From: Saprospira grandis DSM 2844
Lineage (GTDB): Bacteria; Bacteroidota; Bacteroidia; Chitinophagales; Saprospiraceae
DNA: 43,190 bases
Assembly: GCF_000275825.1 (NCBI RefSeq)
Contig: NZ_JH719942.1
Coordinates: 3,912,948 to 3,956,137, forward strand
Reading direction: 5' to 3'
A program made the translations under genes and the position numbers. Below the pieces are notes generated by a model, which saw nothing but the letters and a program-made list of their open reading frames with translations, was not told the origin of the DNA and did not search any database. Below are positions 1 to 43,190 of this stretch, piece after piece (the first letter of the stretch is position 1; every line of letters begins with the position of its first letter).

Positions 1-136
1 TTTTGGGGCCTGCCGCCTTCGGCGGCCGGGCCCTTGCCGGGCTCGCAGGTCTGCTCGGCCCTGCGCCAGCAAGCTGGCTGGGTCTGGCCTGCGGCCACCC
101 TTTCAGGCCCCTAGGCCGGCGGGCCTTCGGCCCTTT
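1..136 (+). repeat. GC-rich intergenic element, copy R1
   Basis: Forward copy of the dispersed element. It starts at the window edge with TTTTGGGGCC and may be cut there. The head hairpin is GCCGCC-TTC-GGCGGC. The core CGCAGGTCTGCTCGGCCCT follows, then a hairpin cassette with arms CCAGC/GCTGG, the GGTCTGGCC anchor, and a tail with further GGCC-rich hairpins. It faces R2 (330-492) tail to tail across the same gap. The small ORFs that run through it are judged to be artefacts. Confidence 0.85.
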
Positions 137-138
137 TA

Positions 139-158
139 CTGTAGGTTGAAACCTACAG
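139..158. repeat. Short palindrome after R1
   Basis: A 20-bp inverted repeat with 9-bp arms (CTGTAGGTT / AACCTACAG) around GA. Exact copies sit at 20109-20128 and 25081-25100, each at the tail of a forward GC-rich element. A degenerate inverted copy lies at 42900-42919. Confidence 0.85.
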
Positions 159-192
159 CCATACAACAACCCCATTCTACATCTATAGTGCA

Positions 193-212
193 GAGAGGAT
201 TAAAATCCTCTC
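193..212. repeat. Short palindrome with AA centre
   Basis: Perfect inverted repeat with arms GAGAGGATT and AATCCTCTC around AA. Its build (about 9-bp arms and a two-base A-rich centre) is like the palindrome at 139-158, but the arm sequence differs. The rest of 159-283 shows no gene. Confidence 0.7.
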
Positions 213-283
213 CCGCTTTGAACAAGGGTTATTTTTTCTTCCGTAGTTTGATTTTGTTTTTTTCTCCCCCATAAATTTCATCA

Positions 284-345
284 GCAAACAAGGGCTTTAG
301 CCCGCCAGTTTGCCCAGTCTACAAGCATGGGCTTCAGCCTATGGG
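284..345 (+). repeat. Double-hairpin element, copy 1
   Basis: Two hairpins in a row. The first (284-313) has outer arms GCAAAC/GTTTGC and inner arms GGGCT/AGCCC. The second (326-343) has arms CATGGGC/GCCTATG with one wobble pair and a TTCA loop. Copies lie at 42653-42714 (+) and 42766-42828 (-). The first hairpin of the last copy is the exact reverse complement of 284-313. It adjoins the tail of element R2. Confidence 0.75.
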
Positions 346-492
346 CCCAAAACCGCCCAACCGCCGAAGAAAACAGCCAAAAGAAAAAGACTGTTGAGCG
401 GCCACAACAAGCCCTTTAGGGCGCAGTTCGACGACCAAGGGGAGTAACCGTAGCGCCGCAAGGCGAAGCCGCAGCGGAGGCCCCAAAAAAAA
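330..492 (-). repeat. GC-rich intergenic element, divergent copy R2
   Basis: Reverse-oriented copy whose head (CCCC followed by eight A on the + strand, 481-492) faces the 3' end of nhaD. Its tail matches the tails of R12 and R13 (GGCCGCTCAAC, a T-rich stretch, GGCGG, TTTTGGGCCCAT). The middle lacks the usual GCAGGTCTGC core, so it looks like a recombinant or decayed copy. A 60-codon ORF through it is not considered real. Confidence 0.7.
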
Positions 493-518
493 CGCCTACT
501 CCTTATAGCAGGAATAGG
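485..518 (-). terminator. Intrinsic terminator downstream of nhaD
   Basis: On the minus strand, arms GCCTATTCCT / AGGAGTAGGC with one mismatch surround a short loop. A run of T follows directly; this run is also the head T-run of element R2. It lies about 30 nt past the nhaD stop codon. Confidence 0.75.
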
Positions 519-547
519 CATTTTGTATAGAAAGCTGAGGCTAGCGC

Positions 548-1045
548 TTAGTGTCCTCCACCTGTGGGGGCGGCATGGCTAGCGGTATCAATAAGGTAAG
601 GTTCTACGAAGGGGTGCATGATCAAGAAAACGATGGCTCCGGCAAAGAAACCCAAAAGGGCCAACCAGGCAATTTTCTTCATATACCACATAAAGTCGAT
701 TTTTTCCATACCCATAGCGGCCACACCAGCGGCAGAACCAATGATGAGCATAGATCCTCCGGTACCGGCAGAATAGGCCAAGAAATGCCAGAGTTTGTGG
801 TCCATCACATACTCTTCGGTAGAGTACATCCCCATAGCGGCGGCCACCAAAGGCACATTATCAATTAGGGCAGAACCGAGGCCCAAAATAGCCACTACAA
901 GGTCCAAACCAACTACACCGGGTAGGTATTCTTTTTCAGAAGGGAAGACGCCGTTCATGGCTTCGGCCAAATCCTTAAGTACATTGAGGGACTCTAGAGA
1001 GGCTACGGCCATCAAGATACCGAGGAAGAAAAGGATACTAGACAT
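548..1045 (-). CDS. nhaD: NhaD-type Na+/H+ antiporter, C-terminal part
   Basis: This frame encodes 165 residues and begins with an ATG that lies inside the conserved antiporter sequence. It continues the protein encoded at 1082-1939 in the same frame: after the TAG at 1082-1084 come twelve sense codons (KYSAHHALSRIE) and then MSSILFFLGILMAV. Visible family features are the LFFLGILMAVASLESL helix, the ALIDNVPLVAA segment and the AGTGGSMLIIGSAAG segment, all typical of NhaD exchangers of the ArsB/NhaD superfamily, which swap cytoplasmic Na+ for H+. The end is natural (TAA, then a terminator). This piece lacks the first half of the transporter. It is functional only if the stop is read through or if two polypeptides assemble; otherwise it is part of a pseudogene. 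Confidence 0.8.
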   Translation of the reverse strand: MSSILFFLGILMAVASLESLNVLKDLAEAMNGVFPSEKEYLPGVVGLDLVVAILGLGSALIDNVPLVAAAMGMYSTEEYVMDHKLWHFLAYSAGTGGSMLIIGSAAGVAAMGMEKIDFMWYMKKIAWLALLGFFAGAIVFLIMHPFVEPYLIDTASHAAPTGGGH

Positions 1046-1081
1046 CTCGATACGAGAAAGGGCGTGGTGAGCAGAGTATTT

Positions 1082-1939
1082 CTACTTATCTTCAAATTCT
1101 TCATCGGGGTGAAGGTACTCTGAGATCAACCAAACAATCCCCAAAGAAAGCATCATGCCCACATAGGGAGGAAGATGCGTTACCGTTTTGAAAATAGGGA
1201 CGAAAACCAGACCGGCCAAACCAGCAATAAGCATAGTGTCGGCCCCTTTGATTTTTGGGTTTTTCTCTCCCGCATGATTGTCAGAAGTATCGGCAGGGGT
1301 GATGTTTCCTTTCATATAAGGCATAGCCGCCATCACGGCTGTAGGAATAATTGCACAGGCAATAGAAGGGAGCAAAAGTGCCAAGACCAAACCAGAAACC
1401 GAAATACGGTCACCAATCCAGAGCATAGTGGTGGTTACATCTCCAATTGGCGACCAAGCACCGCCCGCATTGGCAGCAATAACGCCCAAACTGATGAAAT
1501 AAATGCGCTCTTCTTTAACGGGCACCAATTTGCGAAGCAAAGACACCACTACAATCGTACAAGCGAGGTTGTCTAGGGTTGCAGAAAGGAAAAAGGCCAA
1601 AGGCATCACCATCCAAAGCATCGTCGATTTTTTGGTCGTCTTGATGCGATCGGTAATCGCTCCAAAACCACCATGCAAGTCAATTAGCTCTACAATTGTC
1701 ATGGCGCCGATCAGGAAGATGAGAATTTCGGCAGTTTTACCAATATGATGAAGCAGAATATTATCGAGGGCCGCTTCATGTCCATGATGATCAAAAACCT
1801 CGAGATGGCCCAAAGAAACGAAAGCCCAACAGAGGGCCGCCATAATAAGAGCAGGTACCGTTTTATCTAGCTTGAGCGGATGCTCAAACACAATGGCCAC
1901 ATAACCAATGATAAAACTTAAGATAACGGAAAAGAGCAT
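1082..1939 (-). CDS. nhaD: NhaD-type Na+/H+ antiporter, N-terminal part, ends at in-frame TAG
   Basis: The ATG start gives 285 residues with a hydrophobic N-terminus (MLFSVILSFIIGYVAIVFEH) and about seven membrane segments. NhaD hallmarks include the LIFLIGAMTIVELID helix, LSATLDNLACTIVVVSLLRK (the conserved D-N pair of the ion site) and ANAGGAWSPIGDVTTTMLW. The frame stops at TAG (+ strand cta, 1082-1084) right after HPDEEFEDK, in a hydrophilic loop. The missing half continues downstream in the same frame, and both together give about 463 codons, the normal NhaD length. No frameshift is needed; one base change (for example CAG, AAG or GAG to TAG) explains the break. Sodium export would fit a marine organism. 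The family call is firm; whether the gene works is unclear. Confidence 0.82.
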   Translation of the reverse strand: MLFSVILSFIIGYVAIVFEHPLKLDKTVPALIMAALCWAFVSLGHLEVFDHHGHEAALDNILLHHIGKTAEILIFLIGAMTIVELIDLHGGFGAITDRIKTTKKSTMLWMVMPLAFFLSATLDNLACTIVVVSLLRKLVPVKEERIYFISLGVIAANAGGAWSPIGDVTTTMLWIGDRISVSGLVLALLLPSIACAIIPTAVMAAMPYMKGNITPADTSDNHAGEKNPKIKGADTMLIAGLAGLVFVPIFKTVTHLPPYVGMMLSLGIVWLISEYLHPDEEFEDK

Positions 1940-2107
1940 AATTTAATTTATTAGGAATAGTAAGTGAAAATGCATTCGTATCCGCTAAAAATAGTGATTT
2001 TGATTTGATTGGGGCATTGGGGGCCAAGTTTTTTTTGGCAATATAATTTAATGCCCACACAAAAGTTTGTTTGTCAGTTGTTTAGAGCGGGTCTAAAAGC
2101 TAAAGCC

Positions 2108-2128
2108 CTCTTAAGGTTTCCTTAAGAG
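2108..2128 (-). terminator. Hairpin downstream of proC
   Basis: Perfect 9-bp stem CTCTTAAGG / CCTTAAGAG with a 3-nt loop, about 30 nt past the proC stop codon. On the minus strand it is followed by GGGCTTTAGCTTTTA, not by a clean U-run, so it may be a weak terminator or an mRNA 3'-end stabiliser. The rest of the gap to nhaD (1940-2107) holds only T-rich sequence. Confidence 0.45.
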
Positions 2129-2159
2129 AGCCGGTTCTGACAGCTTAGTCCGCCGCCGA

Positions 2160-2948
2160 TTATTTCTTTTCAATGGCCTCAAAGGAAGCCAAAATCCCTT
2201 TGATCAGGGCCGAGCTAAAGCCCGAATGCTCCATTTCATTGAGGCCCACAATGGTGCAGCCTCTGGGCGTAGTGACCTTATCAATTTCTTCTTCCGGGTG
2301 TTTGCCGCCTTGCAAAAGGAGCTCGGCTGCCCCCTTGGTGGTTTGGGTAACAATCTTTTTGGCCGTTTGGGCATCAAAGCCCAGCTGAATGCCGCCCTGC
2401 ACCATGGCGCGAATAAAACGAAGCACATAGGCAACTCCACAAGCCCCCAAAATAGTGGCGGCTTCCATCAGTTCTTCTTCTATCCAAATCGCTACGCCAA
2501 TGGCTTCAAAAATGCGGCCCACCGATTTTTGCTGCTGCAAACTACAGTTTTTTTGGGCCAAACAACTAAGCGATTCGCTCACATCGGCTGCCGTATTGGG
2601 CATGGCCCGCACTAGCGGCTGCTCTTCGGGCAGATGTTGGCCCAAACGCTCCAAACTTAGGCCGGTGGCCAAAGAAACCACCATCTGCTGCGGCCCTAAG
2701 TTGGGGGCAATTTCGGCCAATACCTTGGGCATAACATAGGGCTTTAGGCCCAAAATGATAATATCAGCCCCCCGAATGGCCTCCAAATTATCCGAAAAGG
2801 TCTGTACGCCTAGCTCAGCCAAGGGCTGTAGGGCCCAAAGCGAACGCCGACTGGCCCGAATCTGCTGGGGCGCCTGCCCACTGGCCAATAATCCCTTAAT
2901 AATGGCACTGCCCAAGTTTCCACAACCCACTAAAGCAATTGTTTGCAT
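2160..2948 (-). CDS. proC: Pyrroline-5-carboxylate reductase
   Basis: The 262-residue product is full length for ProC, which reduces 1-pyrroline-5-carboxylate to L-proline with NAD(P)H in the last step of proline synthesis in the cytoplasm. The N-terminal Rossmann motif is VGCGNLGSAIIKGL (residues 7-20), followed by IILGLKPYVMPKVL and RAMPNTAADV. The C-terminal helical dimerisation and active-site domain contains ATILGACGVAYV, the TTKGAAELL segment and the family signature around HPEEEIDKVTTPRGCTI. The start is an ATG. The gene stands alone between the hairpin at 2108 and repeat R3. Nothing is missing. Confidence 0.95.
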   Translation of the reverse strand: MQTIALVGCGNLGSAIIKGLLASGQAPQQIRASRRSLWALQPLAELGVQTFSDNLEAIRGADIIILGLKPYVMPKVLAEIAPNLGPQQMVVSLATGLSLERLGQHLPEEQPLVRAMPNTAADVSESLSCLAQKNCSLQQQKSVGRIFEAIGVAIWIEEELMEAATILGACGVAYVLRFIRAMVQGGIQLGFDAQTAKKIVTQTTKGAAELLLQGGKHPEEEIDKVTTPRGCTIVGLNEMEHSGFSSALIKGILASFEAIEKK

Positions 2949-3008
2949 AATGAAAATTTAAATGTATGCTGATCCAGTAAAATAAAGTCCTTTACCTTAT
3001 ATATGATG

Positions 3009-3230
3009 TTTTTTTGGGGCTTGCCCGCCCTGCGGCCGGGCCGGGCTGTGTCGCAGCTCGCAGGTCTGCTCGGCCCTTCGCTTTTTTCGCTTTGCTCAAA
3101 AAGCTCGGTCTGGCCTTCGGCCACTGCTATCCATCCCTAAGCCTGCGGCCCTTCGGGCCTGCAAAACGCAGCCGGCTAGCTTTTGGCCCAATATCCGAAG
3201 CTAGTTAATTTATGCCAAGGCTTGGCATAA
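3009..3230 (+). repeat. GC-rich intergenic element, copy R3
   Basis: The head is TTTTTTTGGGGC with a hairpin built from GCCCGCC and GCGGCCGGGC-type arms. The core CGCAGGTCTGCTCGGCCCT is intact. The exchangeable cassette is of the CGCTTTTTTCGC / GCTCAAAAAGC type, followed by GGTCTGGCC. The tail includes CATCCCTAAGCC, a CTAGCTT/AAGCTAG hairpin (3176-3204) and a near-perfect palindrome at 3210-3230 (TTATGCCAAG/CTTGGCATAA). It lies in the divergent gap between proC and the acyl-CoA dehydrogenase, with its head towards the proC start. Confidence 0.88.
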
Positions 3231-3290
3231 AAAGCAGAAAAACCGAAAATCAATTTTTTTGTTGTAAATTGGCGAAACAGACATTTCTCC

Positions 3291-3345
3291 GAGAGCAACG
3301 CTCTCTTCAAACTATTGGACCAAAAGGACAGCCCAAAATTGGTCC
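3291..3345 (+). promoter_or_regulatory. Two hairpins in the leader of the acyl-CoA dehydrogenase gene
   Basis: Hairpin 1 is GAGAGC-AAC-GCTCTC (3291-3305). Hairpin 2 has arms GGACCAA (3317-3323) and TTGGTCC (3339-3345). Both lie within 80 nt upstream of the ATG at 3368 and outside the repeat element. They could be an operator dyad or a 5' UTR structure; neither matches a riboswitch I recognise. Confidence 0.35.
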
Positions 3346-3367
3346 CCAAAATCTCTTTATTTAATTT

Positions 3368-4519
3368 ATGGATTACATGAACAGCTCAGCCAATGAGGCC
3401 TTGGCTCTTATTCAGGAGTCTGCCCGCAACTTTGCCGAAAAACATATTCGCCCCGACATGATGGATTGGGATGAACGCCAGTATTTTCCCAAAGACCTTT
3501 TCCAGAAAATGGGAGAACAAGGGTTTATGGGCGTTTTGGTGCCCGAAGAATATGGCGGAACAGGCCTAGGCTACCAAGAGTATATTACCGTGATCGAGGA
3601 AGTATCTCAGGTCTGTAGCTCTATCGGCTTGTCTTTGGCAGCCCACAACTCTTTAGGAACCAACCATATTTTGATGTTTGGCAATGAGGAGCAAAAGAAA
3701 AAGTATTTACCCAAGTTGGCCAGTGGCGAACATGTTGCTTTTTGGGGACTTACCGAGGCCAATACGGGCTCTGATGCTATGCGTATGCAATGTACAGCAG
3801 AAAAAGATGGCGATTATTATATCATTAACGGGACCAAAAACTGGATTACTCACGGCATCAGTGGCGATGTTGGGGTGGTGCTTGTCCGTACAGGCGACCT
3901 ACTCGATAGCCGCGGCATTAGTGCTTTTGTTATTGAGCGCAATATGCAAGGCTTTTCTGCTGGTAAGAAGGAGAATAAGCTTGGTATGCGCGCCTCTGAA
4001 ACTGCCGAATTGGTCTTTGAAAATTGCCGAGTACACAAGAGTCAGTTGCTAGGCAATGAGGGCGAAGGCTTTATCCAAGCCATGAAAATTCTAGATGGTG
4101 GCCGCATTTCTATTGCTGCCCTTTCTCTAGGTATTGCTAAAGGCGCTTATAAGGCGGCCCTAAAGTACTCTAAAGAAAGAGAGCAGTTTGGCAAAGCCAT
4201 TTCTAAGTTCCAGGCCATTGCCTTCAAACTTGCCGATATGGCCACAGAAATTGAAGCCGCCGAATTGCTTACGCGCAAGGCGGGTTATCTTAAAGATAAT
4301 CATTTGCCTGTGACCAAAATCTCGGCTATGGCTAAATATATGGCCTCTGAGGTTTGTGTAAAAGTAGCCACCGATAGTATTCAGGTACATGGCGGTTATG
4401 GCTATACTAAAGACTTCCCCGTAGAGAAGTTTTTCCGAGATTCTAAACTCTGTACTATTGGAGAAGGCACCTCTGAAATTCAGAAGTTAGTTATTTCTCG
4501 CTCTTTACTAAAAGACTAG
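3368..4519 (+). CDS. Acyl-CoA dehydrogenase (short/branched-chain type)
   Basis: The 383-residue flavoprotein catalyses alpha,beta-dehydrogenation of acyl-CoA esters, passing electrons to ETF, in beta-oxidation or branched amino-acid breakdown. The usual three-domain plan is present: N-terminal helices; the beta-domain flavin motif [12 protein letters not shown]; and the C-terminal helical domain with [12 protein letters not shown] and [19 protein letters not shown]. The catalytic base is Glu366 in the EGTSEIQ motif near the C-terminus. This arrangement is typical of butyryl/short-chain or isovaleryl-type enzymes; chain length cannot be decided from sequence alone. The ATG start gives the expected N-terminus. 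The gene is monocistronic, between R3 and a strong terminator, and has a genuine TAG stop. Confidence 0.93.
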
Positions 4520-4554
4520 TCTACTATATAAGCTGCTCTTTTATGGGCCAAGAA

Positions 4555-4585
4555 AGGAGACCGATTTATCGGTCTCCTTTTTTTT
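4555..4585 (+). terminator. Intrinsic terminator of the acyl-CoA dehydrogenase gene
   Basis: Perfect 10-bp stem AGGAGACCGA / TCGGTCTCCT with a TTTA loop, followed by eight T. It lies 35 nt after the stop codon and directly before element R4. Confidence 0.92.
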
Positions 4586-4766
4586 GCCTGCCGAAGCCGA
4601 ATGCCCAGCCCAAGCTCTGCGGTGGAGCCGGCTGAGGGATAGATAGCAGTGGCCCGAAGGGCCAGACCCAGCTTTTTGAGCAAAGCGAAAAAAGCGCAGG
4701 GCCGAGCAGGCTTGCGAGCTGCGACATAGCCCGACCCGCCCGCAGGGCGGGGCAGCCCCAAAAAAA
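4586..4766 (-). repeat. GC-rich intergenic element, copy R4
   Basis: Reverse copy whose head (GGCAGCCCC then seven A on the + strand) points to the EF-hand gene. The core is a variant (AGGGCCGAGCAGGCTTGCGAG on + has one changed arm). The cassette is of the CTTTTTGAGCAAAGCGAAAAAAGCG type seen in R3. The tail carries GGCTGAGGGATAGATAGCAGTGG. It fills the whole gap between the terminator at 4585 and the EF-hand leader. Confidence 0.87.
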
Positions 4767-4835
4767 TAAAAAAATAAGCGACCTTAAACCCTTGGCGAGA
4801 GCTTGCGTCTGAGGTACAAATCTTATCCTCAAAAA

Positions 4836-5288
4836 ATGAATTTTATGAAAAACCTACTGATGTTAATTGGCTTTGGATTGATTGCTTTGAATGTTCAGGC
4901 ACAAGACCAAAAAGAAAAAAAAGAGCGTTTGTCTCCAGAAGAGCGTTTTGAAAAAGTAGATGCCAACCAAGATGGGCAGATTTCTCAGGCAGAGGCCAAA
5001 GGTCGCCTCAAGAAGAATTTTGACAAAATTGATAGCGACCAAAATGGCTTTATTACTCTAGAAGAACTAAAGAATAAACCTAAGGGGAAGGGCAAAGGCA
5101 AAGGCAAGCGTTTTGAGAAGCTAGATGCTGACCAAGACGGGCAGATTTCTGAGGCGGAAGCCAAAGGCCCCATCAAAAAGAATTTTGCAACAATTGACAG
5201 CAACCAAGACGGCTTCATTAGCAAAGAGGAGTTGAAGGCGGCTCCAAAATCGGCCAAAAGAAAAGCACGGAAAAAAAATAAAAACTAG
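4836..5288 (+). CDS. Secreted four-EF-hand calcium-binding protein
   Basis: From the ATG at 4836 the product has 150 residues; the ATG at 4845 is equally possible, and an upstream TTG at 4803 would add a poor N-terminus. A signal peptide (MKNLLMLIGFGLIALNVQAQ) is followed by a lysine-rich stretch and four EF-hand loops: DANQDGQISQAE, DSDQNGFITLEE, DADQDGQISEAE and DSNQDGFISKEE. Each has acidic or asparagine residues at loop positions 1, 3 and 5 and Glu at 12. The loops form two near-identical pairs separated by a basic GKGKGKGKR linker, which suggests an internal duplication. The C-terminus is also strongly basic. It probably binds Ca2+ in the periplasm or outside the cell; its partner is unknown. 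Confidence 0.85.
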   Translation: MNFMKNLLMLIGFGLIALNVQAQDQKEKKERLSPEERFEKVDANQDGQISQAEAKGRLKKNFDKIDSDQNGFITLEELKNKPKGKGKGKGKRFEKLDADQDGQISEAEAKGPIKKNFATIDSNQDGFISKEELKAAPKSAKRKARKKNKN

Positions 5289-5328
5289 AATAGGGTAAAA
5301 AGGGATTTTTGTTTTCTATTTAGATCAA

Positions 5329-5353
5329 GAGGAGCTTCGGCGCCTCTTTTTTT
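5329..5353 (+). terminator. Intrinsic terminator of the EF-hand gene
   Basis: Stem GAGGAGC / GCGCCTC with one mismatch around a TTCG tetraloop, followed by seven T. It lies 40 nt downstream of the EF-hand stop codon. Confidence 0.85.
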
Positions 5354-5397
5354 ATGTCTGTGCGACAGATAGTAGGAGGGGGGGGAAAGAGAAAGAT

Positions 5398-5433
5398 AAA
5401 AAGGCGCAAAGGGAAAACGTTCCCTTTGCGCCT
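5398..5433 (-). terminator. Intrinsic terminator of the gapA-pgk operon
   Basis: 13-bp perfect stem (GGCGCAAAGGGAA and its complement) with a 4-nt loop. On the minus strand the stem is followed by TTTTTATCTTTC. It sits about 20 nt after the pgk stop codon. Together with 5329-5353 it closes two convergent units, so this gap needs no GC-rich element. Confidence 0.9.
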
Positions 5434-5454
5434 AAGTTGTTGGTTATAAGTAAT

Positions 5455-6666
5455 TTATTGCTCGATAGCTTTGAGTCCAGGCAATTCATTTCCTTGCAAA
5501 TACTCTAGGGTAGCGCCGCCGCCAGTAGACAGATGGCTCACGGCATGGGCTTTACCCAATTTTTTGAGTGCGGCCACGGAATCTCCGCCACCGACCAAAG
5601 AAAATGCGCCTTTTTGAGTTGCTTCTACAACAGCTTGGCCGAGCTTTTTGGTCCCTTCGGCAAAGGCGGCAAACTCAAAAACGCCCATGGGGCCATTCCA
5701 TAAGATGGAGGCGGCCTGTTGAATTTCGGAGATAAAGGCGGTTTGGGCCTTTGGTCCAATATCTAGGCCCATCCAACCAGTGGGAATATTTTTATTATCG
5801 GCCAATTTTTTTTCTGCCGTAGCCGAAAACTCATTAGCGATATAAGAATCTTCGGGGAGAAGTACTTTAATGCCCTTTTGGGCTGCTTTTTCTAGGAATT
5901 TTTTGGCCAAATCTAGCTTGTCGTCTTCTACCAAAGAAGCGCCAATTTCTGCGCCTTGTGCTTTGAGCAGGGTATAGGCCATACCGCCACCAATGAGTAG
6001 AACATCTACCTTTTCCACTAATTTTTCGAGCAGTAAAATTTTATCAGAGACTTTGGCGCCGCCAACGATGGCCAGATAGGGGCGTTTGGGTTCATGCAAT
6101 AACTTATTGGCCTGTTCTACTTCTTTTTGCATCAGCAGGCCGATGGCTTTGGCTTGGGGCAGAAAGAAATCGGCCACAACAGCGGTAGAGGCATGGGCGC
6201 GGTGGGCGGTACCAAAGGCATCATTGATATAAACATCGGCTAGGGCGGCCAATTCTGCGGCAAAGGCTTTATCGCCTTTTTTTTCTTCTTTATAGAAGCG
6301 AGTATTTTCTAGGAGTAGAATTTGGCCATTTTGTAAATTGGCGGCGGCGGCTTGCACCTCTGGGCCAATACAATCTTGCTGGAAAAAAACGGTTTGGTCT
6401 AAAAGTTCGGATAGGCGTTGGGCGATAGGGGCCAAAGAAAAACGTTGTCGATCGATATTGCCATTGGGCAGGCGTTTTTTATCTGGTCGGCCCAAATGCG
6501 AGCAAAGAATCAGGCGGCCCCCTTTTTTTATCAAATACTTGATGGTGGGTAGGGCGGCTAAAATTCTAGAGTCGTCGCTAATATTTTGCTCGCCATCTAG
6601 GGGACAATTAAGGTCTAGGCGAACTAAAATGCGTTTATTGGATAAAGAAAGGTCGCTAAGCTTCAA
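5455..6666 (-). CDS. pgk: Phosphoglycerate kinase
   Basis: The 403-residue product is of normal length for PGK, the glycolytic enzyme that transfers phosphate from 1,3-bisphosphoglycerate to ADP. Family motifs appear in order: RLDLNCPLD near the N-terminus, LCSHLGRPD, LLLENTRFYKEEKKGD, YINDAFGTAHRAHAST, IVGGAKVSDKI, LLIGGGMAYTLLKA, ILWNGPMGVFEF and the nucleotide-loop GGGDSVAAL. The start is TTG (giving MKLSDLSLSNKR), because no ATG or GTG exists between the upstream hairpin and the conserved N-terminus. It is the second gene after gapA, 51 nt apart in the same frame, with a terminator-like hairpin in between. All catalytic segments are intact. Confidence 0.96.
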   Translation of the reverse strand: MKLSDLSLSNKRILVRLDLNCPLDGEQNISDDSRILAALPTIKYLIKKGGRLILCSHLGRPDKKRLPNGNIDRQRFSLAPIAQRLSELLDQTVFFQQDCIGPEVQAAAANLQNGQILLLENTRFYKEEKKGDKAFAAELAALADVYINDAFGTAHRAHASTAVVADFFLPQAKAIGLLMQKEVEQANKLLHEPKRPYLAIVGGAKVSDKILLLEKLVEKVDVLLIGGGMAYTLLKAQGAEIGASLVEDDKLDLAKKFLEKAAQKGIKVLLPEDSYIANEFSATAEKKLADNKNIPTGWMGLDIGPKAQTAFISEIQQAASILWNGPMGVFEFAAFAEGTKKLGQAVVEATQKGAFSLVGGGDSVAALKKLGKAHAVSHLSTGGGATLEYLQGNELPGLKAIEQ

Positions 6667-6684
6667 AGCAAAAAGATTTTGGTC

Positions 6685-6711
6685 AAAAAAAAGGCGGCCT
6701 TTAAGGCCGCC
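6685..6711 (-). terminator. Intercistronic hairpin with U-run between gapA and pgk
   Basis: On the minus strand GGCGGCC and GGCCGCC arms around a short TTAAA loop are followed by eight T, then 18 nt to the TTG start of pgk. It has the full form of an intrinsic terminator, but it is inside a likely operon, so partial termination or mRNA processing that sets the gapA:pgk ratio is likely. Confidence 0.8.
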
Positions 6712-6717
6712 ACAATA

Positions 6718-7722
6718 TTAAGATTTTTTGGCTAAAAAGAGAGCAGTTTCGGCCAATCGGTTGGCATAGCCTGATTCATTATCGTACCAAGCCACTAGGC
6801 GAACTAGGGGACCTTGTTGGTTGGTCAGTGGGGCATCGAAGATGCAAGAGTGGGGATTGCCAACAATATCGGAAGAGACCAAAGGGGCTTCGCTATAGGC
6901 CAGAATGCCTTTAAAGTCGCCTTGGGCGGCGGCTTTATAGACGGCATTGATTTCCTCGATACTAGCGTTACTTTTGGGCAAAATGGTGAGGTCGATCAGA
7001 GAGCCGGTGGGTACGGGTACTCGCATAGCGGCGGCAGAAATTTTTCCTTTTAGCTCGGGCAAAACCAATTGGACCGCATTGGCGGCGCCGGTGCTGGTGG
7101 GCACAATATTGAGGGCGGCGGCACGGGCGCGGCGGAGGTCGGAGTGGGGCGCATCCTGTAGATTTTGGTCTGCGGTATAGGCGTGGACCGTTTCCATGAT
7201 GGCATGTTCGATGCCCCAGCTATCATTAAATATTTTGAGGATAGGGGCTAGGCAATTGGTGGTACAAGAGGCATTAGAGTAAACTAGTTGGTTGCTAATG
7301 ACTTCATTTTGGTTGATTCCTTGTACGATAGTGGGAATGCCTTCACTTTTGGCGGGAGCGGAGAGCAGGACCTTTTTGGCTCCGGCTTGTATATGTTGTA
7401 GGGCTTTCTCTCGGGTTCTGAAGATGCCGGTACATTCTAGGACCATATCGATCTCTAGGGATGTCCAGGGGAGGGCCTTGGGGTTGCGTTCGGCTAGAAT
7501 TTGGATCTTCTGCCCATTGATGAGGAGCTGGTCCTCTTCCAACTGAACTGTACCTTGATACGTTCCTTGGCTAGAATCATATTGGAAAAGGTGAGCTAGG
7601 CTGCTGGCTGGGGCGAGATCATTGATAGCTACAATTTGAATTTCAGGCATTTGGAGTAGGCGGCGGCAGGCTAGGCGGCCAATGCGGCCAAAGCCATTGA
7701 TGGCTAAGCGTATTTTGTTCAT
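6718..7722 (-). CDS. gapA: Glyceraldehyde-3-phosphate dehydrogenase, type I
   Basis: The 334-residue enzyme oxidises and phosphorylates glyceraldehyde 3-phosphate to 1,3-bisphosphoglycerate, which is the PGK substrate made by the next gene. The NAD-binding motif INGFGRIGR is at residues 8-16, and the acidic residue in VAIND (Asp35) favours NAD+ over NADP+. The catalytic Cys153 lies in SNASCTTNCLAP. PTSTGAANAV and the C-terminal WYDNESGYANR signature are present. The ATG start is clear. Upstream (minus strand) there is a small dyad TCTTGC/GCAAGA at 7759-7776 and a near-consensus box TATCTTTC (7775-7782), which may be promoter or operator, with low certainty. Confidence 0.96.
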   Translation of the reverse strand: MNKIRLAINGFGRIGRLACRRLLQMPEIQIVAINDLAPASSLAHLFQYDSSQGTYQGTVQLEEDQLLINGQKIQILAERNPKALPWTSLEIDMVLECTGIFRTREKALQHIQAGAKKVLLSAPAKSEGIPTIVQGINQNEVISNQLVYSNASCTTNCLAPILKIFNDSWGIEHAIMETVHAYTADQNLQDAPHSDLRRARAAALNIVPTSTGAANAVQLVLPELKGKISAAAMRVPVPTGSLIDLTILPKSNASIEEINAVYKAAAQGDFKGILAYSEAPLVSSDIVGNPHSCIFDAPLTNQQGPLVRLVAWYDNESGYANRLAETALFLAKKS

Positions 7723-7844
7723 ATTGATTTTTACTTTGTTGTGAGCAAATTTTCTGCATCTTGCATTGAAGCAAGAAAGATAAGTTAGAAAAAAAGTTTA
7801 GCTAGAGAAAGTTTTTTTGCGGAATATTTTATTGGTCCAGTTGA

Positions 7845-8013
7845 GAAGGCGGCGCAGCCGCCGCCGGGGAGCGCAGCGACCGGCTGAGGGATGGATAGCA
7901 GTGGCCGCAGGCCAGACCCAGTTTTTGAGCGTAGCGAAAAAACGCAGGGCCGAGCGAGCAGCGAGCTGCGACACAGCCCGACCCGCCCAAAGGGCGGGGC
8001 AGCCCCAAAAAAA
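7845..8013 (-). repeat. GC-rich intergenic element, copy R5
   Basis: Reverse copy; the head (CCCC plus seven A, 8003-8013) faces the Wzz-like gene. The core is the GAGCGAGCAGCGAGC variant, in which CTCGCTGCTCGCTCGG replaces CTCGCAGGTCTGCTCGG and self-pairing is kept. The tail ends in the hairpin GGCGGC-GCA-GCCGCC. It lies between gapA and the polysaccharide operon. Confidence 0.87.
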
Positions 8014-8067
8014 GCGGATAAAATGGGACTAAATTTATAGACAGTAGTATTTAAAGAACTTCTTTAT

Positions 8068-8075
8068 TAGCTTTG
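8068..8075 (+). promoter_or_regulatory. Candidate -7 box for the polysaccharide operon
   Basis: TAGCTTTG matches the Bacteroidota -7 consensus TAnnTTTG exactly and lies 46 nt upstream of the ATG at 8121, after element R5. No good TTTG -33 box is seen at the normal spacing. Confidence 0.45.
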
Positions 8076-8120
8076 CGGACTTGGAGCGAATGCGTTCAAT
8101 TAAAACTAGAAGAAACATCC

Positions 8121-9266
8121 ATGATGGAAGAAAACAACTTGGCGGCGGCCAAAAAGCAGGAGTTAGCGTTTAGCCTTTTGGAGGTTATTGGTAGTCTTTG
8201 GCGTTGGAAAAAGGGGCTAATTATTTTTGTCATTTCGGCTATGGTCTTAACGGCTGTGGTCAGTTTGATGATTCCGAATTATTATAAGGCGCAGGTCACG
8301 ATTATGCCGGCCAATGAGGAGAAAGATTTGTTTGGTTCTCAGACGAAGAACAATGGTTTGTATGGGGATGAGGATGCGGTGGATCGTTCGATTATTTTTG
8401 CCAATTCCTCGCCTTTGGTGGCTTTTATGGTGGATAGTTTTAAGTTGGCGGAGCGTTATGCGATTAATGCGGCTACGCCTAAGGGGGAGTATAAGGTGGC
8501 CCAGCGTTTTCGGAAATTGTATCAGGTGAAAAAGAATGAATTTTCGGGGATTGAGATCAGTTTGGAGGATCGGGATGCGGCCAAGGCGGCGGAGATGCTT
8601 GGGGCGGTTTTGGCCAAATTGGAGGCGATACACAAGCGGGCGACGGGGCCGAGCAAGCGGCAGTTGTTGGGGACCTATGAGCAGGCCTTGAAGGATAAGC
8701 GGGAAGAGCTGCGTCGGATTTCGGATAGCTTGTATATATTGCGTGCGCGATATAAGATTTATGATGTGAAGCGGCAGGGCGAACTTTTGGCTTCTGCCTT
8801 GGTAAAAACGCAGGCCAAATTGGCTGAGGGCGAGGCGAAAATGCAGGCCTTTAAGTTGGTGGGGCGTAAAGACTCGGTGGCGGTTATTTCGGCGCAGATT
8901 GCGGGTTATCGAGAGCAGCTCAAGCAATTGAATGAGGAATCGGATACCATACAATCGGCCATTAACCTAAAGGCCTATAATGAGGGGCGGGAGCGAATTT
9001 TGGCCTATGAAAACGAAGTTGAAAACCTAACCGATGACATTGGGGAGATTCGTTCGGAGTTTGCCAAATTTAAGGCGCAGGCGGCTAGTCAGGCCAGCTC
9101 TATTATTGTTTTGGAGGAGGTAGAGGTTCCTAAAGTGAAGTCTTATCCTCGTCGCTCTTTATTTGTATTGGGGGCGGGCGTTTTGGCCCTAATTATTGGG
9201 GTGATGGCTGTTTTGGTCTTAGAACTCAACCGAAAAATTGACTGGAAAGAAGTGCTCAATGCCTAA
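8121..9266 (+). CDS. Wzz-type polysaccharide chain-length determinant
   Basis: The chosen ATG at 8121 (MMEENNLAAAKK) gives 381 residues; a TTG at 8073 would add a tail unlike the family and start inside the promoter box. One membrane helix near residues 33-53 (GLIIFVISAMVLTAVVSLMI) and one near the C-terminus (LFVLGAGVLALIIGVMAVLVLEL) bracket a periplasmic region with long charged helices, predicted coiled coil, between about 150 and 320. This topology is that of Wzz/PCP co-polymerases, which set the length of O-antigen or exopolysaccharide chains. No C-terminal tyrosine-kinase domain is present. It overlaps the ligase/polymerase gene by 8 nt, so the two are translationally coupled. Confidence 0.85.
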   Translation: MMEENNLAAAKKQELAFSLLEVIGSLWRWKKGLIIFVISAMVLTAVVSLMIPNYYKAQVTIMPANEEKDLFGSQTKNNGLYGDEDAVDRSIIFANSSPLVAFMVDSFKLAERYAINAATPKGEYKVAQRFRKLYQVKKNEFSGIEISLEDRDAAKAAEMLGAVLAKLEAIHKRATGPSKRQLLGTYEQALKDKREELRRISDSLYILRARYKIYDVKRQGELLASALVKTQAKLAEGEAKMQAFKLVGRKDSVAVISAQIAGYREQLKQLNEESDTIQSAINLKAYNEGRERILAYENEVENLTDDIGEIRSEFAKFKAQAASQASSIIVLEEVEVPKVKSYPRRSLFVLGAGVLALIIGVMAVLVLELNRKIDWKEVLNA

Positions 9267-10737
9267 ATTTAGCTTAGATTTTACGATTCATCCGCGTTTG
9301 CAGCCCATTAAGCAGCAGCTTTTTTGGGCCTTGGCGGCTTTAAGTCTGCTCGCTATCTTGGCCAGTTTACTTTTGGAGGAGCTGGTCTTTTTGGCCCTGC
9401 CCTTTGGGGTTTTGTTGGCCTATCAGGCCTTGGTAGATTATCGGGTCATTTACTATTTGTTGTTTACCACTTTGCCGCTTTCTACGGAGGTGTTTTTTAG
9501 TGATAGCTTGGCTACCGATTTACCCACCGAGCCGCTGATTGTGGGGGTGCTTTTACTTTATATTCTCTTGGTTTTGACCAAGCCCAAAACGATTTCGGGG
9601 GCTTTTTGGCTGCATCCGCTTAGCCTGCTGCTCATTTTGCATTTTGCCTGGACCGCCTTTAGCTGTTTGCTCTCTGATAGCTTTACAATTTCGCTAAAGT
9701 TTACCCTCGCCAAGCTGTGGTATATTGGTTGTTTTTATTTTATGACCGGGCATTTGATTCGCAAAGAGAAGCAGTTGCATCATTTGTGGTGGTGGGTGAT
9801 AGTTCCCTTGGCTTTTGCTAGCTTTAAGGTGGTGGCGCATCATGCTTTGCTCGATTTTGGCTTTAAGGAGATTAACCGAGCGACCAGCCCGTTTTTCCGA
9901 AACCATGTAAACTATGCGGCGGTGCTGACCTTCTTTTTGCCCATTCTCTACTTTTTTGGGCGCAACCTGAAAAAATGGTCTTGGGGGCAGCTCTTTATTG
10001 GGGCCTCTTTTTGCCTCTTCTTTTTTGGTATGCTAACGGCCTACACCCGGGCGGCCTATGTTTCTTTGGTCCTTGCTGTTGTGGCCTATTTTATTATCCA
10101 GTTCAAATTGATGCGTTGGGCGCTTTTGGGGGCGAGTTTGGCCGTGCTTTTGGCTTTTGGCTACCTCATTAAGGACAATAATTTTATGGAATTGGCTCCT
10201 TCAGAACGGACCATCTCGCATAAAGAATTTGGCGATATTGTAGCCGCTACTTACAAACTAGAAGATGTATCGACTTCGGAGCGCTATTACCGTTGGGTAG
10301 CCGGTGCAAGGATGTCGACAGAGGCCCCTTGGGTCGGTTTTGGCCCAGGTACTTTTTATACTTACTACAAGCAATATAGCCTCAATCGGTTTCAGACCTA
10401 TGTGTCGGATAATCCCGAACGCTCAGGGATTCACAACTACTTTTTGATGTTGTTGGTGGAACAGGGCTATTTGGGTATGTTGCTCTTCATTTTTTTCTTA
10501 TTCTATGGCCTTATTTTAGGCGAAAAGGTCTATCATCAAAGTCAAGATGCTCGACAAAAGCGAGCGACTATGGGCCTAATGATGATGCTCGTGATTATCT
10601 CGGCCTTTTTGCTGATGAACGACCTCATTGAAACGGATAAGGTGGGTAGCTTTTTCTTTTTTGCCATGGCCATTTTGGTCAATTTTGACCTCCGTAACCG
10701 CCGGCTGCTAAATTCCCCCAAAGATGTCTCTCAATAG
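9259..10737 (+). CDS. O-antigen ligase/polymerase-like membrane protein (Wzy/WaaL family)
   Basis: The ATG at 9259 overlaps the end of the Wzz-like gene (ATGCCTAA), giving 492 residues; the upstream TTG at 9238 is less likely. About eleven to twelve hydrophobic segments are visible. A large outer loop contains WVGFGPGTFYTYY and SGIHNYFLMLLVEQGYLGM, the region that defines the Wzy_C family. Such proteins join undecaprenyl-linked polysaccharide units (Wzy) or transfer the chain to lipid A core (WaaL); sequence alone does not separate them. The pairing with a Wzz-like partner favours polymerase. The stop TAG overlaps the next gene. Confidence 0.85.
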   Translation: MPKFSLDFTIHPRLQPIKQQLFWALAALSLLAILASLLLEELVFLALPFGVLLAYQALVDYRVIYYLLFTTLPLSTEVFFSDSLATDLPTEPLIVGVLLLYILLVLTKPKTISGAFWLHPLSLLLILHFAWTAFSCLLSDSFTISLKFTLAKLWYIGCFYFMTGHLIRKEKQLHHLWWWVIVPLAFASFKVVAHHALLDFGFKEINRATSPFFRNHVNYAAVLTFFLPILYFFGRNLKKWSWGQLFIGASFCLFFFGMLTAYTRAAYVSLVLAVVAYFIIQFKLMRWALLGASLAVLLAFGYLIKDNNFMELAPSERTISHKEFGDIVAATYKLEDVSTSERYYRWVAGARMSTEAPWVGFGPGTFYTYYKQYSLNRFQTYVSDNPERSGIHNYFLMLLVEQGYLGMLLFIFFLFYGLILGEKVYHQSQDARQKRATMGLMMMLVIISAFLLMNDLIETDKVGSFFFFAMAILVNFDLRNRRLLNSPKDVSQ

Positions 10738-11671
10738 TTTTTTACGCTCTTTCAAACTAACTTATCAGCTGAGTAATATCCTGAACCGCTCTAAGTTGGA
10801 GTATTTGCGCCCCTTATACAAAAAGTACGGCATCAAAAAGGCACCATATGCCCCTATTTCCTATGCCGATTTTAAGGATTTACCACAGGATGATCTCCCT
10901 TTTTGGGACCGCCATTCTTTGGCCCAAGCAGCCGATGAAAATGCCGATTTTCAGGCTTTTTCGCCCCTGATTCGGGAGGGTGTTCGCTCTTGGTCCGAAA
11001 AAGGCTATGCCATTATTCCAGGCTATTTTGCCCAAGAGGCCGAGGCTGTCAATCAGGAAATTGAGCAGTTATTGGCCCAGAAAAAAATTGCTTTTCGCTA
11101 TGGCAACAAGCTGATGTTTGTCTGGAAAAAATCGCCTTTGATTGCCAGTTTGGGCCAAAAGCCAGAGCTTATCCGCCTGCTTTCTTTTTTGTTGGGCCGG
11201 CCTGTAGAGCTCTTCCAATCGATCAACTTTTTGCAGGGCAGCGAGCAGCGGGCGCATTCCGATTTGATCCATATGACCACTCATCCGCTGCATAACCTGA
11301 TTGCTGTTTGGATTGCCCTAGAAGATATTAAAATTCCGCAAGGGGCTCTATTTTACTACCCCGGCAGCCATAAATTGCCCTTTGTCTCTAAGCTTGATTT
11401 TGAGCATGGGGGCAGCGCTTTTCGCCTCGGCAAAAATGCCTACAAAGCCTATGAGGATAAAATTGAGGCCCAAATCAGTGCAAAACAACTGAAAAAAGAA
11501 TATTTTGAGGCAAAAAAGGGGGACATCCTAATTTGGCATGCCAATTTATTGCATGGGGGCAGCCCCATTGCCTCGGCCGAGCTTAGCCGCAAAAGCATGG
11601 TTTTTCATTATTACGCAAAAGACGTCATTCGCTATCATGAAATTAGTGAGCGACCAAGTTTAATGCAGTAA
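10724..11671 (+). CDS. Phytanoyl-CoA dioxygenase (PhyH) family protein
   Basis: The 315-residue product belongs to the Fe(II)/2-oxoglutarate oxygenase fold. The metal triad is visible as His178 and Asp180 (QRAHSDLIHM) and His277 (NLLHGGSP). LIAVWIALEDI and GALFYYPGSHKLPF are typical PhyH core strands. The gene overlaps the ligase/polymerase gene by 14 nt and shares its operon, so it likely hydroxylates a sugar, lipid carrier or small molecule linked to the surface polysaccharide; that role is inferred from context. The first 90 residues before the core are not recognised. The stop codon is fused to element R6 (TAATTTTGGGGCC). Confidence 0.82.
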   Translation: MSLNSFLRSFKLTYQLSNILNRSKLEYLRPLYKKYGIKKAPYAPISYADFKDLPQDDLPFWDRHSLAQAADENADFQAFSPLIREGVRSWSEKGYAIIPGYFAQEAEAVNQEIEQLLAQKKIAFRYGNKLMFVWKKSPLIASLGQKPELIRLLSFLLGRPVELFQSINFLQGSEQRAHSDLIHMTTHPLHNLIAVWIALEDIKIPQGALFYYPGSHKLPFVSKLDFEHGGSAFRLGKNAYKAYEDKIEAQISAKQLKKEYFEAKKGDILIWHANLLHGGSPIASAELSRKSMVFHYYAKDVIRYHEISERPSLMQ

Positions 11672-11872
11672 TTTTGGGGCCTCCCGCCTTTGGCGGGCGC
11701 TACGTTTCGGGGCTCGCAGGTCTGCTCGGCCCTTCGCCGCTTTCAGCGGCTCGGTCTGGCCTTTGGCCCCCCCTGCACATCGCTAGGCCAAAAAAGCGGG
11801 CCAAGGCCCGGAGCGCAGGCGGCCAAGCCGCCTGCCCAGAAAAACTAGATTTTGGCCCAAAATCTGAAGCAG
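11672..11872 (+). repeat. GC-rich intergenic element, copy R6
   Basis: Forward copy that begins on the base after the PhyH stop codon. The head hairpin is CCCGCC-TTT-GGCGGG followed by GCTACGTTTCGGGGC. The core is intact and the cassette is CCGCTTTCAGCGG. The tail ends in AGATTTTGGCCCAAAATCT (11847-11865), which corresponds to the CTAGCTTTTGGCCC part of the R3 tail. Confidence 0.88.
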
Positions 11873-11907
11873 CAGCCCTTTTTCCATGAGTTCATAAAAA
11901 GAAGTAA

Positions 11908-13200
11908 ATGTATCAAGCACTTATTGCCCAAGAAAAGAAATTAGCCGTTATTGGTTTAGGTTATGTGGGCTTGCCCATCGCCTTGGCCTTTGCCAAAAAA
12001 CTATCGGTTATTGGTTTTGACATCAATGCCGAAAGAGTGGCCCAAATGCAGCAGCAGCAAGACCCCTCTAAGGAGTTGGATGCCCAAGCTTTTGAAGGAG
12101 CCGATATTGTCTTTAGCCATGAGCTAGAGGATTTGCGCCAAGCCCATTTTTATGTGGTGGCCGTGCCTACTCCTATTGATAGCCATCGTAGCCCCAATCT
12201 TCATCCTTTGCTCTCGGCCTCCAAAACGGTGGGCCAAGTATTAAAGAAAGGAGACTACGTCGTTTTTGAGTCTACCGTTTATCCTGGTTGCACCGAAGAA
12301 GATTGTATCCCTATCCTAGAAGCCAAATCGGGCCTAAAGGCGGGCCTAGATTTTAAAGTGGGCTATTCGCCCGAGCGCATTAACCCCGGAGACAAGGAGC
12401 GCACCATCGAGAAGATTATTAAGGTGGTTTCTGGAAATGATGAAGAGGCCCTAGAAAATATTGCCCAAACCTATGAGCTCATTATTGAGGCAGGGGTGCA
12501 TCGGGCCAGCAGCATCAAGGTAGCCGAGGCCGCCAAGGTTATTGAAAACACCCAGCGCGACCTCAACATTGCTTTGATGAATGAGTTGTCTATCATTTTT
12601 GATAAAATGGATATCAATACCTATGAGGTTTTGAAAGCCGCGGGGACCAAATGGAACTTCCTCAATTTTTATCCGGGCCTAGTGGGCGGCCACTGTATTG
12701 GGGTAGACCCTTATTACTTGACCTATAAAGCGCAGCAGCTCAATTATAACCCCCAAGTAATTTTGAGTGGCCGCCGCATCAATGATAATATGGCCGAATA
12801 TGTGGCCAAAAAGGCCTTGCAATTTATTTTGCAGACCGATACGCATCCCAAATCGGCCAAGGTGTTGGTGAAGGGCATTACTTTTAAGGAAAATGTAGCG
12901 GATATTCGCAACTCTAAAGTAGCGGATTTGATTTTGGCCCTAAAAGATTATGCCTTGCAAGTAGAGGTGGTTGACCCCTATGCCGCAGCCGATGAGGTGG
13001 CCCATGAATACGGCATCGAATTGGCCCAAGAGGTCGGAACAGACTACGATGTTGTCATTGTGGCTGTAGCCCATGAGGAATACAAGCAGCTAGATGCCGT
13101 TTATTTTCGTTCTATAAGCAAAGGGGGCGCGCCTATTTTGGACCTCAAAAACCTATATGCGAATTGGGCTGAAGATTTGCCTGTTCGCTGGACACTTTAG
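11908..13200 (+). CDS. Nucleotide-sugar 6-dehydrogenase (TviB/WbpO type)
   Basis: The 430-residue enzyme is of the UDP-glucose/GDP-mannose dehydrogenase family, which oxidises C6 of a nucleotide sugar twice to the uronic acid using 2 NAD+. Residues 11-30 carry VIGLGYVGLPIALAFAKK (Rossmann). FESTVYPGCTEEDC and the central NTQRDLNIALMNEL helix follow. The catalytic Cys263 lies in GLVGGHCIGVDPYYL. The C-terminal domain has GITFKENVADIRNSKV. The match is closest to the Vi-antigen TviB and WbpO group that acts on UDP-GalNAc or UDP-GlcNAc; the exact substrate is inferred. It is separated from the Wzz/ligase genes by R6 but probably supplies the same polysaccharide. Confidence 0.92.
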   Translation: MYQALIAQEKKLAVIGLGYVGLPIALAFAKKLSVIGFDINAERVAQMQQQQDPSKELDAQAFEGADIVFSHELEDLRQAHFYVVAVPTPIDSHRSPNLHPLLSASKTVGQVLKKGDYVVFESTVYPGCTEEDCIPILEAKSGLKAGLDFKVGYSPERINPGDKERTIEKIIKVVSGNDEEALENIAQTYELIIEAGVHRASSIKVAEAAKVIENTQRDLNIALMNELSIIFDKMDINTYEVLKAAGTKWNFLNFYPGLVGGHCIGVDPYYLTYKAQQLNYNPQVILSGRRINDNMAEYVAKKALQFILQTDTHPKSAKVLVKGITFKENVADIRNSKVADLILALKDYALQVEVVDPYAAADEVAHEYGIELAQEVGTDYDVVIVAVAHEEYKQLDAVYFRSISKGGAPILDLKNLYANWAEDLPVRWTL

Positions 13201-13227
13201 GCTAATTAGGACCATAAAGTTGGATAG

Positions 13228-13267
13228 AAAACCCATAGAAGAGTGCTTCTTTTATGGGTTTTCTTTA
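13228..13267 (+). terminator. Terminator of the nucleotide-sugar dehydrogenase gene
   Basis: Arms AAAACCCATA and TATGGGTTTT enclose a GAAG/CTTC inner stem with a small bulge, and the stem is followed by CTTTATTTT. It starts 28 nt after the stop codon. Confidence 0.75.
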
Positions 13268-13324
13268 TTTTGGACCTAGATCTATTTCGTTTCAAATTTC
13301 GTATTAGAAAAGGGCTATCAGGCT

Positions 13325-13475
13325 CTACAGGGCGCGAAGCGCCCGCAGGCTGAGGGATGGAAAGCAGTGGCCCGAAGGGCCAGACCCAGGCGGCGAAGCC
13401 GCCGCAGGGCCGAGCAGACCTGCGAGCTGCGACACAGCCCGACCCGACCAAAGGGAGGGGCAGCCCCCAAAAAAA
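13325..13475 (-). repeat. GC-rich intergenic element, copy R7
   Basis: Reverse copy ending in CCCCC plus seven A only 18 nt before the ATG of the giant gene, so it should form most of that gene's 5' leader or contain its promoter. The core is intact, the cassette is GGCGGC-GAA-GCCGCC, and the tail ends in GGGCGC-GAA-GCGCCC. Confidence 0.88.
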
Positions 13476-13493
13476 CATAGAAAACATAAGCTT

Positions 13494-16400
13494 ATGCGAC
13501 AGGTATACCTATTTATATTTCTTTTGACGGTGCTTTTGCCTTTGCAGGCTCAGGTTGATTTGGGGGCAGACCAGCCGCTTTGTCCTGCTAGTAGTTTGAC
13601 CTTAGATGCGGGCAATTCGGGCAGTAGTTATTTGTGGAATACCGGAGCGACAACGCAGAGCATTGTCGTGAATAACCCGGGCATTTATTGGGTGGATGTA
13701 GATGCGGGTTCGGGTCCTGTTCGAGATAGCATAGAGCTTTTGGCCGTGGCGCCTTTGTCGGGACCAACATATTTGCAAGATACTACAGCTTGTGTGGGGA
13801 GTCCATTATTATTTTTGGGAGATCCTTTGGCGGCCTATCAGTTTTGGTCTAGCCCTTTAGGAGGAATTTTGGGCGAGGGAGATAGTTTGTCTATGCCCTT
13901 ACAGCAAGAGGACAGTTTGTATTGGAATGCCTATGCGAGCAGTTTGCAATATAGCCGAGGGGAGCAGCAAAGAGGAACTACTTCACAGGCGGGATTTTAT
14001 GCAACAGGCAGTTATCGGGGGATCCGTTTTGATGCCAAGGAGGCCTTTGTTTTGCAATCGGTAGAAGTAGAATTTAATGGAAGTTATACGGGCCAAGTTA
14101 GCTTATTGGATGCTTCTGGGCAGAGTTTGGCTAGCTATGCGATACAGACCGTTGGGGCTGGCGTATTTGTTTTGCCCTTAAACTTTTCGGTACCGCAGGC
14201 CAATGGCTTAGAGTTGCGCTTGACGGGTAGTGGAGGGCAGCCCTATATGGAATATCCCTACTCGAATTGGGGGAATCATGATTATGAAGAATTAAGTTTA
14301 TTGGCGGGAACGCCCTACTCGACCGTTTATAGTTGTTTTTATAATTGGCAGATAGAGCGTTTTGCTTGTTTGGAGCAGCAAGGGGTTGTTTTGGGTAGTT
14401 TGTATACGCCTAGTACCAACTTTCCGGAAGATACCCTAAGTTGTGGCAGTTCTGTTTTCTTGGATGCGACGAATGCAGGGCCAACAATTTATAACTGGAG
14501 CAATGGAGCGACTACGGCTAGTATTTTAGTGGGGAGTACACAGCAAGTTAGTTTGAGTATGACCGATAGCAGCGGAAGCTGTAGTTTTACGGATAGTATT
14601 TATGTAGAGGTGTTGCAACCACAGGGGATATTTACCAACTTTACAGATAGTACGGCTTGTTTGGGCCAGCCTCTACTCTTGGAAGCTTATAATGCTGCTA
14701 ATACTACCTTTTGGCGTAGGCAGGCTGATGATAGTCTATTGGCCTTGGGCAGTAGTTATAGCTTGACCGTAAGCGGGGCCGATAGTGTTTATGCACAAAG
14801 TTTTGGTGGCTATGAAATCTTGAGTCGGGGAGAAGCGCAGCGAGGAACGACTTCACAGGCCAACTTTTACAACCTAGGCAACTATCGGGGCATTGTCTTT
14901 AATGCCTTGACTGATTTTTATTTGGAGTCGGTAGAACTAGACTTTAATGCGGGTTTTCAGGGCGAGCTACAATTGCGCTCGTCTTCGGGGCAGGTTTTGG
15001 CCAGTCATCCTTTTAGTGCAGCCAATGCGGGTAGTTATACTATTTTGCTCAATTTTACGGTGCCTGCGGGCAATGGGCTAGAATTGCGTTTAGTAGGGGC
15101 AGGGGGACAGCTCTATATGGAATTCCCTTATAGCAATTGGTCCAATTTACAGTATCCAGAACTAGAATTTGTAACAGGAACTCCTTATGGGACTGTTTAT
15201 GCAGGCTTTTACAACTGGAAAATTCGGGACTTCAAATGTGAAGAGCGGGCTTTGGTTCATTGGGACGCGGCTTATACACCCATAGTTGATTTTCCGACAG
15301 ATACCATTAGCTGTGGGGCCGATGTTTTATTGGATGCGAGCAATGCGGGGCCAACAATTTACAGCTGGAGCGATGGCAGCCAACAACCGCAGCTTTTGGT
15401 TAGTAATAGTGGTCCTTATGCCATTGACTTAGTAGATAGCACCGGCGCTTGTGCTAGCCGAGACAGTATCTATGTCAATATTGTTGCTCCTTTGGGGGCC
15501 AGCAGCTCTATAAACGACAGCAGCATTTGTGTGGGGCAAGAAATAAGCTTTTTGGCTCAATCAGCAGGCAGCCATCGTTTTTGGAGAGACTTTAACGGAC
15601 AGCTTTTAGCCACTACAGATAGTCTATCTTTGCTGGTACAACAAACAGATAGCTTTTACTTGCAAGCTTTTGGCGCTTATACGTTGAACACTAGAGGTGA
15701 AACACAAAGAAATACAACTACGCAGGCGGGTTATTATAATGTGGGCAATTATCGGGGGCTTCGTTTTAATGCCTTGACCGACTTCTACTTAGAGTCTGTA
15801 GAAATAGATCTTAATGCTCCTTTTAGTGGTAGCGTACAGCTACTAGATGCCTCGGGGCAAATTTTGGCTACAGCCACCGTTAATGCCACAGCTGCGGGAA
15901 CCCTAGAACAACCCCTTAACTTTGTGGTTCCAGCGGCCAATGATTTAGAGTTGCGTTTAGTGGGAACTGGCGGGCAGGTCTTTGTCGAATTCCCCTACTC
16001 TAATTGGTCTAGTTTGCAGTATGCCGACTTGGAAATACAAGGAGGAACTCCTTTTTCTACAGTTTATAACTGCTTCTATAATTGGCAGCTTAGAGACTAC
16101 TTCTGTGAAGAACGGGATACAGTAAATATTGAAGCCTTAGCCACCCCAACTTTTGATTTTCCTCAAGATAGTTTGGTTTGTGGACAGCAAATTACCTTAG
16201 ATATGAGCTACCTTTCTGCGGCTAGCTATAACTGGAGTAATGGTAGCAATTCGCCAACTATTCAGCTCACACAATCTCAAAATATAGAACTGTCAGCGAC
16301 TATAGGAAGTTGTAGTTACCAAGATAGTATGCAGCTCTATATTGTAGATACCGTTGCTTTCCAATTGAATGATACGGTTTCTTGTGGTGGCGACTTAACC

Positions 16401-19400
16401 TTAGCCGCCGATGGAGATAGCTCGGGCATTTACCTTTGGTGGGATGCCGCTCAAGCTGGGCAGTTTTTGCATGAAGGACAAAACTATACTACAACTTTGT
16501 ACGATAGTAGCCAGTTTTTTGTAGAAGCCTATGCCAAGTTTCCAGAGATGCTCATAGCAGGTTTTATACAGAATAATAATACCACCCAAGGCGATTATTT
16601 TATCTTGCCTTCTGACCGTAGAGGAATTCGTTTTGATGTGACTGAGGATGTTTACCTAGAAACAGTTGATTTTTATGCCAATGGTCTAGTTAATGGCCGA
16701 GTACTAATTTTGGACTCTAATGGTCAACATATTTATGAGCAGTTTTATAACTTCAATCATTTTGGCGCGCTTACCATTGATATAAACGTATTTTTGAGAC
16801 AGGGGACCGGCTACCAAATCCTTTTTGAAAAATATACAGGTACAGGCGCACTTTATGCAGATTACCCTACTAGCTTTCCATTAGATTATGGCACTATTCA
16901 AATGCAAGAAGGTGTTCCTTTTGAACAGGTCTATTACTATTTCTATAACTGGAAACTGAGCGAACTGAGCTGCCCTGGCCAAAGACAAGCTATGAATGTA
17001 GATGTCCTTCCAACAATTAACACCAACTGGGGGAGAGACTCTACAGCCTGCGGAAATAGCCTAACCCTAGATCTTAGCTACCCTAATGCTAGTTATCTAT
17101 GGTCTGACGGAAGTGTGACCCCAACAATTACACTTAGTCAAAGTGATACGGTTTGGGTCCAAGCACAAATAGGAAGCTGTACCACCGAAGATACCTTGAT
17201 TATTTATCTAACCAACCCCCCTAGCTTTAATCAGTTGCCCAATGACACCACAGTCTGTGCCTCTGGAATCGATATTTTTGCAAGCAGTACAGGCTATACC
17301 CAAATTTGGTATGCCGATTCTATCGGACAGCAAATTTTGGGCTACGGTGATAGCTTGCACCTAACCGTTACAGATAGTCAAACAGTTTGGCTAGAGGGAG
17401 TAGACTTTATGCATTCTTCTCAATTTTATGGATGGCAAGAGTTCCCTACCCTAAATGGCTCTTATGAAGAAATTGGCAACTCCTTCTATCCCGAAAGAGG
17501 ACTCTTCTTTGACGCCCAAGAACCCCTGCTGCTCGATCAGTTTTCCGTTTTTGCAGACTCTAGCGCAGAAGTCGAAATTGTACTGCTAGATCGTTTTGGC
17601 TATAGCCTGTATCGCCAAAATTATAATTTGCAGTTAGGAGAAAATATAATCAGCCCCCAATGGTTTGTACCTCAAGCTAATGGTTATCGACTAACTATCC
17701 GGATGATTTGGGGGAAAGGTATTTATACCATAAATAGTTTCTCTTACCCGCTAACTACCAATGCCTTAACTATTCAATCTGGATACCCACTAGCTTTAGG
17801 AACTTCTTACCCCGCCTTCTTCCGATGGGAAATTAGCCGCCTAGCTTGTGCCACTAACCGTATCCCCGTTCAAGTTAATGTGCCCGAAAAACCAATCATT
17901 AGCATGCCTTCTGATACCGCTATCTGTGGATCTGCCAATAACTTAGCACTTACTGCCACAACAACGAACCCCAATTATCAATACCAATGGAGTATGGGCG
18001 ATACAAGCAATCAAGTTCAGCTTAACCAAGCCGGTAGCTATAGCGTTACCGTGACCAATATGGGCCTTTGCGAAAGCCGAAAAAGCTTTGACCTGCAGCT
18101 GCTTTCGCCCCCCTTGCCTTATTTTGCCAGCGATAGTAGTATCTGTAGCTCTAGAACACTAGATATGTTGGCTCCGCCCAACAATGGAATCCTACAATGG
18201 CAAAATAGTCAGTCGGTGGCCTTCTTAGGGGCTCCATATACCGCCTATATAGATAGTAGCCAAAGCTTTATTATCCAAAATCAAGCAAAAGCCTATACCA
18301 GATTAGGCGAACAAATGGCCCCCAATCCACAAAACCTTAACCAATATCAACCCTTTATCTTACCAAATACCTTTAATACTTTTCAAGCTGCTTTACTCGA
18401 CTCTGTAGCCGTCTATGCCGCTACAGCCCCAACTACGGTCGAACTGCTCCTCCGTGATGCAAATAATCAGGAAATAGCCCGGAAAAGCTTTACTATTCAA
18501 CAGGCACAAACTAAGGTGTTCCTAGCCGCAAATTTCTTTATTCCTGCCGGTAATGACTATCGCCTAGAATTAGTTGGCTTAAGTACCGACTTCTTGATCC
18601 AAGAAGATTTAAATTATCCTATTAGCTCTAGTGCCCATGTGGCAGAGTTGAACGGGACAACTTTACCCAGCCTAAGCTATAGCCCTTTCTTCGATTGGCA
18701 TTTTGGCTATGGCATGACAAGCTGTGCCGCAAACCAAACCGATAGCTTTAGCGTAAATGTACGCCTGCCTTCTGTTTTAGCCGATAGCTTGTTTAGCTGC
18801 GATACCGCAGTACTCGATGCTAGCTTTGCTCAAGCCCAATCTTATCACTGGAATACCGGCGATACAACAGCAAGCATTATCGCCGATACAACAGGCCTTT
18901 ATTATTTGAGTATGGATGCTGGAAATGGCTGCCAAACTAATGACTCTATCTTCTTTCAGCTACCAGAACCTCTCGAATTACCCGCCAATGGTCCTCTTTG
19001 TACCGATGAACTTAGTAGTAATTATAGTGACCATATGGCCCAAAGCTTTAGCTGGTCTACTGGCGATACAACGAGCCAGATTATTCCCCCAAGCCCCGGA
19101 AATTATAGCCTGAGTTTGATCGATAACTTTGGTTGCCAGCTCTCTGATTCTATCTTTATTAGCCAGTTGGCTAACCAACCCTATGTGAATTTAGGCTCTC
19201 TATTGCCTATCTGCGATAACCGCTTACTCGATGCAGGTTTTGGTAATCAAGGCTATAGCTATAGTTGGTCTACTGGCGATACCAGCCAAACCGTCCTCGC
19301 TAGTTCTGCCGGCGTCTATGAAGTCACGGTAACCGCCCCAACAGGCTGTAGCGGACAAGATTCGGTCATCTTATATCAAGATAGCCTGCCTACCGCCAAC

Positions 19401-19910
19401 TTTAGCTATACGGTCAGCGGTACTTCAGTGAGCTTTAGCAATTTGTCGGTCAATCAAACAAGCCAAGTTTGGTATTTTGGCGATAGTACCGCCACCAGCT
19501 TTGGCAGCCCCTTCCATTTTTACCCAGATACAGGCTGCTATGAGGTTCGCCTCTATGCCTACAACGACTGCGGTTCGGATACAATTATTCAGGCTTTGCC
19601 TGTGGGGGTAGATCCCGCAACTTGCCAGCTCGGCACGGCAACGCTTCCCCTAGCCCAAGTTTATCAAGAACTGCAGCTTTTTCCCAATCCCTCTTCAGGA
19701 CAGCTAAATGTGCAGCTCAAAGCCACTCCCTTATCAAATGGCGAACTCCGGATTTATAATTTATCTGGACAGTTGCTAAAACAGGCCAATTGGCCCGCAG
19801 GGCAACAGCAACAGCAGCTGACACTAGAAGATTGGCCCAATGGCCTTTACTTACTAGAGCTTCATCTGCAAGGCGAAAGCTGGCGAAAACGATTTGTCTT
19901 AAGACACTAA
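13494..19910 (+). CDS. Giant secreted surface protein with tandem repeats and T9SS sorting domain
   Basis: The 2138-residue product starts with a signal peptide (MRQVYLFIFLLTVLLPLQAQ). Six tandem units follow, beginning near residues 25, 312, 602, 892, 1182 and 1474. Each has an Ig-like part of about 65 residues (cysteine, LDA, YxWSxG, GxC, DSI) and a beta-rich part with the TTSQAxFY, NYRGIxFNA and FYNWxIxxxxC motifs. Units 1-3 are very alike; 4-6 are diverged. Three short Ig-like modules (from 1764), a PKD-like domain (about 1985-2050, WYFGDST, FHFYPDTGCYEV) and a type IX secretion C-terminal domain (LFPNPSSGQLNV, NGLYLLEL, KRFVLRH) complete it. The likely role is cell-surface adhesin or gliding-related filament; no enzyme domain is seen. 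The gene is monocistronic, with element R7 at its start and a terminator plus R8 at its end. Confidence 0.88.
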   Translation: MRQVYLFIFLLTVLLPLQAQVDLGADQPLCPASSLTLDAGNSGSSYLWNTGATTQSIVVNNPGIYWVDVDAGSGPVRDSIELLAVAPLSGPTYLQDTTACVGSPLLFLGDPLAAYQFWSSPLGGILGEGDSLSMPLQQEDSLYWNAYASSLQYSRGEQQRGTTSQAGFYATGSYRGIRFDAKEAFVLQSVEVEFNGSYTGQVSLLDASGQSLASYAIQTVGAGVFVLPLNFSVPQANGLELRLTGSGGQPYMEYPYSNWGNHDYEELSLLAGTPYSTVYSCFYNWQIERFACLEQQGVVLGSLYTPSTNFPEDTLSCGSSVFLDATNAGPTIYNWSNGATTASILVGSTQQVSLSMTDSSGSCSFTDSIYVEVLQPQGIFTNFTDSTACLGQPLLLEAYNAANTTFWRRQADDSLLALGSSYSLTVSGADSVYAQSFGGYEILSRGEAQRGTTSQANFYNLGNYRGIVFNALTDFYLESVELDFNAGFQGELQLRSSSGQVLASHPFSAANAGSYTILLNFTVPAGNGLELRLVGAGGQLYMEFPYSNWSNLQYPELEFVTGTPYGTVYAGFYNWKIRDFKCEERALVHWDAAYTPIVDFPTDTISCGADVLLDASNAGPTIYSWSDGSQQPQLLVSNSGPYAIDLVDSTGACASRDSIYVNIVAPLGASSSINDSSICVGQEISFLAQSAGSHRFWRDFNGQLLATTDSLSLLVQQTDSFYLQAFGAYTLNTRGETQRNTTTQAGYYNVGNYRGLRFNALTDFYLESVEIDLNAPFSGSVQLLDASGQILATATVNATAAGTLEQPLNFVVPAANDLELRLVGTGGQVFVEFPYSNWSSLQYADLEIQGGTPFSTVYNCFYNWQLRDYFCEERDTVNIEALATPTFDFPQDSLVCGQQITLDMSYLSAASYNWSNGSNSPTIQLTQSQNIELSATIGSCSYQDSMQLYIVDTVAFQLNDTVSCGGDLTLAADGDSSGIYLWWDAAQAGQFLHEGQNYTTTLYDSSQFFVEAYAKFPEMLIAGFIQNNNTTQGDYFILPSDRRGIRFDVTEDVYLETVDFYANGLVNGRVLILDSNGQHIYEQFYNFNHFGALTIDINVFLRQGTGYQILFEKYTGTGALYADYPTSFPLDYGTIQMQEGVPFEQVYYYFYNWKLSELSCPGQRQAMNVDVLPTINTNWGRDSTACGNSLTLDLSYPNASYLWSDGSVTPTITLSQSDTVWVQAQIGSCTTEDTLIIYLTNPPSFNQLPNDTTVCASGIDIFASSTGYTQIWYADSIGQQILGYGDSLHLTVTDSQTVWLEGVDFMHSSQFYGWQEFPTLNGSYEEIGNSFYPERGLFFDAQEPLLLDQFSVFADSSAEVEIVLLDRFGYSLYRQNYNLQLGENIISPQWFVPQANGYRLTIRMIWGKGIYTINSFSYPLTTNALTIQSGYPLALGTSYPAFFRWEISRLACATNRIPVQVNVPEKPIISMPSDTAICGSANNLALTATTTNPNYQYQWSMGDTSNQVQLNQAGSYSVTVTNMGLCESRKSFDLQLLSPPLPYFASDSSICSSRTLDMLAPPNNGILQWQNSQSVAFLGAPYTAYIDSSQSFIIQNQAKAYTRLGEQMAPNPQNLNQYQPFILPNTFNTFQAALLDSVAVYAATAPTTVELLLRDANNQEIARKSFTIQQAQTKVFLAANFFIPAGNDYRLELVGLSTDFLIQEDLNYPISSSAHVAELNGTTLPSLSYSPFFDWHFGYGMTSCAANQTDSFSVNVRLPSVLADSLFSCDTAVLDASFAQAQSYHWNTGDTTASIIADTTGLYYLSMDAGNGCQTNDSIFFQLPEPLELPANGPLCTDELSSNYSDHMAQSFSWSTGDTTSQIIPPSPGNYSLSLIDNFGCQLSDSIFISQLANQPYVNLGSLLPICDNRLLDAGFGNQGYSYSWSTGDTSQTVLASSAGVYEVTVTAPTGCSGQDSVILYQDSLPTANFSYTVSGTSVSFSNLSVNQTSQVWYFGDSTATSFGSPFHFYPDTGCYEVRLYAYNDCGSDTIIQALPVGVDPATCQLGTATLPLAQVYQELQLFPNPSSGQLNVQLKATPLSNGELRIYNLSGQLLKQANWPAGQQQQQLTLEDWPNGLYLLELHLQGESWRKRFVLRH

Positions 19911-19916
19911 ATGAAG

Positions 19917-19950
19917 AAAGCCTCCAACTATTTTAGCTGGGGGCTTTTTT
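19917..19950 (+). terminator. Terminator of the giant surface-protein gene
   Basis: Arms AAAGCCTCC and GGGGGCTTT (one G-T pair) followed by a T-run, 6 nt after the stop codon. Element R8 starts directly behind it. Confidence 0.85.
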
Positions 19951-19954
19951 ATGC

Positions 19955-20128
19955 TTTTTTGGGGCCTGCCGCCTTCGGCGGCCGGGCCCTTGCCGGGCTC
20001 GCAGGTCTGCTCGGCCCTTCGCTTTTTTCGCTCTGCTCAAAAAACTCGGTCTGCCGCTTCGCGGCACCCTTTCAGGCCCCTAGGCCGACGGGCCTTCGGC
20101 CCTTTTTACTGTAGGTTGAAACCTACAG
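19955..20128 (+). repeat. GC-rich intergenic element, copy R8, with palindrome
   Basis: Forward copy with the same head type as R1 (CTGCCGCCTTCGGCGG, GGCCCTTGCC). The core is intact. The cassette is the CGCTTTTTTCGC / GCTCAAAAAAC type. The anchor is changed to GGTCTGCC, so GCCGC-TTC-GCGGC replaces the usual hairpin. It ends in the 20-bp palindrome at 20109-20128. Confidence 0.88.
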
Positions 20129-20187
20129 TAAGCATGGTATTGCTTCGCAATGACTTATGAATGAGGGCTAAAACCCCTCATGAATTT

Positions 20188-20236
20188 AACTTCTCGGCCA
20201 TCCTTTGATAAGAATTTTAGGCTAGTCAAGGCATAG
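20188..20236 (+). repeat. 49-bp tail repeat, copy 1
   Basis: Matches 25133-25181 with one mismatch (AACTTCTCGG at the start, AAGGCATAG at the end). It follows element R8 and palindromes at 20109-20128 and 20161-20181 (ATGAGGG/CCCTCAT). It has low GC, unlike the element itself, and no coding potential. Confidence 0.8.
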
Positions 20237-20245
20237 TCGTAGCGC

Positions 20246-20821
20246 TTACTGCTTTTTCTTTTTTGGCTTTTGTTGCAAAAAACTATCAAAAAAACGATCA
20301 TAAATAGCTAGTTGCTGCCCATTTTTGCTACTCTCTTCGGTTTGTTGGAGTACATAGAGGTAGTTGCCGCCCAAAAATACGAGGACAAGAAAGAAAACCA
20401 GAAGTACATGTTCTCCAAAAATAAATAAAACAAATGGTCCACAAAAAATAAAGGTCTTAAAGGCCGCCCGTTTTACCCAACGCCAATAGCTTTTTTTTGG
20501 CGAGCTCCAATATAAGCCCAGCAAAAACTTGCCAAAAGTAGCTTTCATAGGGCTGGTCTCAAAGGCCCAATGATAGGCAAATACAATAGCCGTGAAAAAG
20601 GGAATCCAGTTGAGCTTTTGCCCCAAGCGATTGGTATTTAGGGCTTGGTTGTATTTTTCCGAAAAAGGGTCTAGATTAAGCTGTTGATAATAGAGCTCAT
20701 ATATTTCTTCTGAAAATAAATGAGCAAGGTAAATAGAGAGTACTAAACACAAAATAAGGTCTAAAAAACTAGCAACTACTCTTTTTTGTAGCTTGTCGCT
20801 CATTTCTTTGGATAAAGACAT
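20246..20821 (-). CDS. RDD-family membrane protein 1
   Basis: The ATG at 20821 gives 191 residues (MSLSKEMSDKLQKRV). A longer frame to 20995 runs through repeat R9 and encodes only repeat-derived sequence, so it is rejected. The RDD pattern is seen as KRVVASFLDLILCLVLSIYL in the first helix and ATFGKFLLGLYW after the second, followed by two more hydrophobic segments and a charged tail ending in KPKKKKQ. RDD proteins are small integral membrane proteins; some were reported as cation antiporters, but most have no known role. It is one of five paralogues in a row. R9 separates it from the other four. Confidence 0.8.
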   Translation of the reverse strand: MSLSKEMSDKLQKRVVASFLDLILCLVLSIYLAHLFSEEIYELYYQQLNLDPFSEKYNQALNTNRLGQKLNWIPFFTAIVFAYHWAFETSPMKATFGKFLLGLYWSSPKKSYWRWVKRAAFKTFIFCGPFVLFIFGEHVLLVFFLVLVFLGGNYLYVLQQTEESSKNGQQLAIYDRFFDSFLQQKPKKKKQ

Positions 20822-20890
20822 AGCTGTATTTATTAGGGTGGTAAAATGACTATTGGGCCAAAAAGAATTAGGGAGCCAAAAAGGCCAAAA

Positions 20891-21036
20891 GCAGGGCGGC
20901 CGCCTTCGGCTGAGGGATGGATAGCAGTGGCCCAAAGGGCCAGACCCAGCCGCCAAAGGCGGCGCAGGGCCGAGCAGACCTGCGAGCTGCGACACAGCCC
21001 GACCCGAGCGTAGCGAAGGGGCAGCCCCAAAAAAAA
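20891..21036 (-). repeat. GC-rich intergenic element, copy R9
   Basis: Reverse copy; the head (CCCC plus eight A) is 3 nt from the TAG stop of RDD gene 2. The core is intact and the cassette is GCCGCC-AAA-GGCGGC. In the head, GAGCGTAGCGAAGGGGC replaces the GCGGGCGGGGC arm. It lies between two RDD paralogues. Confidence 0.87.
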
Positions 21037-21039
21037 CAG

Positions 21040-21534
21040 CTAGCTTTCTTGTTCCGGTAAATAAGTAAAATAGCTATTGCTCATTAGACCGTGTAGTAAT
21101 TGGCCCCTAGGGTGTTCATAAATCATTTTGCTGCCAATGAGGAGAATGGCCAAGTAGATAGCGCCCGCAAAGAAAAAAAGGTCCTGATCATAAACATACA
21201 TATATATCGGAATGTTGACGACGATCGCCTTGATGAATAAACGAATAGAAAACTGAATAAAAGATGGTTTTTTTCCCTTTGTAGTAACCAATATTAGCTC
21301 CCTTAGATGTTGCATAGGGCTGGCCGACCAGAGCGAAAAGGCCGTATAATGATAGGCCAAGGCCACGCCAAGTTGAACAATCCAGTAGTAGAGCCAGTAA
21401 TCTTGAACCTGCAATTGTGATAGCTGTGGACTAATATCCGCTAGAATATTGACGCCCATGATGGAAAGAGTAACGATGATTATGCTATCTAGAATAAAAG
21501 CTAAAATTCGTATACTAAATTCAACCTTTTGCAT
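21040..21534 (-). CDS. RDD-family membrane protein 2
   Basis: 164 residues from a clear ATG. The first helix carries the RDD signature IRILAFILDSIIIV, the second is followed by ASPMQHLRELILVTT in place of the usual ATxGK-LGL, and two more hydrophobic segments complete the domain. It closely resembles RDD protein 3 in order and sequence (WxYYWIVQLGVALAYHY, LFIKAIVVNIPIYM, IYLAILLIGSKMIYE, GQLLHGLMSNSYF), so the two are recent duplicates. It lies 56 nt downstream of RDD 3 on the same strand, probably in one transcript. The stop TAG abuts R9. Function unknown. Confidence 0.8.
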   Translation of the reverse strand: MQKVEFSIRILAFILDSIIIVTLSIMGVNILADISPQLSQLQVQDYWLYYWIVQLGVALAYHYTAFSLWSASPMQHLRELILVTTKGKKPSFIQFSIRLFIKAIVVNIPIYMYVYDQDLFFFAGAIYLAILLIGSKMIYEHPRGQLLHGLMSNSYFTYLPEQES

Positions 21535-21590
21535 AATTTGTTGGGGCTATAGTCCTCACTGGAGCTCAAGGAGGAAGTAAAGAATAAAAT

Positions 21591-22115
21591 TTATCGCTTT
21601 TTTTTCTCTGGCAAATAGACAAAATGGCTATTGCTCAGCAATCCATGAAACATTTGGCCTTTAGGGTTTTCATAAATCATTTTGCTGCCAATGATGAGAA
21701 TGGCTAGGTAAATTAGGCCAGAGAGCAGGAAATAATTGTAATTAGAAACAGTGAGGAAAAGCGGAACATTGATGATCAGGGCTTTGAGAAATAGGCGAAA
21801 AAGAAATACCCAAACCGATAACTTTTGCTCCTGAGCATTGACTAATTTTATGCGAGTTAGCCGCTGGGCGGGGCTAGCGCTCCAAACCGACCAAGAAACA
21901 TAATGGTAGCTTAGAGCTAGGGCCAGTTGGATGATCCACCAGTAGAGCCAGTCCATTGAGGGGAGTAAGGCTTCTATCTGTTGGCCAAGAGTAATATAAG
22001 GATGCAGCCGGATTTGCCCTAAAATGCCAATAACAATAAATGAAAAGACAACAATGACAATGCTGTCTATGATAAATGCCGTAATTCGGGGGGTAAGTTC
22101 AACTTTTTTGTTCAT
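21591..22115 (-). CDS. RDD-family membrane protein 3
   Basis: 174 residues. The RDD signature is TPRITAFIIDSIVIVVFSF at residues 8-26; the segment after helix 2 is ASPAQRLTRIKLVNA. Helices 3 and 4 (LFLKALIINVPLFL, LIYLAILIIGSKMIYEN) and the end GQMFHGLLSNSHFVYLPEKK parallel RDD protein 2. The ATG overlaps the TGA of RDD 4 (ATGA), so the two are translationally coupled. No motif suggests a substrate. Membrane location is clear; the biochemical role is not. Confidence 0.8.
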   Translation of the reverse strand: MNKKVELTPRITAFIIDSIVIVVFSFIVIGILGQIRLHPYITLGQQIEALLPSMDWLYWWIIQLALALSYHYVSWSVWSASPAQRLTRIKLVNAQEQKLSVWVFLFRLFLKALIINVPLFLTVSNYNYFLLSGLIYLAILIIGSKMIYENPKGQMFHGLLSNSHFVYLPEKKKR

Positions 22116-22756
22116 CGAGATTTATTTTGACGTTCCTTAAGACGCTCCGCTTCAGTTTCTTCAGCCCAAAAGTCTTCTTCTAGTCGCTCTAGAGAAATTT
22201 TGGCTTTCTTTTCTTTTTTCGCTAGGGTCCAGCCCGACCAACTATCATGAAAAAGCTGGCCCAAAGACGTCTGCCGAGCTTCATTGTAAAAAATAAATAG
22301 CATCAGCATATAATAGACGCCTACACCCAGATAAAAGCCATCCTCCAAAAAAAAGACAAAACTCATAGGAATAAGCAGCAAAAACAGAATTTTACTCCAA
22401 ATATGAATATGAATACTGCCCCAAGATAAGGGCTGTTCGGCTTTTTTGCCCACCGCCTGCCAATAGAGGCCCAAAAGGCGCTGCCCAAAAGTGGCCCGCC
22501 AACTAGAACGCAGACCCATATATTGGTAGGCCATACTAAAGGCAATGAAAAAGCCAAGCGCAAAGGTGAAATCACTGCCATCGGGGGTGCCGCCCCAAAT
22601 TTCAAGCAGTTTGTCCATCATCTCAACAATAAAGGGCAGCTCTTTCATCCCAATGAGTAAACCGATAATGACGGCCAGATGAATACTCGTATCTATGCCA
22701 AGGGCCAGAATACGGCGGCCAAAATGAGGGGGCGGAGTTAAGGCTTTTTTTGCCAT
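22112..22756 (-). CDS. RDD-family membrane protein 4
   Basis: The ATG at 22756 (MAKKALTPPPHFGRR) gives 214 residues. An ATG at 22792 would add twelve residues but would overlap the broken RDD gene upstream, and the paralogues all have short N-termini. The RDD signature GRRILALGIDTSIHL starts the domain, and ATFGQRLLGLYW is the typical conserved segment after helix 2. After about four helices a long cytoplasmic, highly charged C-terminal tail follows (residues about 170-214, many Glu, Lys, Arg), which the other paralogues lack. It is coupled to RDD 3 by a 4-nt overlap. Confidence 0.75.
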   Translation of the reverse strand: MAKKALTPPPHFGRRILALGIDTSIHLAVIIGLLIGMKELPFIVEMMDKLLEIWGGTPDGSDFTFALGFFIAFSMAYQYMGLRSSWRATFGQRLLGLYWQAVGKKAEQPLSWGSIHIHIWSKILFLLLIPMSFVFFLEDGFYLGVGVYYMLMLFIFYNEARQTSLGQLFHDSWSGWTLAKKEKKAKISLERLEEDFWAEETEAERLKERQNKSR

Positions 22757-22772
22757 ATTGGATTTGTTGAAA

Positions 22773-22958
22773 TTAGTTTCTGTTTGGCCCATTTATCGGA
22801 ATATAAGGGGTAGCTGAGAAATAATAGCTAACGAATAAAAAAGCATAGTAAGGGATAAGGATTAAGAAAAAGTCCTTTTCTATGCAAATTAGAAGAAGAG
22901 GTAAGTTAAGGAGAAAAAGCTTATACATTAGCCTTTTGAGTAGTTGTTTTTGATTGGG
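22773..22958 (-). pseudogene. 3' half of RDD gene 5, beyond an in-frame TAG
   Basis: After the TAG that ends the 76-residue frame, the same frame stays open for 61 codons (PNQKQLLKRLMYKLFLLNL..., ending in INGPNRN) to a TAA at 22773-22775. This stretch is strongly hydrophobic and lines up with helices 3-4 of RDD protein 1 (KRAAFKTFIF there, KRLMYKLFLL here). It is therefore the second half of an RDD gene cut by one nonsense codon. Without read-through it is not translated, except perhaps from the internal ATG in KRLMYK. Confidence 0.7.
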
Positions 22959-23189
22959 CTACTCCCAAACTAAACCCAAAACTACTTTGCCTAAAGTTCG
23001 CTTAAAAACAGATTGACAAATATAACTATAGGCAATGTAAAAGCTAAGATAGAGCCCCCAATAAAGGACCAAACTCGGAAGCTTTAGGGCCGCAAAAAAA
23101 GAAATAAGGCCCAACTCTCGACTAAAAAACAAGAGCAGGGCCATAAGGAAATGATCTAATAAAAAGGCAGAGCGTCTAGCAACAAGCAT
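22959..23189 (-). CDS. RDD-family membrane protein 5, cut short by in-frame TAG
   Basis: 76 residues. ARRSAFLLDHFLMALLLFF is the RDD signature and first helix, and FKRTLGKVVLGLVWE is the conserved segment after helix 2. The stop TAG follows at once, where the paralogues continue with two more helices. The missing part is still present in frame downstream (22773-22958). The joined gene would encode 138 codons including the TAG. It is either a pseudogene, a read-through gene or a half-size protein that works as an oligomer. Spacing suggests it is first in the transcript with RDD 4, 3 and 2. Confidence 0.72.
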   Translation of the reverse strand: MLVARRSAFLLDHFLMALLLFFSRELGLISFFAALKLPSLVLYWGLYLSFYIAYSYICQSVFKRTLGKVVLGLVWE

Positions 23190-23321
23190 TTTTTGAACTA
23201 TTTTCAGTATAACATTAAGACCTTAAAGCTTTACCCAAGGTTGTAAGTTAGCCACTTTTAACCCAAAAAAGAGCGATGAGACCCTCGCCCCATAGCTCTT
23301 AAAACCAAAACTTAATCTATG

Positions 23322-23933
23322 CTAAGACAAACGCTTAGATAACTGCGCATAACTATAGGCCTCTAAACCCAAATAAAAAGGAAAATAAAGGATGTAGTAT
23401 AGCGAAAATAAATAAGGACCTATCTCCGGAATAACCAAAAACAAGGGAAAGGGAAGAAAAGATATCACCTTGGCCGCAAATAAACTCCACTTATACCCAT
23501 GCGTAATCTTATTGCTCTGACTAAGCGCCTCCGAAGGCGACAACTCTTTGTCAAGCAAAATATACAAACTCATAGAGTAACTATAAGATAAAATAAGACC
23601 CGGAATAATCGCAAATACATAGGCCGGCCCCAAAATCATGTTGTACAAACCCGCCCAAAGAAAAAATTCACCCATGTTCTTCCGATAACGACCATCAAAA
23701 ATAGCAAGCGGATTCACCGCCTTACCCTTGCTCATCTCTACCGGCAAAGAAAAAAGTGCAATAGTAGTCCCTACGTTTACATACGGAATCCAAATCGTAA
23801 GCATCCATAGTAAGGAAGCCCCCAACAAAGACAAAAAGTTTTTGAGGCCCCAAACAAAACCTTTGCTCAAGAGCTGCCCCATCCCCAACTCAACCACTAC
23901 AGCCGATGACTGTACATTTGATACATCTTTCAT
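23322..23933 (-). CDS. DUF975-like integral membrane protein
   Basis: The ATG at 23933 (MKDVSNVQSSAVVVELG) gives 203 residues; an ATG at 24020 would place the start upstream of the likely transcription start and add a non-conserved stretch. Around five to six hydrophobic segments are seen. IIPGLILSYSYSMSLYILLDKELSPSEALSQSNKITHGYKWSLF resembles the central signature of the DUF975 family (IPGI-YSM-ILAD-AI-SKxxMxGxKW). The function of the family is unknown. It lies upstream of the RDD genes on the same strand, 130 nt away, with its own promoter candidate. Confidence 0.72.
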   Translation of the reverse strand: MKDVSNVQSSAVVVELGMGQLLSKGFVWGLKNFLSLLGASLLWMLTIWIPYVNVGTTIALFSLPVEMSKGKAVNPLAIFDGRYRKNMGEFFLWAGLYNMILGPAYVFAIIPGLILSYSYSMSLYILLDKELSPSEALSQSNKITHGYKWSLFAAKVISFLPFPLFLVIPEIGPYLFSLYYILYFPFYLGLEAYSYAQLSKRLS

Positions 23934-23967
23934 GTCTAAAAATTTAAGTTTATTGAATAAGATGTAA

Positions 23968-23999
23968 CAAGTATAAGTCTTAATTTTTATTAACGCAAG
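23968..23999 (-). promoter_or_regulatory. Candidate promoter of the DUF975-like gene
   Basis: Read on the minus strand: CTTG (23999-23996), a 20-nt spacer, then TATACTTG (23975-23968), one base off the TAnnTTTG -7 box. The start site would be near 23961, 28 nt before the ATG at 23933. Confidence 0.45.
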
Positions 24000-24068
24000 T
24001 TGTGAACGCATTTTTTTCATATATTTTTTAGGTTAATTGTGTTTTGGACCTTTTGAGATGGGCTTGCG

Positions 24069-24099
24069 TTTTCAAACTGACTTTATTTTTTTAGCTTTG
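24069..24099 (+). promoter_or_regulatory. Candidate promoter of the outer-membrane protein gene
   Basis: TTTT (24069-24072), a 19-nt spacer, then TAGCTTTG (24092-24099), an exact TAnnTTTG box. The predicted start near 24106 leaves a 28-nt leader to the ATG at 24134. The same TTAGCTTTGC string occurs before the polysaccharide operon (8067). Confidence 0.55.
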
Positions 24100-24133
24100 C
24101 AACCCAATCTACTGGGTTCAAAAAAACAATCTT

Positions 24134-24907
24134 ATGCGACTCTATTTTCCGCTATTTTTTATTTTCCTTTCCTTAGGGCATTCGCTTTGGGCCCAAAAGG
24201 AAGAGCAAGAGGGCAGTCTGCCCGCCGCCTTCCTGATCGATATCAATTATGCTTTTCATCTGCCCGAGGGCGATATGAAGGCCGATTATTATCAAAGCAA
24301 TAGCGCCGGGGGACAACTGGCCTACCTCAGCTCCAAAAACTGGATTTTTGGCCTCTCCGGCCAGGTCATTTTTGCCGATCGAGTGAAAACCGATGTTCTG
24401 GCGCCCTTGCGCGAGGCCAATGGCCAACTGATTAGCCTTTATGGCGATATGGGCCTAACGCAACTAGGCCAAAGGGGCTTTATCTTTACCGGCCAAATCG
24501 GTAAGCTGATTTCACTCAATAAAAAAAACCGCCGCCACAATCTGGAGCTTCGCCTAGGCGCCGGCTATATGGAACATTGGGTGCGCATCCGCCTCATGAG
24601 CAGAGAGGAGGAACTGCCACAATTGCAGGGCGATTATCTTAATGGCTATGACCAACGCCGATCAGGCCTGAGCTTGCAGCAGTTTGTGGGCTACCGATAC
24701 ATGAGCCGCAACCGCATGCTCAATCTTTTTGTGGGCCTAGATTTCAATCAGGCCTTTACCACTAGCGTCCGAGGCTGGGATTACCACCTCCGCCAAGCCA
24801 ATACAGAAACTCAGTTCGATATGCTCTATGGCTTGCGCGCAGGCTTCTGCATCCCCTTCTTTATCTATAATGAAAATACCCGTAGCGACGAACTGAAGTT
24901 CTATTAA
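24134..24907 (+). CDS. Putative outer-membrane beta-barrel protein
   Basis: 257 residues with a signal peptide (MRLYFPLFFIFLSLGHSLWAQ). The mature part is rich in alternating polar and hydrophobic strands (for example IDINYAFHLPEGDMKADYY, WIFGLSGQVIFADRV, LELRLGAGYMEHWVRIRLM, RMLNLFVGLDFNQAF, FDMLYGLRAGFCIPFFIY), which fits an 8- to 12-stranded barrel of the Bacteroidota porin-like type. There is no lipobox and no enzyme motif. The family is not recognised further. It is divergent from the DUF975-like gene with its own promoter, and its stop codon is followed within 6 nt by element R10. Confidence 0.68.
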   Translation: MRLYFPLFFIFLSLGHSLWAQKEEQEGSLPAAFLIDINYAFHLPEGDMKADYYQSNSAGGQLAYLSSKNWIFGLSGQVIFADRVKTDVLAPLREANGQLISLYGDMGLTQLGQRGFIFTGQIGKLISLNKKNRRHNLELRLGAGYMEHWVRIRLMSREEELPQLQGDYLNGYDQRRSGLSLQQFVGYRYMSRNRMLNLFVGLDFNQAFTTSVRGWDYHLRQANTETQFDMLYGLRAGFCIPFFIYNENTRSDELKFY

Positions 24908-24912
24908 GGGGG

Positions 24913-25100
24913 TTTGGGGCCTGCCGCCTGCGGCGGCCGGGCTGTGTCAGGGCTCGCAGGTCTGCTCGGCCCTGCAGGCTTTTTCGCTTCGCTTCAAAAG
25001 CCTTTGGTCTGCGGCTGCGCCGCCCCCTTTTCCATCCCTAGGCCTGCGGCCCTTCGGGCCTGTAGGATGGATATATATACCTGTAGGTTGAAACCTACAG
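24913..25100 (+). repeat. GC-rich intergenic element, copy R10, with palindrome
   Basis: Forward copy with a mixed head: GCCGCCTGCGGCGG as in R1 and R8, then GGGCTGTGTCAGGGC as in R3. The core is intact and the cassette arms are AGGCTTTTTCGC / TTCAAAAGCCT. The tail has CATCCCTAGGCC and ATGGATATATATACC, then the 20-bp palindrome (25081-25100). Confidence 0.88.
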
Positions 25101-25132
25101 CCATACAACAGCGGTATTGCTTTGCAAAAATT

Positions 25133-25181
25133 AACTTCTCGGCCATCCTTTGATAAAAATTTTAGGCTAGTCAAGGCATAG
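25133..25181 (+). repeat. 49-bp tail repeat, copy 2
   Basis: Same sequence as 20188-20236 with one mismatch, again downstream of a forward element and its palindrome. Between palindrome and tail both sites also share a GGTATTGCTT(C/T)GCAA hairpin. Confidence 0.8.
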
Positions 25182-25219
25182 CTTTAGGCCCTCTCCCAAA
25201 ACAAAAAATATACAATATC

Positions 25220-26464
25220 ATGGCGCTTTTTTTCTACCGCCTAGCACTTTGGGCCTATCGACTAGCCCTACAACTGGCTAAACCTTTTGTGCCTAAGGCC
25301 AAACTATGGACCCAAGGCCGCCAAAATTGGCGAAAAAAATATGCAAAACAATTGGCCCAATTGCCCAAAAATAAAAAGCGCTATTGGTTTCATGCCGCTT
25401 CTTTAGGAGAGTTTGAACAAGGCCGCCCACTACTAGAAGCCCTCCGCGCCCAAGAACCCGAGGCCCTCATTTTACTCAGCTTTTTTTCGCCCTCAGGCTA
25501 CGAAAAACAAAAAAATTATGCCCTAGCCAATTGGGTGGGCTACCTGCCCATGGATAACCCAAAAAATGCCGAAGATTTTATAGCCCTCTTGGCCCCAAAT
25601 CAAGCATTTTTTGTGCGCTATGAGTTCTGGTATTTTTACCTCAAGGTTTTGGCCAAAAAAAATATCCCCGCCTACCTGGTCTCCGCCAATTTTTGGCCCG
25701 CCCTGCCATTTTTTAAGCCTTGGGGCGGCCTGTTTAGAAAAATGCTGGCCCAATATCAACAGATTTTTGTGCAAGATGAATATTCTAAAGAATTGCTGGC
25801 TAGCATCGGTTGTCCCGCTATCGTTACAGGCGATACCCGCCTAGATCGAGTGCTCAGGATTCGAGAAGAGGCCAAAAATTATCCCTCGGTCCAAGAATTT
25901 AAAGGCGAAAATAAACTTTGGGTGCTGGGCAGTAGCTGGCCCGCCGACGAGAAAATTTGTCTGCCCTTTTATCTGGACCATTTGCAGCCCAAAAACTGGA
26001 AACTGCTCATCGCTCCCCATGAAATAGGCGAGGAGCGTATCCAAAAATTACTCAATAGCTTGCCCAAAGACTTGGCTATCCGCTATTCTAGCCTGAGCGA
26101 AAAAGAATTGTCGGGCCAAGAAAAAATCTTAATCATTGATAATATTGGTATGCTCAGTAGCCTCTACCGCTATGCCAATATGGCCTATGTGGGCGGAGGC
26201 TTTGGCAAAGGGATTCATAATACACTAGAACCCGCAGTTTATCAAATTCCCCTTTTCTTTGGACCAAATCACAAAAAGTTTGTAGAAGCAACTGATTTAA
26301 TTAACTTAGGCCTTGCGCAAGCTATCCGCAGCCAAGAAGAATTGGCCACCGCTTTTAATGGGATCAACTACCAACTGCTAGCCCAAAAAGCAGAGCAATA
26401 TATTCAGGCACAGGCTGGCGCTAGTCAAAAAATTCTAGACTACCTCAAGCAATCAATAGAGTGA
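25220..26464 (+). CDS. waaA: 3-deoxy-D-manno-octulosonic acid (Kdo) transferase
   Basis: The 414-residue inner-membrane-associated glycosyltransferase adds Kdo from CMP-Kdo to lipid A precursor, the first step of LPS core assembly. The N-terminus has a short hydrophobic anchor, then WFHAASLGEFEQGRPLL with the conserved Glu proposed as catalytic base. The GT-B C-terminal domain contains LGSSWPADEKICLP, the LIDNIGMLSSLYRYANMAYVGGGFGKGIHNTLEPA signature in pieces, and GPNHKKFVEATDL. The length is typical. The stop TGA overlaps a GTG that may start the next gene (GTGA). This is the second envelope-glycan locus in the window. Confidence 0.94.
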   Translation: MALFFYRLALWAYRLALQLAKPFVPKAKLWTQGRQNWRKKYAKQLAQLPKNKKRYWFHAASLGEFEQGRPLLEALRAQEPEALILLSFFSPSGYEKQKNYALANWVGYLPMDNPKNAEDFIALLAPNQAFFVRYEFWYFYLKVLAKKNIPAYLVSANFWPALPFFKPWGGLFRKMLAQYQQIFVQDEYSKELLASIGCPAIVTGDTRLDRVLRIREEAKNYPSVQEFKGENKLWVLGSSWPADEKICLPFYLDHLQPKNWKLLIAPHEIGEERIQKLLNSLPKDLAIRYSSLSEKELSGQEKILIIDNIGMLSSLYRYANMAYVGGGFGKGIHNTLEPAVYQIPLFFGPNHKKFVEATDLINLGLAQAIRSQEELATAFNGINYQLLAQKAEQYIQAQAGASQKILDYLKQSIE

Positions 26465-29175
26465 AGTGGAGCATTAAGTATATGCAAGCAGGGCTAGTAC
26501 GCCTTTGGTGGGTCAATATATATCCGTTCTTTTACTGGTTTCGGCTCCCCTTGGCCGCAAGCAGTCTTTTTTTGGCCCTTTGTATTTTTACCGGGGTGCA
26601 GCTGGGCTGGTTTCGAGCCCCTTTTTCTAGCCTTTCTCCCCTGGCGGCAGTTCCCTCAAGTAGCTCCGTCGTAATTGAAATCAGCGATTGGGAAAATAGC
26701 CAAAACCGCTTGCAGGCGGCCCAATATGCCAAGGCCCTAAAAGCTATAGGCGCTAGCGAGCAGTGGGTAGATGAATTGGCCCTTTGGCAAAAAGAATTGG
26801 GCCGCCTCAAACGAGACAAACACCCCTTTGCCAAAAAACAAATCTTTACGGCTGTTCAGCTCAATGGAGCACAGTCACTTTCTTACCTCCATATTGCCGC
26901 CCAATTTCCCAAGGAGTTGCGGCCCACCCAACTAGCCGCCCAATTGAAGGTCCCAATTACCGATAAACACAGTTATCGAGGGAGCCAAATTTATCAATTG
27001 GAGCTGCCCGGCAAAAAACGCTTTAGCCTCTGCCAATACCGCTCTTTGCTCTTGTTTAGCCGAGAGTCGGCCCTGGTAGAGGCCGCCCTAGAACAACTGG
27101 GCAGCATTCGCTCTAGCCTGAGCTGGGAGCAAGATTTTCTGGCCCTACAAGATAATCGTAGCGATTCGGACCTCAGTTTTTATATCAATTTTCAAAATTT
27201 ACCGCTTTTGGCCAATTTGCTTTCTGGCCAAAGTCTCCCTTTTGTCGAAAGCCTAGCCAATGATTTTAGCTGGCAGGGCTTCGATTGCCGCTTCCAAGAA
27301 CAACATCTGGTGGGTAGCGGACAGCTTTATTTGGCCCAAAAAGATCCCTATTGGAACTATTTATTAAATGCGCCTAGCAATGAAAATAGCCAAATTGCCG
27401 CCTATTTGCCCGAACAACTAGCTTTTGCCCTGAGCATCAATATCTCGGCCTTTGGCGATTACTACCGCCAACAAAAAGAATTAGATCCCGATTTCTCCCG
27501 CTATATTTTGCCCTACCTAGGCCGAGAGCTGGCCTTTTTTATGCAAGAACCCGCCCAAGAAGAAGATTTACAAGCCGCTTATGCGGTGGCGATGGCCCTG
27601 CAAAATCCCTTGGAGGCCAAAGAGAAACTCAAAAAACTGGAAGGCGAAAAAGGCCTATTGGATAGTATGCAATACCAAGGGGCCGAAATTAGAAGATTGG
27701 CCACAAATGGCCTGCTAGCCCCTCTGTTCGGTGGCGAGTTCGCCCCCTTGCAAACCCCCTATTACCTCATTGCCGACAACTACCTGATTTTGGCCAATAG
27801 CCGCCGACAGCTAGAACGCTGGTGGGAGCAATACCAAAATAAAAAGATGCTGGTCCATAATCCCGTTTTTAAGGGCCAAGTAGAGCAGATGAAAAACCGC
27901 TCGACTCTCTATTTCTTGATCAATACACCCAATGCAGCCCTGCTATTCAAAAAGTTTTTGCGCAAAGATTGGCGAGATGCCTTCGATCAACGCTTTTTGG
28001 CCTTTCGCTCGCTCTACCCCATGGGCCTGCAGCTAACGGCGCATAAGGGCCATTTTCTCAGTACCTTTTCGGCTGCTACCCAAGCACTGCAAGAACAGGC
28101 CGGAGCCGAACTGCTCTGGCGAGCCGCCTTAGACAGCAGTTTGTTGATGCCACCCAGCCTTTTGCAAAACCCCAAAACTGGAAGCTATTTTATTGCCGCC
28201 CAAGATAAGGCCAAACGCCTATATCTCTTTAATAATGCAGGAGAGTTGCTCTGGAAAAAAGCCCTGGGCGAACAGCTATTGGGCCCGCCTCAATTGGTAG
28301 ATTATTATAGCAACGGAAATTATCAGTTGGCGGCCAATACCAAAAGCAAGATTTATATTTGGGAAGAAGATGGCGAACTGCTCAAGGAGATTCCCTTGGT
28401 CATTCGAGCCCTAAATGCCATTATGTCCGTAGACTATGGCCGAGGATTGCGCTTTTTTGTCTCCGCCGCCGATAAAAATATTTATGGCTTCGATAAATTT
28501 GGTAAACCCCTAGAAGGCTGGAACCCCAATAGCAAAATGGGCGCCCTGCGCTTCCCCTTGCGCTATCTAGAAAAGGGCGAGAAGGATTATATTCTGGGCA
28601 TGAGTGGCTCGGGCCAATTGTACTTTATGAAACGCAATGGCGACCGAAGAATGCCCACCAAAAGCTTTAAGGGCTATTATCTCGATAATTTTTATTTGGA
28701 CCTAGAGCAGGAACGTATTGTGGCCGGAGCCAGCAACGGACAAATTGAAGTCTGCAATCTACAAGGCAAAAAGTTTGGCATTCCACCCCCAGAAAAAAAT
28801 ATGAAGGGCGTTCAATTTGCTTATGCCGATCTTTTGGGCGACCTTCGCCCCGATTTTCTGCGGCTGATGGGGCAGCAGCTCTATATTCATTATTATGATA
28901 CGGCCCAAAGTCTGCAAGCAGCTCCTATATATGAATATGAAGCGCCTCAAACAGACATTTTTCCAATTCGTTTGTTGGCCCAAGAAAAAGCACTTTTGGG
29001 CAGTTATTCGGCAACAAAGGGCCAGATTTATCTAATTGATGCAACAGGGAAACTACAAAAGGGCTTTCCCCTTGCCGCCGATGGTCCCTTTGTGGTGGCC
29101 GATCTTTTTGATGACAATAATAATGTCTTGCTCTGTAGCCAAGGCAAGGAGCTCAAGGCCTATAAGTTGCGTTAG
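26461..29175 (+). CDS. Large membrane-anchored protein with C-terminal propeller-like repeats
   Basis: 904 residues from GTG at 26461 (4-nt overlap with waaA); ATG at 26482 is an alternative. One N-terminal membrane helix (LPLAASSLFLALCIFTGVQLG) is followed by a large periplasmic region. Residues about 50-560 resemble DUF3352-type proteins of Bacteroidota in layout (VVIEISDWENSQNR, YYLIADNYLILANSRRQLERW, STLYFLINTPNAALLFK). The last 350 residues hold repeats of the form YLFNNAGELLWKK, YIWEEDGELLKE, YGFDKFGKPLEGW, YFMKRNGDRRM, EVCNLQGKKF and YLIDATGKLQKGF, which fit a PQQ/WD-like beta-propeller. No catalytic motif is visible. Coupling to waaA hints at an envelope role, but the function is unknown. 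Confidence 0.7.
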   Translation: MKWSIKYMQAGLVRLWWVNIYPFFYWFRLPLAASSLFLALCIFTGVQLGWFRAPFSSLSPLAAVPSSSSVVIEISDWENSQNRLQAAQYAKALKAIGASEQWVDELALWQKELGRLKRDKHPFAKKQIFTAVQLNGAQSLSYLHIAAQFPKELRPTQLAAQLKVPITDKHSYRGSQIYQLELPGKKRFSLCQYRSLLLFSRESALVEAALEQLGSIRSSLSWEQDFLALQDNRSDSDLSFYINFQNLPLLANLLSGQSLPFVESLANDFSWQGFDCRFQEQHLVGSGQLYLAQKDPYWNYLLNAPSNENSQIAAYLPEQLAFALSINISAFGDYYRQQKELDPDFSRYILPYLGRELAFFMQEPAQEEDLQAAYAVAMALQNPLEAKEKLKKLEGEKGLLDSMQYQGAEIRRLATNGLLAPLFGGEFAPLQTPYYLIADNYLILANSRRQLERWWEQYQNKKMLVHNPVFKGQVEQMKNRSTLYFLINTPNAALLFKKFLRKDWRDAFDQRFLAFRSLYPMGLQLTAHKGHFLSTFSAATQALQEQAGAELLWRAALDSSLLMPPSLLQNPKTGSYFIAAQDKAKRLYLFNNAGELLWKKALGEQLLGPPQLVDYYSNGNYQLAANTKSKIYIWEEDGELLKEIPLVIRALNAIMSVDYGRGLRFFVSAADKNIYGFDKFGKPLEGWNPNSKMGALRFPLRYLEKGEKDYILGMSGSGQLYFMKRNGDRRMPTKSFKGYYLDNFYLDLEQERIVAGASNGQIEVCNLQGKKFGIPPPEKNMKGVQFAYADLLGDLRPDFLRLMGQQLYIHYYDTAQSLQAAPIYEYEAPQTDIFPIRLLAQEKALLGSYSATKGQIYLIDATGKLQKGFPLAADGPFVVADLFDDNNNVLLCSQGKELKAYKLR

Positions 29176-29183
29176 AAGATGGA

Positions 29184-29325
29184 TTTGGGGCTTGCCCGCC
29201 CTGCGGGCGGGCCGGGCTGTGCGGCAGCTCGCTGCTCGCTCGGCCCAGCGCAAAAAAGCGAAGCTTTTTTGCTTGCTCTGGCCCTTTGGGCCACTGCCTA
29301 CCATCCCTAAGCCGAGGGCCAGCCG
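29184..29325 (+). repeat. GC-rich intergenic element, copy R11a
   Basis: Forward copy 9 nt after the stop of the 904-residue protein. The head hairpin is GCCCGCC-CTG-CGGGCGGGC. The core is the GCTCGCTGCTCGCTCGG variant. The cassette arms are GCAAAAAAGCGAAGC / GCTTTTTTGC. It is fused tail to tail with R11b. Confidence 0.85.
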
Positions 29326-29478
29326 CTTGGCCGGGCGGTCCTTGGCCCAGCGCTGCGGAGTGGGTGGCCGTAGGCCAGACCGAAGGCGAAACGAAGTGAA
29401 GCCTGAAGGGCCGAGCAGACTTGCGAGCCCCGCAGCATAGCGGCGGCCAGCAAAGCTGGCCGCGGGCCCCAAAAAAAA
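29326..29478 (-). repeat. GC-rich intergenic element, copy R11b
   Basis: Reverse copy whose head (CCCC plus eight A) faces hpt. The head hairpin is GCGGCCAGC-AAA-GCTGGCCGC. The core is the CTCGCAAGTCTGCTCGG variant. The cassette is GAAGGCGAAACGAAGTGAAGCC, shared with R17. Confidence 0.85.
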
Positions 29479-29521
29479 GAAAAAAAACGCTTGAAAAGCA
29501 AAATAAAATAGAACAAACAAA

Positions 29522-30076
29522 ATGAAAGCATCAGGTCAAAATGTAAAGGTTTGGGACAAAGAATTTGCGCCCTTTATTTCTGCCCAGCAGATCGAGGAAC
29601 GGATTGAGCAATTGGCAAGAAAAATAGAGCAGCAGTATGCCGAAACAGAACAGCCCATCGTTATTTTGGGCATCTTAAATGGCGCTTTCCGCTTTGCCTC
29701 CGATTTGGTCAAAGCCTTGAACATCCCCCTAGAAATTAGCTTTGTGAAGCTGCAATCTTATTCGGGAACCAGCTCTACGGGGCAGGTTACCGAAATGATT
29801 GGTTTGGACCTTGATTTGGCGGGCAGAGCCGTATTGATTGTAGAAGACATTGTTGATTCGGGCCGTACGCTCTACCATTTTTTGCCCAGCTTGAAGGCCA
29901 AAAACTGCCTGTCGGTGGGCCTTTGCAGCCTATTGGTCAAGCCAGATGCCATGCAATACAAACTGCCCATTGACTTTGCGGGTTTTGCCGTACCCAACGA
30001 CTTTTTGCTCGGTTATGGCTTAGATTACGACAAGCGAGGCCGAGAATTAAATGATATTTATAAGGCGATAGATTAA
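29522..30076 (+). CDS. hpt: Hypoxanthine phosphoribosyltransferase
   Basis: The 184-residue purine salvage enzyme transfers phosphoribose from PRPP to hypoxanthine or guanine. The PRPP-binding motif [14 protein letters not shown] is at about residues 104-117. [15 protein letters not shown] near residue 50, [17 protein letters not shown] (flexible catalytic loop) and the base-binding end region [20 protein letters not shown] are all as expected for HPRT. The ATG start lies 43 nt from R11b. It leads a row with trmD (5 nt after its stop), so co-transcription is likely. Confidence 0.93.
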
Positions 30077-30081
30077 GAAAA

Positions 30082-30762
30082 ATGAGAATTGATATCCTTT
30101 CTGCGCAGCCCCAATTGATGGAGAGCCCTTTTGCGCATTCTATAATGAAACGGGCCCAAGAAAAGGGGCTTTTAGAGGTTGTTTTGCATGATTTGCACGA
30201 CTTTTCTACCGATGAAAAATATCGCCGAATTGACGACTATCAATTTGGGGGTGGAGCGGGCATGGTCTTGACCATCGAGCCCATTCATCGGGCCATAGAG
30301 CAGTTGCGGGCCGAGCGGGAATACGAGCATATTATTTATATGACGCCCGATGGGCAAACCCTGAATCAAAAAACTTGTAACCATTTATCCTTGGCGGGTA
30401 ATTTGATTATCATCTGTGGACATTACAAGGGCATTGACGAGCGGATACGCGAGCATTTTGTGACTCTAGAAATCTCTGTGGGGGATTATGTGCTTTCTGG
30501 TGGAGAATTGCCGGCTTGCATCTTGGTGGATGCCATTGGGCGTTTGTTGCCAGGCGTATTAGGCGATGAATCTTCGGCCCTCTTGGATTCTTTTCAGGAT
30601 GGCATTTTGGCGCCCCCCGTATATACTCGCCCAGCCGATTATAATGGCTGGAAAGTGCCCGATATTTTGCTATCGGGCCATGAGCGAAAAATCAATGCTT
30701 GGCGAGATGAGCAAGCCTTGTTGCGGACCCAGCAGCGTCGGCCCGATTTATTGGAGGAATAG
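30082..30762 (+). CDS. trmD: tRNA (guanine37-N1)-methyltransferase
   Basis: The 226-residue enzyme methylates N1 of G37 next to the tRNA anticodon using S-adenosylmethionine, preventing +1 frameshifts. The trefoil-knot SAM site is seen as [19 protein letters not shown] and [31 protein letters not shown]. The N-terminal [21 protein letters not shown] and the C-terminal domain with [15 protein letters not shown] are typical. It starts 5 nt after hpt and ends with TAG 7 nt before the next gene. The usual rpsP-rimM-trmD-rplS context is absent, as is common in Bacteroidota. Confidence 0.95.
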
Positions 30763-30769
30763 ATCAGCT

Positions 30770-31801
30770 ATGAAGTTTTTACTCAGTTTATTATTTGTTG
30801 GCTCGACTGTCCTCCTTTTTGGGCAGTCGAGACTATCTACGCCCATGGAGATCATGGCATTTATGGAGGCTTCGCCCACCCAATACCGAATCGATCAATT
30901 GTATGGGCCGCCGCCCAAGCGGGAGCGGCCTGTTTTGGCCAATGGGAACTATGTGGAGCTAGAAGACAATCGAGAGCATTTGCGAGATTATGCGGCCTTA
31001 GAAACGGAGACCCATAAGGCCCTAAAGACCAAAGCTTTGGCCCTGGCCAATCGGGAACGGCCCAAGTATAAAAAAATACGCAAGCTGTATCAGCAAATCT
31101 TAGATGATATTCCGCAGCATGCGCAGATTTTGTCCTATATGGGCGACAGCTATTATCGGCAAAAAAACTGGGAAAAAGCGCTCTTGTACTTTGACCAAGC
31201 TTTGGCCGCCAACCCTATTGATTATGTGGCCCAACGCCTAAAAGCAGAGGTTTTTTTACTGCAAAAAGATACGGCCAAGGCGGCCCAAGCCATCGCCAAG
31301 GCCCATCTATTGAATCGAAATAATAAGCTGCTCTTGCTTCGATTGAAAGAAATTTGGGCCTTAAATGGCCAAACTTATGAGTCGGCCTGGGGATTTGACC
31401 CCAAATGTTATCTAGAGCGAGAGGCCGATACCGTCAGCATTGTAGCCGATGGCGTTTGGTTGACCTATGGCATGTACAAGGCCGTTTGGTCCTATGAACC
31501 CGATTATCAGTACATCAAGTCCAGACAAGAGGTCTCTGATTTTCTCTTTCATGCGGAGTTAGAAGGGACGCTGGGCACCTTTTTGACCTATAGCGCCCTG
31601 CCCGAAAAGGGCCGAAGAATTGAGCCCGCACTAGAGGCTTTTGCCCAAGCCCTAGATGCCGATTTATTGGAAGAATACGTCTTTTATGAGGTCCTTTTGG
31701 TCGACCATCCCGCTTTGGCGGCCCACTTGACGGATGAATTTGCGGCCAAGCTTTTAGAATATATGCAAAAAGTTAGGAATCAGGACTTTGGGCGAGATTA
31801 A
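30770..31801 (+). CDS. Secreted tetratricopeptide-repeat protein
   Basis: The ATG at 30770 gives 343 residues; a longer frame from 30566 runs through trmD and is not used. A signal peptide (MKFLLSLLFVGSTVLLFGQ) is followed by a basic helical region and at least two TPR units, clearest in ILSYMGDSYYRQKNWEKALLYFDQALAANP and the following AAQAIAKAHLLN. The C-terminal half (from about residue 200) is not recognised; it contains ADGVWLTYGMYKAVW and many aromatic residues. It begins 7 nt after trmD, so it is probably in the same operon. It is likely a periplasmic or outer-membrane scaffold. Confidence 0.75.
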   Translation: MKFLLSLLFVGSTVLLFGQSRLSTPMEIMAFMEASPTQYRIDQLYGPPPKRERPVLANGNYVELEDNREHLRDYAALETETHKALKTKALALANRERPKYKKIRKLYQQILDDIPQHAQILSYMGDSYYRQKNWEKALLYFDQALAANPIDYVAQRLKAEVFLLQKDTAKAAQAIAKAHLLNRNNKLLLLRLKEIWALNGQTYESAWGFDPKCYLEREADTVSIVADGVWLTYGMYKAVWSYEPDYQYIKSRQEVSDFLFHAELEGTLGTFLTYSALPEKGRRIEPALEAFAQALDADLLEEYVFYEVLLVDHPALAAHLTDEFAAKLLEYMQKVRNQDFGRD

Positions 31802-31900
31802 ATTAACAGACCTATAACAAGGAAAGGGAACAATAAGCTGTTTAGAGTTGTATAAAAGGCTTAAGTTTAAAATAGAACAACCAAACTCCCTTTTCCTCTT

Positions 31901-32509
31901 ATGGCAGCAAAACCGATTTCCATTGATTTACAAGCGATTTGGCGCAAGTATATTTGGCCTTATCGTTCTTTTTATTTGCTTGGCGGCTTCCTTATTTTGG
32001 GCCTCATTATCCTTTTTGGGACCCCGCTGGGGCTTTATCTTCGAGATATAGAGCAGCTGCGGCAAGACATACAGGCTTTTGGTCCTTGGGGCGCCGTCAT
32101 TTATGTGGCGGTTTTTCTTTTGGCCAGTTTGCTCGGCCTGCCAGGCTCTGCTTTTATGTTGTTGGCCATGCTTTTATATGGTAGCTGGGAGGGGGCGGCC
32201 CTGACCTATTTTGCAGCCTGGTTATCGGCGATGGCTACTTTTTATTGGGCCAAATTATTGGGTGGAAAAAATGCACCCGAGGCCAAGGGCTGGCTCAAGA
32301 AATATGTCGAAAAGGTAGAGCAGCGCCCTTATTGGAGCCTCATTGTAATTAGAACTTTTATGCAATTATCGCCTTTTGTGGGCTATAGTTTGGCCTTTAG
32401 CCAAATGAAACCCAAGGACTATATTTTGGGAAATGCCCTGGCGCTTTTGGTCCCTATTAGCTATATGGCTTTGGCCTATGCCATTTTTGAGGCCGGCTAT
32501 TTTTCCTAA
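31901..32509 (+). CDS. TVP38/TMEM64 (VTT domain) family membrane protein
   Basis: 202 residues with five to six hydrophobic segments. The VTT core is visible as YVAVFLLASLLGLPGSAFMLLAMLLYG followed by FAAWLSAMATFYWAKLLGG, and then a conserved re-entrant segment RTFMQLSPFVGYSLAFSQMKPKDYILGNALAL. Members of this family include DedA and TMEM64 proteins, linked to lipid-carrier or phospholipid flipping. The family is clear but the substrate is not. It lies 100 nt after the TPR gene without a repeat element between them. Element R12 follows 12 nt after the stop codon. Confidence 0.82.
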   Translation: MAAKPISIDLQAIWRKYIWPYRSFYLLGGFLILGLIILFGTPLGLYLRDIEQLRQDIQAFGPWGAVIYVAVFLLASLLGLPGSAFMLLAMLLYGSWEGAALTYFAAWLSAMATFYWAKLLGGKNAPEAKGWLKKYVEKVEQRPYWSLIVIRTFMQLSPFVGYSLAFSQMKPKDYILGNALALLVPISYMALAYAIFEAGYFS

Positions 32510-32521
32510 TGAGTATAAAGA

Positions 32522-32728
32522 TTTGGGGCCCGCGGCCAGCTAGGCTTTGCCTAGCTGGCCGCCGCTATGCTGCGGGGCTCGCTGTTCGCTCGGCCCTTCG
32601 CTTTTTCGCTTTGCTCAAAAGCTCGGTCTGGCCTGCGGCCCCCCCTTCGCAGCGCTGGGCCGCTCAACGGTCTTTTTTCTTTTGGGCATTCTTCTTTGGC
32701 GGTTTTGGGCCCATGGGCTGAAGCCCTT
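32522..32728 (+). repeat. GC-rich intergenic element, copy R12 (left flank of the AT-rich island)
   Basis: Forward copy with the long head hairpin GGCCAGCTAGGC-TTT-GCCTAGCTGGCC. From 32574 to 32726 it is identical, as far as I can read, to 34401-34553 in R13. The core is the CTCGCTGTTCGCTCGG variant. The tail includes GGGCCGCTCAACGG, a T-rich stretch and CATGGGCTGAAGCCC. Confidence 0.9.
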
Positions 32729-32763
32729 CTTTGCTGTTTTAGGACAAGCACATAATTTATAAA

Positions 32764-33387
32764 ATGCTAAATTTAATGAGAGTAAGCAGTATTGTCGCTT
32801 TGAGTACATTGTATTGCCTTTTCTTTGGTTGCAGTAGTTCTCCTTCAATCAAAGGAGTAGTGAAAAGGATGACCATCTGCCACGATTTTAGAAATTTACC
32901 GAATAGTGATTGCAATCTAGTATTTATTTTAATTGATATTGAGGCTGTAGATTTTCCTAAGGAGGAAATCATATTGTCCTATCCTTTTGGACAATCCAAC
33001 TGTAGGGGTAGTGTTCTTCTAGCAGAAAATTTACGTATTAAGGTTAAAGATAAATTATACCCCCTCAGCTCATTAAAAGGGGGAGAGGCCGCTGAAGTGC
33101 TAACAAAAGCGGAGAATGTATTTTCGGTTGTGTTTATTGATAGTCTTATGTCGCCTCCACATTCATTAGAGGTTTTCTCTAATTACTATAAAACTGTTTT
33201 TGATGATGGATTTGAGGTTATCTTAGATAGAGGGCCGAGAAGAAAGCCAGACTATCTTTCAATAGTCTGTGAGAAAATACCTGATTTTCAATATCAAGTA
33301 TTGAAAGACAGTATCGGATGGAAGGCTGTTTTTGAGCATTCTTCAGAATTCGATTACTCTCCCTTTGCTCCAGCAACTATAAAATAA
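32764..33387 (+). CDS. Orphan lipoprotein of the AT-rich island
   Basis: 207 residues. The N-terminus (MLNLMRVSSIVALSTLYCLFFGCSSS) is a lipoprotein signal with the acceptor cysteine at residue 23, although the -3 residue is Phe. Mature features include a SYPFGQSNCRGSVLL segment, a KLYPLSSLKGGEAAEVL segment and a C-terminal KDSIGWKAVFEHSSEFDY region. I do not recognise the family. Base composition is visibly lower in GC than the surrounding genes, and codon choice (ATA, TTA, AGA) differs. It is the first of three same-strand orphan genes between direct repeats. Acquired or fast-evolving surface protein is an inference. Confidence 0.65.
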   Translation: MLNLMRVSSIVALSTLYCLFFGCSSSPSIKGVVKRMTICHDFRNLPNSDCNLVFILIDIEAVDFPKEEIILSYPFGQSNCRGSVLLAENLRIKVKDKLYPLSSLKGGEAAEVLTKAENVFSVVFIDSLMSPPHSLEVFSNYYKTVFDDGFEVILDRGPRRKPDYLSIVCEKIPDFQYQVLKDSIGWKAVFEHSSEFDYSPFAPATIK

Positions 33388-33473
33388 CGGCAATGAATAA
33401 ATAGTAAGTTTTTAAGCCAGTATACAACAGTTGTTCTGCCTTTCTGCACAAGCGCCTTAAAATAATACCTATC

Positions 33474-33860
33474 ATGGATATACTTAAAATAATATTTTTT
33501 GTTTTTAACCTACACTACAATGCTGCTTTTCCAGAAGATTATATTCCATTCCCAAAACCAGAAGCTGTTCCACAAACTGCCAGATGGCTTGGGGGATATG
33601 ATGGTGGAATTTGGCTGAATATAGACTCAATAGTTCAGAAGAATAACAATATGTACATCTATGCTCAGGTTTATTCGGGGTATTATGGAGAAATCTTAGC
33701 ATCAGGAAAGTTTAAATTATCTTGTGAAGACAGCCTATTCGACTTTGATGAACAAAATGTTGAAAGCGTACTTAATTTTTATCAAGAAGGAAAAATTTTT
33801 ACTTTAGCTGTGAATCAGGATGGCTATTATTGTGCATTTATCTTGGAGGAAAATAATTAG
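33474..33860 (+). CDS. Hypothetical protein of the AT-rich island
   Basis: 128 residues. The start MDILKIIFFVFNLHYNAAFPEDY may be a short signal or anchor. The remainder has alternating strands (GIWLNIDSIVQKNNNMYIYAQVYSGYYGEILASGKFKLSC, FTLAVNQDGYYCAFIL) and looks like a small beta-sandwich or barrel fold. No family recognised. It is AT-rich and in line with its two neighbours. Two cysteines could form a disulfide in the periplasm. The gaps on either side (33388-33473, 33861-33962) carry no GC-rich element. Confidence 0.55.
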   Translation: MDILKIIFFVFNLHYNAAFPEDYIPFPKPEAVPQTARWLGGYDGGIWLNIDSIVQKNNNMYIYAQVYSGYYGEILASGKFKLSCEDSLFDFDEQNVESVLNFYQEGKIFTLAVNQDGYYCAFILEENN

Positions 33861-33962
33861 CTTTAAGACTATTGTATCCCTCCTATATACAACTTTGATT
33901 TGGGGCGAAAAATCTCCTCGAAGACGAAAACTAAACTTATATACCTTTAAATACAGTTGATA

Positions 33963-34331
33963 ATGTGGTCCGATAAGTTGAAACAGATAAATAAGAAATT
34001 AAGCAACCACCTATGGTTAGATGTAGAAGTTGCTTCAGTTATGGATGAAACATTGGTATTAAATCTAGGCGAAGATTTGACATATAGTCCTACATATAAG
34101 CTTAAATTGGAGGGGGTGAATTATTTTAACCTAGGTCGCTGCTGGACTTGGGAGCCTACTAAGCCATTTATTAAATCCGTTGACTTTTCTTTTATTGAGC
34201 AAGTTAATCGTCAATATGTACAGGAGAGTTTGACAGAAGAAGGAGTAACTTCATTATTTAAACTCTTCACAGAGGAGGATGCATTTTTCTTAGTTGTTGC
34301 AGCACAAATCAAATTGTTAGCTATTGATTAA
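33963..34331 (+). CDS. Small acidic hypothetical protein of the AT-rich island
   Basis: The ATG at 33963 gives 122 residues (MWSDKLKQINKK); a TTG at 33957 is only two codons upstream. The protein is acidic and soluble, without signal or membrane segment. VEVASVMDETLVLNLGEDLTYSPTYKLKLEGVNYF is strand-rich, and the C-terminal half is helical. Its size and composition resemble small immunity-type or house-of-unknown proteins often seen in accessory cassettes, but this is only an analogy. A box TACCTTTA (33942-33949) lies just upstream. AT-rich like the other two. R13 begins 31 nt after its stop codon. Confidence 0.55.
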   Translation: MWSDKLKQINKKLSNHLWLDVEVASVMDETLVLNLGEDLTYSPTYKLKLEGVNYFNLGRCWTWEPTKPFIKSVDFSFIEQVNRQYVQESLTEEGVTSLFKLFTEEDAFFLVVAAQIKLLAID

Positions 34332-34362
34332 GTTAAAAGTTATCAATTTTTATAATAAGTTG

Positions 34363-34553
34363 TTTTTGGGGCCTCCCGCCTTCGGCGGGCGCTACGTTTC
34401 GGGGCTCGCTGTTCGCTCGGCCCTTCGCTTTTTCGCTTTGCTCAAAAGCTCGGTCTGGCCTGCGGCCCCCCCTTCGCAGCGCTGGGCCGCTCAACGGTCT
34501 TTTTTCTTTTGGGCATTCTTCTTTGGCGGTTTTGGGCCCATGGGCTGAAGCCC
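34363..34553 (+). repeat. GC-rich intergenic element, copy R13 (right flank of the AT-rich island)
   Basis: Forward copy. The head is the R6 type (CCCGCC-TTC-GGCGGG, GCTACGTTTCGGGGC), but from 34401 on it is identical to R12 for 153 bp. It stands tail to tail with R14. Confidence 0.9.
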
Positions 34554-34585
34554 ATTTTTATTGCCTTTAGCATGGCCGCTTTGGT

Positions 34586-34759
34586 ATATATATCCATCCT
34601 ACAGGCGGCGAAGCCGCCGCAAAGGAGCGAAGCGACTTGGCCTAGGGGCCTGCAAGGGTGCCGCGTAGCGGCAGACCCAGCCAGCTTGCTGGCGCAGGGC
34701 CGAGCAGACCTGCGAGCCCTGCAAGGGCCCGGCCGCCGCAGGCGGCAGGCCCCAAAAAA
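34586..34759 (-). repeat. GC-rich intergenic element, copy R14
   Basis: Reverse copy whose head (CCCC plus six A) faces the SDR gene. The head is the R1/R8 type with GCCGCCGCAGGCGGC arms. The core is intact, the cassette is CCAGC-TT-GCTGG as in R1, and the anchor is altered to the R8 form (GCCGC/GCGGC). The tail has CCTAGGGGCCTGCAAGGG and ATATATATCCATCC as in R10. Confidence 0.88.
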
Positions 34760-34890
34760 TCATTAGAAAATAGAGGAGATAAATAAGAAACCTTAGGCCA
34801 AGGCCTATAGGGTAGCCAAAAATAAGTTGCTTTGCAAAACAATATATTGCGGCGCTCTTCTTATCTTGTAGGACCAAAAATCAATCAGTT

Positions 34891-35745
34891 ATGTCAAGAA
34901 TAAATAATAGAACTGTCCTGATTACAGGAGCTGCTGCCGGAATTGGGAAGCTAATTGCAGAACGCTGCCTGCGCCAAAGAGCCTATAAAGTAATCCTTTG
35001 GGATATTAACGAGCAGAAGCTTTTAGAGACCCAAGAAGAGTTTAAAGCTAGAGGCCATGAGGTGGCCGTCCAGGTAGTCGATGTGGCCAATTTAGAAGAT
35101 ATTGAGGCCGCCGCCGCCGCTTGCAAAAAACAATGGGGAATGGTGGATATCCTCTTTAATAATGCCGGCATTGTGGTCGGTAAACGCTTTGAGGAACATA
35201 GCCACCGAGAAATTCGGAAAACGATCGATATCAATGTTTCGGCCCCAATGCATATTGCCCTGCAGTTTTTGCCCGATATGCAAGACCAAGGCGAGGGCCA
35301 TATTGTTAATATTGCCTCGGCTGCTGGCCTGATCCCCAACCCAAATATGTCTGTATATGCAGGCAGTAAATGGGCCGTAGTGGGTTGGTCCGAATCTTTG
35401 CGCCTAGAACAAGAAGAGGCCAAAAATGGGGTAGTGGTGAGCACGATCCTGCCTAGCTATATCAATACAGGCATGTTTGATGGCGTGACCGCTCCCGCAC
35501 TTACGCCCATTATGGAACCCGAATATATTGTAGATAAAATCATGAAGGCGGTTAAGGAAGATGATATCCTCGTGATGGAGCCCTTTATGACAAAGGCGAT
35601 TCCCTTGCTCAAAGGCGTTTTGCCCACCCGCGCTTTTGATTTTATTGCAGGCCGCTTGTTTGGCGTTTATAAAACCATGAGTACCTTTAAAGGGAAGGCC
35701 CCCAAGGAGGCTGTTCCAGATAAAGATGAGTTGAAAGCAGAATAA
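34891..35745 (+). CDS. Short-chain dehydrogenase/reductase
   Basis: The 284-residue NAD(P)-dependent oxidoreductase has the SDR cofactor motif TGAAAGIG (residues 12-19), NNAG (90-93) and the catalytic set Ser143 (NIASAAG), Tyr156 and Lys160 (YAGSK). A C-terminal extension (from about 215) resembles the membrane-near tail of retinol/3-oxo-steroid type SDRs, with EPEYIVDKIMKAVKEDDILVMEP and FDFIAGRLFGVYKTM. Substrate cannot be predicted. The ATG is clear. The gene is monocistronic between R14 and a strong terminator. Confidence 0.9.
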   Translation: MSRINNRTVLITGAAAGIGKLIAERCLRQRAYKVILWDINEQKLLETQEEFKARGHEVAVQVVDVANLEDIEAAAAACKKQWGMVDILFNNAGIVVGKRFEEHSHREIRKTIDINVSAPMHIALQFLPDMQDQGEGHIVNIASAAGLIPNPNMSVYAGSKWAVVGWSESLRLEQEEAKNGVVVSTILPSYINTGMFDGVTAPALTPIMEPEYIVDKIMKAVKEDDILVMEPFMTKAIPLLKGVLPTRAFDFIAGRLFGVYKTMSTFKGKAPKEAVPDKDELKAE

Positions 35746-35754
35746 AATAGAAAG

Positions 35755-35782
35755 GGCCAGCGATTTTCGCTGGCCTTTTTTT
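35755..35782 (+). terminator. Intrinsic terminator of the SDR gene
   Basis: Perfect stem GGCCAGCGA / TCGCTGGCC with TTT loop and a following T-run, 10 nt after the stop codon. The convergent hydrolase gene ends 12 nt further on, and no GC-rich element is found in this gap. Confidence 0.92.
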
Positions 35783-35793
35783 GTCAAGCTCTA

Positions 35794-36612
35794 TTAAAAG
35801 TATTGCTGTTTGGCTAAAATCTCCCTGATGCATTGGTCCAAGGGCGCCCGCAAAAAGAAATGCCCATCAGCCACCCAATGAAACTGGGCCGAAGGAAGCT
35901 TTTGGGCAAACTGCTGCCCATAACGGCCAGGCGTAATCTCATCTTCCTGACCATAGAAGAGGTAGAGCGGCAGCTCTTTTTCTCGGATCAACTTCCGGAG
36001 TTTCCGCTTATAAACCGGAAAGTCATATAGTGAAATCCAGCAGTTGAACAAACGATGCCGACGATCAGCCTGCTCAATTTGTTGGCGAAAAAGGACGTAT
36101 GTGGCCTTGTTGAGCAAATTGGCCCTTCTGGCCCAAGCAAAAATAGAGAGGATCCATCCCGGGGGCTCTAGACGAGCCGCCAGAAAGCGACGCAAAAAAA
36201 GGGGGAACAAAATAGGACTATCCGAAGGGCTAGGCTGTAGGCCCGCTGGCGCCAATAAAATCAAGGCCTCTAAATCAGGCAATAGCTCGGGCACTAGACT
36301 CAAGGCAATGCGCCCCCCCATACTATGCCCCGCCAAGCTAAACCGCTGAACGTTTTCTTGGGCCAAAATGAGCCGAATAATTTGTAGCAGCTCTTGGGCG
36401 CTAAAATGATCGCTCTCCCAATGCGTTTTTCCATGAAAAGGCAGGTCTAGGGCAAAAACCCGATAGCTTTCGCCCAAGCTTTTCAATTCCTCAAAGTACC
36501 CCCCATGATTGGCAAAGCCATGTAGGGCCAGAAGAACCTTGGGCCCACAACCAAAACAACCATAATGCAAGCGGTGCGGACCAAAATCAATTTGATGATA
36601 ACTAGGAGACAT
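35794..36612 (-). CDS. Alpha/beta-fold hydrolase
   Basis: 272 residues. ALHGFANHGGYF contains the oxyanion-hole HG, and the nucleophile is Ser97 in LAGHSMGGRIAL. The acid is probably in FYGQEDEITPG and the catalytic His in WVADGHFFL near the C-terminus. A lid-like basic helical part lies between about 130 and 200. The fold and triad are sure; the substrate (ester, lactone or lipid) is not. The start overlaps the end of the BatA-like gene by 11 nt, so it is translationally coupled to it. Confidence 0.88.
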   Translation of the reverse strand: MSPSYHQIDFGPHRLHYGCFGCGPKVLLALHGFANHGGYFEELKSLGESYRVFALDLPFHGKTHWESDHFSAQELLQIIRLILAQENVQRFSLAGHSMGGRIALSLVPELLPDLEALILLAPAGLQPSPSDSPILFPLFLRRFLAARLEPPGWILSIFAWARRANLLNKATYVLFRQQIEQADRRHRLFNCWISLYDFPVYKRKLRKLIREKELPLYLFYGQEDEITPGRYGQQFAQKLPSAQFHWVADGHFFLRAPLDQCIREILAKQQYF

Positions 36613-38662
36613 TTGTTTTGGGCGTTTGAGGCTGCCAAAGACGAAGCAAAAGCGTTTCTAGCAAAAGAAAGAGCAAGGCGAGAATCAAAAAGTATTTCCA
36701 AAGAGAGGCCCCTTCTGTTTCTTCCAAAACTAAGCTGCCAAAGTCTTGGCCATAGTTTCCGTCAATGATACTGTAACGACCATCTGCACTGCTTTCCAAC
36801 TCTTCTAAAGAATAGAATTCTAGGGCCGATTCTCGACGGTTGTAGTTGAAGGCAAATTGCTCCAATACTTCTTCTTTATTCAAATAGAGCTGATAGAACC
36901 CCGCCTCCTGCAATTGGTTGTTAAGACCCAAAAGTAGGCGATTGCCCAAACGACGCTGCTCCGGAATAAACTCCAGTTGCCCCGACCCCAACTTAAAGGC
37001 AGTTTCCTGCTGCTGCGCCTGCGCCTCAGATTCTAGATTCTGATCTTGGCCCACAATATAGGCAATCTGCTGCCGCTTGCCACTCTCTAAGGCCATCCGA
37101 TAAAGCATAGGGACAAAGACTTCCCCATTCTTGCTCAGATCCGAACTCTCGCTATCCGCAGGGGCAGAACAGAGATACAAAAACCCATCTTTTACCTTGT
37201 ATTTCCCCAAAAAACTACTGCCATCTCGGTAGCGCAATAGCTGCTGTTCTGCCGCTCGGGCCGATTTGCTCAAGGGAAAGTTGGCTTGACTAATCGGCAG
37301 CTTCATCCGATCACTCTCATTTTCATAGACATCGCTAAAAATAAAGTCTTGGTAGTTGATGCTCACCACTTTGCGCTCTTTTTGCTCCAAAGGTTGCAAG
37401 CGATTGGCCCCCAATTGCTGCAAAAAGTTGTTGTAGTCCTCTAGCTTTGCCGAGCGACTAGGCAAGATGAGCAGCTTGCCGCCTTCTTCTACATAGGTCT
37501 TGAGCTCGGCCTGTAGACCCGAAGATAATTTGCTGAGCTGACTGAGAATAATCAGGTCGTTTTGGGGCAATTTAGAGTAGTCTAACTGGCTAATAGCCTT
37601 TGATTTAACTTCAAAATAATCATCATCAGAAAAAGCTGCAGCAACAGCATTTAGCGGCTGATCCTCATAAAGTTCTAGCAATTCTAGCTTCTCCTTGACA
37701 TAAAAAGAAAAACGATAGCTGTTGTCAAATTCAATCGGAAAATCAGTCAGCTGTAGCTCGGCCAAATACCAGCCCGTTTTGTTCAAGTTGAGGCTGATGG
37801 TATCATAAATTGCACTGTTGGCAGGCACATCTAGGCTCCCAATTGGCCGGTTTTCGCCATTGAGTTGTAGCGAAAGACGCAGTTTGTTCTGATCCGTTTG
37901 CCCATAGTTGCGAATCTTCACAAAAAGACGGTTATTTTGGTTCAATCCCTGAACGGGGGCCTCAAACCAAGCGCTATCAATGGCCACATTTTTTAGAGCC
38001 GCTGCCTCTAAGGGGACCAAACTCAATTGTAGCTGCGTATCGGCCTCTATTTTGGCCAAATCACTGCTGTTTTTCTGAAAATCAGAGATAATGAAGGCCT
38101 GCTTTTTCTTGTTCTCTCCTTTTTCTAGGGCTTGCTTTTGGCGGTTAAAAACCCGCTGCATATCCTGCACCTGATAAGATAATTGAATTTCCCGAATCCT
38201 TTGCAAAGCATCTTCCTTAGACAACAACCGCTGGTCGCGGCCCTCTAGGTCCATAGACAAAATCTGAATGCGGTCATTGGGCCCATAAGCAGCCACAATT
38301 TCCTCGGCTCTTCGACGAGCTTTTTCTAGCAAACGCAAATCTTCCGCCTCGGCAGACATGCTATAGGAGTTGTCAAAAAAGATACTCACATCATGGTTGC
38401 CCAATTCCGTTTTGCCGCCCGCTTTCTGCCAATAGGGCTGTGCAAAGGCAAAAACCAAAGCCGCTAGGGCCAGCATCCGAGCCATCAGAACCAACAAATT
38501 GCGCAGCCGCTGCCAAGAGTTGGTTTGCTCCTTAACCTCTTTCAAAAACCGAAGGTTGGTAAAATAAACCGTTTTGTACCTCCTAAAGTAAAAGAGATGA
38601 ATAATAACAGGGATAATTAGGGCTAAAAGAGCCCATAAAAAGCTGGGATATAGAAAACTCAT
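36602..38662 (-). CDS. BatA-like membrane protein with von Willebrand type A domain
   Basis: 686 residues. The N-terminus MSFLYPSFLWALLALIIPVIIHLFYFRRYKTVYFTNLRFLKEV is the BatA N-terminal domain, with a second helix LLVLMARMLALAALVFAFAQPYW. Residues about 85-230 form a vWA domain with metal site DNSYSM (DxSxS). A central beta-rich region and a glutamine-amidotransferase-like part (LIILSQLSKLSSGLQAELKTYVEEGGKLLILPS) follow. A final helix (LWKYFLILALLFLLLETLLLRLW) lies near the C-terminus. Such proteins are common in Bacteroidota, linked to MoxR ATPases and envelope stress; no moxR is seen here. It is co-transcribed with the hydrolase. Confidence 0.85.
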   Translation of the reverse strand: MSFLYPSFLWALLALIIPVIIHLFYFRRYKTVYFTNLRFLKEVKEQTNSWQRLRNLLVLMARMLALAALVFAFAQPYWQKAGGKTELGNHDVSIFFDNSYSMSAEAEDLRLLEKARRRAEEIVAAYGPNDRIQILSMDLEGRDQRLLSKEDALQRIREIQLSYQVQDMQRVFNRQKQALEKGENKKKQAFIISDFQKNSSDLAKIEADTQLQLSLVPLEAAALKNVAIDSAWFEAPVQGLNQNNRLFVKIRNYGQTDQNKLRLSLQLNGENRPIGSLDVPANSAIYDTISLNLNKTGWYLAELQLTDFPIEFDNSYRFSFYVKEKLELLELYEDQPLNAVAAAFSDDDYFEVKSKAISQLDYSKLPQNDLIILSQLSKLSSGLQAELKTYVEEGGKLLILPSRSAKLEDYNNFLQQLGANRLQPLEQKERKVVSINYQDFIFSDVYENESDRMKLPISQANFPLSKSARAAEQQLLRYRDGSSFLGKYKVKDGFLYLCSAPADSESSDLSKNGEVFVPMLYRMALESGKRQQIAYIVGQDQNLESEAQAQQQETAFKLGSGQLEFIPEQRRLGNRLLLGLNNQLQEAGFYQLYLNKEEVLEQFAFNYNRRESALEFYSLEELESSADGRYSIIDGNYGQDFGSLVLEETEGASLWKYFLILALLFLLLETLLLRLWQPQTPKTNVS

Positions 38663-38690
38663 AGTCTATTTTAAGAAAACCTATTTTTAT

Positions 38691-38844
38691 TTTTTTGGGG
38701 CTGTCCCGCCCTGCAGGCGGGTCGCTATGCTTTGGGGCTCGCAAGTCTGCTCGGCCCTTCAGCCGCCTTTGGCGGCTTCGGTCTGGCCTGCGGCCACCCC
38801 GCCGCAGCGCTCATCCTGCGGCCCTCCGGGCCTGCAAGACGCCA
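38691..38844 (+). repeat. GC-rich intergenic element, copy R15
   Basis: Forward copy whose head T-run lies 29 nt from the start codon of the BatA-like gene. The head hairpin is CCCGCC-CTGCA-GGCGGG. The core is the CTCGCAAGTCTGCTCGG variant and the cassette is GCCGCC-TTT-GGCGGC. It is paired tail to tail with R16. The 98 nt between them contain an ATTTAGC/GCTAAAT dyad and T-rich sequence but no gene. Confidence 0.87.
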
Positions 38845-38942
38845 TAGTTTGGACCATTGATTTAGCCCGGCGCTAAATATAAACAATCTTTAGGGCTAAT
38901 GTTTTTTTTAGGGCCAAAAGCTTTGTTAAGCCCTTAGCGGAA

Positions 38943-39069
38943 ACGGCCTAGCGCTGGGAAGCAGTGCCGCATCGCGGCAGAGCCAGGCGGCGCAGCCGCC
39001 GCAGGGCCGAGCAGACCTGCGAGCTGCAGACCATAGCGCCGACGACTAAAAGGAGGCGGAGGCCCCTAA
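38943..39069 (-). repeat. GC-rich intergenic element, copy R16
   Basis: Reverse copy fused to the BCCT transporter stop codon (TAG followed by GGGCC on the minus strand), without a T-run. The core is intact and the cassette is GGCGGC-GCA-GCCGCC. The head is unusual (GGCGCCGACGACTAAAAGG region) and shares GTCGTCG with R2. Confidence 0.82.
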
Positions 39070-40592
39070 TAACCAAAACGCTCTTTAATCATCCAGTAGA
39101 GTAGGCCAATACTAGCGCTCAAGAGCAGGAGCAAGGCGGGCAAGCCCCCCAAATTAGAGAGCATTTTGATGCCTTCTATACCTGCTTGACTGACCATAAT
39201 GTAGGCAGCGGCACCAATGCAAAGCCCCCAAATTATTTTAATGTAGAGCTTGGGCGATTCCCCCGCTTTTAGTCCATCCATACTAATGCTGCCCATGGCT
39301 TCGGTGTTCGAGTCGGCGGCAGTAACATAGGATAAAAAGACCGTAAAAATGAAAAGCAGGGCCATAAAGGGCATGAGCGGGGCGGCATATTGGGCCATCA
39401 GTTCATAGATGATGGATTCGGCTCCATGGGCCGCAAGGCTGCCCAGCAAATCTTGGCCAGTTTGCACCGCCCAAAGGGCCGAGCCGCCAAAAATGCTCAT
39501 CCAGATAAGGGCAAAAATAGAGGGAAAAATCCAGTTGAAGAGCAGCATTTCTCTAAGGGTATAGCCCTTGGCAATTTTGCCCAAAAAGAGGGCCGTAATA
39601 GGCGCCCAAGCCATCCAATTGGCCCAGTAGAAAGTGGTCCAGCTATTGGCCCAATCCTCTTCTGGATGATAAATGTTGTAGAGGTTTTTTTCTATAAAAT
39701 GACCAAAGTACTCGCCTAAACTACGCCCAATTAAGGGCAGCATTTTTTGGCCCGGCCCCAAAAGTAAAAAACTAAGCGCAATAAAAATAAAGGCCCAAAT
39801 ATTTACCGCCGATAAAAACTGAATACCTTTCTTGAGCCCCGTTGCCGCCGAAATAATAAAGGCCAAGACGGTCAGTATGCAAAGCAAAAGCAGCATATTG
39901 TTGTTGTTCGCCCAGCCCAATTGGCTGCTTAAGCCCCCCGCCAAAGTGAGCAAACCCGCCCCTAAAGAAGAAGCCATACCCGCCACTAAAGCAAATAAAC
40001 AAAGGCTGTCTATAGTAGAGGATAAGCCCTTGAAGCTATGAAAGCCGCCTTCTTTTTTGGCTTTTAAGAAGGGAAACAAAAGGGCGGTTAAGCTATATTT
40101 TGCCCCATAATTATAGTGGGCCAAGGCAAAGAGTAGGGCCGGCAAACTATAAATGGCATAGGGCGTAAAACTCCAGTGCAAATAGAGGGTAGAAAGGGCA
40201 AATTGAGCGGCTGCTGGACTCTCGGCGGCCAATTTAGCCGCTGCCGGGGGACCCCCATAATGGTAGAGGGGCTCGGCGGTGCCCCAAAATAATATCCCCG
40301 TGGCAATGGTCGTACAGATGGTAATGCTAAACCATTTCCAGCGGCTGAGCAAGGGCTGGGCAGCAGCCCCACCAATGCGGATCTTCCCTAGTGGCGAAAG
40401 TAGCAGGACGAGCAGCAGGCAGAGCATCAAAAAGCTCGTGAGGCTAAACAAGGGACCAAAATTGGCCAGTAGGGCCGCATTTAGGGCTTTCATTTGGGCC
40501 AAAAAGGCTGTTGCTTGGCTCATACTATAGATGATGGCAAATAATAGCAGGCCAAAGCTTGGCCAAAAAACAGTCTTTCGAAGAGTTTGCAT
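39066..40592 (-). CDS. BCCT-family betaine/choline/carnitine transporter
   Basis: The ATG at 40592 (MQTLRKTVFW) gives 508 residues; a TTG at 40607 is less likely. Twelve membrane segments are visible. The conserved glycine-rich region appears as SAATGLKKGIQFLS, and the tryptophan-rich BCCT signature as WTTFYWANWMAWAP, followed by RxMLLFNWIFPSIFALIWMSIFGG and TAADSNTEAM. These carriers take up quaternary ammonium osmolytes with Na+ or H+. The length is standard and the C-terminus is short, without a large osmosensing tail. The start lies 21 nt from the divergent truA start, so the promoters must overlap the coding regions. Confidence 0.93.
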   Translation of the reverse strand: MQTLRKTVFWPSFGLLLFAIIYSMSQATAFLAQMKALNAALLANFGPLFSLTSFLMLCLLLVLLLSPLGKIRIGGAAAQPLLSRWKWFSITICTTIATGILFWGTAEPLYHYGGPPAAAKLAAESPAAAQFALSTLYLHWSFTPYAIYSLPALLFALAHYNYGAKYSLTALLFPFLKAKKEGGFHSFKGLSSTIDSLCLFALVAGMASSLGAGLLTLAGGLSSQLGWANNNNMLLLLCILTVLAFIISAATGLKKGIQFLSAVNIWAFIFIALSFLLLGPGQKMLPLIGRSLGEYFGHFIEKNLYNIYHPEEDWANSWTTFYWANWMAWAPITALFLGKIAKGYTLREMLLFNWIFPSIFALIWMSIFGGSALWAVQTGQDLLGSLAAHGAESIIYELMAQYAAPLMPFMALLFIFTVFLSYVTAADSNTEAMGSISMDGLKAGESPKLYIKIIWGLCIGAAAYIMVSQAGIEGIKMLSNLGGLPALLLLLSASIGLLYWMIKERFGY

Positions 40593-40599
40593 ATCTTTG
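40592..40599 (+). promoter_or_regulatory. Candidate -7 box for truA
   Basis: TATCTTTG matches TAnnTTTG exactly and lies 14 nt before the ATG at 40614, so the leader would be about 10 nt. It overlaps the BCCT start codon. No -33 box at normal spacing is seen. Confidence 0.4.
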
Positions 40600-40613
40600 G
40601 AGCTCAAATTTTA

Positions 40614-41381
40614 ATGATGAAGAGATATTTTCTAGAATTTGCCTATAACGGCAGTCGATTCCATGGTTTTCAGCGCCAGCCTCAGCAAATGAGCGTACAG
40701 CAAAAAATAGAAGAGGCCCTATCTACAATTTTACGACAAGATATCCAAATTGTGGGTTGTGGCCGCACCGATACCGGAGTGCATGCCCTACAGTATTTTG
40801 CCCATTTTGATGCCCAAGGAGAGCTGCCGCAGCGCATTCCCTTTCGCCTCAATAGTTTGCTCGGAGCCGATTTTGCCGTCTATCGTTTATTAGCCGTAGA
40901 AGCCGAGGCCCATGCCCGCTATGATGCCTGTTCTAGGGCCTATGTCTATCAGCTGAGTTTGCGGCCCGACCCCTTTCGGCAAGAAACGGCTTTCCATTTT
41001 CCTCGGGCACAGATGCTAGACCCCCAAAAAATGCAGGCCGCAGCGGCCTTGCTGCTCGATTATGAGGCCTTTTTCCCTTTTTGCAAAACCAATAGCGACG
41101 TGAAGCATTATGGCTGCCAATTGAGTCGGTCAGAATGGGATTTTAGCGAGCCCTATCTCTGGCGCTATGAGGTGCAGTCTAATCGTTTTCTTAGGGGCAT
41201 GATTCGCCTGATTGTTGGGGCTTGCCTAAATGTGGGCCTAGGCAAATTGTCTCTGGCCGAGCTAAAAGGAGCTATGGACCAACAAAAAGCCCTGAAACGA
41301 GCCTATTCGGTCCCGCCTCAGGGGCTATTTCTCAAGGATATTCAATATCCATATATTCAGGAGGATGTGCCTAGTCTGTAG
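40614..41381 (+). CDS. truA: tRNA pseudouridine(38-40) synthase
   Basis: 255 residues from the ATG at 40614 (MMKRYFLEFAYNGSRFHGFQRQP); an upstream TTG at 40587 gives a non-homologous extension. TruA converts U38, U39 and U40 of the tRNA anticodon arm to pseudouridine. The catalytic Asp53 lies in GCGRTDTGVHA. Other family segments are FHGFQRQP, YAHARYDACSRAYVYQ-like sequence (AEAHARYDACSRAYVYQLS) and NRFLRGMIRLIVGACLNVGLGK. Its 3' end overlaps the convergent arginase gene by 11 nt. Confidence 0.94.
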   Translation: MMKRYFLEFAYNGSRFHGFQRQPQQMSVQQKIEEALSTILRQDIQIVGCGRTDTGVHALQYFAHFDAQGELPQRIPFRLNSLLGADFAVYRLLAVEAEAHARYDACSRAYVYQLSLRPDPFRQETAFHFPRAQMLDPQKMQAAAALLLDYEAFFPFCKTNSDVKHYGCQLSRSEWDFSEPYLWRYEVQSNRFLRGMIRLIVGACLNVGLGKLSLAELKGAMDQQKALKRAYSVPPQGLFLKDIQYPYIQEDVPSL

Positions 41382-42351
41382 CTTGGCTGCGTAGGCGCTC
41401 TTCTACGGTATCGGTTACTGAGCGCAAAATAGAAAAGGCAGTTTCGGCCATTAGGTTGCGTTTGTTATCCAAAAGGGGATTCACTTCTGTTACTTCCATG
41501 CACTTCAGGCGGTCTTCCTGAGCAAATCGACAGAGGAGCTGCCGGGCTTCTGCTGGGGTGAGTCCATTGGGGACCGGAGTGCCGGTGCCCTCAGAAACCA
41601 AATCAGAGTCCATGCTATCTACATCAAAAGAGACATAAATCATATCGCAGTTTTGGAGGTAGTGCAGACTTTCCTCAGCAATGCGGAGTGCGCCTTTTTC
41701 CTGCACCTCAGGCACTTCAAAAACCTTAATTTTATGTTGGTCAACTAAGAAGTTTTCTTCTTTTTCGGTATCTCTCAGGCCAATAAAGACCAGGTCCTCA
41801 GGATATATTTTTGGCGAGACTTCGCCTACTCTTTTAAGCTGCTCCCAATAGACATTGAGCTCGGGTGATAGGTTGTTTCGGCGCATATCTAGGTTGTCAA
41901 AACCCAAAGAGGCGGCCAGGGGCATTCCGTGCACATTGCCAGATGGGGTAGTATAAGGGGTGTGCAAATCGGCATGTGCATCTACCCAGATGACCCCCAG
42001 TCGTTTGTCTGGATAAGTCTTGCGCAGGCCTGCAATAGAGGCCCCCGCCGAAGAGTGGTCGCCAGAAAGGATGGTAAGAAACTGGGTCCCTTCCCGAAGC
42101 AATTGCTCCATAGCATCGGCTACATAATTATAGACCTTGAGGATGCCCTTAATGTGTTTGGCATGTCGGGTGGTCGAGCTGGGCCGAAACAAGATTTCGT
42201 TTTCATTGGGCACCAAATGCAACGGATAGTGGGCAAAATAGGTATCATTCACTTTGAGAGAGGCCACTTTCATGGCGCCAATACCTAGGCTGGCCCCACG
42301 GGTCCCCGCACCCAATTCAGAGCGGATTTCTAAAATTTGAATATTTTCCAT
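41371..42351 (-). CDS. Arginase/agmatinase-family ureohydrolase, probable arginase
   Basis: The ATG at 42351 (MENIQILEIRSELGAGTRG) gives 326 residues; the ATG at 42396 adds 15 residues and would lie upstream of the likely -7 box (TATCTTGG on the minus strand, 42387-42380). The binuclear manganese ligands are all visible: GDHS, DAHADLH and SFDVDSMD, with NGLTPAEA and EVNPLLDNK near the end. SELGAGTRGASLGIGA at the N-terminus is typical of bacterial arginases, which split arginine to ornithine and urea. Ornithine links to proline metabolism, although proC is 40 kb away. It overlaps truA tail to tail. Confidence 0.9.
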   Translation of the reverse strand: MENIQILEIRSELGAGTRGASLGIGAMKVASLKVNDTYFAHYPLHLVPNENEILFRPSSTTRHAKHIKGILKVYNYVADAMEQLLREGTQFLTILSGDHSSAGASIAGLRKTYPDKRLGVIWVDAHADLHTPYTTPSGNVHGMPLAASLGFDNLDMRRNNLSPELNVYWEQLKRVGEVSPKIYPEDLVFIGLRDTEKEENFLVDQHKIKVFEVPEVQEKGALRIAEESLHYLQNCDMIYVSFDVDSMDSDLVSEGTGTPVPNGLTPAEARQLLCRFAQEDRLKCMEVTEVNPLLDNKRNLMAETAFSILRSVTDTVEERLRSQATD

Positions 42352-42448
42352 AGCTGTTGTTGTTGTTCTGTGAAGATGGCCAAGATAAAAAAGCATTGGA
42401 GAAAATAAAAATTATGATTCTATAGCTTTTGCTTCCATCTTATTAGGA

Positions 42449-42642
42449 TTTGGGGCCCGCGGCCAGCAAAGCTGGCCGCCGCTATGCTGCGGGGCTCACA
42501 GGGCTGTTCGGCCCTTCAGGCTTCACTTCGTTTCGCCTTCGGTCTGGCCTGACGGCCACCCACTCCGCAGCGCTGGGCCGTTTGGCCTTCGGCCATGGCG
42601 GCAAAGCCGCCATCTTCAGCCTAAAGGCCGAAGGCCAAACGG
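42449..42642 (+). repeat. GC-rich intergenic element, copy R17, with large nested inverted repeat
   Basis: Forward copy. The head hairpin is GCGGCCAGC-AAA-GCTGGCCGC as in R11b. The core is a variant (CTCACAGGGCTGTTCGG). The cassette AGGCTTCACTTCGTTTCGCCT is also as in R11b. The tail contains 17-bp perfect arms (42578-42594 and 42626-42642) around a second hairpin ATGGCGGC-AAA-GCCGCCAT (42595-42613). Confidence 0.87.
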
Positions 42643-42652
42643 CAAAGAAAAA

Positions 42653-42714
42653 GCGAACAAGGACTTTAGTCCGTCAGTTCGCTCAGTCAACAACCCTGGG
42701 CTTCAGCCCAGGGC
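42653..42714 (+). repeat. Double-hairpin element, copy 2
   Basis: Same plan as 284-345. The first hairpin (42653-42682) has outer arms GCGAAC/GTTCGC and inner arms GGACT/AGTCC; both stems differ from copy 1 but stay paired. The second hairpin (42695-42714) is CCCTGGGC-TTCA-GCCCAGGG. Confidence 0.78.
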
Positions 42715-42765
42715 AGTAAGAATAGAAGTTGTTAAACAAGCTTAAGGGTCTAGTGAGCGTATTTT

Positions 42766-42828
42766 CCCATGGGCTGAAGCCCAGGGTTGTGGGGCTATGC
42801 AAACTGGCGGGCTAAAGCCCTTGTTTGC
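42766..42828 (-). repeat. Double-hairpin element, copy 3
   Basis: Reverse orientation. The first hairpin (42799-42828) is the exact reverse complement of 284-313. The second (42766-42786) is CCCATGGGC/GCCCAGGG. It faces copy 2 head to head or tail to tail within the R17-R18 gap. Confidence 0.78.
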
Positions 42829-42842
42829 TATAAATGATATGG

Positions 42843-42864
42843 GCCGATGGTTTTAACCGTCGGC
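42843..42864. repeat. Short palindrome with TT centre
   Basis: Arms GCCGATGGTT and AACCGTCGGC (one G-T pair) around TT. It has the same build as 139-158 and 193-212. The surrounding 42715-42765 and 42829-42899 hold no gene. Confidence 0.65.
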
Positions 42865-42899
42865 TCATTTTATTGGGCTTAGTATGCCCTCTTTTGTTG

Positions 42900-43073
42900 C
42901 TGTAGGTTTCAACCTCCACGTATATATATCCATCCTCCAGCCCCGAACGCCCCCCGGCCTAGCGCTCCGGCCGGCTCGCCCCCACGCCAGACCGAGCCAG
43001 CTTGCTGGCGAAGGGCCGAGCAGACCTGCGAGCCCCAAAGCGTAGCGCCTGCCGCAGGCAGGAGGCCCCAAAA
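42900..43073 (-). repeat. GC-rich intergenic element, copy R18
   Basis: Reverse copy whose head (CCCC plus four A) points to the gene at the right edge. The head is the R6 type with CTGCC-TGC-GGCAG arms. The core is intact and the cassette CCAGC-AA-GCTGG is as in R1. The tail has CATCC, ATATATA and a decayed form of the CTGTAGGTT palindrome. Confidence 0.87.
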
Positions 43074-43105
43074 CAGCAGCCTCAAAACATATTTTAAATC
43101 ACTTA

Positions 43106-43137
43106 TTCGTTCTAGCTCTTTTTTTTTGCGAACTTTG
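43106..43137 (+). promoter_or_regulatory. Candidate promoter of the right-edge gene
   Basis: TTCG (43106-43109), a 20-nt spacer, then GAACTTTG (43130-43137), one base off the TAnnTTTG box. The start site would be near 43144, about 20 nt before the ATG at 43164. Confidence 0.35.
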
Positions 43138-43163
43138 CGCCAAACACATATTAAAAATAGAGC

Positions 43164-43190
43164 ATGATGGATTTGCGGCGCGCAAGCAAG
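43164..43190 (+). CDS. Start of an unknown gene, cut by the window edge
   Basis: ATG ATG opens a frame MMDLRRASK that runs to the last base. It follows a plausible promoter and element R18 in the orientation seen before other genes (R5, R7). Too short to assign. Confidence 0.4.

Follow-up and report, generated by a model that had tools for sequence, protein, structure and literature searches.

Neighbouring copies of an abundant folded intergenic element mostly face opposite ways in Saprospira

Between its genes the marine bacterium Saprospira carries a short folded element whose neighbouring copies mostly point in opposite directions. Over two genome stretches (500 kb), 151 of 174 neighbours were opposite, and in 400 kb the count was 119 of 135, compared with a mean of 68 (sd 5.8, maximum 89) in 20,000 shuffles. 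We tentatively favour the reading that a once-mobile repeat is now kept as polar, paired boundary marks.

The element in the window and among relatives

The window, the whole stretch of 43,190 nt of Saprospira grandis DSM 2844 analysed here, had been predicted to hold nineteen copies, and this number stood: an iterated profile search gave 18 full copies, a covariance model recovered the same 18 (E <= 2e-11), and a head profile added a truncated one. The element is a polar, folded unit of about 125-165 bp (123-165 bp by profile in the window), and its head consists of a T-run and GGGG. Its core, CGCAGGTCTGCTCGGCCCT, has 14 matches in the window at up to 3 mismatches, ten of them exact as originally counted, and none in 100 dinucleotide shuffles.

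Both orientations occur, as expected. The full copies, each found by profile search and covariance model, lie on the forward strand at 1..139 (starting at the window edge), 3010..3169, 11672..11794 (whose head abuts a stop codon, the listed ORF ending at 11671, the one such contact predicted), 19955..20114, 24913..25077 (with 82 bp between the G004 matches to the genes on either side), 29183..29320, 32521..32665, 34363..34492 (34384-34559 is 96% identical to 32557-32732), 38691..38844 and 42448..42598, where the core search read the variant CACAGGGCTGT, a paired change in the short core stem. On the reverse strand they lie at 4618..4765, 7875..8012, 13323..13474 (head 20 bp ahead of a 2138-aa ORF in the ORF list), 20901..21034 (overlapping the listed start of ORF 20246-20995), 29328..29477, 34631..34760, 38922..39072 (the sole copy without a clean T-run) and 42923..43075. 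Copies 29183..29320 and 29328..29477 are the left and right members of a tail-to-tail pair with an 8 bp gap, and the genes flanking this pair are adjacent in genomes G003 and G004, the G004 ORFs being 77 bp apart. The truncated copy, at 388..500 on the reverse strand, keeps the T-run, GGGG, hairpin P2 and part of the linker with a 45-nt insert, and lacks the core; detected by the head profile at 449-500 (E 4.9e-5), it is presumably the copy that had been described as core-less.

The claim that copies lie outside genes held in the main: they are mainly intergenic, but in the unfiltered set an overlap of more than 40 bp with a called ORF was found for 4 of 40 copies from the window region and for 14 of 136 from the 400-kb stretch. 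Inside called genes lie 244 of 19,843 bp of element sequence, a figure that leans towards the intergenic because ORFs more than 30% covered by a copy had been removed first. The family extends far beyond the window: across the 4.495 Mb of the genome the exact core is found 655 times (318 forward, 337 reverse), and a reversed-core control has 0 matches. At a density of 0.34-0.40 copies per kb, copies make up 5-6% of the DNA in the two stretches; extrapolation from these 500 kb puts the number above a thousand, in keeping with the high copy number foreseen, and we estimate about 1,500-1,800 copies for a Saprospira genome.

Relatives carry the element too: a related core is present in 22 of 112 sampled genera of the family, mostly in few copies, the number of cores in a genome ranging from 1 to several hundred, and copies also sit on three plasmids. 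No copy was detected in G003 (63% complete) or G004 (90%), both assigned to the same genus, and none of 39 scored candidates in G003 matched model R1. In IMG/VR, 10 stretches have the 17-base core and none the 19-base core; model R1 was not significant in those 10 (best E 0.34), which we treat as chance or remote matches. Comparison with Rfam found nothing in the window at gathering scores, nor in five element loci from other genera at E <= 1, in agreement with the view that no known RNA family is involved. No title or abstract opening in the literature covered describes the element, the S. grandis Lewin genome paper being outside that coverage, and the words repeat, repetitive and intergenic occur 0 times in the available text of the S. 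grandis WHT announcement.

Predicted fold and strand preference

Comparison of copies supports a plan in which a closing stem P1, hairpins P2, P4 and P5 and a long-range helix P3 would surround the conserved core. Covariation backs this fold within Saprospira and across genera, which bears out the original prediction of a structured family. P3 was complementary in 306 of 346 parsed copies, whereas shuffled partners averaged 116 (maximum 139 of 200), and where it had changed between orthologous copies, pairing was retained in 12 of 14 cases for G001 and 12 of 21 for G002. The closing stem P1a pairs in 334 of 392 copies on an exact reading; its ortholog comparison was mostly spoilt by misread G-runs, and changes judged by eye comprised one compensated (copy 293813 versus G001) and at least two uncompensated (193124 and 389187 versus G002). 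One of five covariation measures was not above shuffles (pair types 22 versus 23.5), and the paired changes could derive from gene conversion between copies. The fold rests on covariation and not on energy, because minimum-energy RNA folding of single copies formed P1a in 45 of 111 and P3 in 29 of 111, other pairings often being preferred.

The pairs themselves say little for one particular strand. P5 held 7 G-T and 4 A-C pairs beside 773 Watson-Crick pairs, P4 held 3 and 5 beside 1,106, and P2, the only stem with a G-T excess, held 20 and 3 beside 1,191; these Watson-Crick counts lean high because the hairpins were selected by their pairing. Of the functions suggested earlier, a structured RNA made from one strand finds no support, G-U pairs being scarce in P4 and P5. 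By RNA folding energy the top strand was lower in 45 of 111 copies and the bottom strand in 64. With DNA parameters the bottom strand was more stable in 103 of 111 and the top in 6, a preference that may stem from special triloop terms. By our own reading, GCTACG, which corresponds to a bottom-strand GTAG beside P2, stands in 19 of 32 copies of alignment A2, the remainder having other letters.

Order and placement of neighbouring copies

The alternation recurs in every Saprospira sequence counted: 113 of 134 neighbours were opposite in G001 and 116 of 135 in G002 (neither independent of G000), 18 of 19 in 50 kb of NZ_CP116809.1, and 22 of 23 round the circle of the complete plasmid NC_016936.1 (54,948 bp, 23 copies). 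It holds across genes, since pairs with at least one gene between them were opposite in 128 of 149 cases, alike for 1, 2, 3, 4 and 5 or more genes. Gene strand gives no prediction of element orientation (27/27, 16/19, 18/16, 25/27), and copies between the co-directional pur and paa genes take both orientations; the proposed role as a 3'-end element finds no backing in these counts. At a spacing of 3.5-5 kb, adjacent pairs were 8 same and 30 opposite, whereas next-but-one pairs were 38 same and 14 opposite, and therefore neighbourhood, not distance, decides orientation. Close pairs are mostly tail-to-tail: 19 against 1 head-to-head and 0 same-orientation below 500 bp, 44 against 4 head-to-head below 1.5 kb, and 67 against 18 head-to-head and 10 same-orientation below 2.5 kb.

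The alternation is violated by 13% of Saprospira neighbours. Hidden partial copies were rejected as the cause, head and tail profiles explaining 1 of 63 same-orientation gaps at E <= 0.01 and a whole-profile search for remnants 2 of 63 at E <= 10 (the 63 gaps being pooled, some of them orthologous). Birth of tail-to-tail or head-to-head partners as siblings was likewise rejected, as partners are no more alike in G000; in G002, adjacent opposite copies do have slightly more sequence in common. In G041, a genome of another genus with many copies, we found no alternation (6 same, 8 opposite; cores with up to 3 mismatches on contig fragments), and the finding is therefore one for Saprospira only. 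Adjacent cores closer than 5 kb at loci of G278, G070, G014 and G018 were 4 tail-to-tail, 1 same and 0 head-to-head, several of these core matches carrying 2-3 mismatches. The original prediction, whose observation is confirmed and whose interpretation is partly supported, did not mention the alternation, which is the main surprise here; to our knowledge, such a neighbour order is known from no other bacterial repeat.

Place and orientation are mostly constant between species. By our own count they differ in 2 of 65 copy-bearing intervals versus G001 and in 6 of 60 versus G002, plus four collinearity breaks, and three of the four breakpoints of two inversions in G002 lie at copies. Single copies have been lost without visible harm, leaving a decayed remnant in G002 and about 10 nt in G000; four variable sites, when aligned, had no target duplication, and remnants and deletions instead. 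The gene order purQ-H-C-B-D-N-F is identical in G003, the relative without detected copies, so the copies in the pur cluster probably entered existing junctions.

Genes bounded by heads and by tails differ somewhat. In 5 of 5 segments head-bounded genes exceeded tail-bounded ones in GC3 (p 0.0003-0.04), the difference being small and the G001 and G002 segments possibly mutually orthologous. Tail-bounded genes are also shorter over the whole 400 kb, and were found in the G002 segment in 34 of 41 cases, compared with 86 of 91 for head-bounded genes. Three genes adjacent in G003 and G004, meaB included, are split singly into three separate Saprospira tail-to-tail blocks. Dispersal is seen for head-bounded neighbours as well: two genes that lie side by side in G018 are more than 100 kb apart in G001 and G002. 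Tail-bounded genes with a Pfam match resemble ordinary enzymes.

Possible explanations and meaning

Of the functions first suggested, a mobile repeat, an insulator and a nucleoid-protein site are all still candidates. In the reading that we tentatively favour, a non-autonomous repeat would have spread through the Saprospira lineage, its copies would have dropped into pre-existing gene junctions, and they would now be retained for working as oppositely oriented neighbours that open and close blocks of genes as brackets do. Because each bracket separates an inside from an outside, those around blocks that are not nested have to alternate, and this is the only simple rule found to fit the Saprospira order data; the head side would be the inside of a block, typically of 2-3 genes. 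Since both strands would fold alike, with few G-U pairs, and gene strand is irrelevant, the function would act at the DNA level, most likely as a polar anchor or boundary that a putative nucleoid or topology protein would bind. Taken further, the chromosome might be split into few-kb units by a putative polar folded-DNA boundary system, independent of transcription, with copies placed alternately in existing junctions, kept by selection on pairing per site and analogous to convergent loop anchors; this we regard with more doubt.

A purely selfish non-autonomous REP/MITE-like repeat, copied in trans by an HUH/Y1-type single-strand transposase, is possible without being probable. Alternation would then be a polarity rule of insertion, for example copying into the next junction inverted, and structure would be kept because it is the transposase substrate. 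The patchy distribution, the range of core counts, the plasmid copies, the greater bottom-strand stability under DNA parameters and the bottom-strand GTAG are compatible with this, as is a Y1 gene in 9 of 9 genomes searched, with 1-3 in each of four element-rich Saprospira, G000 having a single one. However, the other five genomes, including G003 and G004 with no copy detected, hold 2-8 Y1 matches each, no target duplication was seen at the four aligned sites, so few intervals differ between G000 and G001, adjacent copies in G000 resemble each other no more than distant ones do, and many orthologous copies hold P3 through paired changes. Three Saprospira Y1 loci, scanned with 1.5-kb flanks, had one copy, on one side.

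Copies could also be transcribed and act in mRNA (processing, stability or termination) or as small RNA. The multi-branched plan, the conserved core, the cross-genus covariation and the seats between co-directional, operon-like genes would suit such a role, but the strands of the flanking genes have no bearing on orientation, in P5 and P4 G-T pairs are almost as scarce as A-C mismatches, the top strand is not favoured by RNA folding energy, and alternation is not predicted; we consider it unlikely. Still less probable is that copies are survivors of recombination, direct neighbours deleting the intervening genes and being purged and inverted neighbours being harmless. The rarity of same-orientation pairs below 2.5 kb and the G002 breakpoints at copies point that way, yet below 1.5 kb head-to-head pairs are scarce as well, and the distance-matched comparison at 3.5-5 kb led us to reject a direct-repeat purge. 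Least credible, and very improbable, is a mobile cassette with tail-to-tail copies as its ends and the inner genes moved as units: non-nested paired units would alternate automatically, and the features of tail-bounded genes, the meaB split and the tail-to-tail pairs of the four other loci agree with it, but dispersed head-bounded neighbours, enzyme-like tail-bounded genes and partners that are no more alike than other copies do not. A composite transposon with element ends is largely refuted for purH and purD, which lie inside plasmid tail-to-tail pairs yet have the same neighbours in G003; at the meaB neighbours the same test gave the opposite, the genes being dispersed.

Known repeats offer partial parallels. 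REP, BIME and REPIN repeats with RAYT transposases are described, in the available text of the sources, as high-copy and intergenic, with hairpins in single-stranded DNA and alternating BIME units, REPs being palindromes of 20-40 bp that fall into GTAG- and CGTC-tagged families and whose partners mostly lie 20-100 bp from each other (PMC3116915, PMC3733652, PMC2817692). The Saprospira element resembles them as high-copy intergenic DNA with inverted pairs, alternation and hairpins. In contrast to the single 20-40 bp imperfect palindrome of REP, it has several helices in 123-165 bp and, in place of a constant GTAG or CGTC end tag, a head of T-run and G-run; it alternates over kilobases across genes, whereas BIMEs have regular short spacing in one intergenic cluster. 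RUP, Correia and RU-1/ERIC are small mobile intergenic sequences. MITEs and such small sequences are, in the parts of the sources available, short non-coding intergenic repeats of variable copy number (PMC10969869, PMC2759123). The element shares these traits, but we noticed no terminal inverted repeat apart from the short P1 stem and saw no target duplication at four sites, and it has a complex conserved core and an alternating order. Purely as an analogy, it also resembles CTCF anchors in being a polar mark of alternating orientation along the chromosome. In vertebrates, convergent CTCF sites are loop anchors, and such polar domain-bounding elements alternate along the chromosome; the present case differs in its domain of life, few-kb blocks, folded element and putative binding protein.

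In the stretches measured, then, 5-6% of the DNA of a free-living bacterium is one folded intergenic element, mostly fixed in place between species, under an ordering rule that is not explained by gene strand, spacing or the simple recombination model tested. If functional, it would be a genome-wide organising system; if selfish, it would represent a way of spreading in which neighbours follow a strict polarity. A small annotated plasmid with 23 copies makes the element directly testable either way.

A folded repeat found throughout the genome

For the window, the original prediction of 19 GC-rich intergenic copies was borne out by a profile search, which recovered 18 full copies, together with a truncated nineteenth (minus strand, about 388-500). 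The core CGCAGGTCTGCTCGGCCCT matched 14 times with up to three mismatches, 10 of these exactly, and never in 100 shuffles. A covariance model trained on 40 copies from elsewhere in the S. grandis genome (G000, in which the window spans C2:3912948-3956137) found the identical 18 window copies at E <= 2e-11. The expected spread beyond the window was also seen, with 655 exact cores in G000 (318 forward, 337 reverse) and no match to the reversed core. Counts of CGCARGTCTGCTCGGCCCT were 742 in G000, 694, 654 and 287 in the other element-rich Saprospira genomes G001, G005 and G002, and zero in G003 (63% complete) and G004 (90%), both placed in the same genus. Copies number 136 in 400 kb of G000 (contig C2, 1.0-1.4 Mb, hereafter region B) and 40 in a further 100 kb. 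These densities of 0.34 and 0.40 copies per kb, which take up 5.0% and 6.0% of the sequence respectively, give by extrapolation some 1,500-1,800 in the genome.

A T-run and GGGG form the head of each copy, and the 3' strand of a closing stem its tail. In this stem, P1a, tallied over pooled and often orthologous copies of G000, G001 and G002, the two strands were exact complements in 334 of 392 copies: GGCCT faced AGGCC in 133/152, GGCTG faced CAGCC in 124/137, GGCCC faced GGGCC in 36/38 and GGCTT faced AAGCC in 14/26. A long-range pairing around the core, P3, joins the four bases 5' of CTCGC to the four bases 3' of hairpin P5. Of 346 parsed copies, 306 had complementary P3 strands; with partners shuffled among copies, the mean was 116 and the maximum 139 of 200. 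Hairpins P2, P4 and P5 most commonly have three-base loops, and their stems, which were selected for pairing, are almost wholly Watson-Crick (1,191 such pairs, 20 G-T and 3 A-C in P2; 1,106, 3 and 5 in P4; 773, 7 and 4 in P5), so the two strands would fold nearly alike. In an alignment of 40 copies, from which the structure was itself chosen, biasing the figures in its favour, 94.3% of cells were paired and the covariation score was 0.466; shuffled controls scored 0.183 +/- 0.013 and slid ones no more than 0.138. Pair types numbered 22 and did not exceed their shuffled control (23.5). Among 111 single copies folded as RNA at minimum energy, 45 formed P1a and 29 formed P3; on energy alone, most would favour other pairings.

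Repeats are also nested within the repeat: in some copies (window 388-470; region B) the linker holds an insert of about 45 nt, GGTTACTCCCTTYGGTCGTCGAACTGCGGNCTAAAGNCCTTGTTGTCG, that is missing from orthologues, and in others the core is split by one of about 35 nt. An extended conserved tail, about 170 bp further, occurs on some copies (locus L153:821-1136), with dozens of matches across G001, G002 and G005 combined. Just past element tails lies a short palindrome, CTGTAGGTTGAAACCTACAG (window 139-168, 20109-20138, 25081-25110 and, imperfectly, 42900-42929). Window 283-344 and 42652-42713 (82% identical) hold a second intergenic repeat, whose hairpins are GGGCTTCAGCC and GGGCTTTAGCCC-like, and a distinct repeat of about 400 bp at locus L124:11389-11797 matches many sites in G001 and some sites in G002. 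At window 32557-34559, two direct copies 96% identical enclose three small ORFs without a Pfam match at E <= 1e-5; in G001 and G005 this interval measures about 1.1-1.2 kb less. Window 13494-19910 holds a 2138-aa ORF with internal repeats spaced about 870 bp.

Distribution and change among relatives

The covariance model of the element found copies in 13 of 90 genomes, all 35 genomes of the order's other families being negative; no more than 39 candidates per genome were scored (a count of 39 means at least 39), under strict filters that may miss weak copies. The core GCTCGCTRTTCGCTCGG was present in 33 of 298 genomes of the family and 22 of 112 genera, with 310-496 matches in four Saprospira, 311 in G041 and 149 in G018 (both of other genera), and 1-14 in the remaining positive genomes; its reverse gave none in the family genomes. 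Read by eye, copies of other genera keep the plan with different stem sequences, both in P1 (GCATCA/TGATGC, GCGTA/TACGC, GCGTG/CACGC, GCGGT/ACCGC, GCGCA/TGCGC) and in P3 (GTAG/CTAC, AGAG/CTCT, ATAGG/CCTAT), and in an alignment of 32 copies the P1 columns were paired in 71-94% and the P3 columns in 88-100%. Consistent with the earlier statement that no named family with this core is known, Rfam gave no match in the window, nor in five other-genus loci at E <= 1.

Over about 220 kb of collinear sequence (identity 93-94% with G001, mostly 84-91% with G002), the place and orientation of copies differed, by manual count, in 2 of 65 copy-bearing intervals against G001 and 6 of 60 against G002, the latter with four further collinearity breaks. 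Orthologous copies often differ by whole helices (18 of 58 triples inspected). Where P3 had changed, pairing was retained in 12/14 cases against G001 and 12/21 against G002, the other nine being broken in one species (eight) or both (one). For P1a the same comparison gave 2/10 and 1/12, most cases being misread upstream G-runs; by eye, copy 293813 shows a compensated change against G001, and at least two changes against G002, in 193124 and 389187, are uncompensated. Copies are also lost, with a decayed copy in G002 and about 10 nt remaining in G000. Two inversions relative to G002, at B 283745-316138 (about 32 kb) and 380162-384643 (about 4.5 kb), have three of four breakpoints at copies, the exception being the right end of the smaller.

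The pur genes follow an identical order in G003; in G004 the matched genes lie on two contigs in unchanged order, with purD and purF separated by more DNA. In G004, two of the junctions that bear copies in the window are short, with 77 bp between ORFs at one and 82 bp between matches at the other. Since copies are rare elsewhere, we infer a gain in Saprospira and not a loss from G003 and G004. Simple insertion in place is countered by dispersed genes: three adjoining G003/G004 genes, including meaB, occupy three separate tail-to-tail blocks in Saprospira, a fourth, head-bounded neighbour remaining beside one of the three. Two head-bounded genes that adjoin each other in G018 are separated by more than 100 kb in both G001 and G002.

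Alternating orientation

Neighbouring copies mostly face opposite ways: 119 of 135 pairs in region B (shuffled mean 68), 113/134 and 116/135 in its G001 and G002 counterparts (not independent of the G000 data), and 32/39, 31/35, 29/34 and 25/33 in 100-kb regions of G000, G001, G005 and G002. Counted by hand, 13 of the 17 neighbour pairs formed by the window's 18 full copies are opposite; adding the truncated copy gives 15 of 18. Restricted to one-copy intergenic regions, 93 of 105 transitions in region B were opposite; the window region gave 14 of 20, not significant on its own (p 0.058). Pairs separated by at least one gene were opposite in 128 of 149 cases whatever the gene number, and flanking gene strands did not predict copy orientation. 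Below 500 bp, 19 pairs were tail-to-tail, one head-to-head and none in the same orientation; beyond 6 kb there was no preference. At matched distances, adjacent copies were mainly opposite and next-but-one copies mainly in the same orientation.

The Saprospira plasmid NC_016936.1 carries 23 copies around its circle with one breach of alternation, adjoining the same thiamine-pyrophosphate enzyme gene as the breach in NZ_CP116809.1. The annotated pur genes of NC_016936.1 lie on a single strand, with copies (orientation in brackets) between them as follows: purQ (+) purH (-) phosphoribosylaminoimidazolesuccinocarboxamide synthase, purB (+) purD (-) purN purF (+). Besides these de novo purine genes, the replicon (loci L299, L301) bears guaA/guaB, pyrF and a phenylacetate (paa) cluster, and so resembles a small chromosome more than an accessory plasmid.

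Head-bounded genes had higher GC3 than tail-bounded genes in 5/5 segments (p 0.0003 to 0.04), with genes between same-orientation copies excluded and the G001 and G002 segments possibly mutually orthologous. Gene length differed across the whole 400 kb (p 0.009) and reached p < 0.05 in only 1/5 segments; among hand-picked proteins, 6/10 tail-bounded and 9/10 head-bounded had Pfam matches.

Possible boundary marks or selfish repeat

Mobile spread accounts for the distribution of the copies, but by itself explains neither the order of orientations nor the paired changes in copies that have kept their site. A purely selfish repeat is nevertheless almost as likely a reading as the boundary role proposed below. 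The alternating order was not seen in G041, which counts against a role at boundaries. Even so, we tentatively regard the copies as candidate polar boundary marks with an inside and an outside, which would account for their order along the chromosome.
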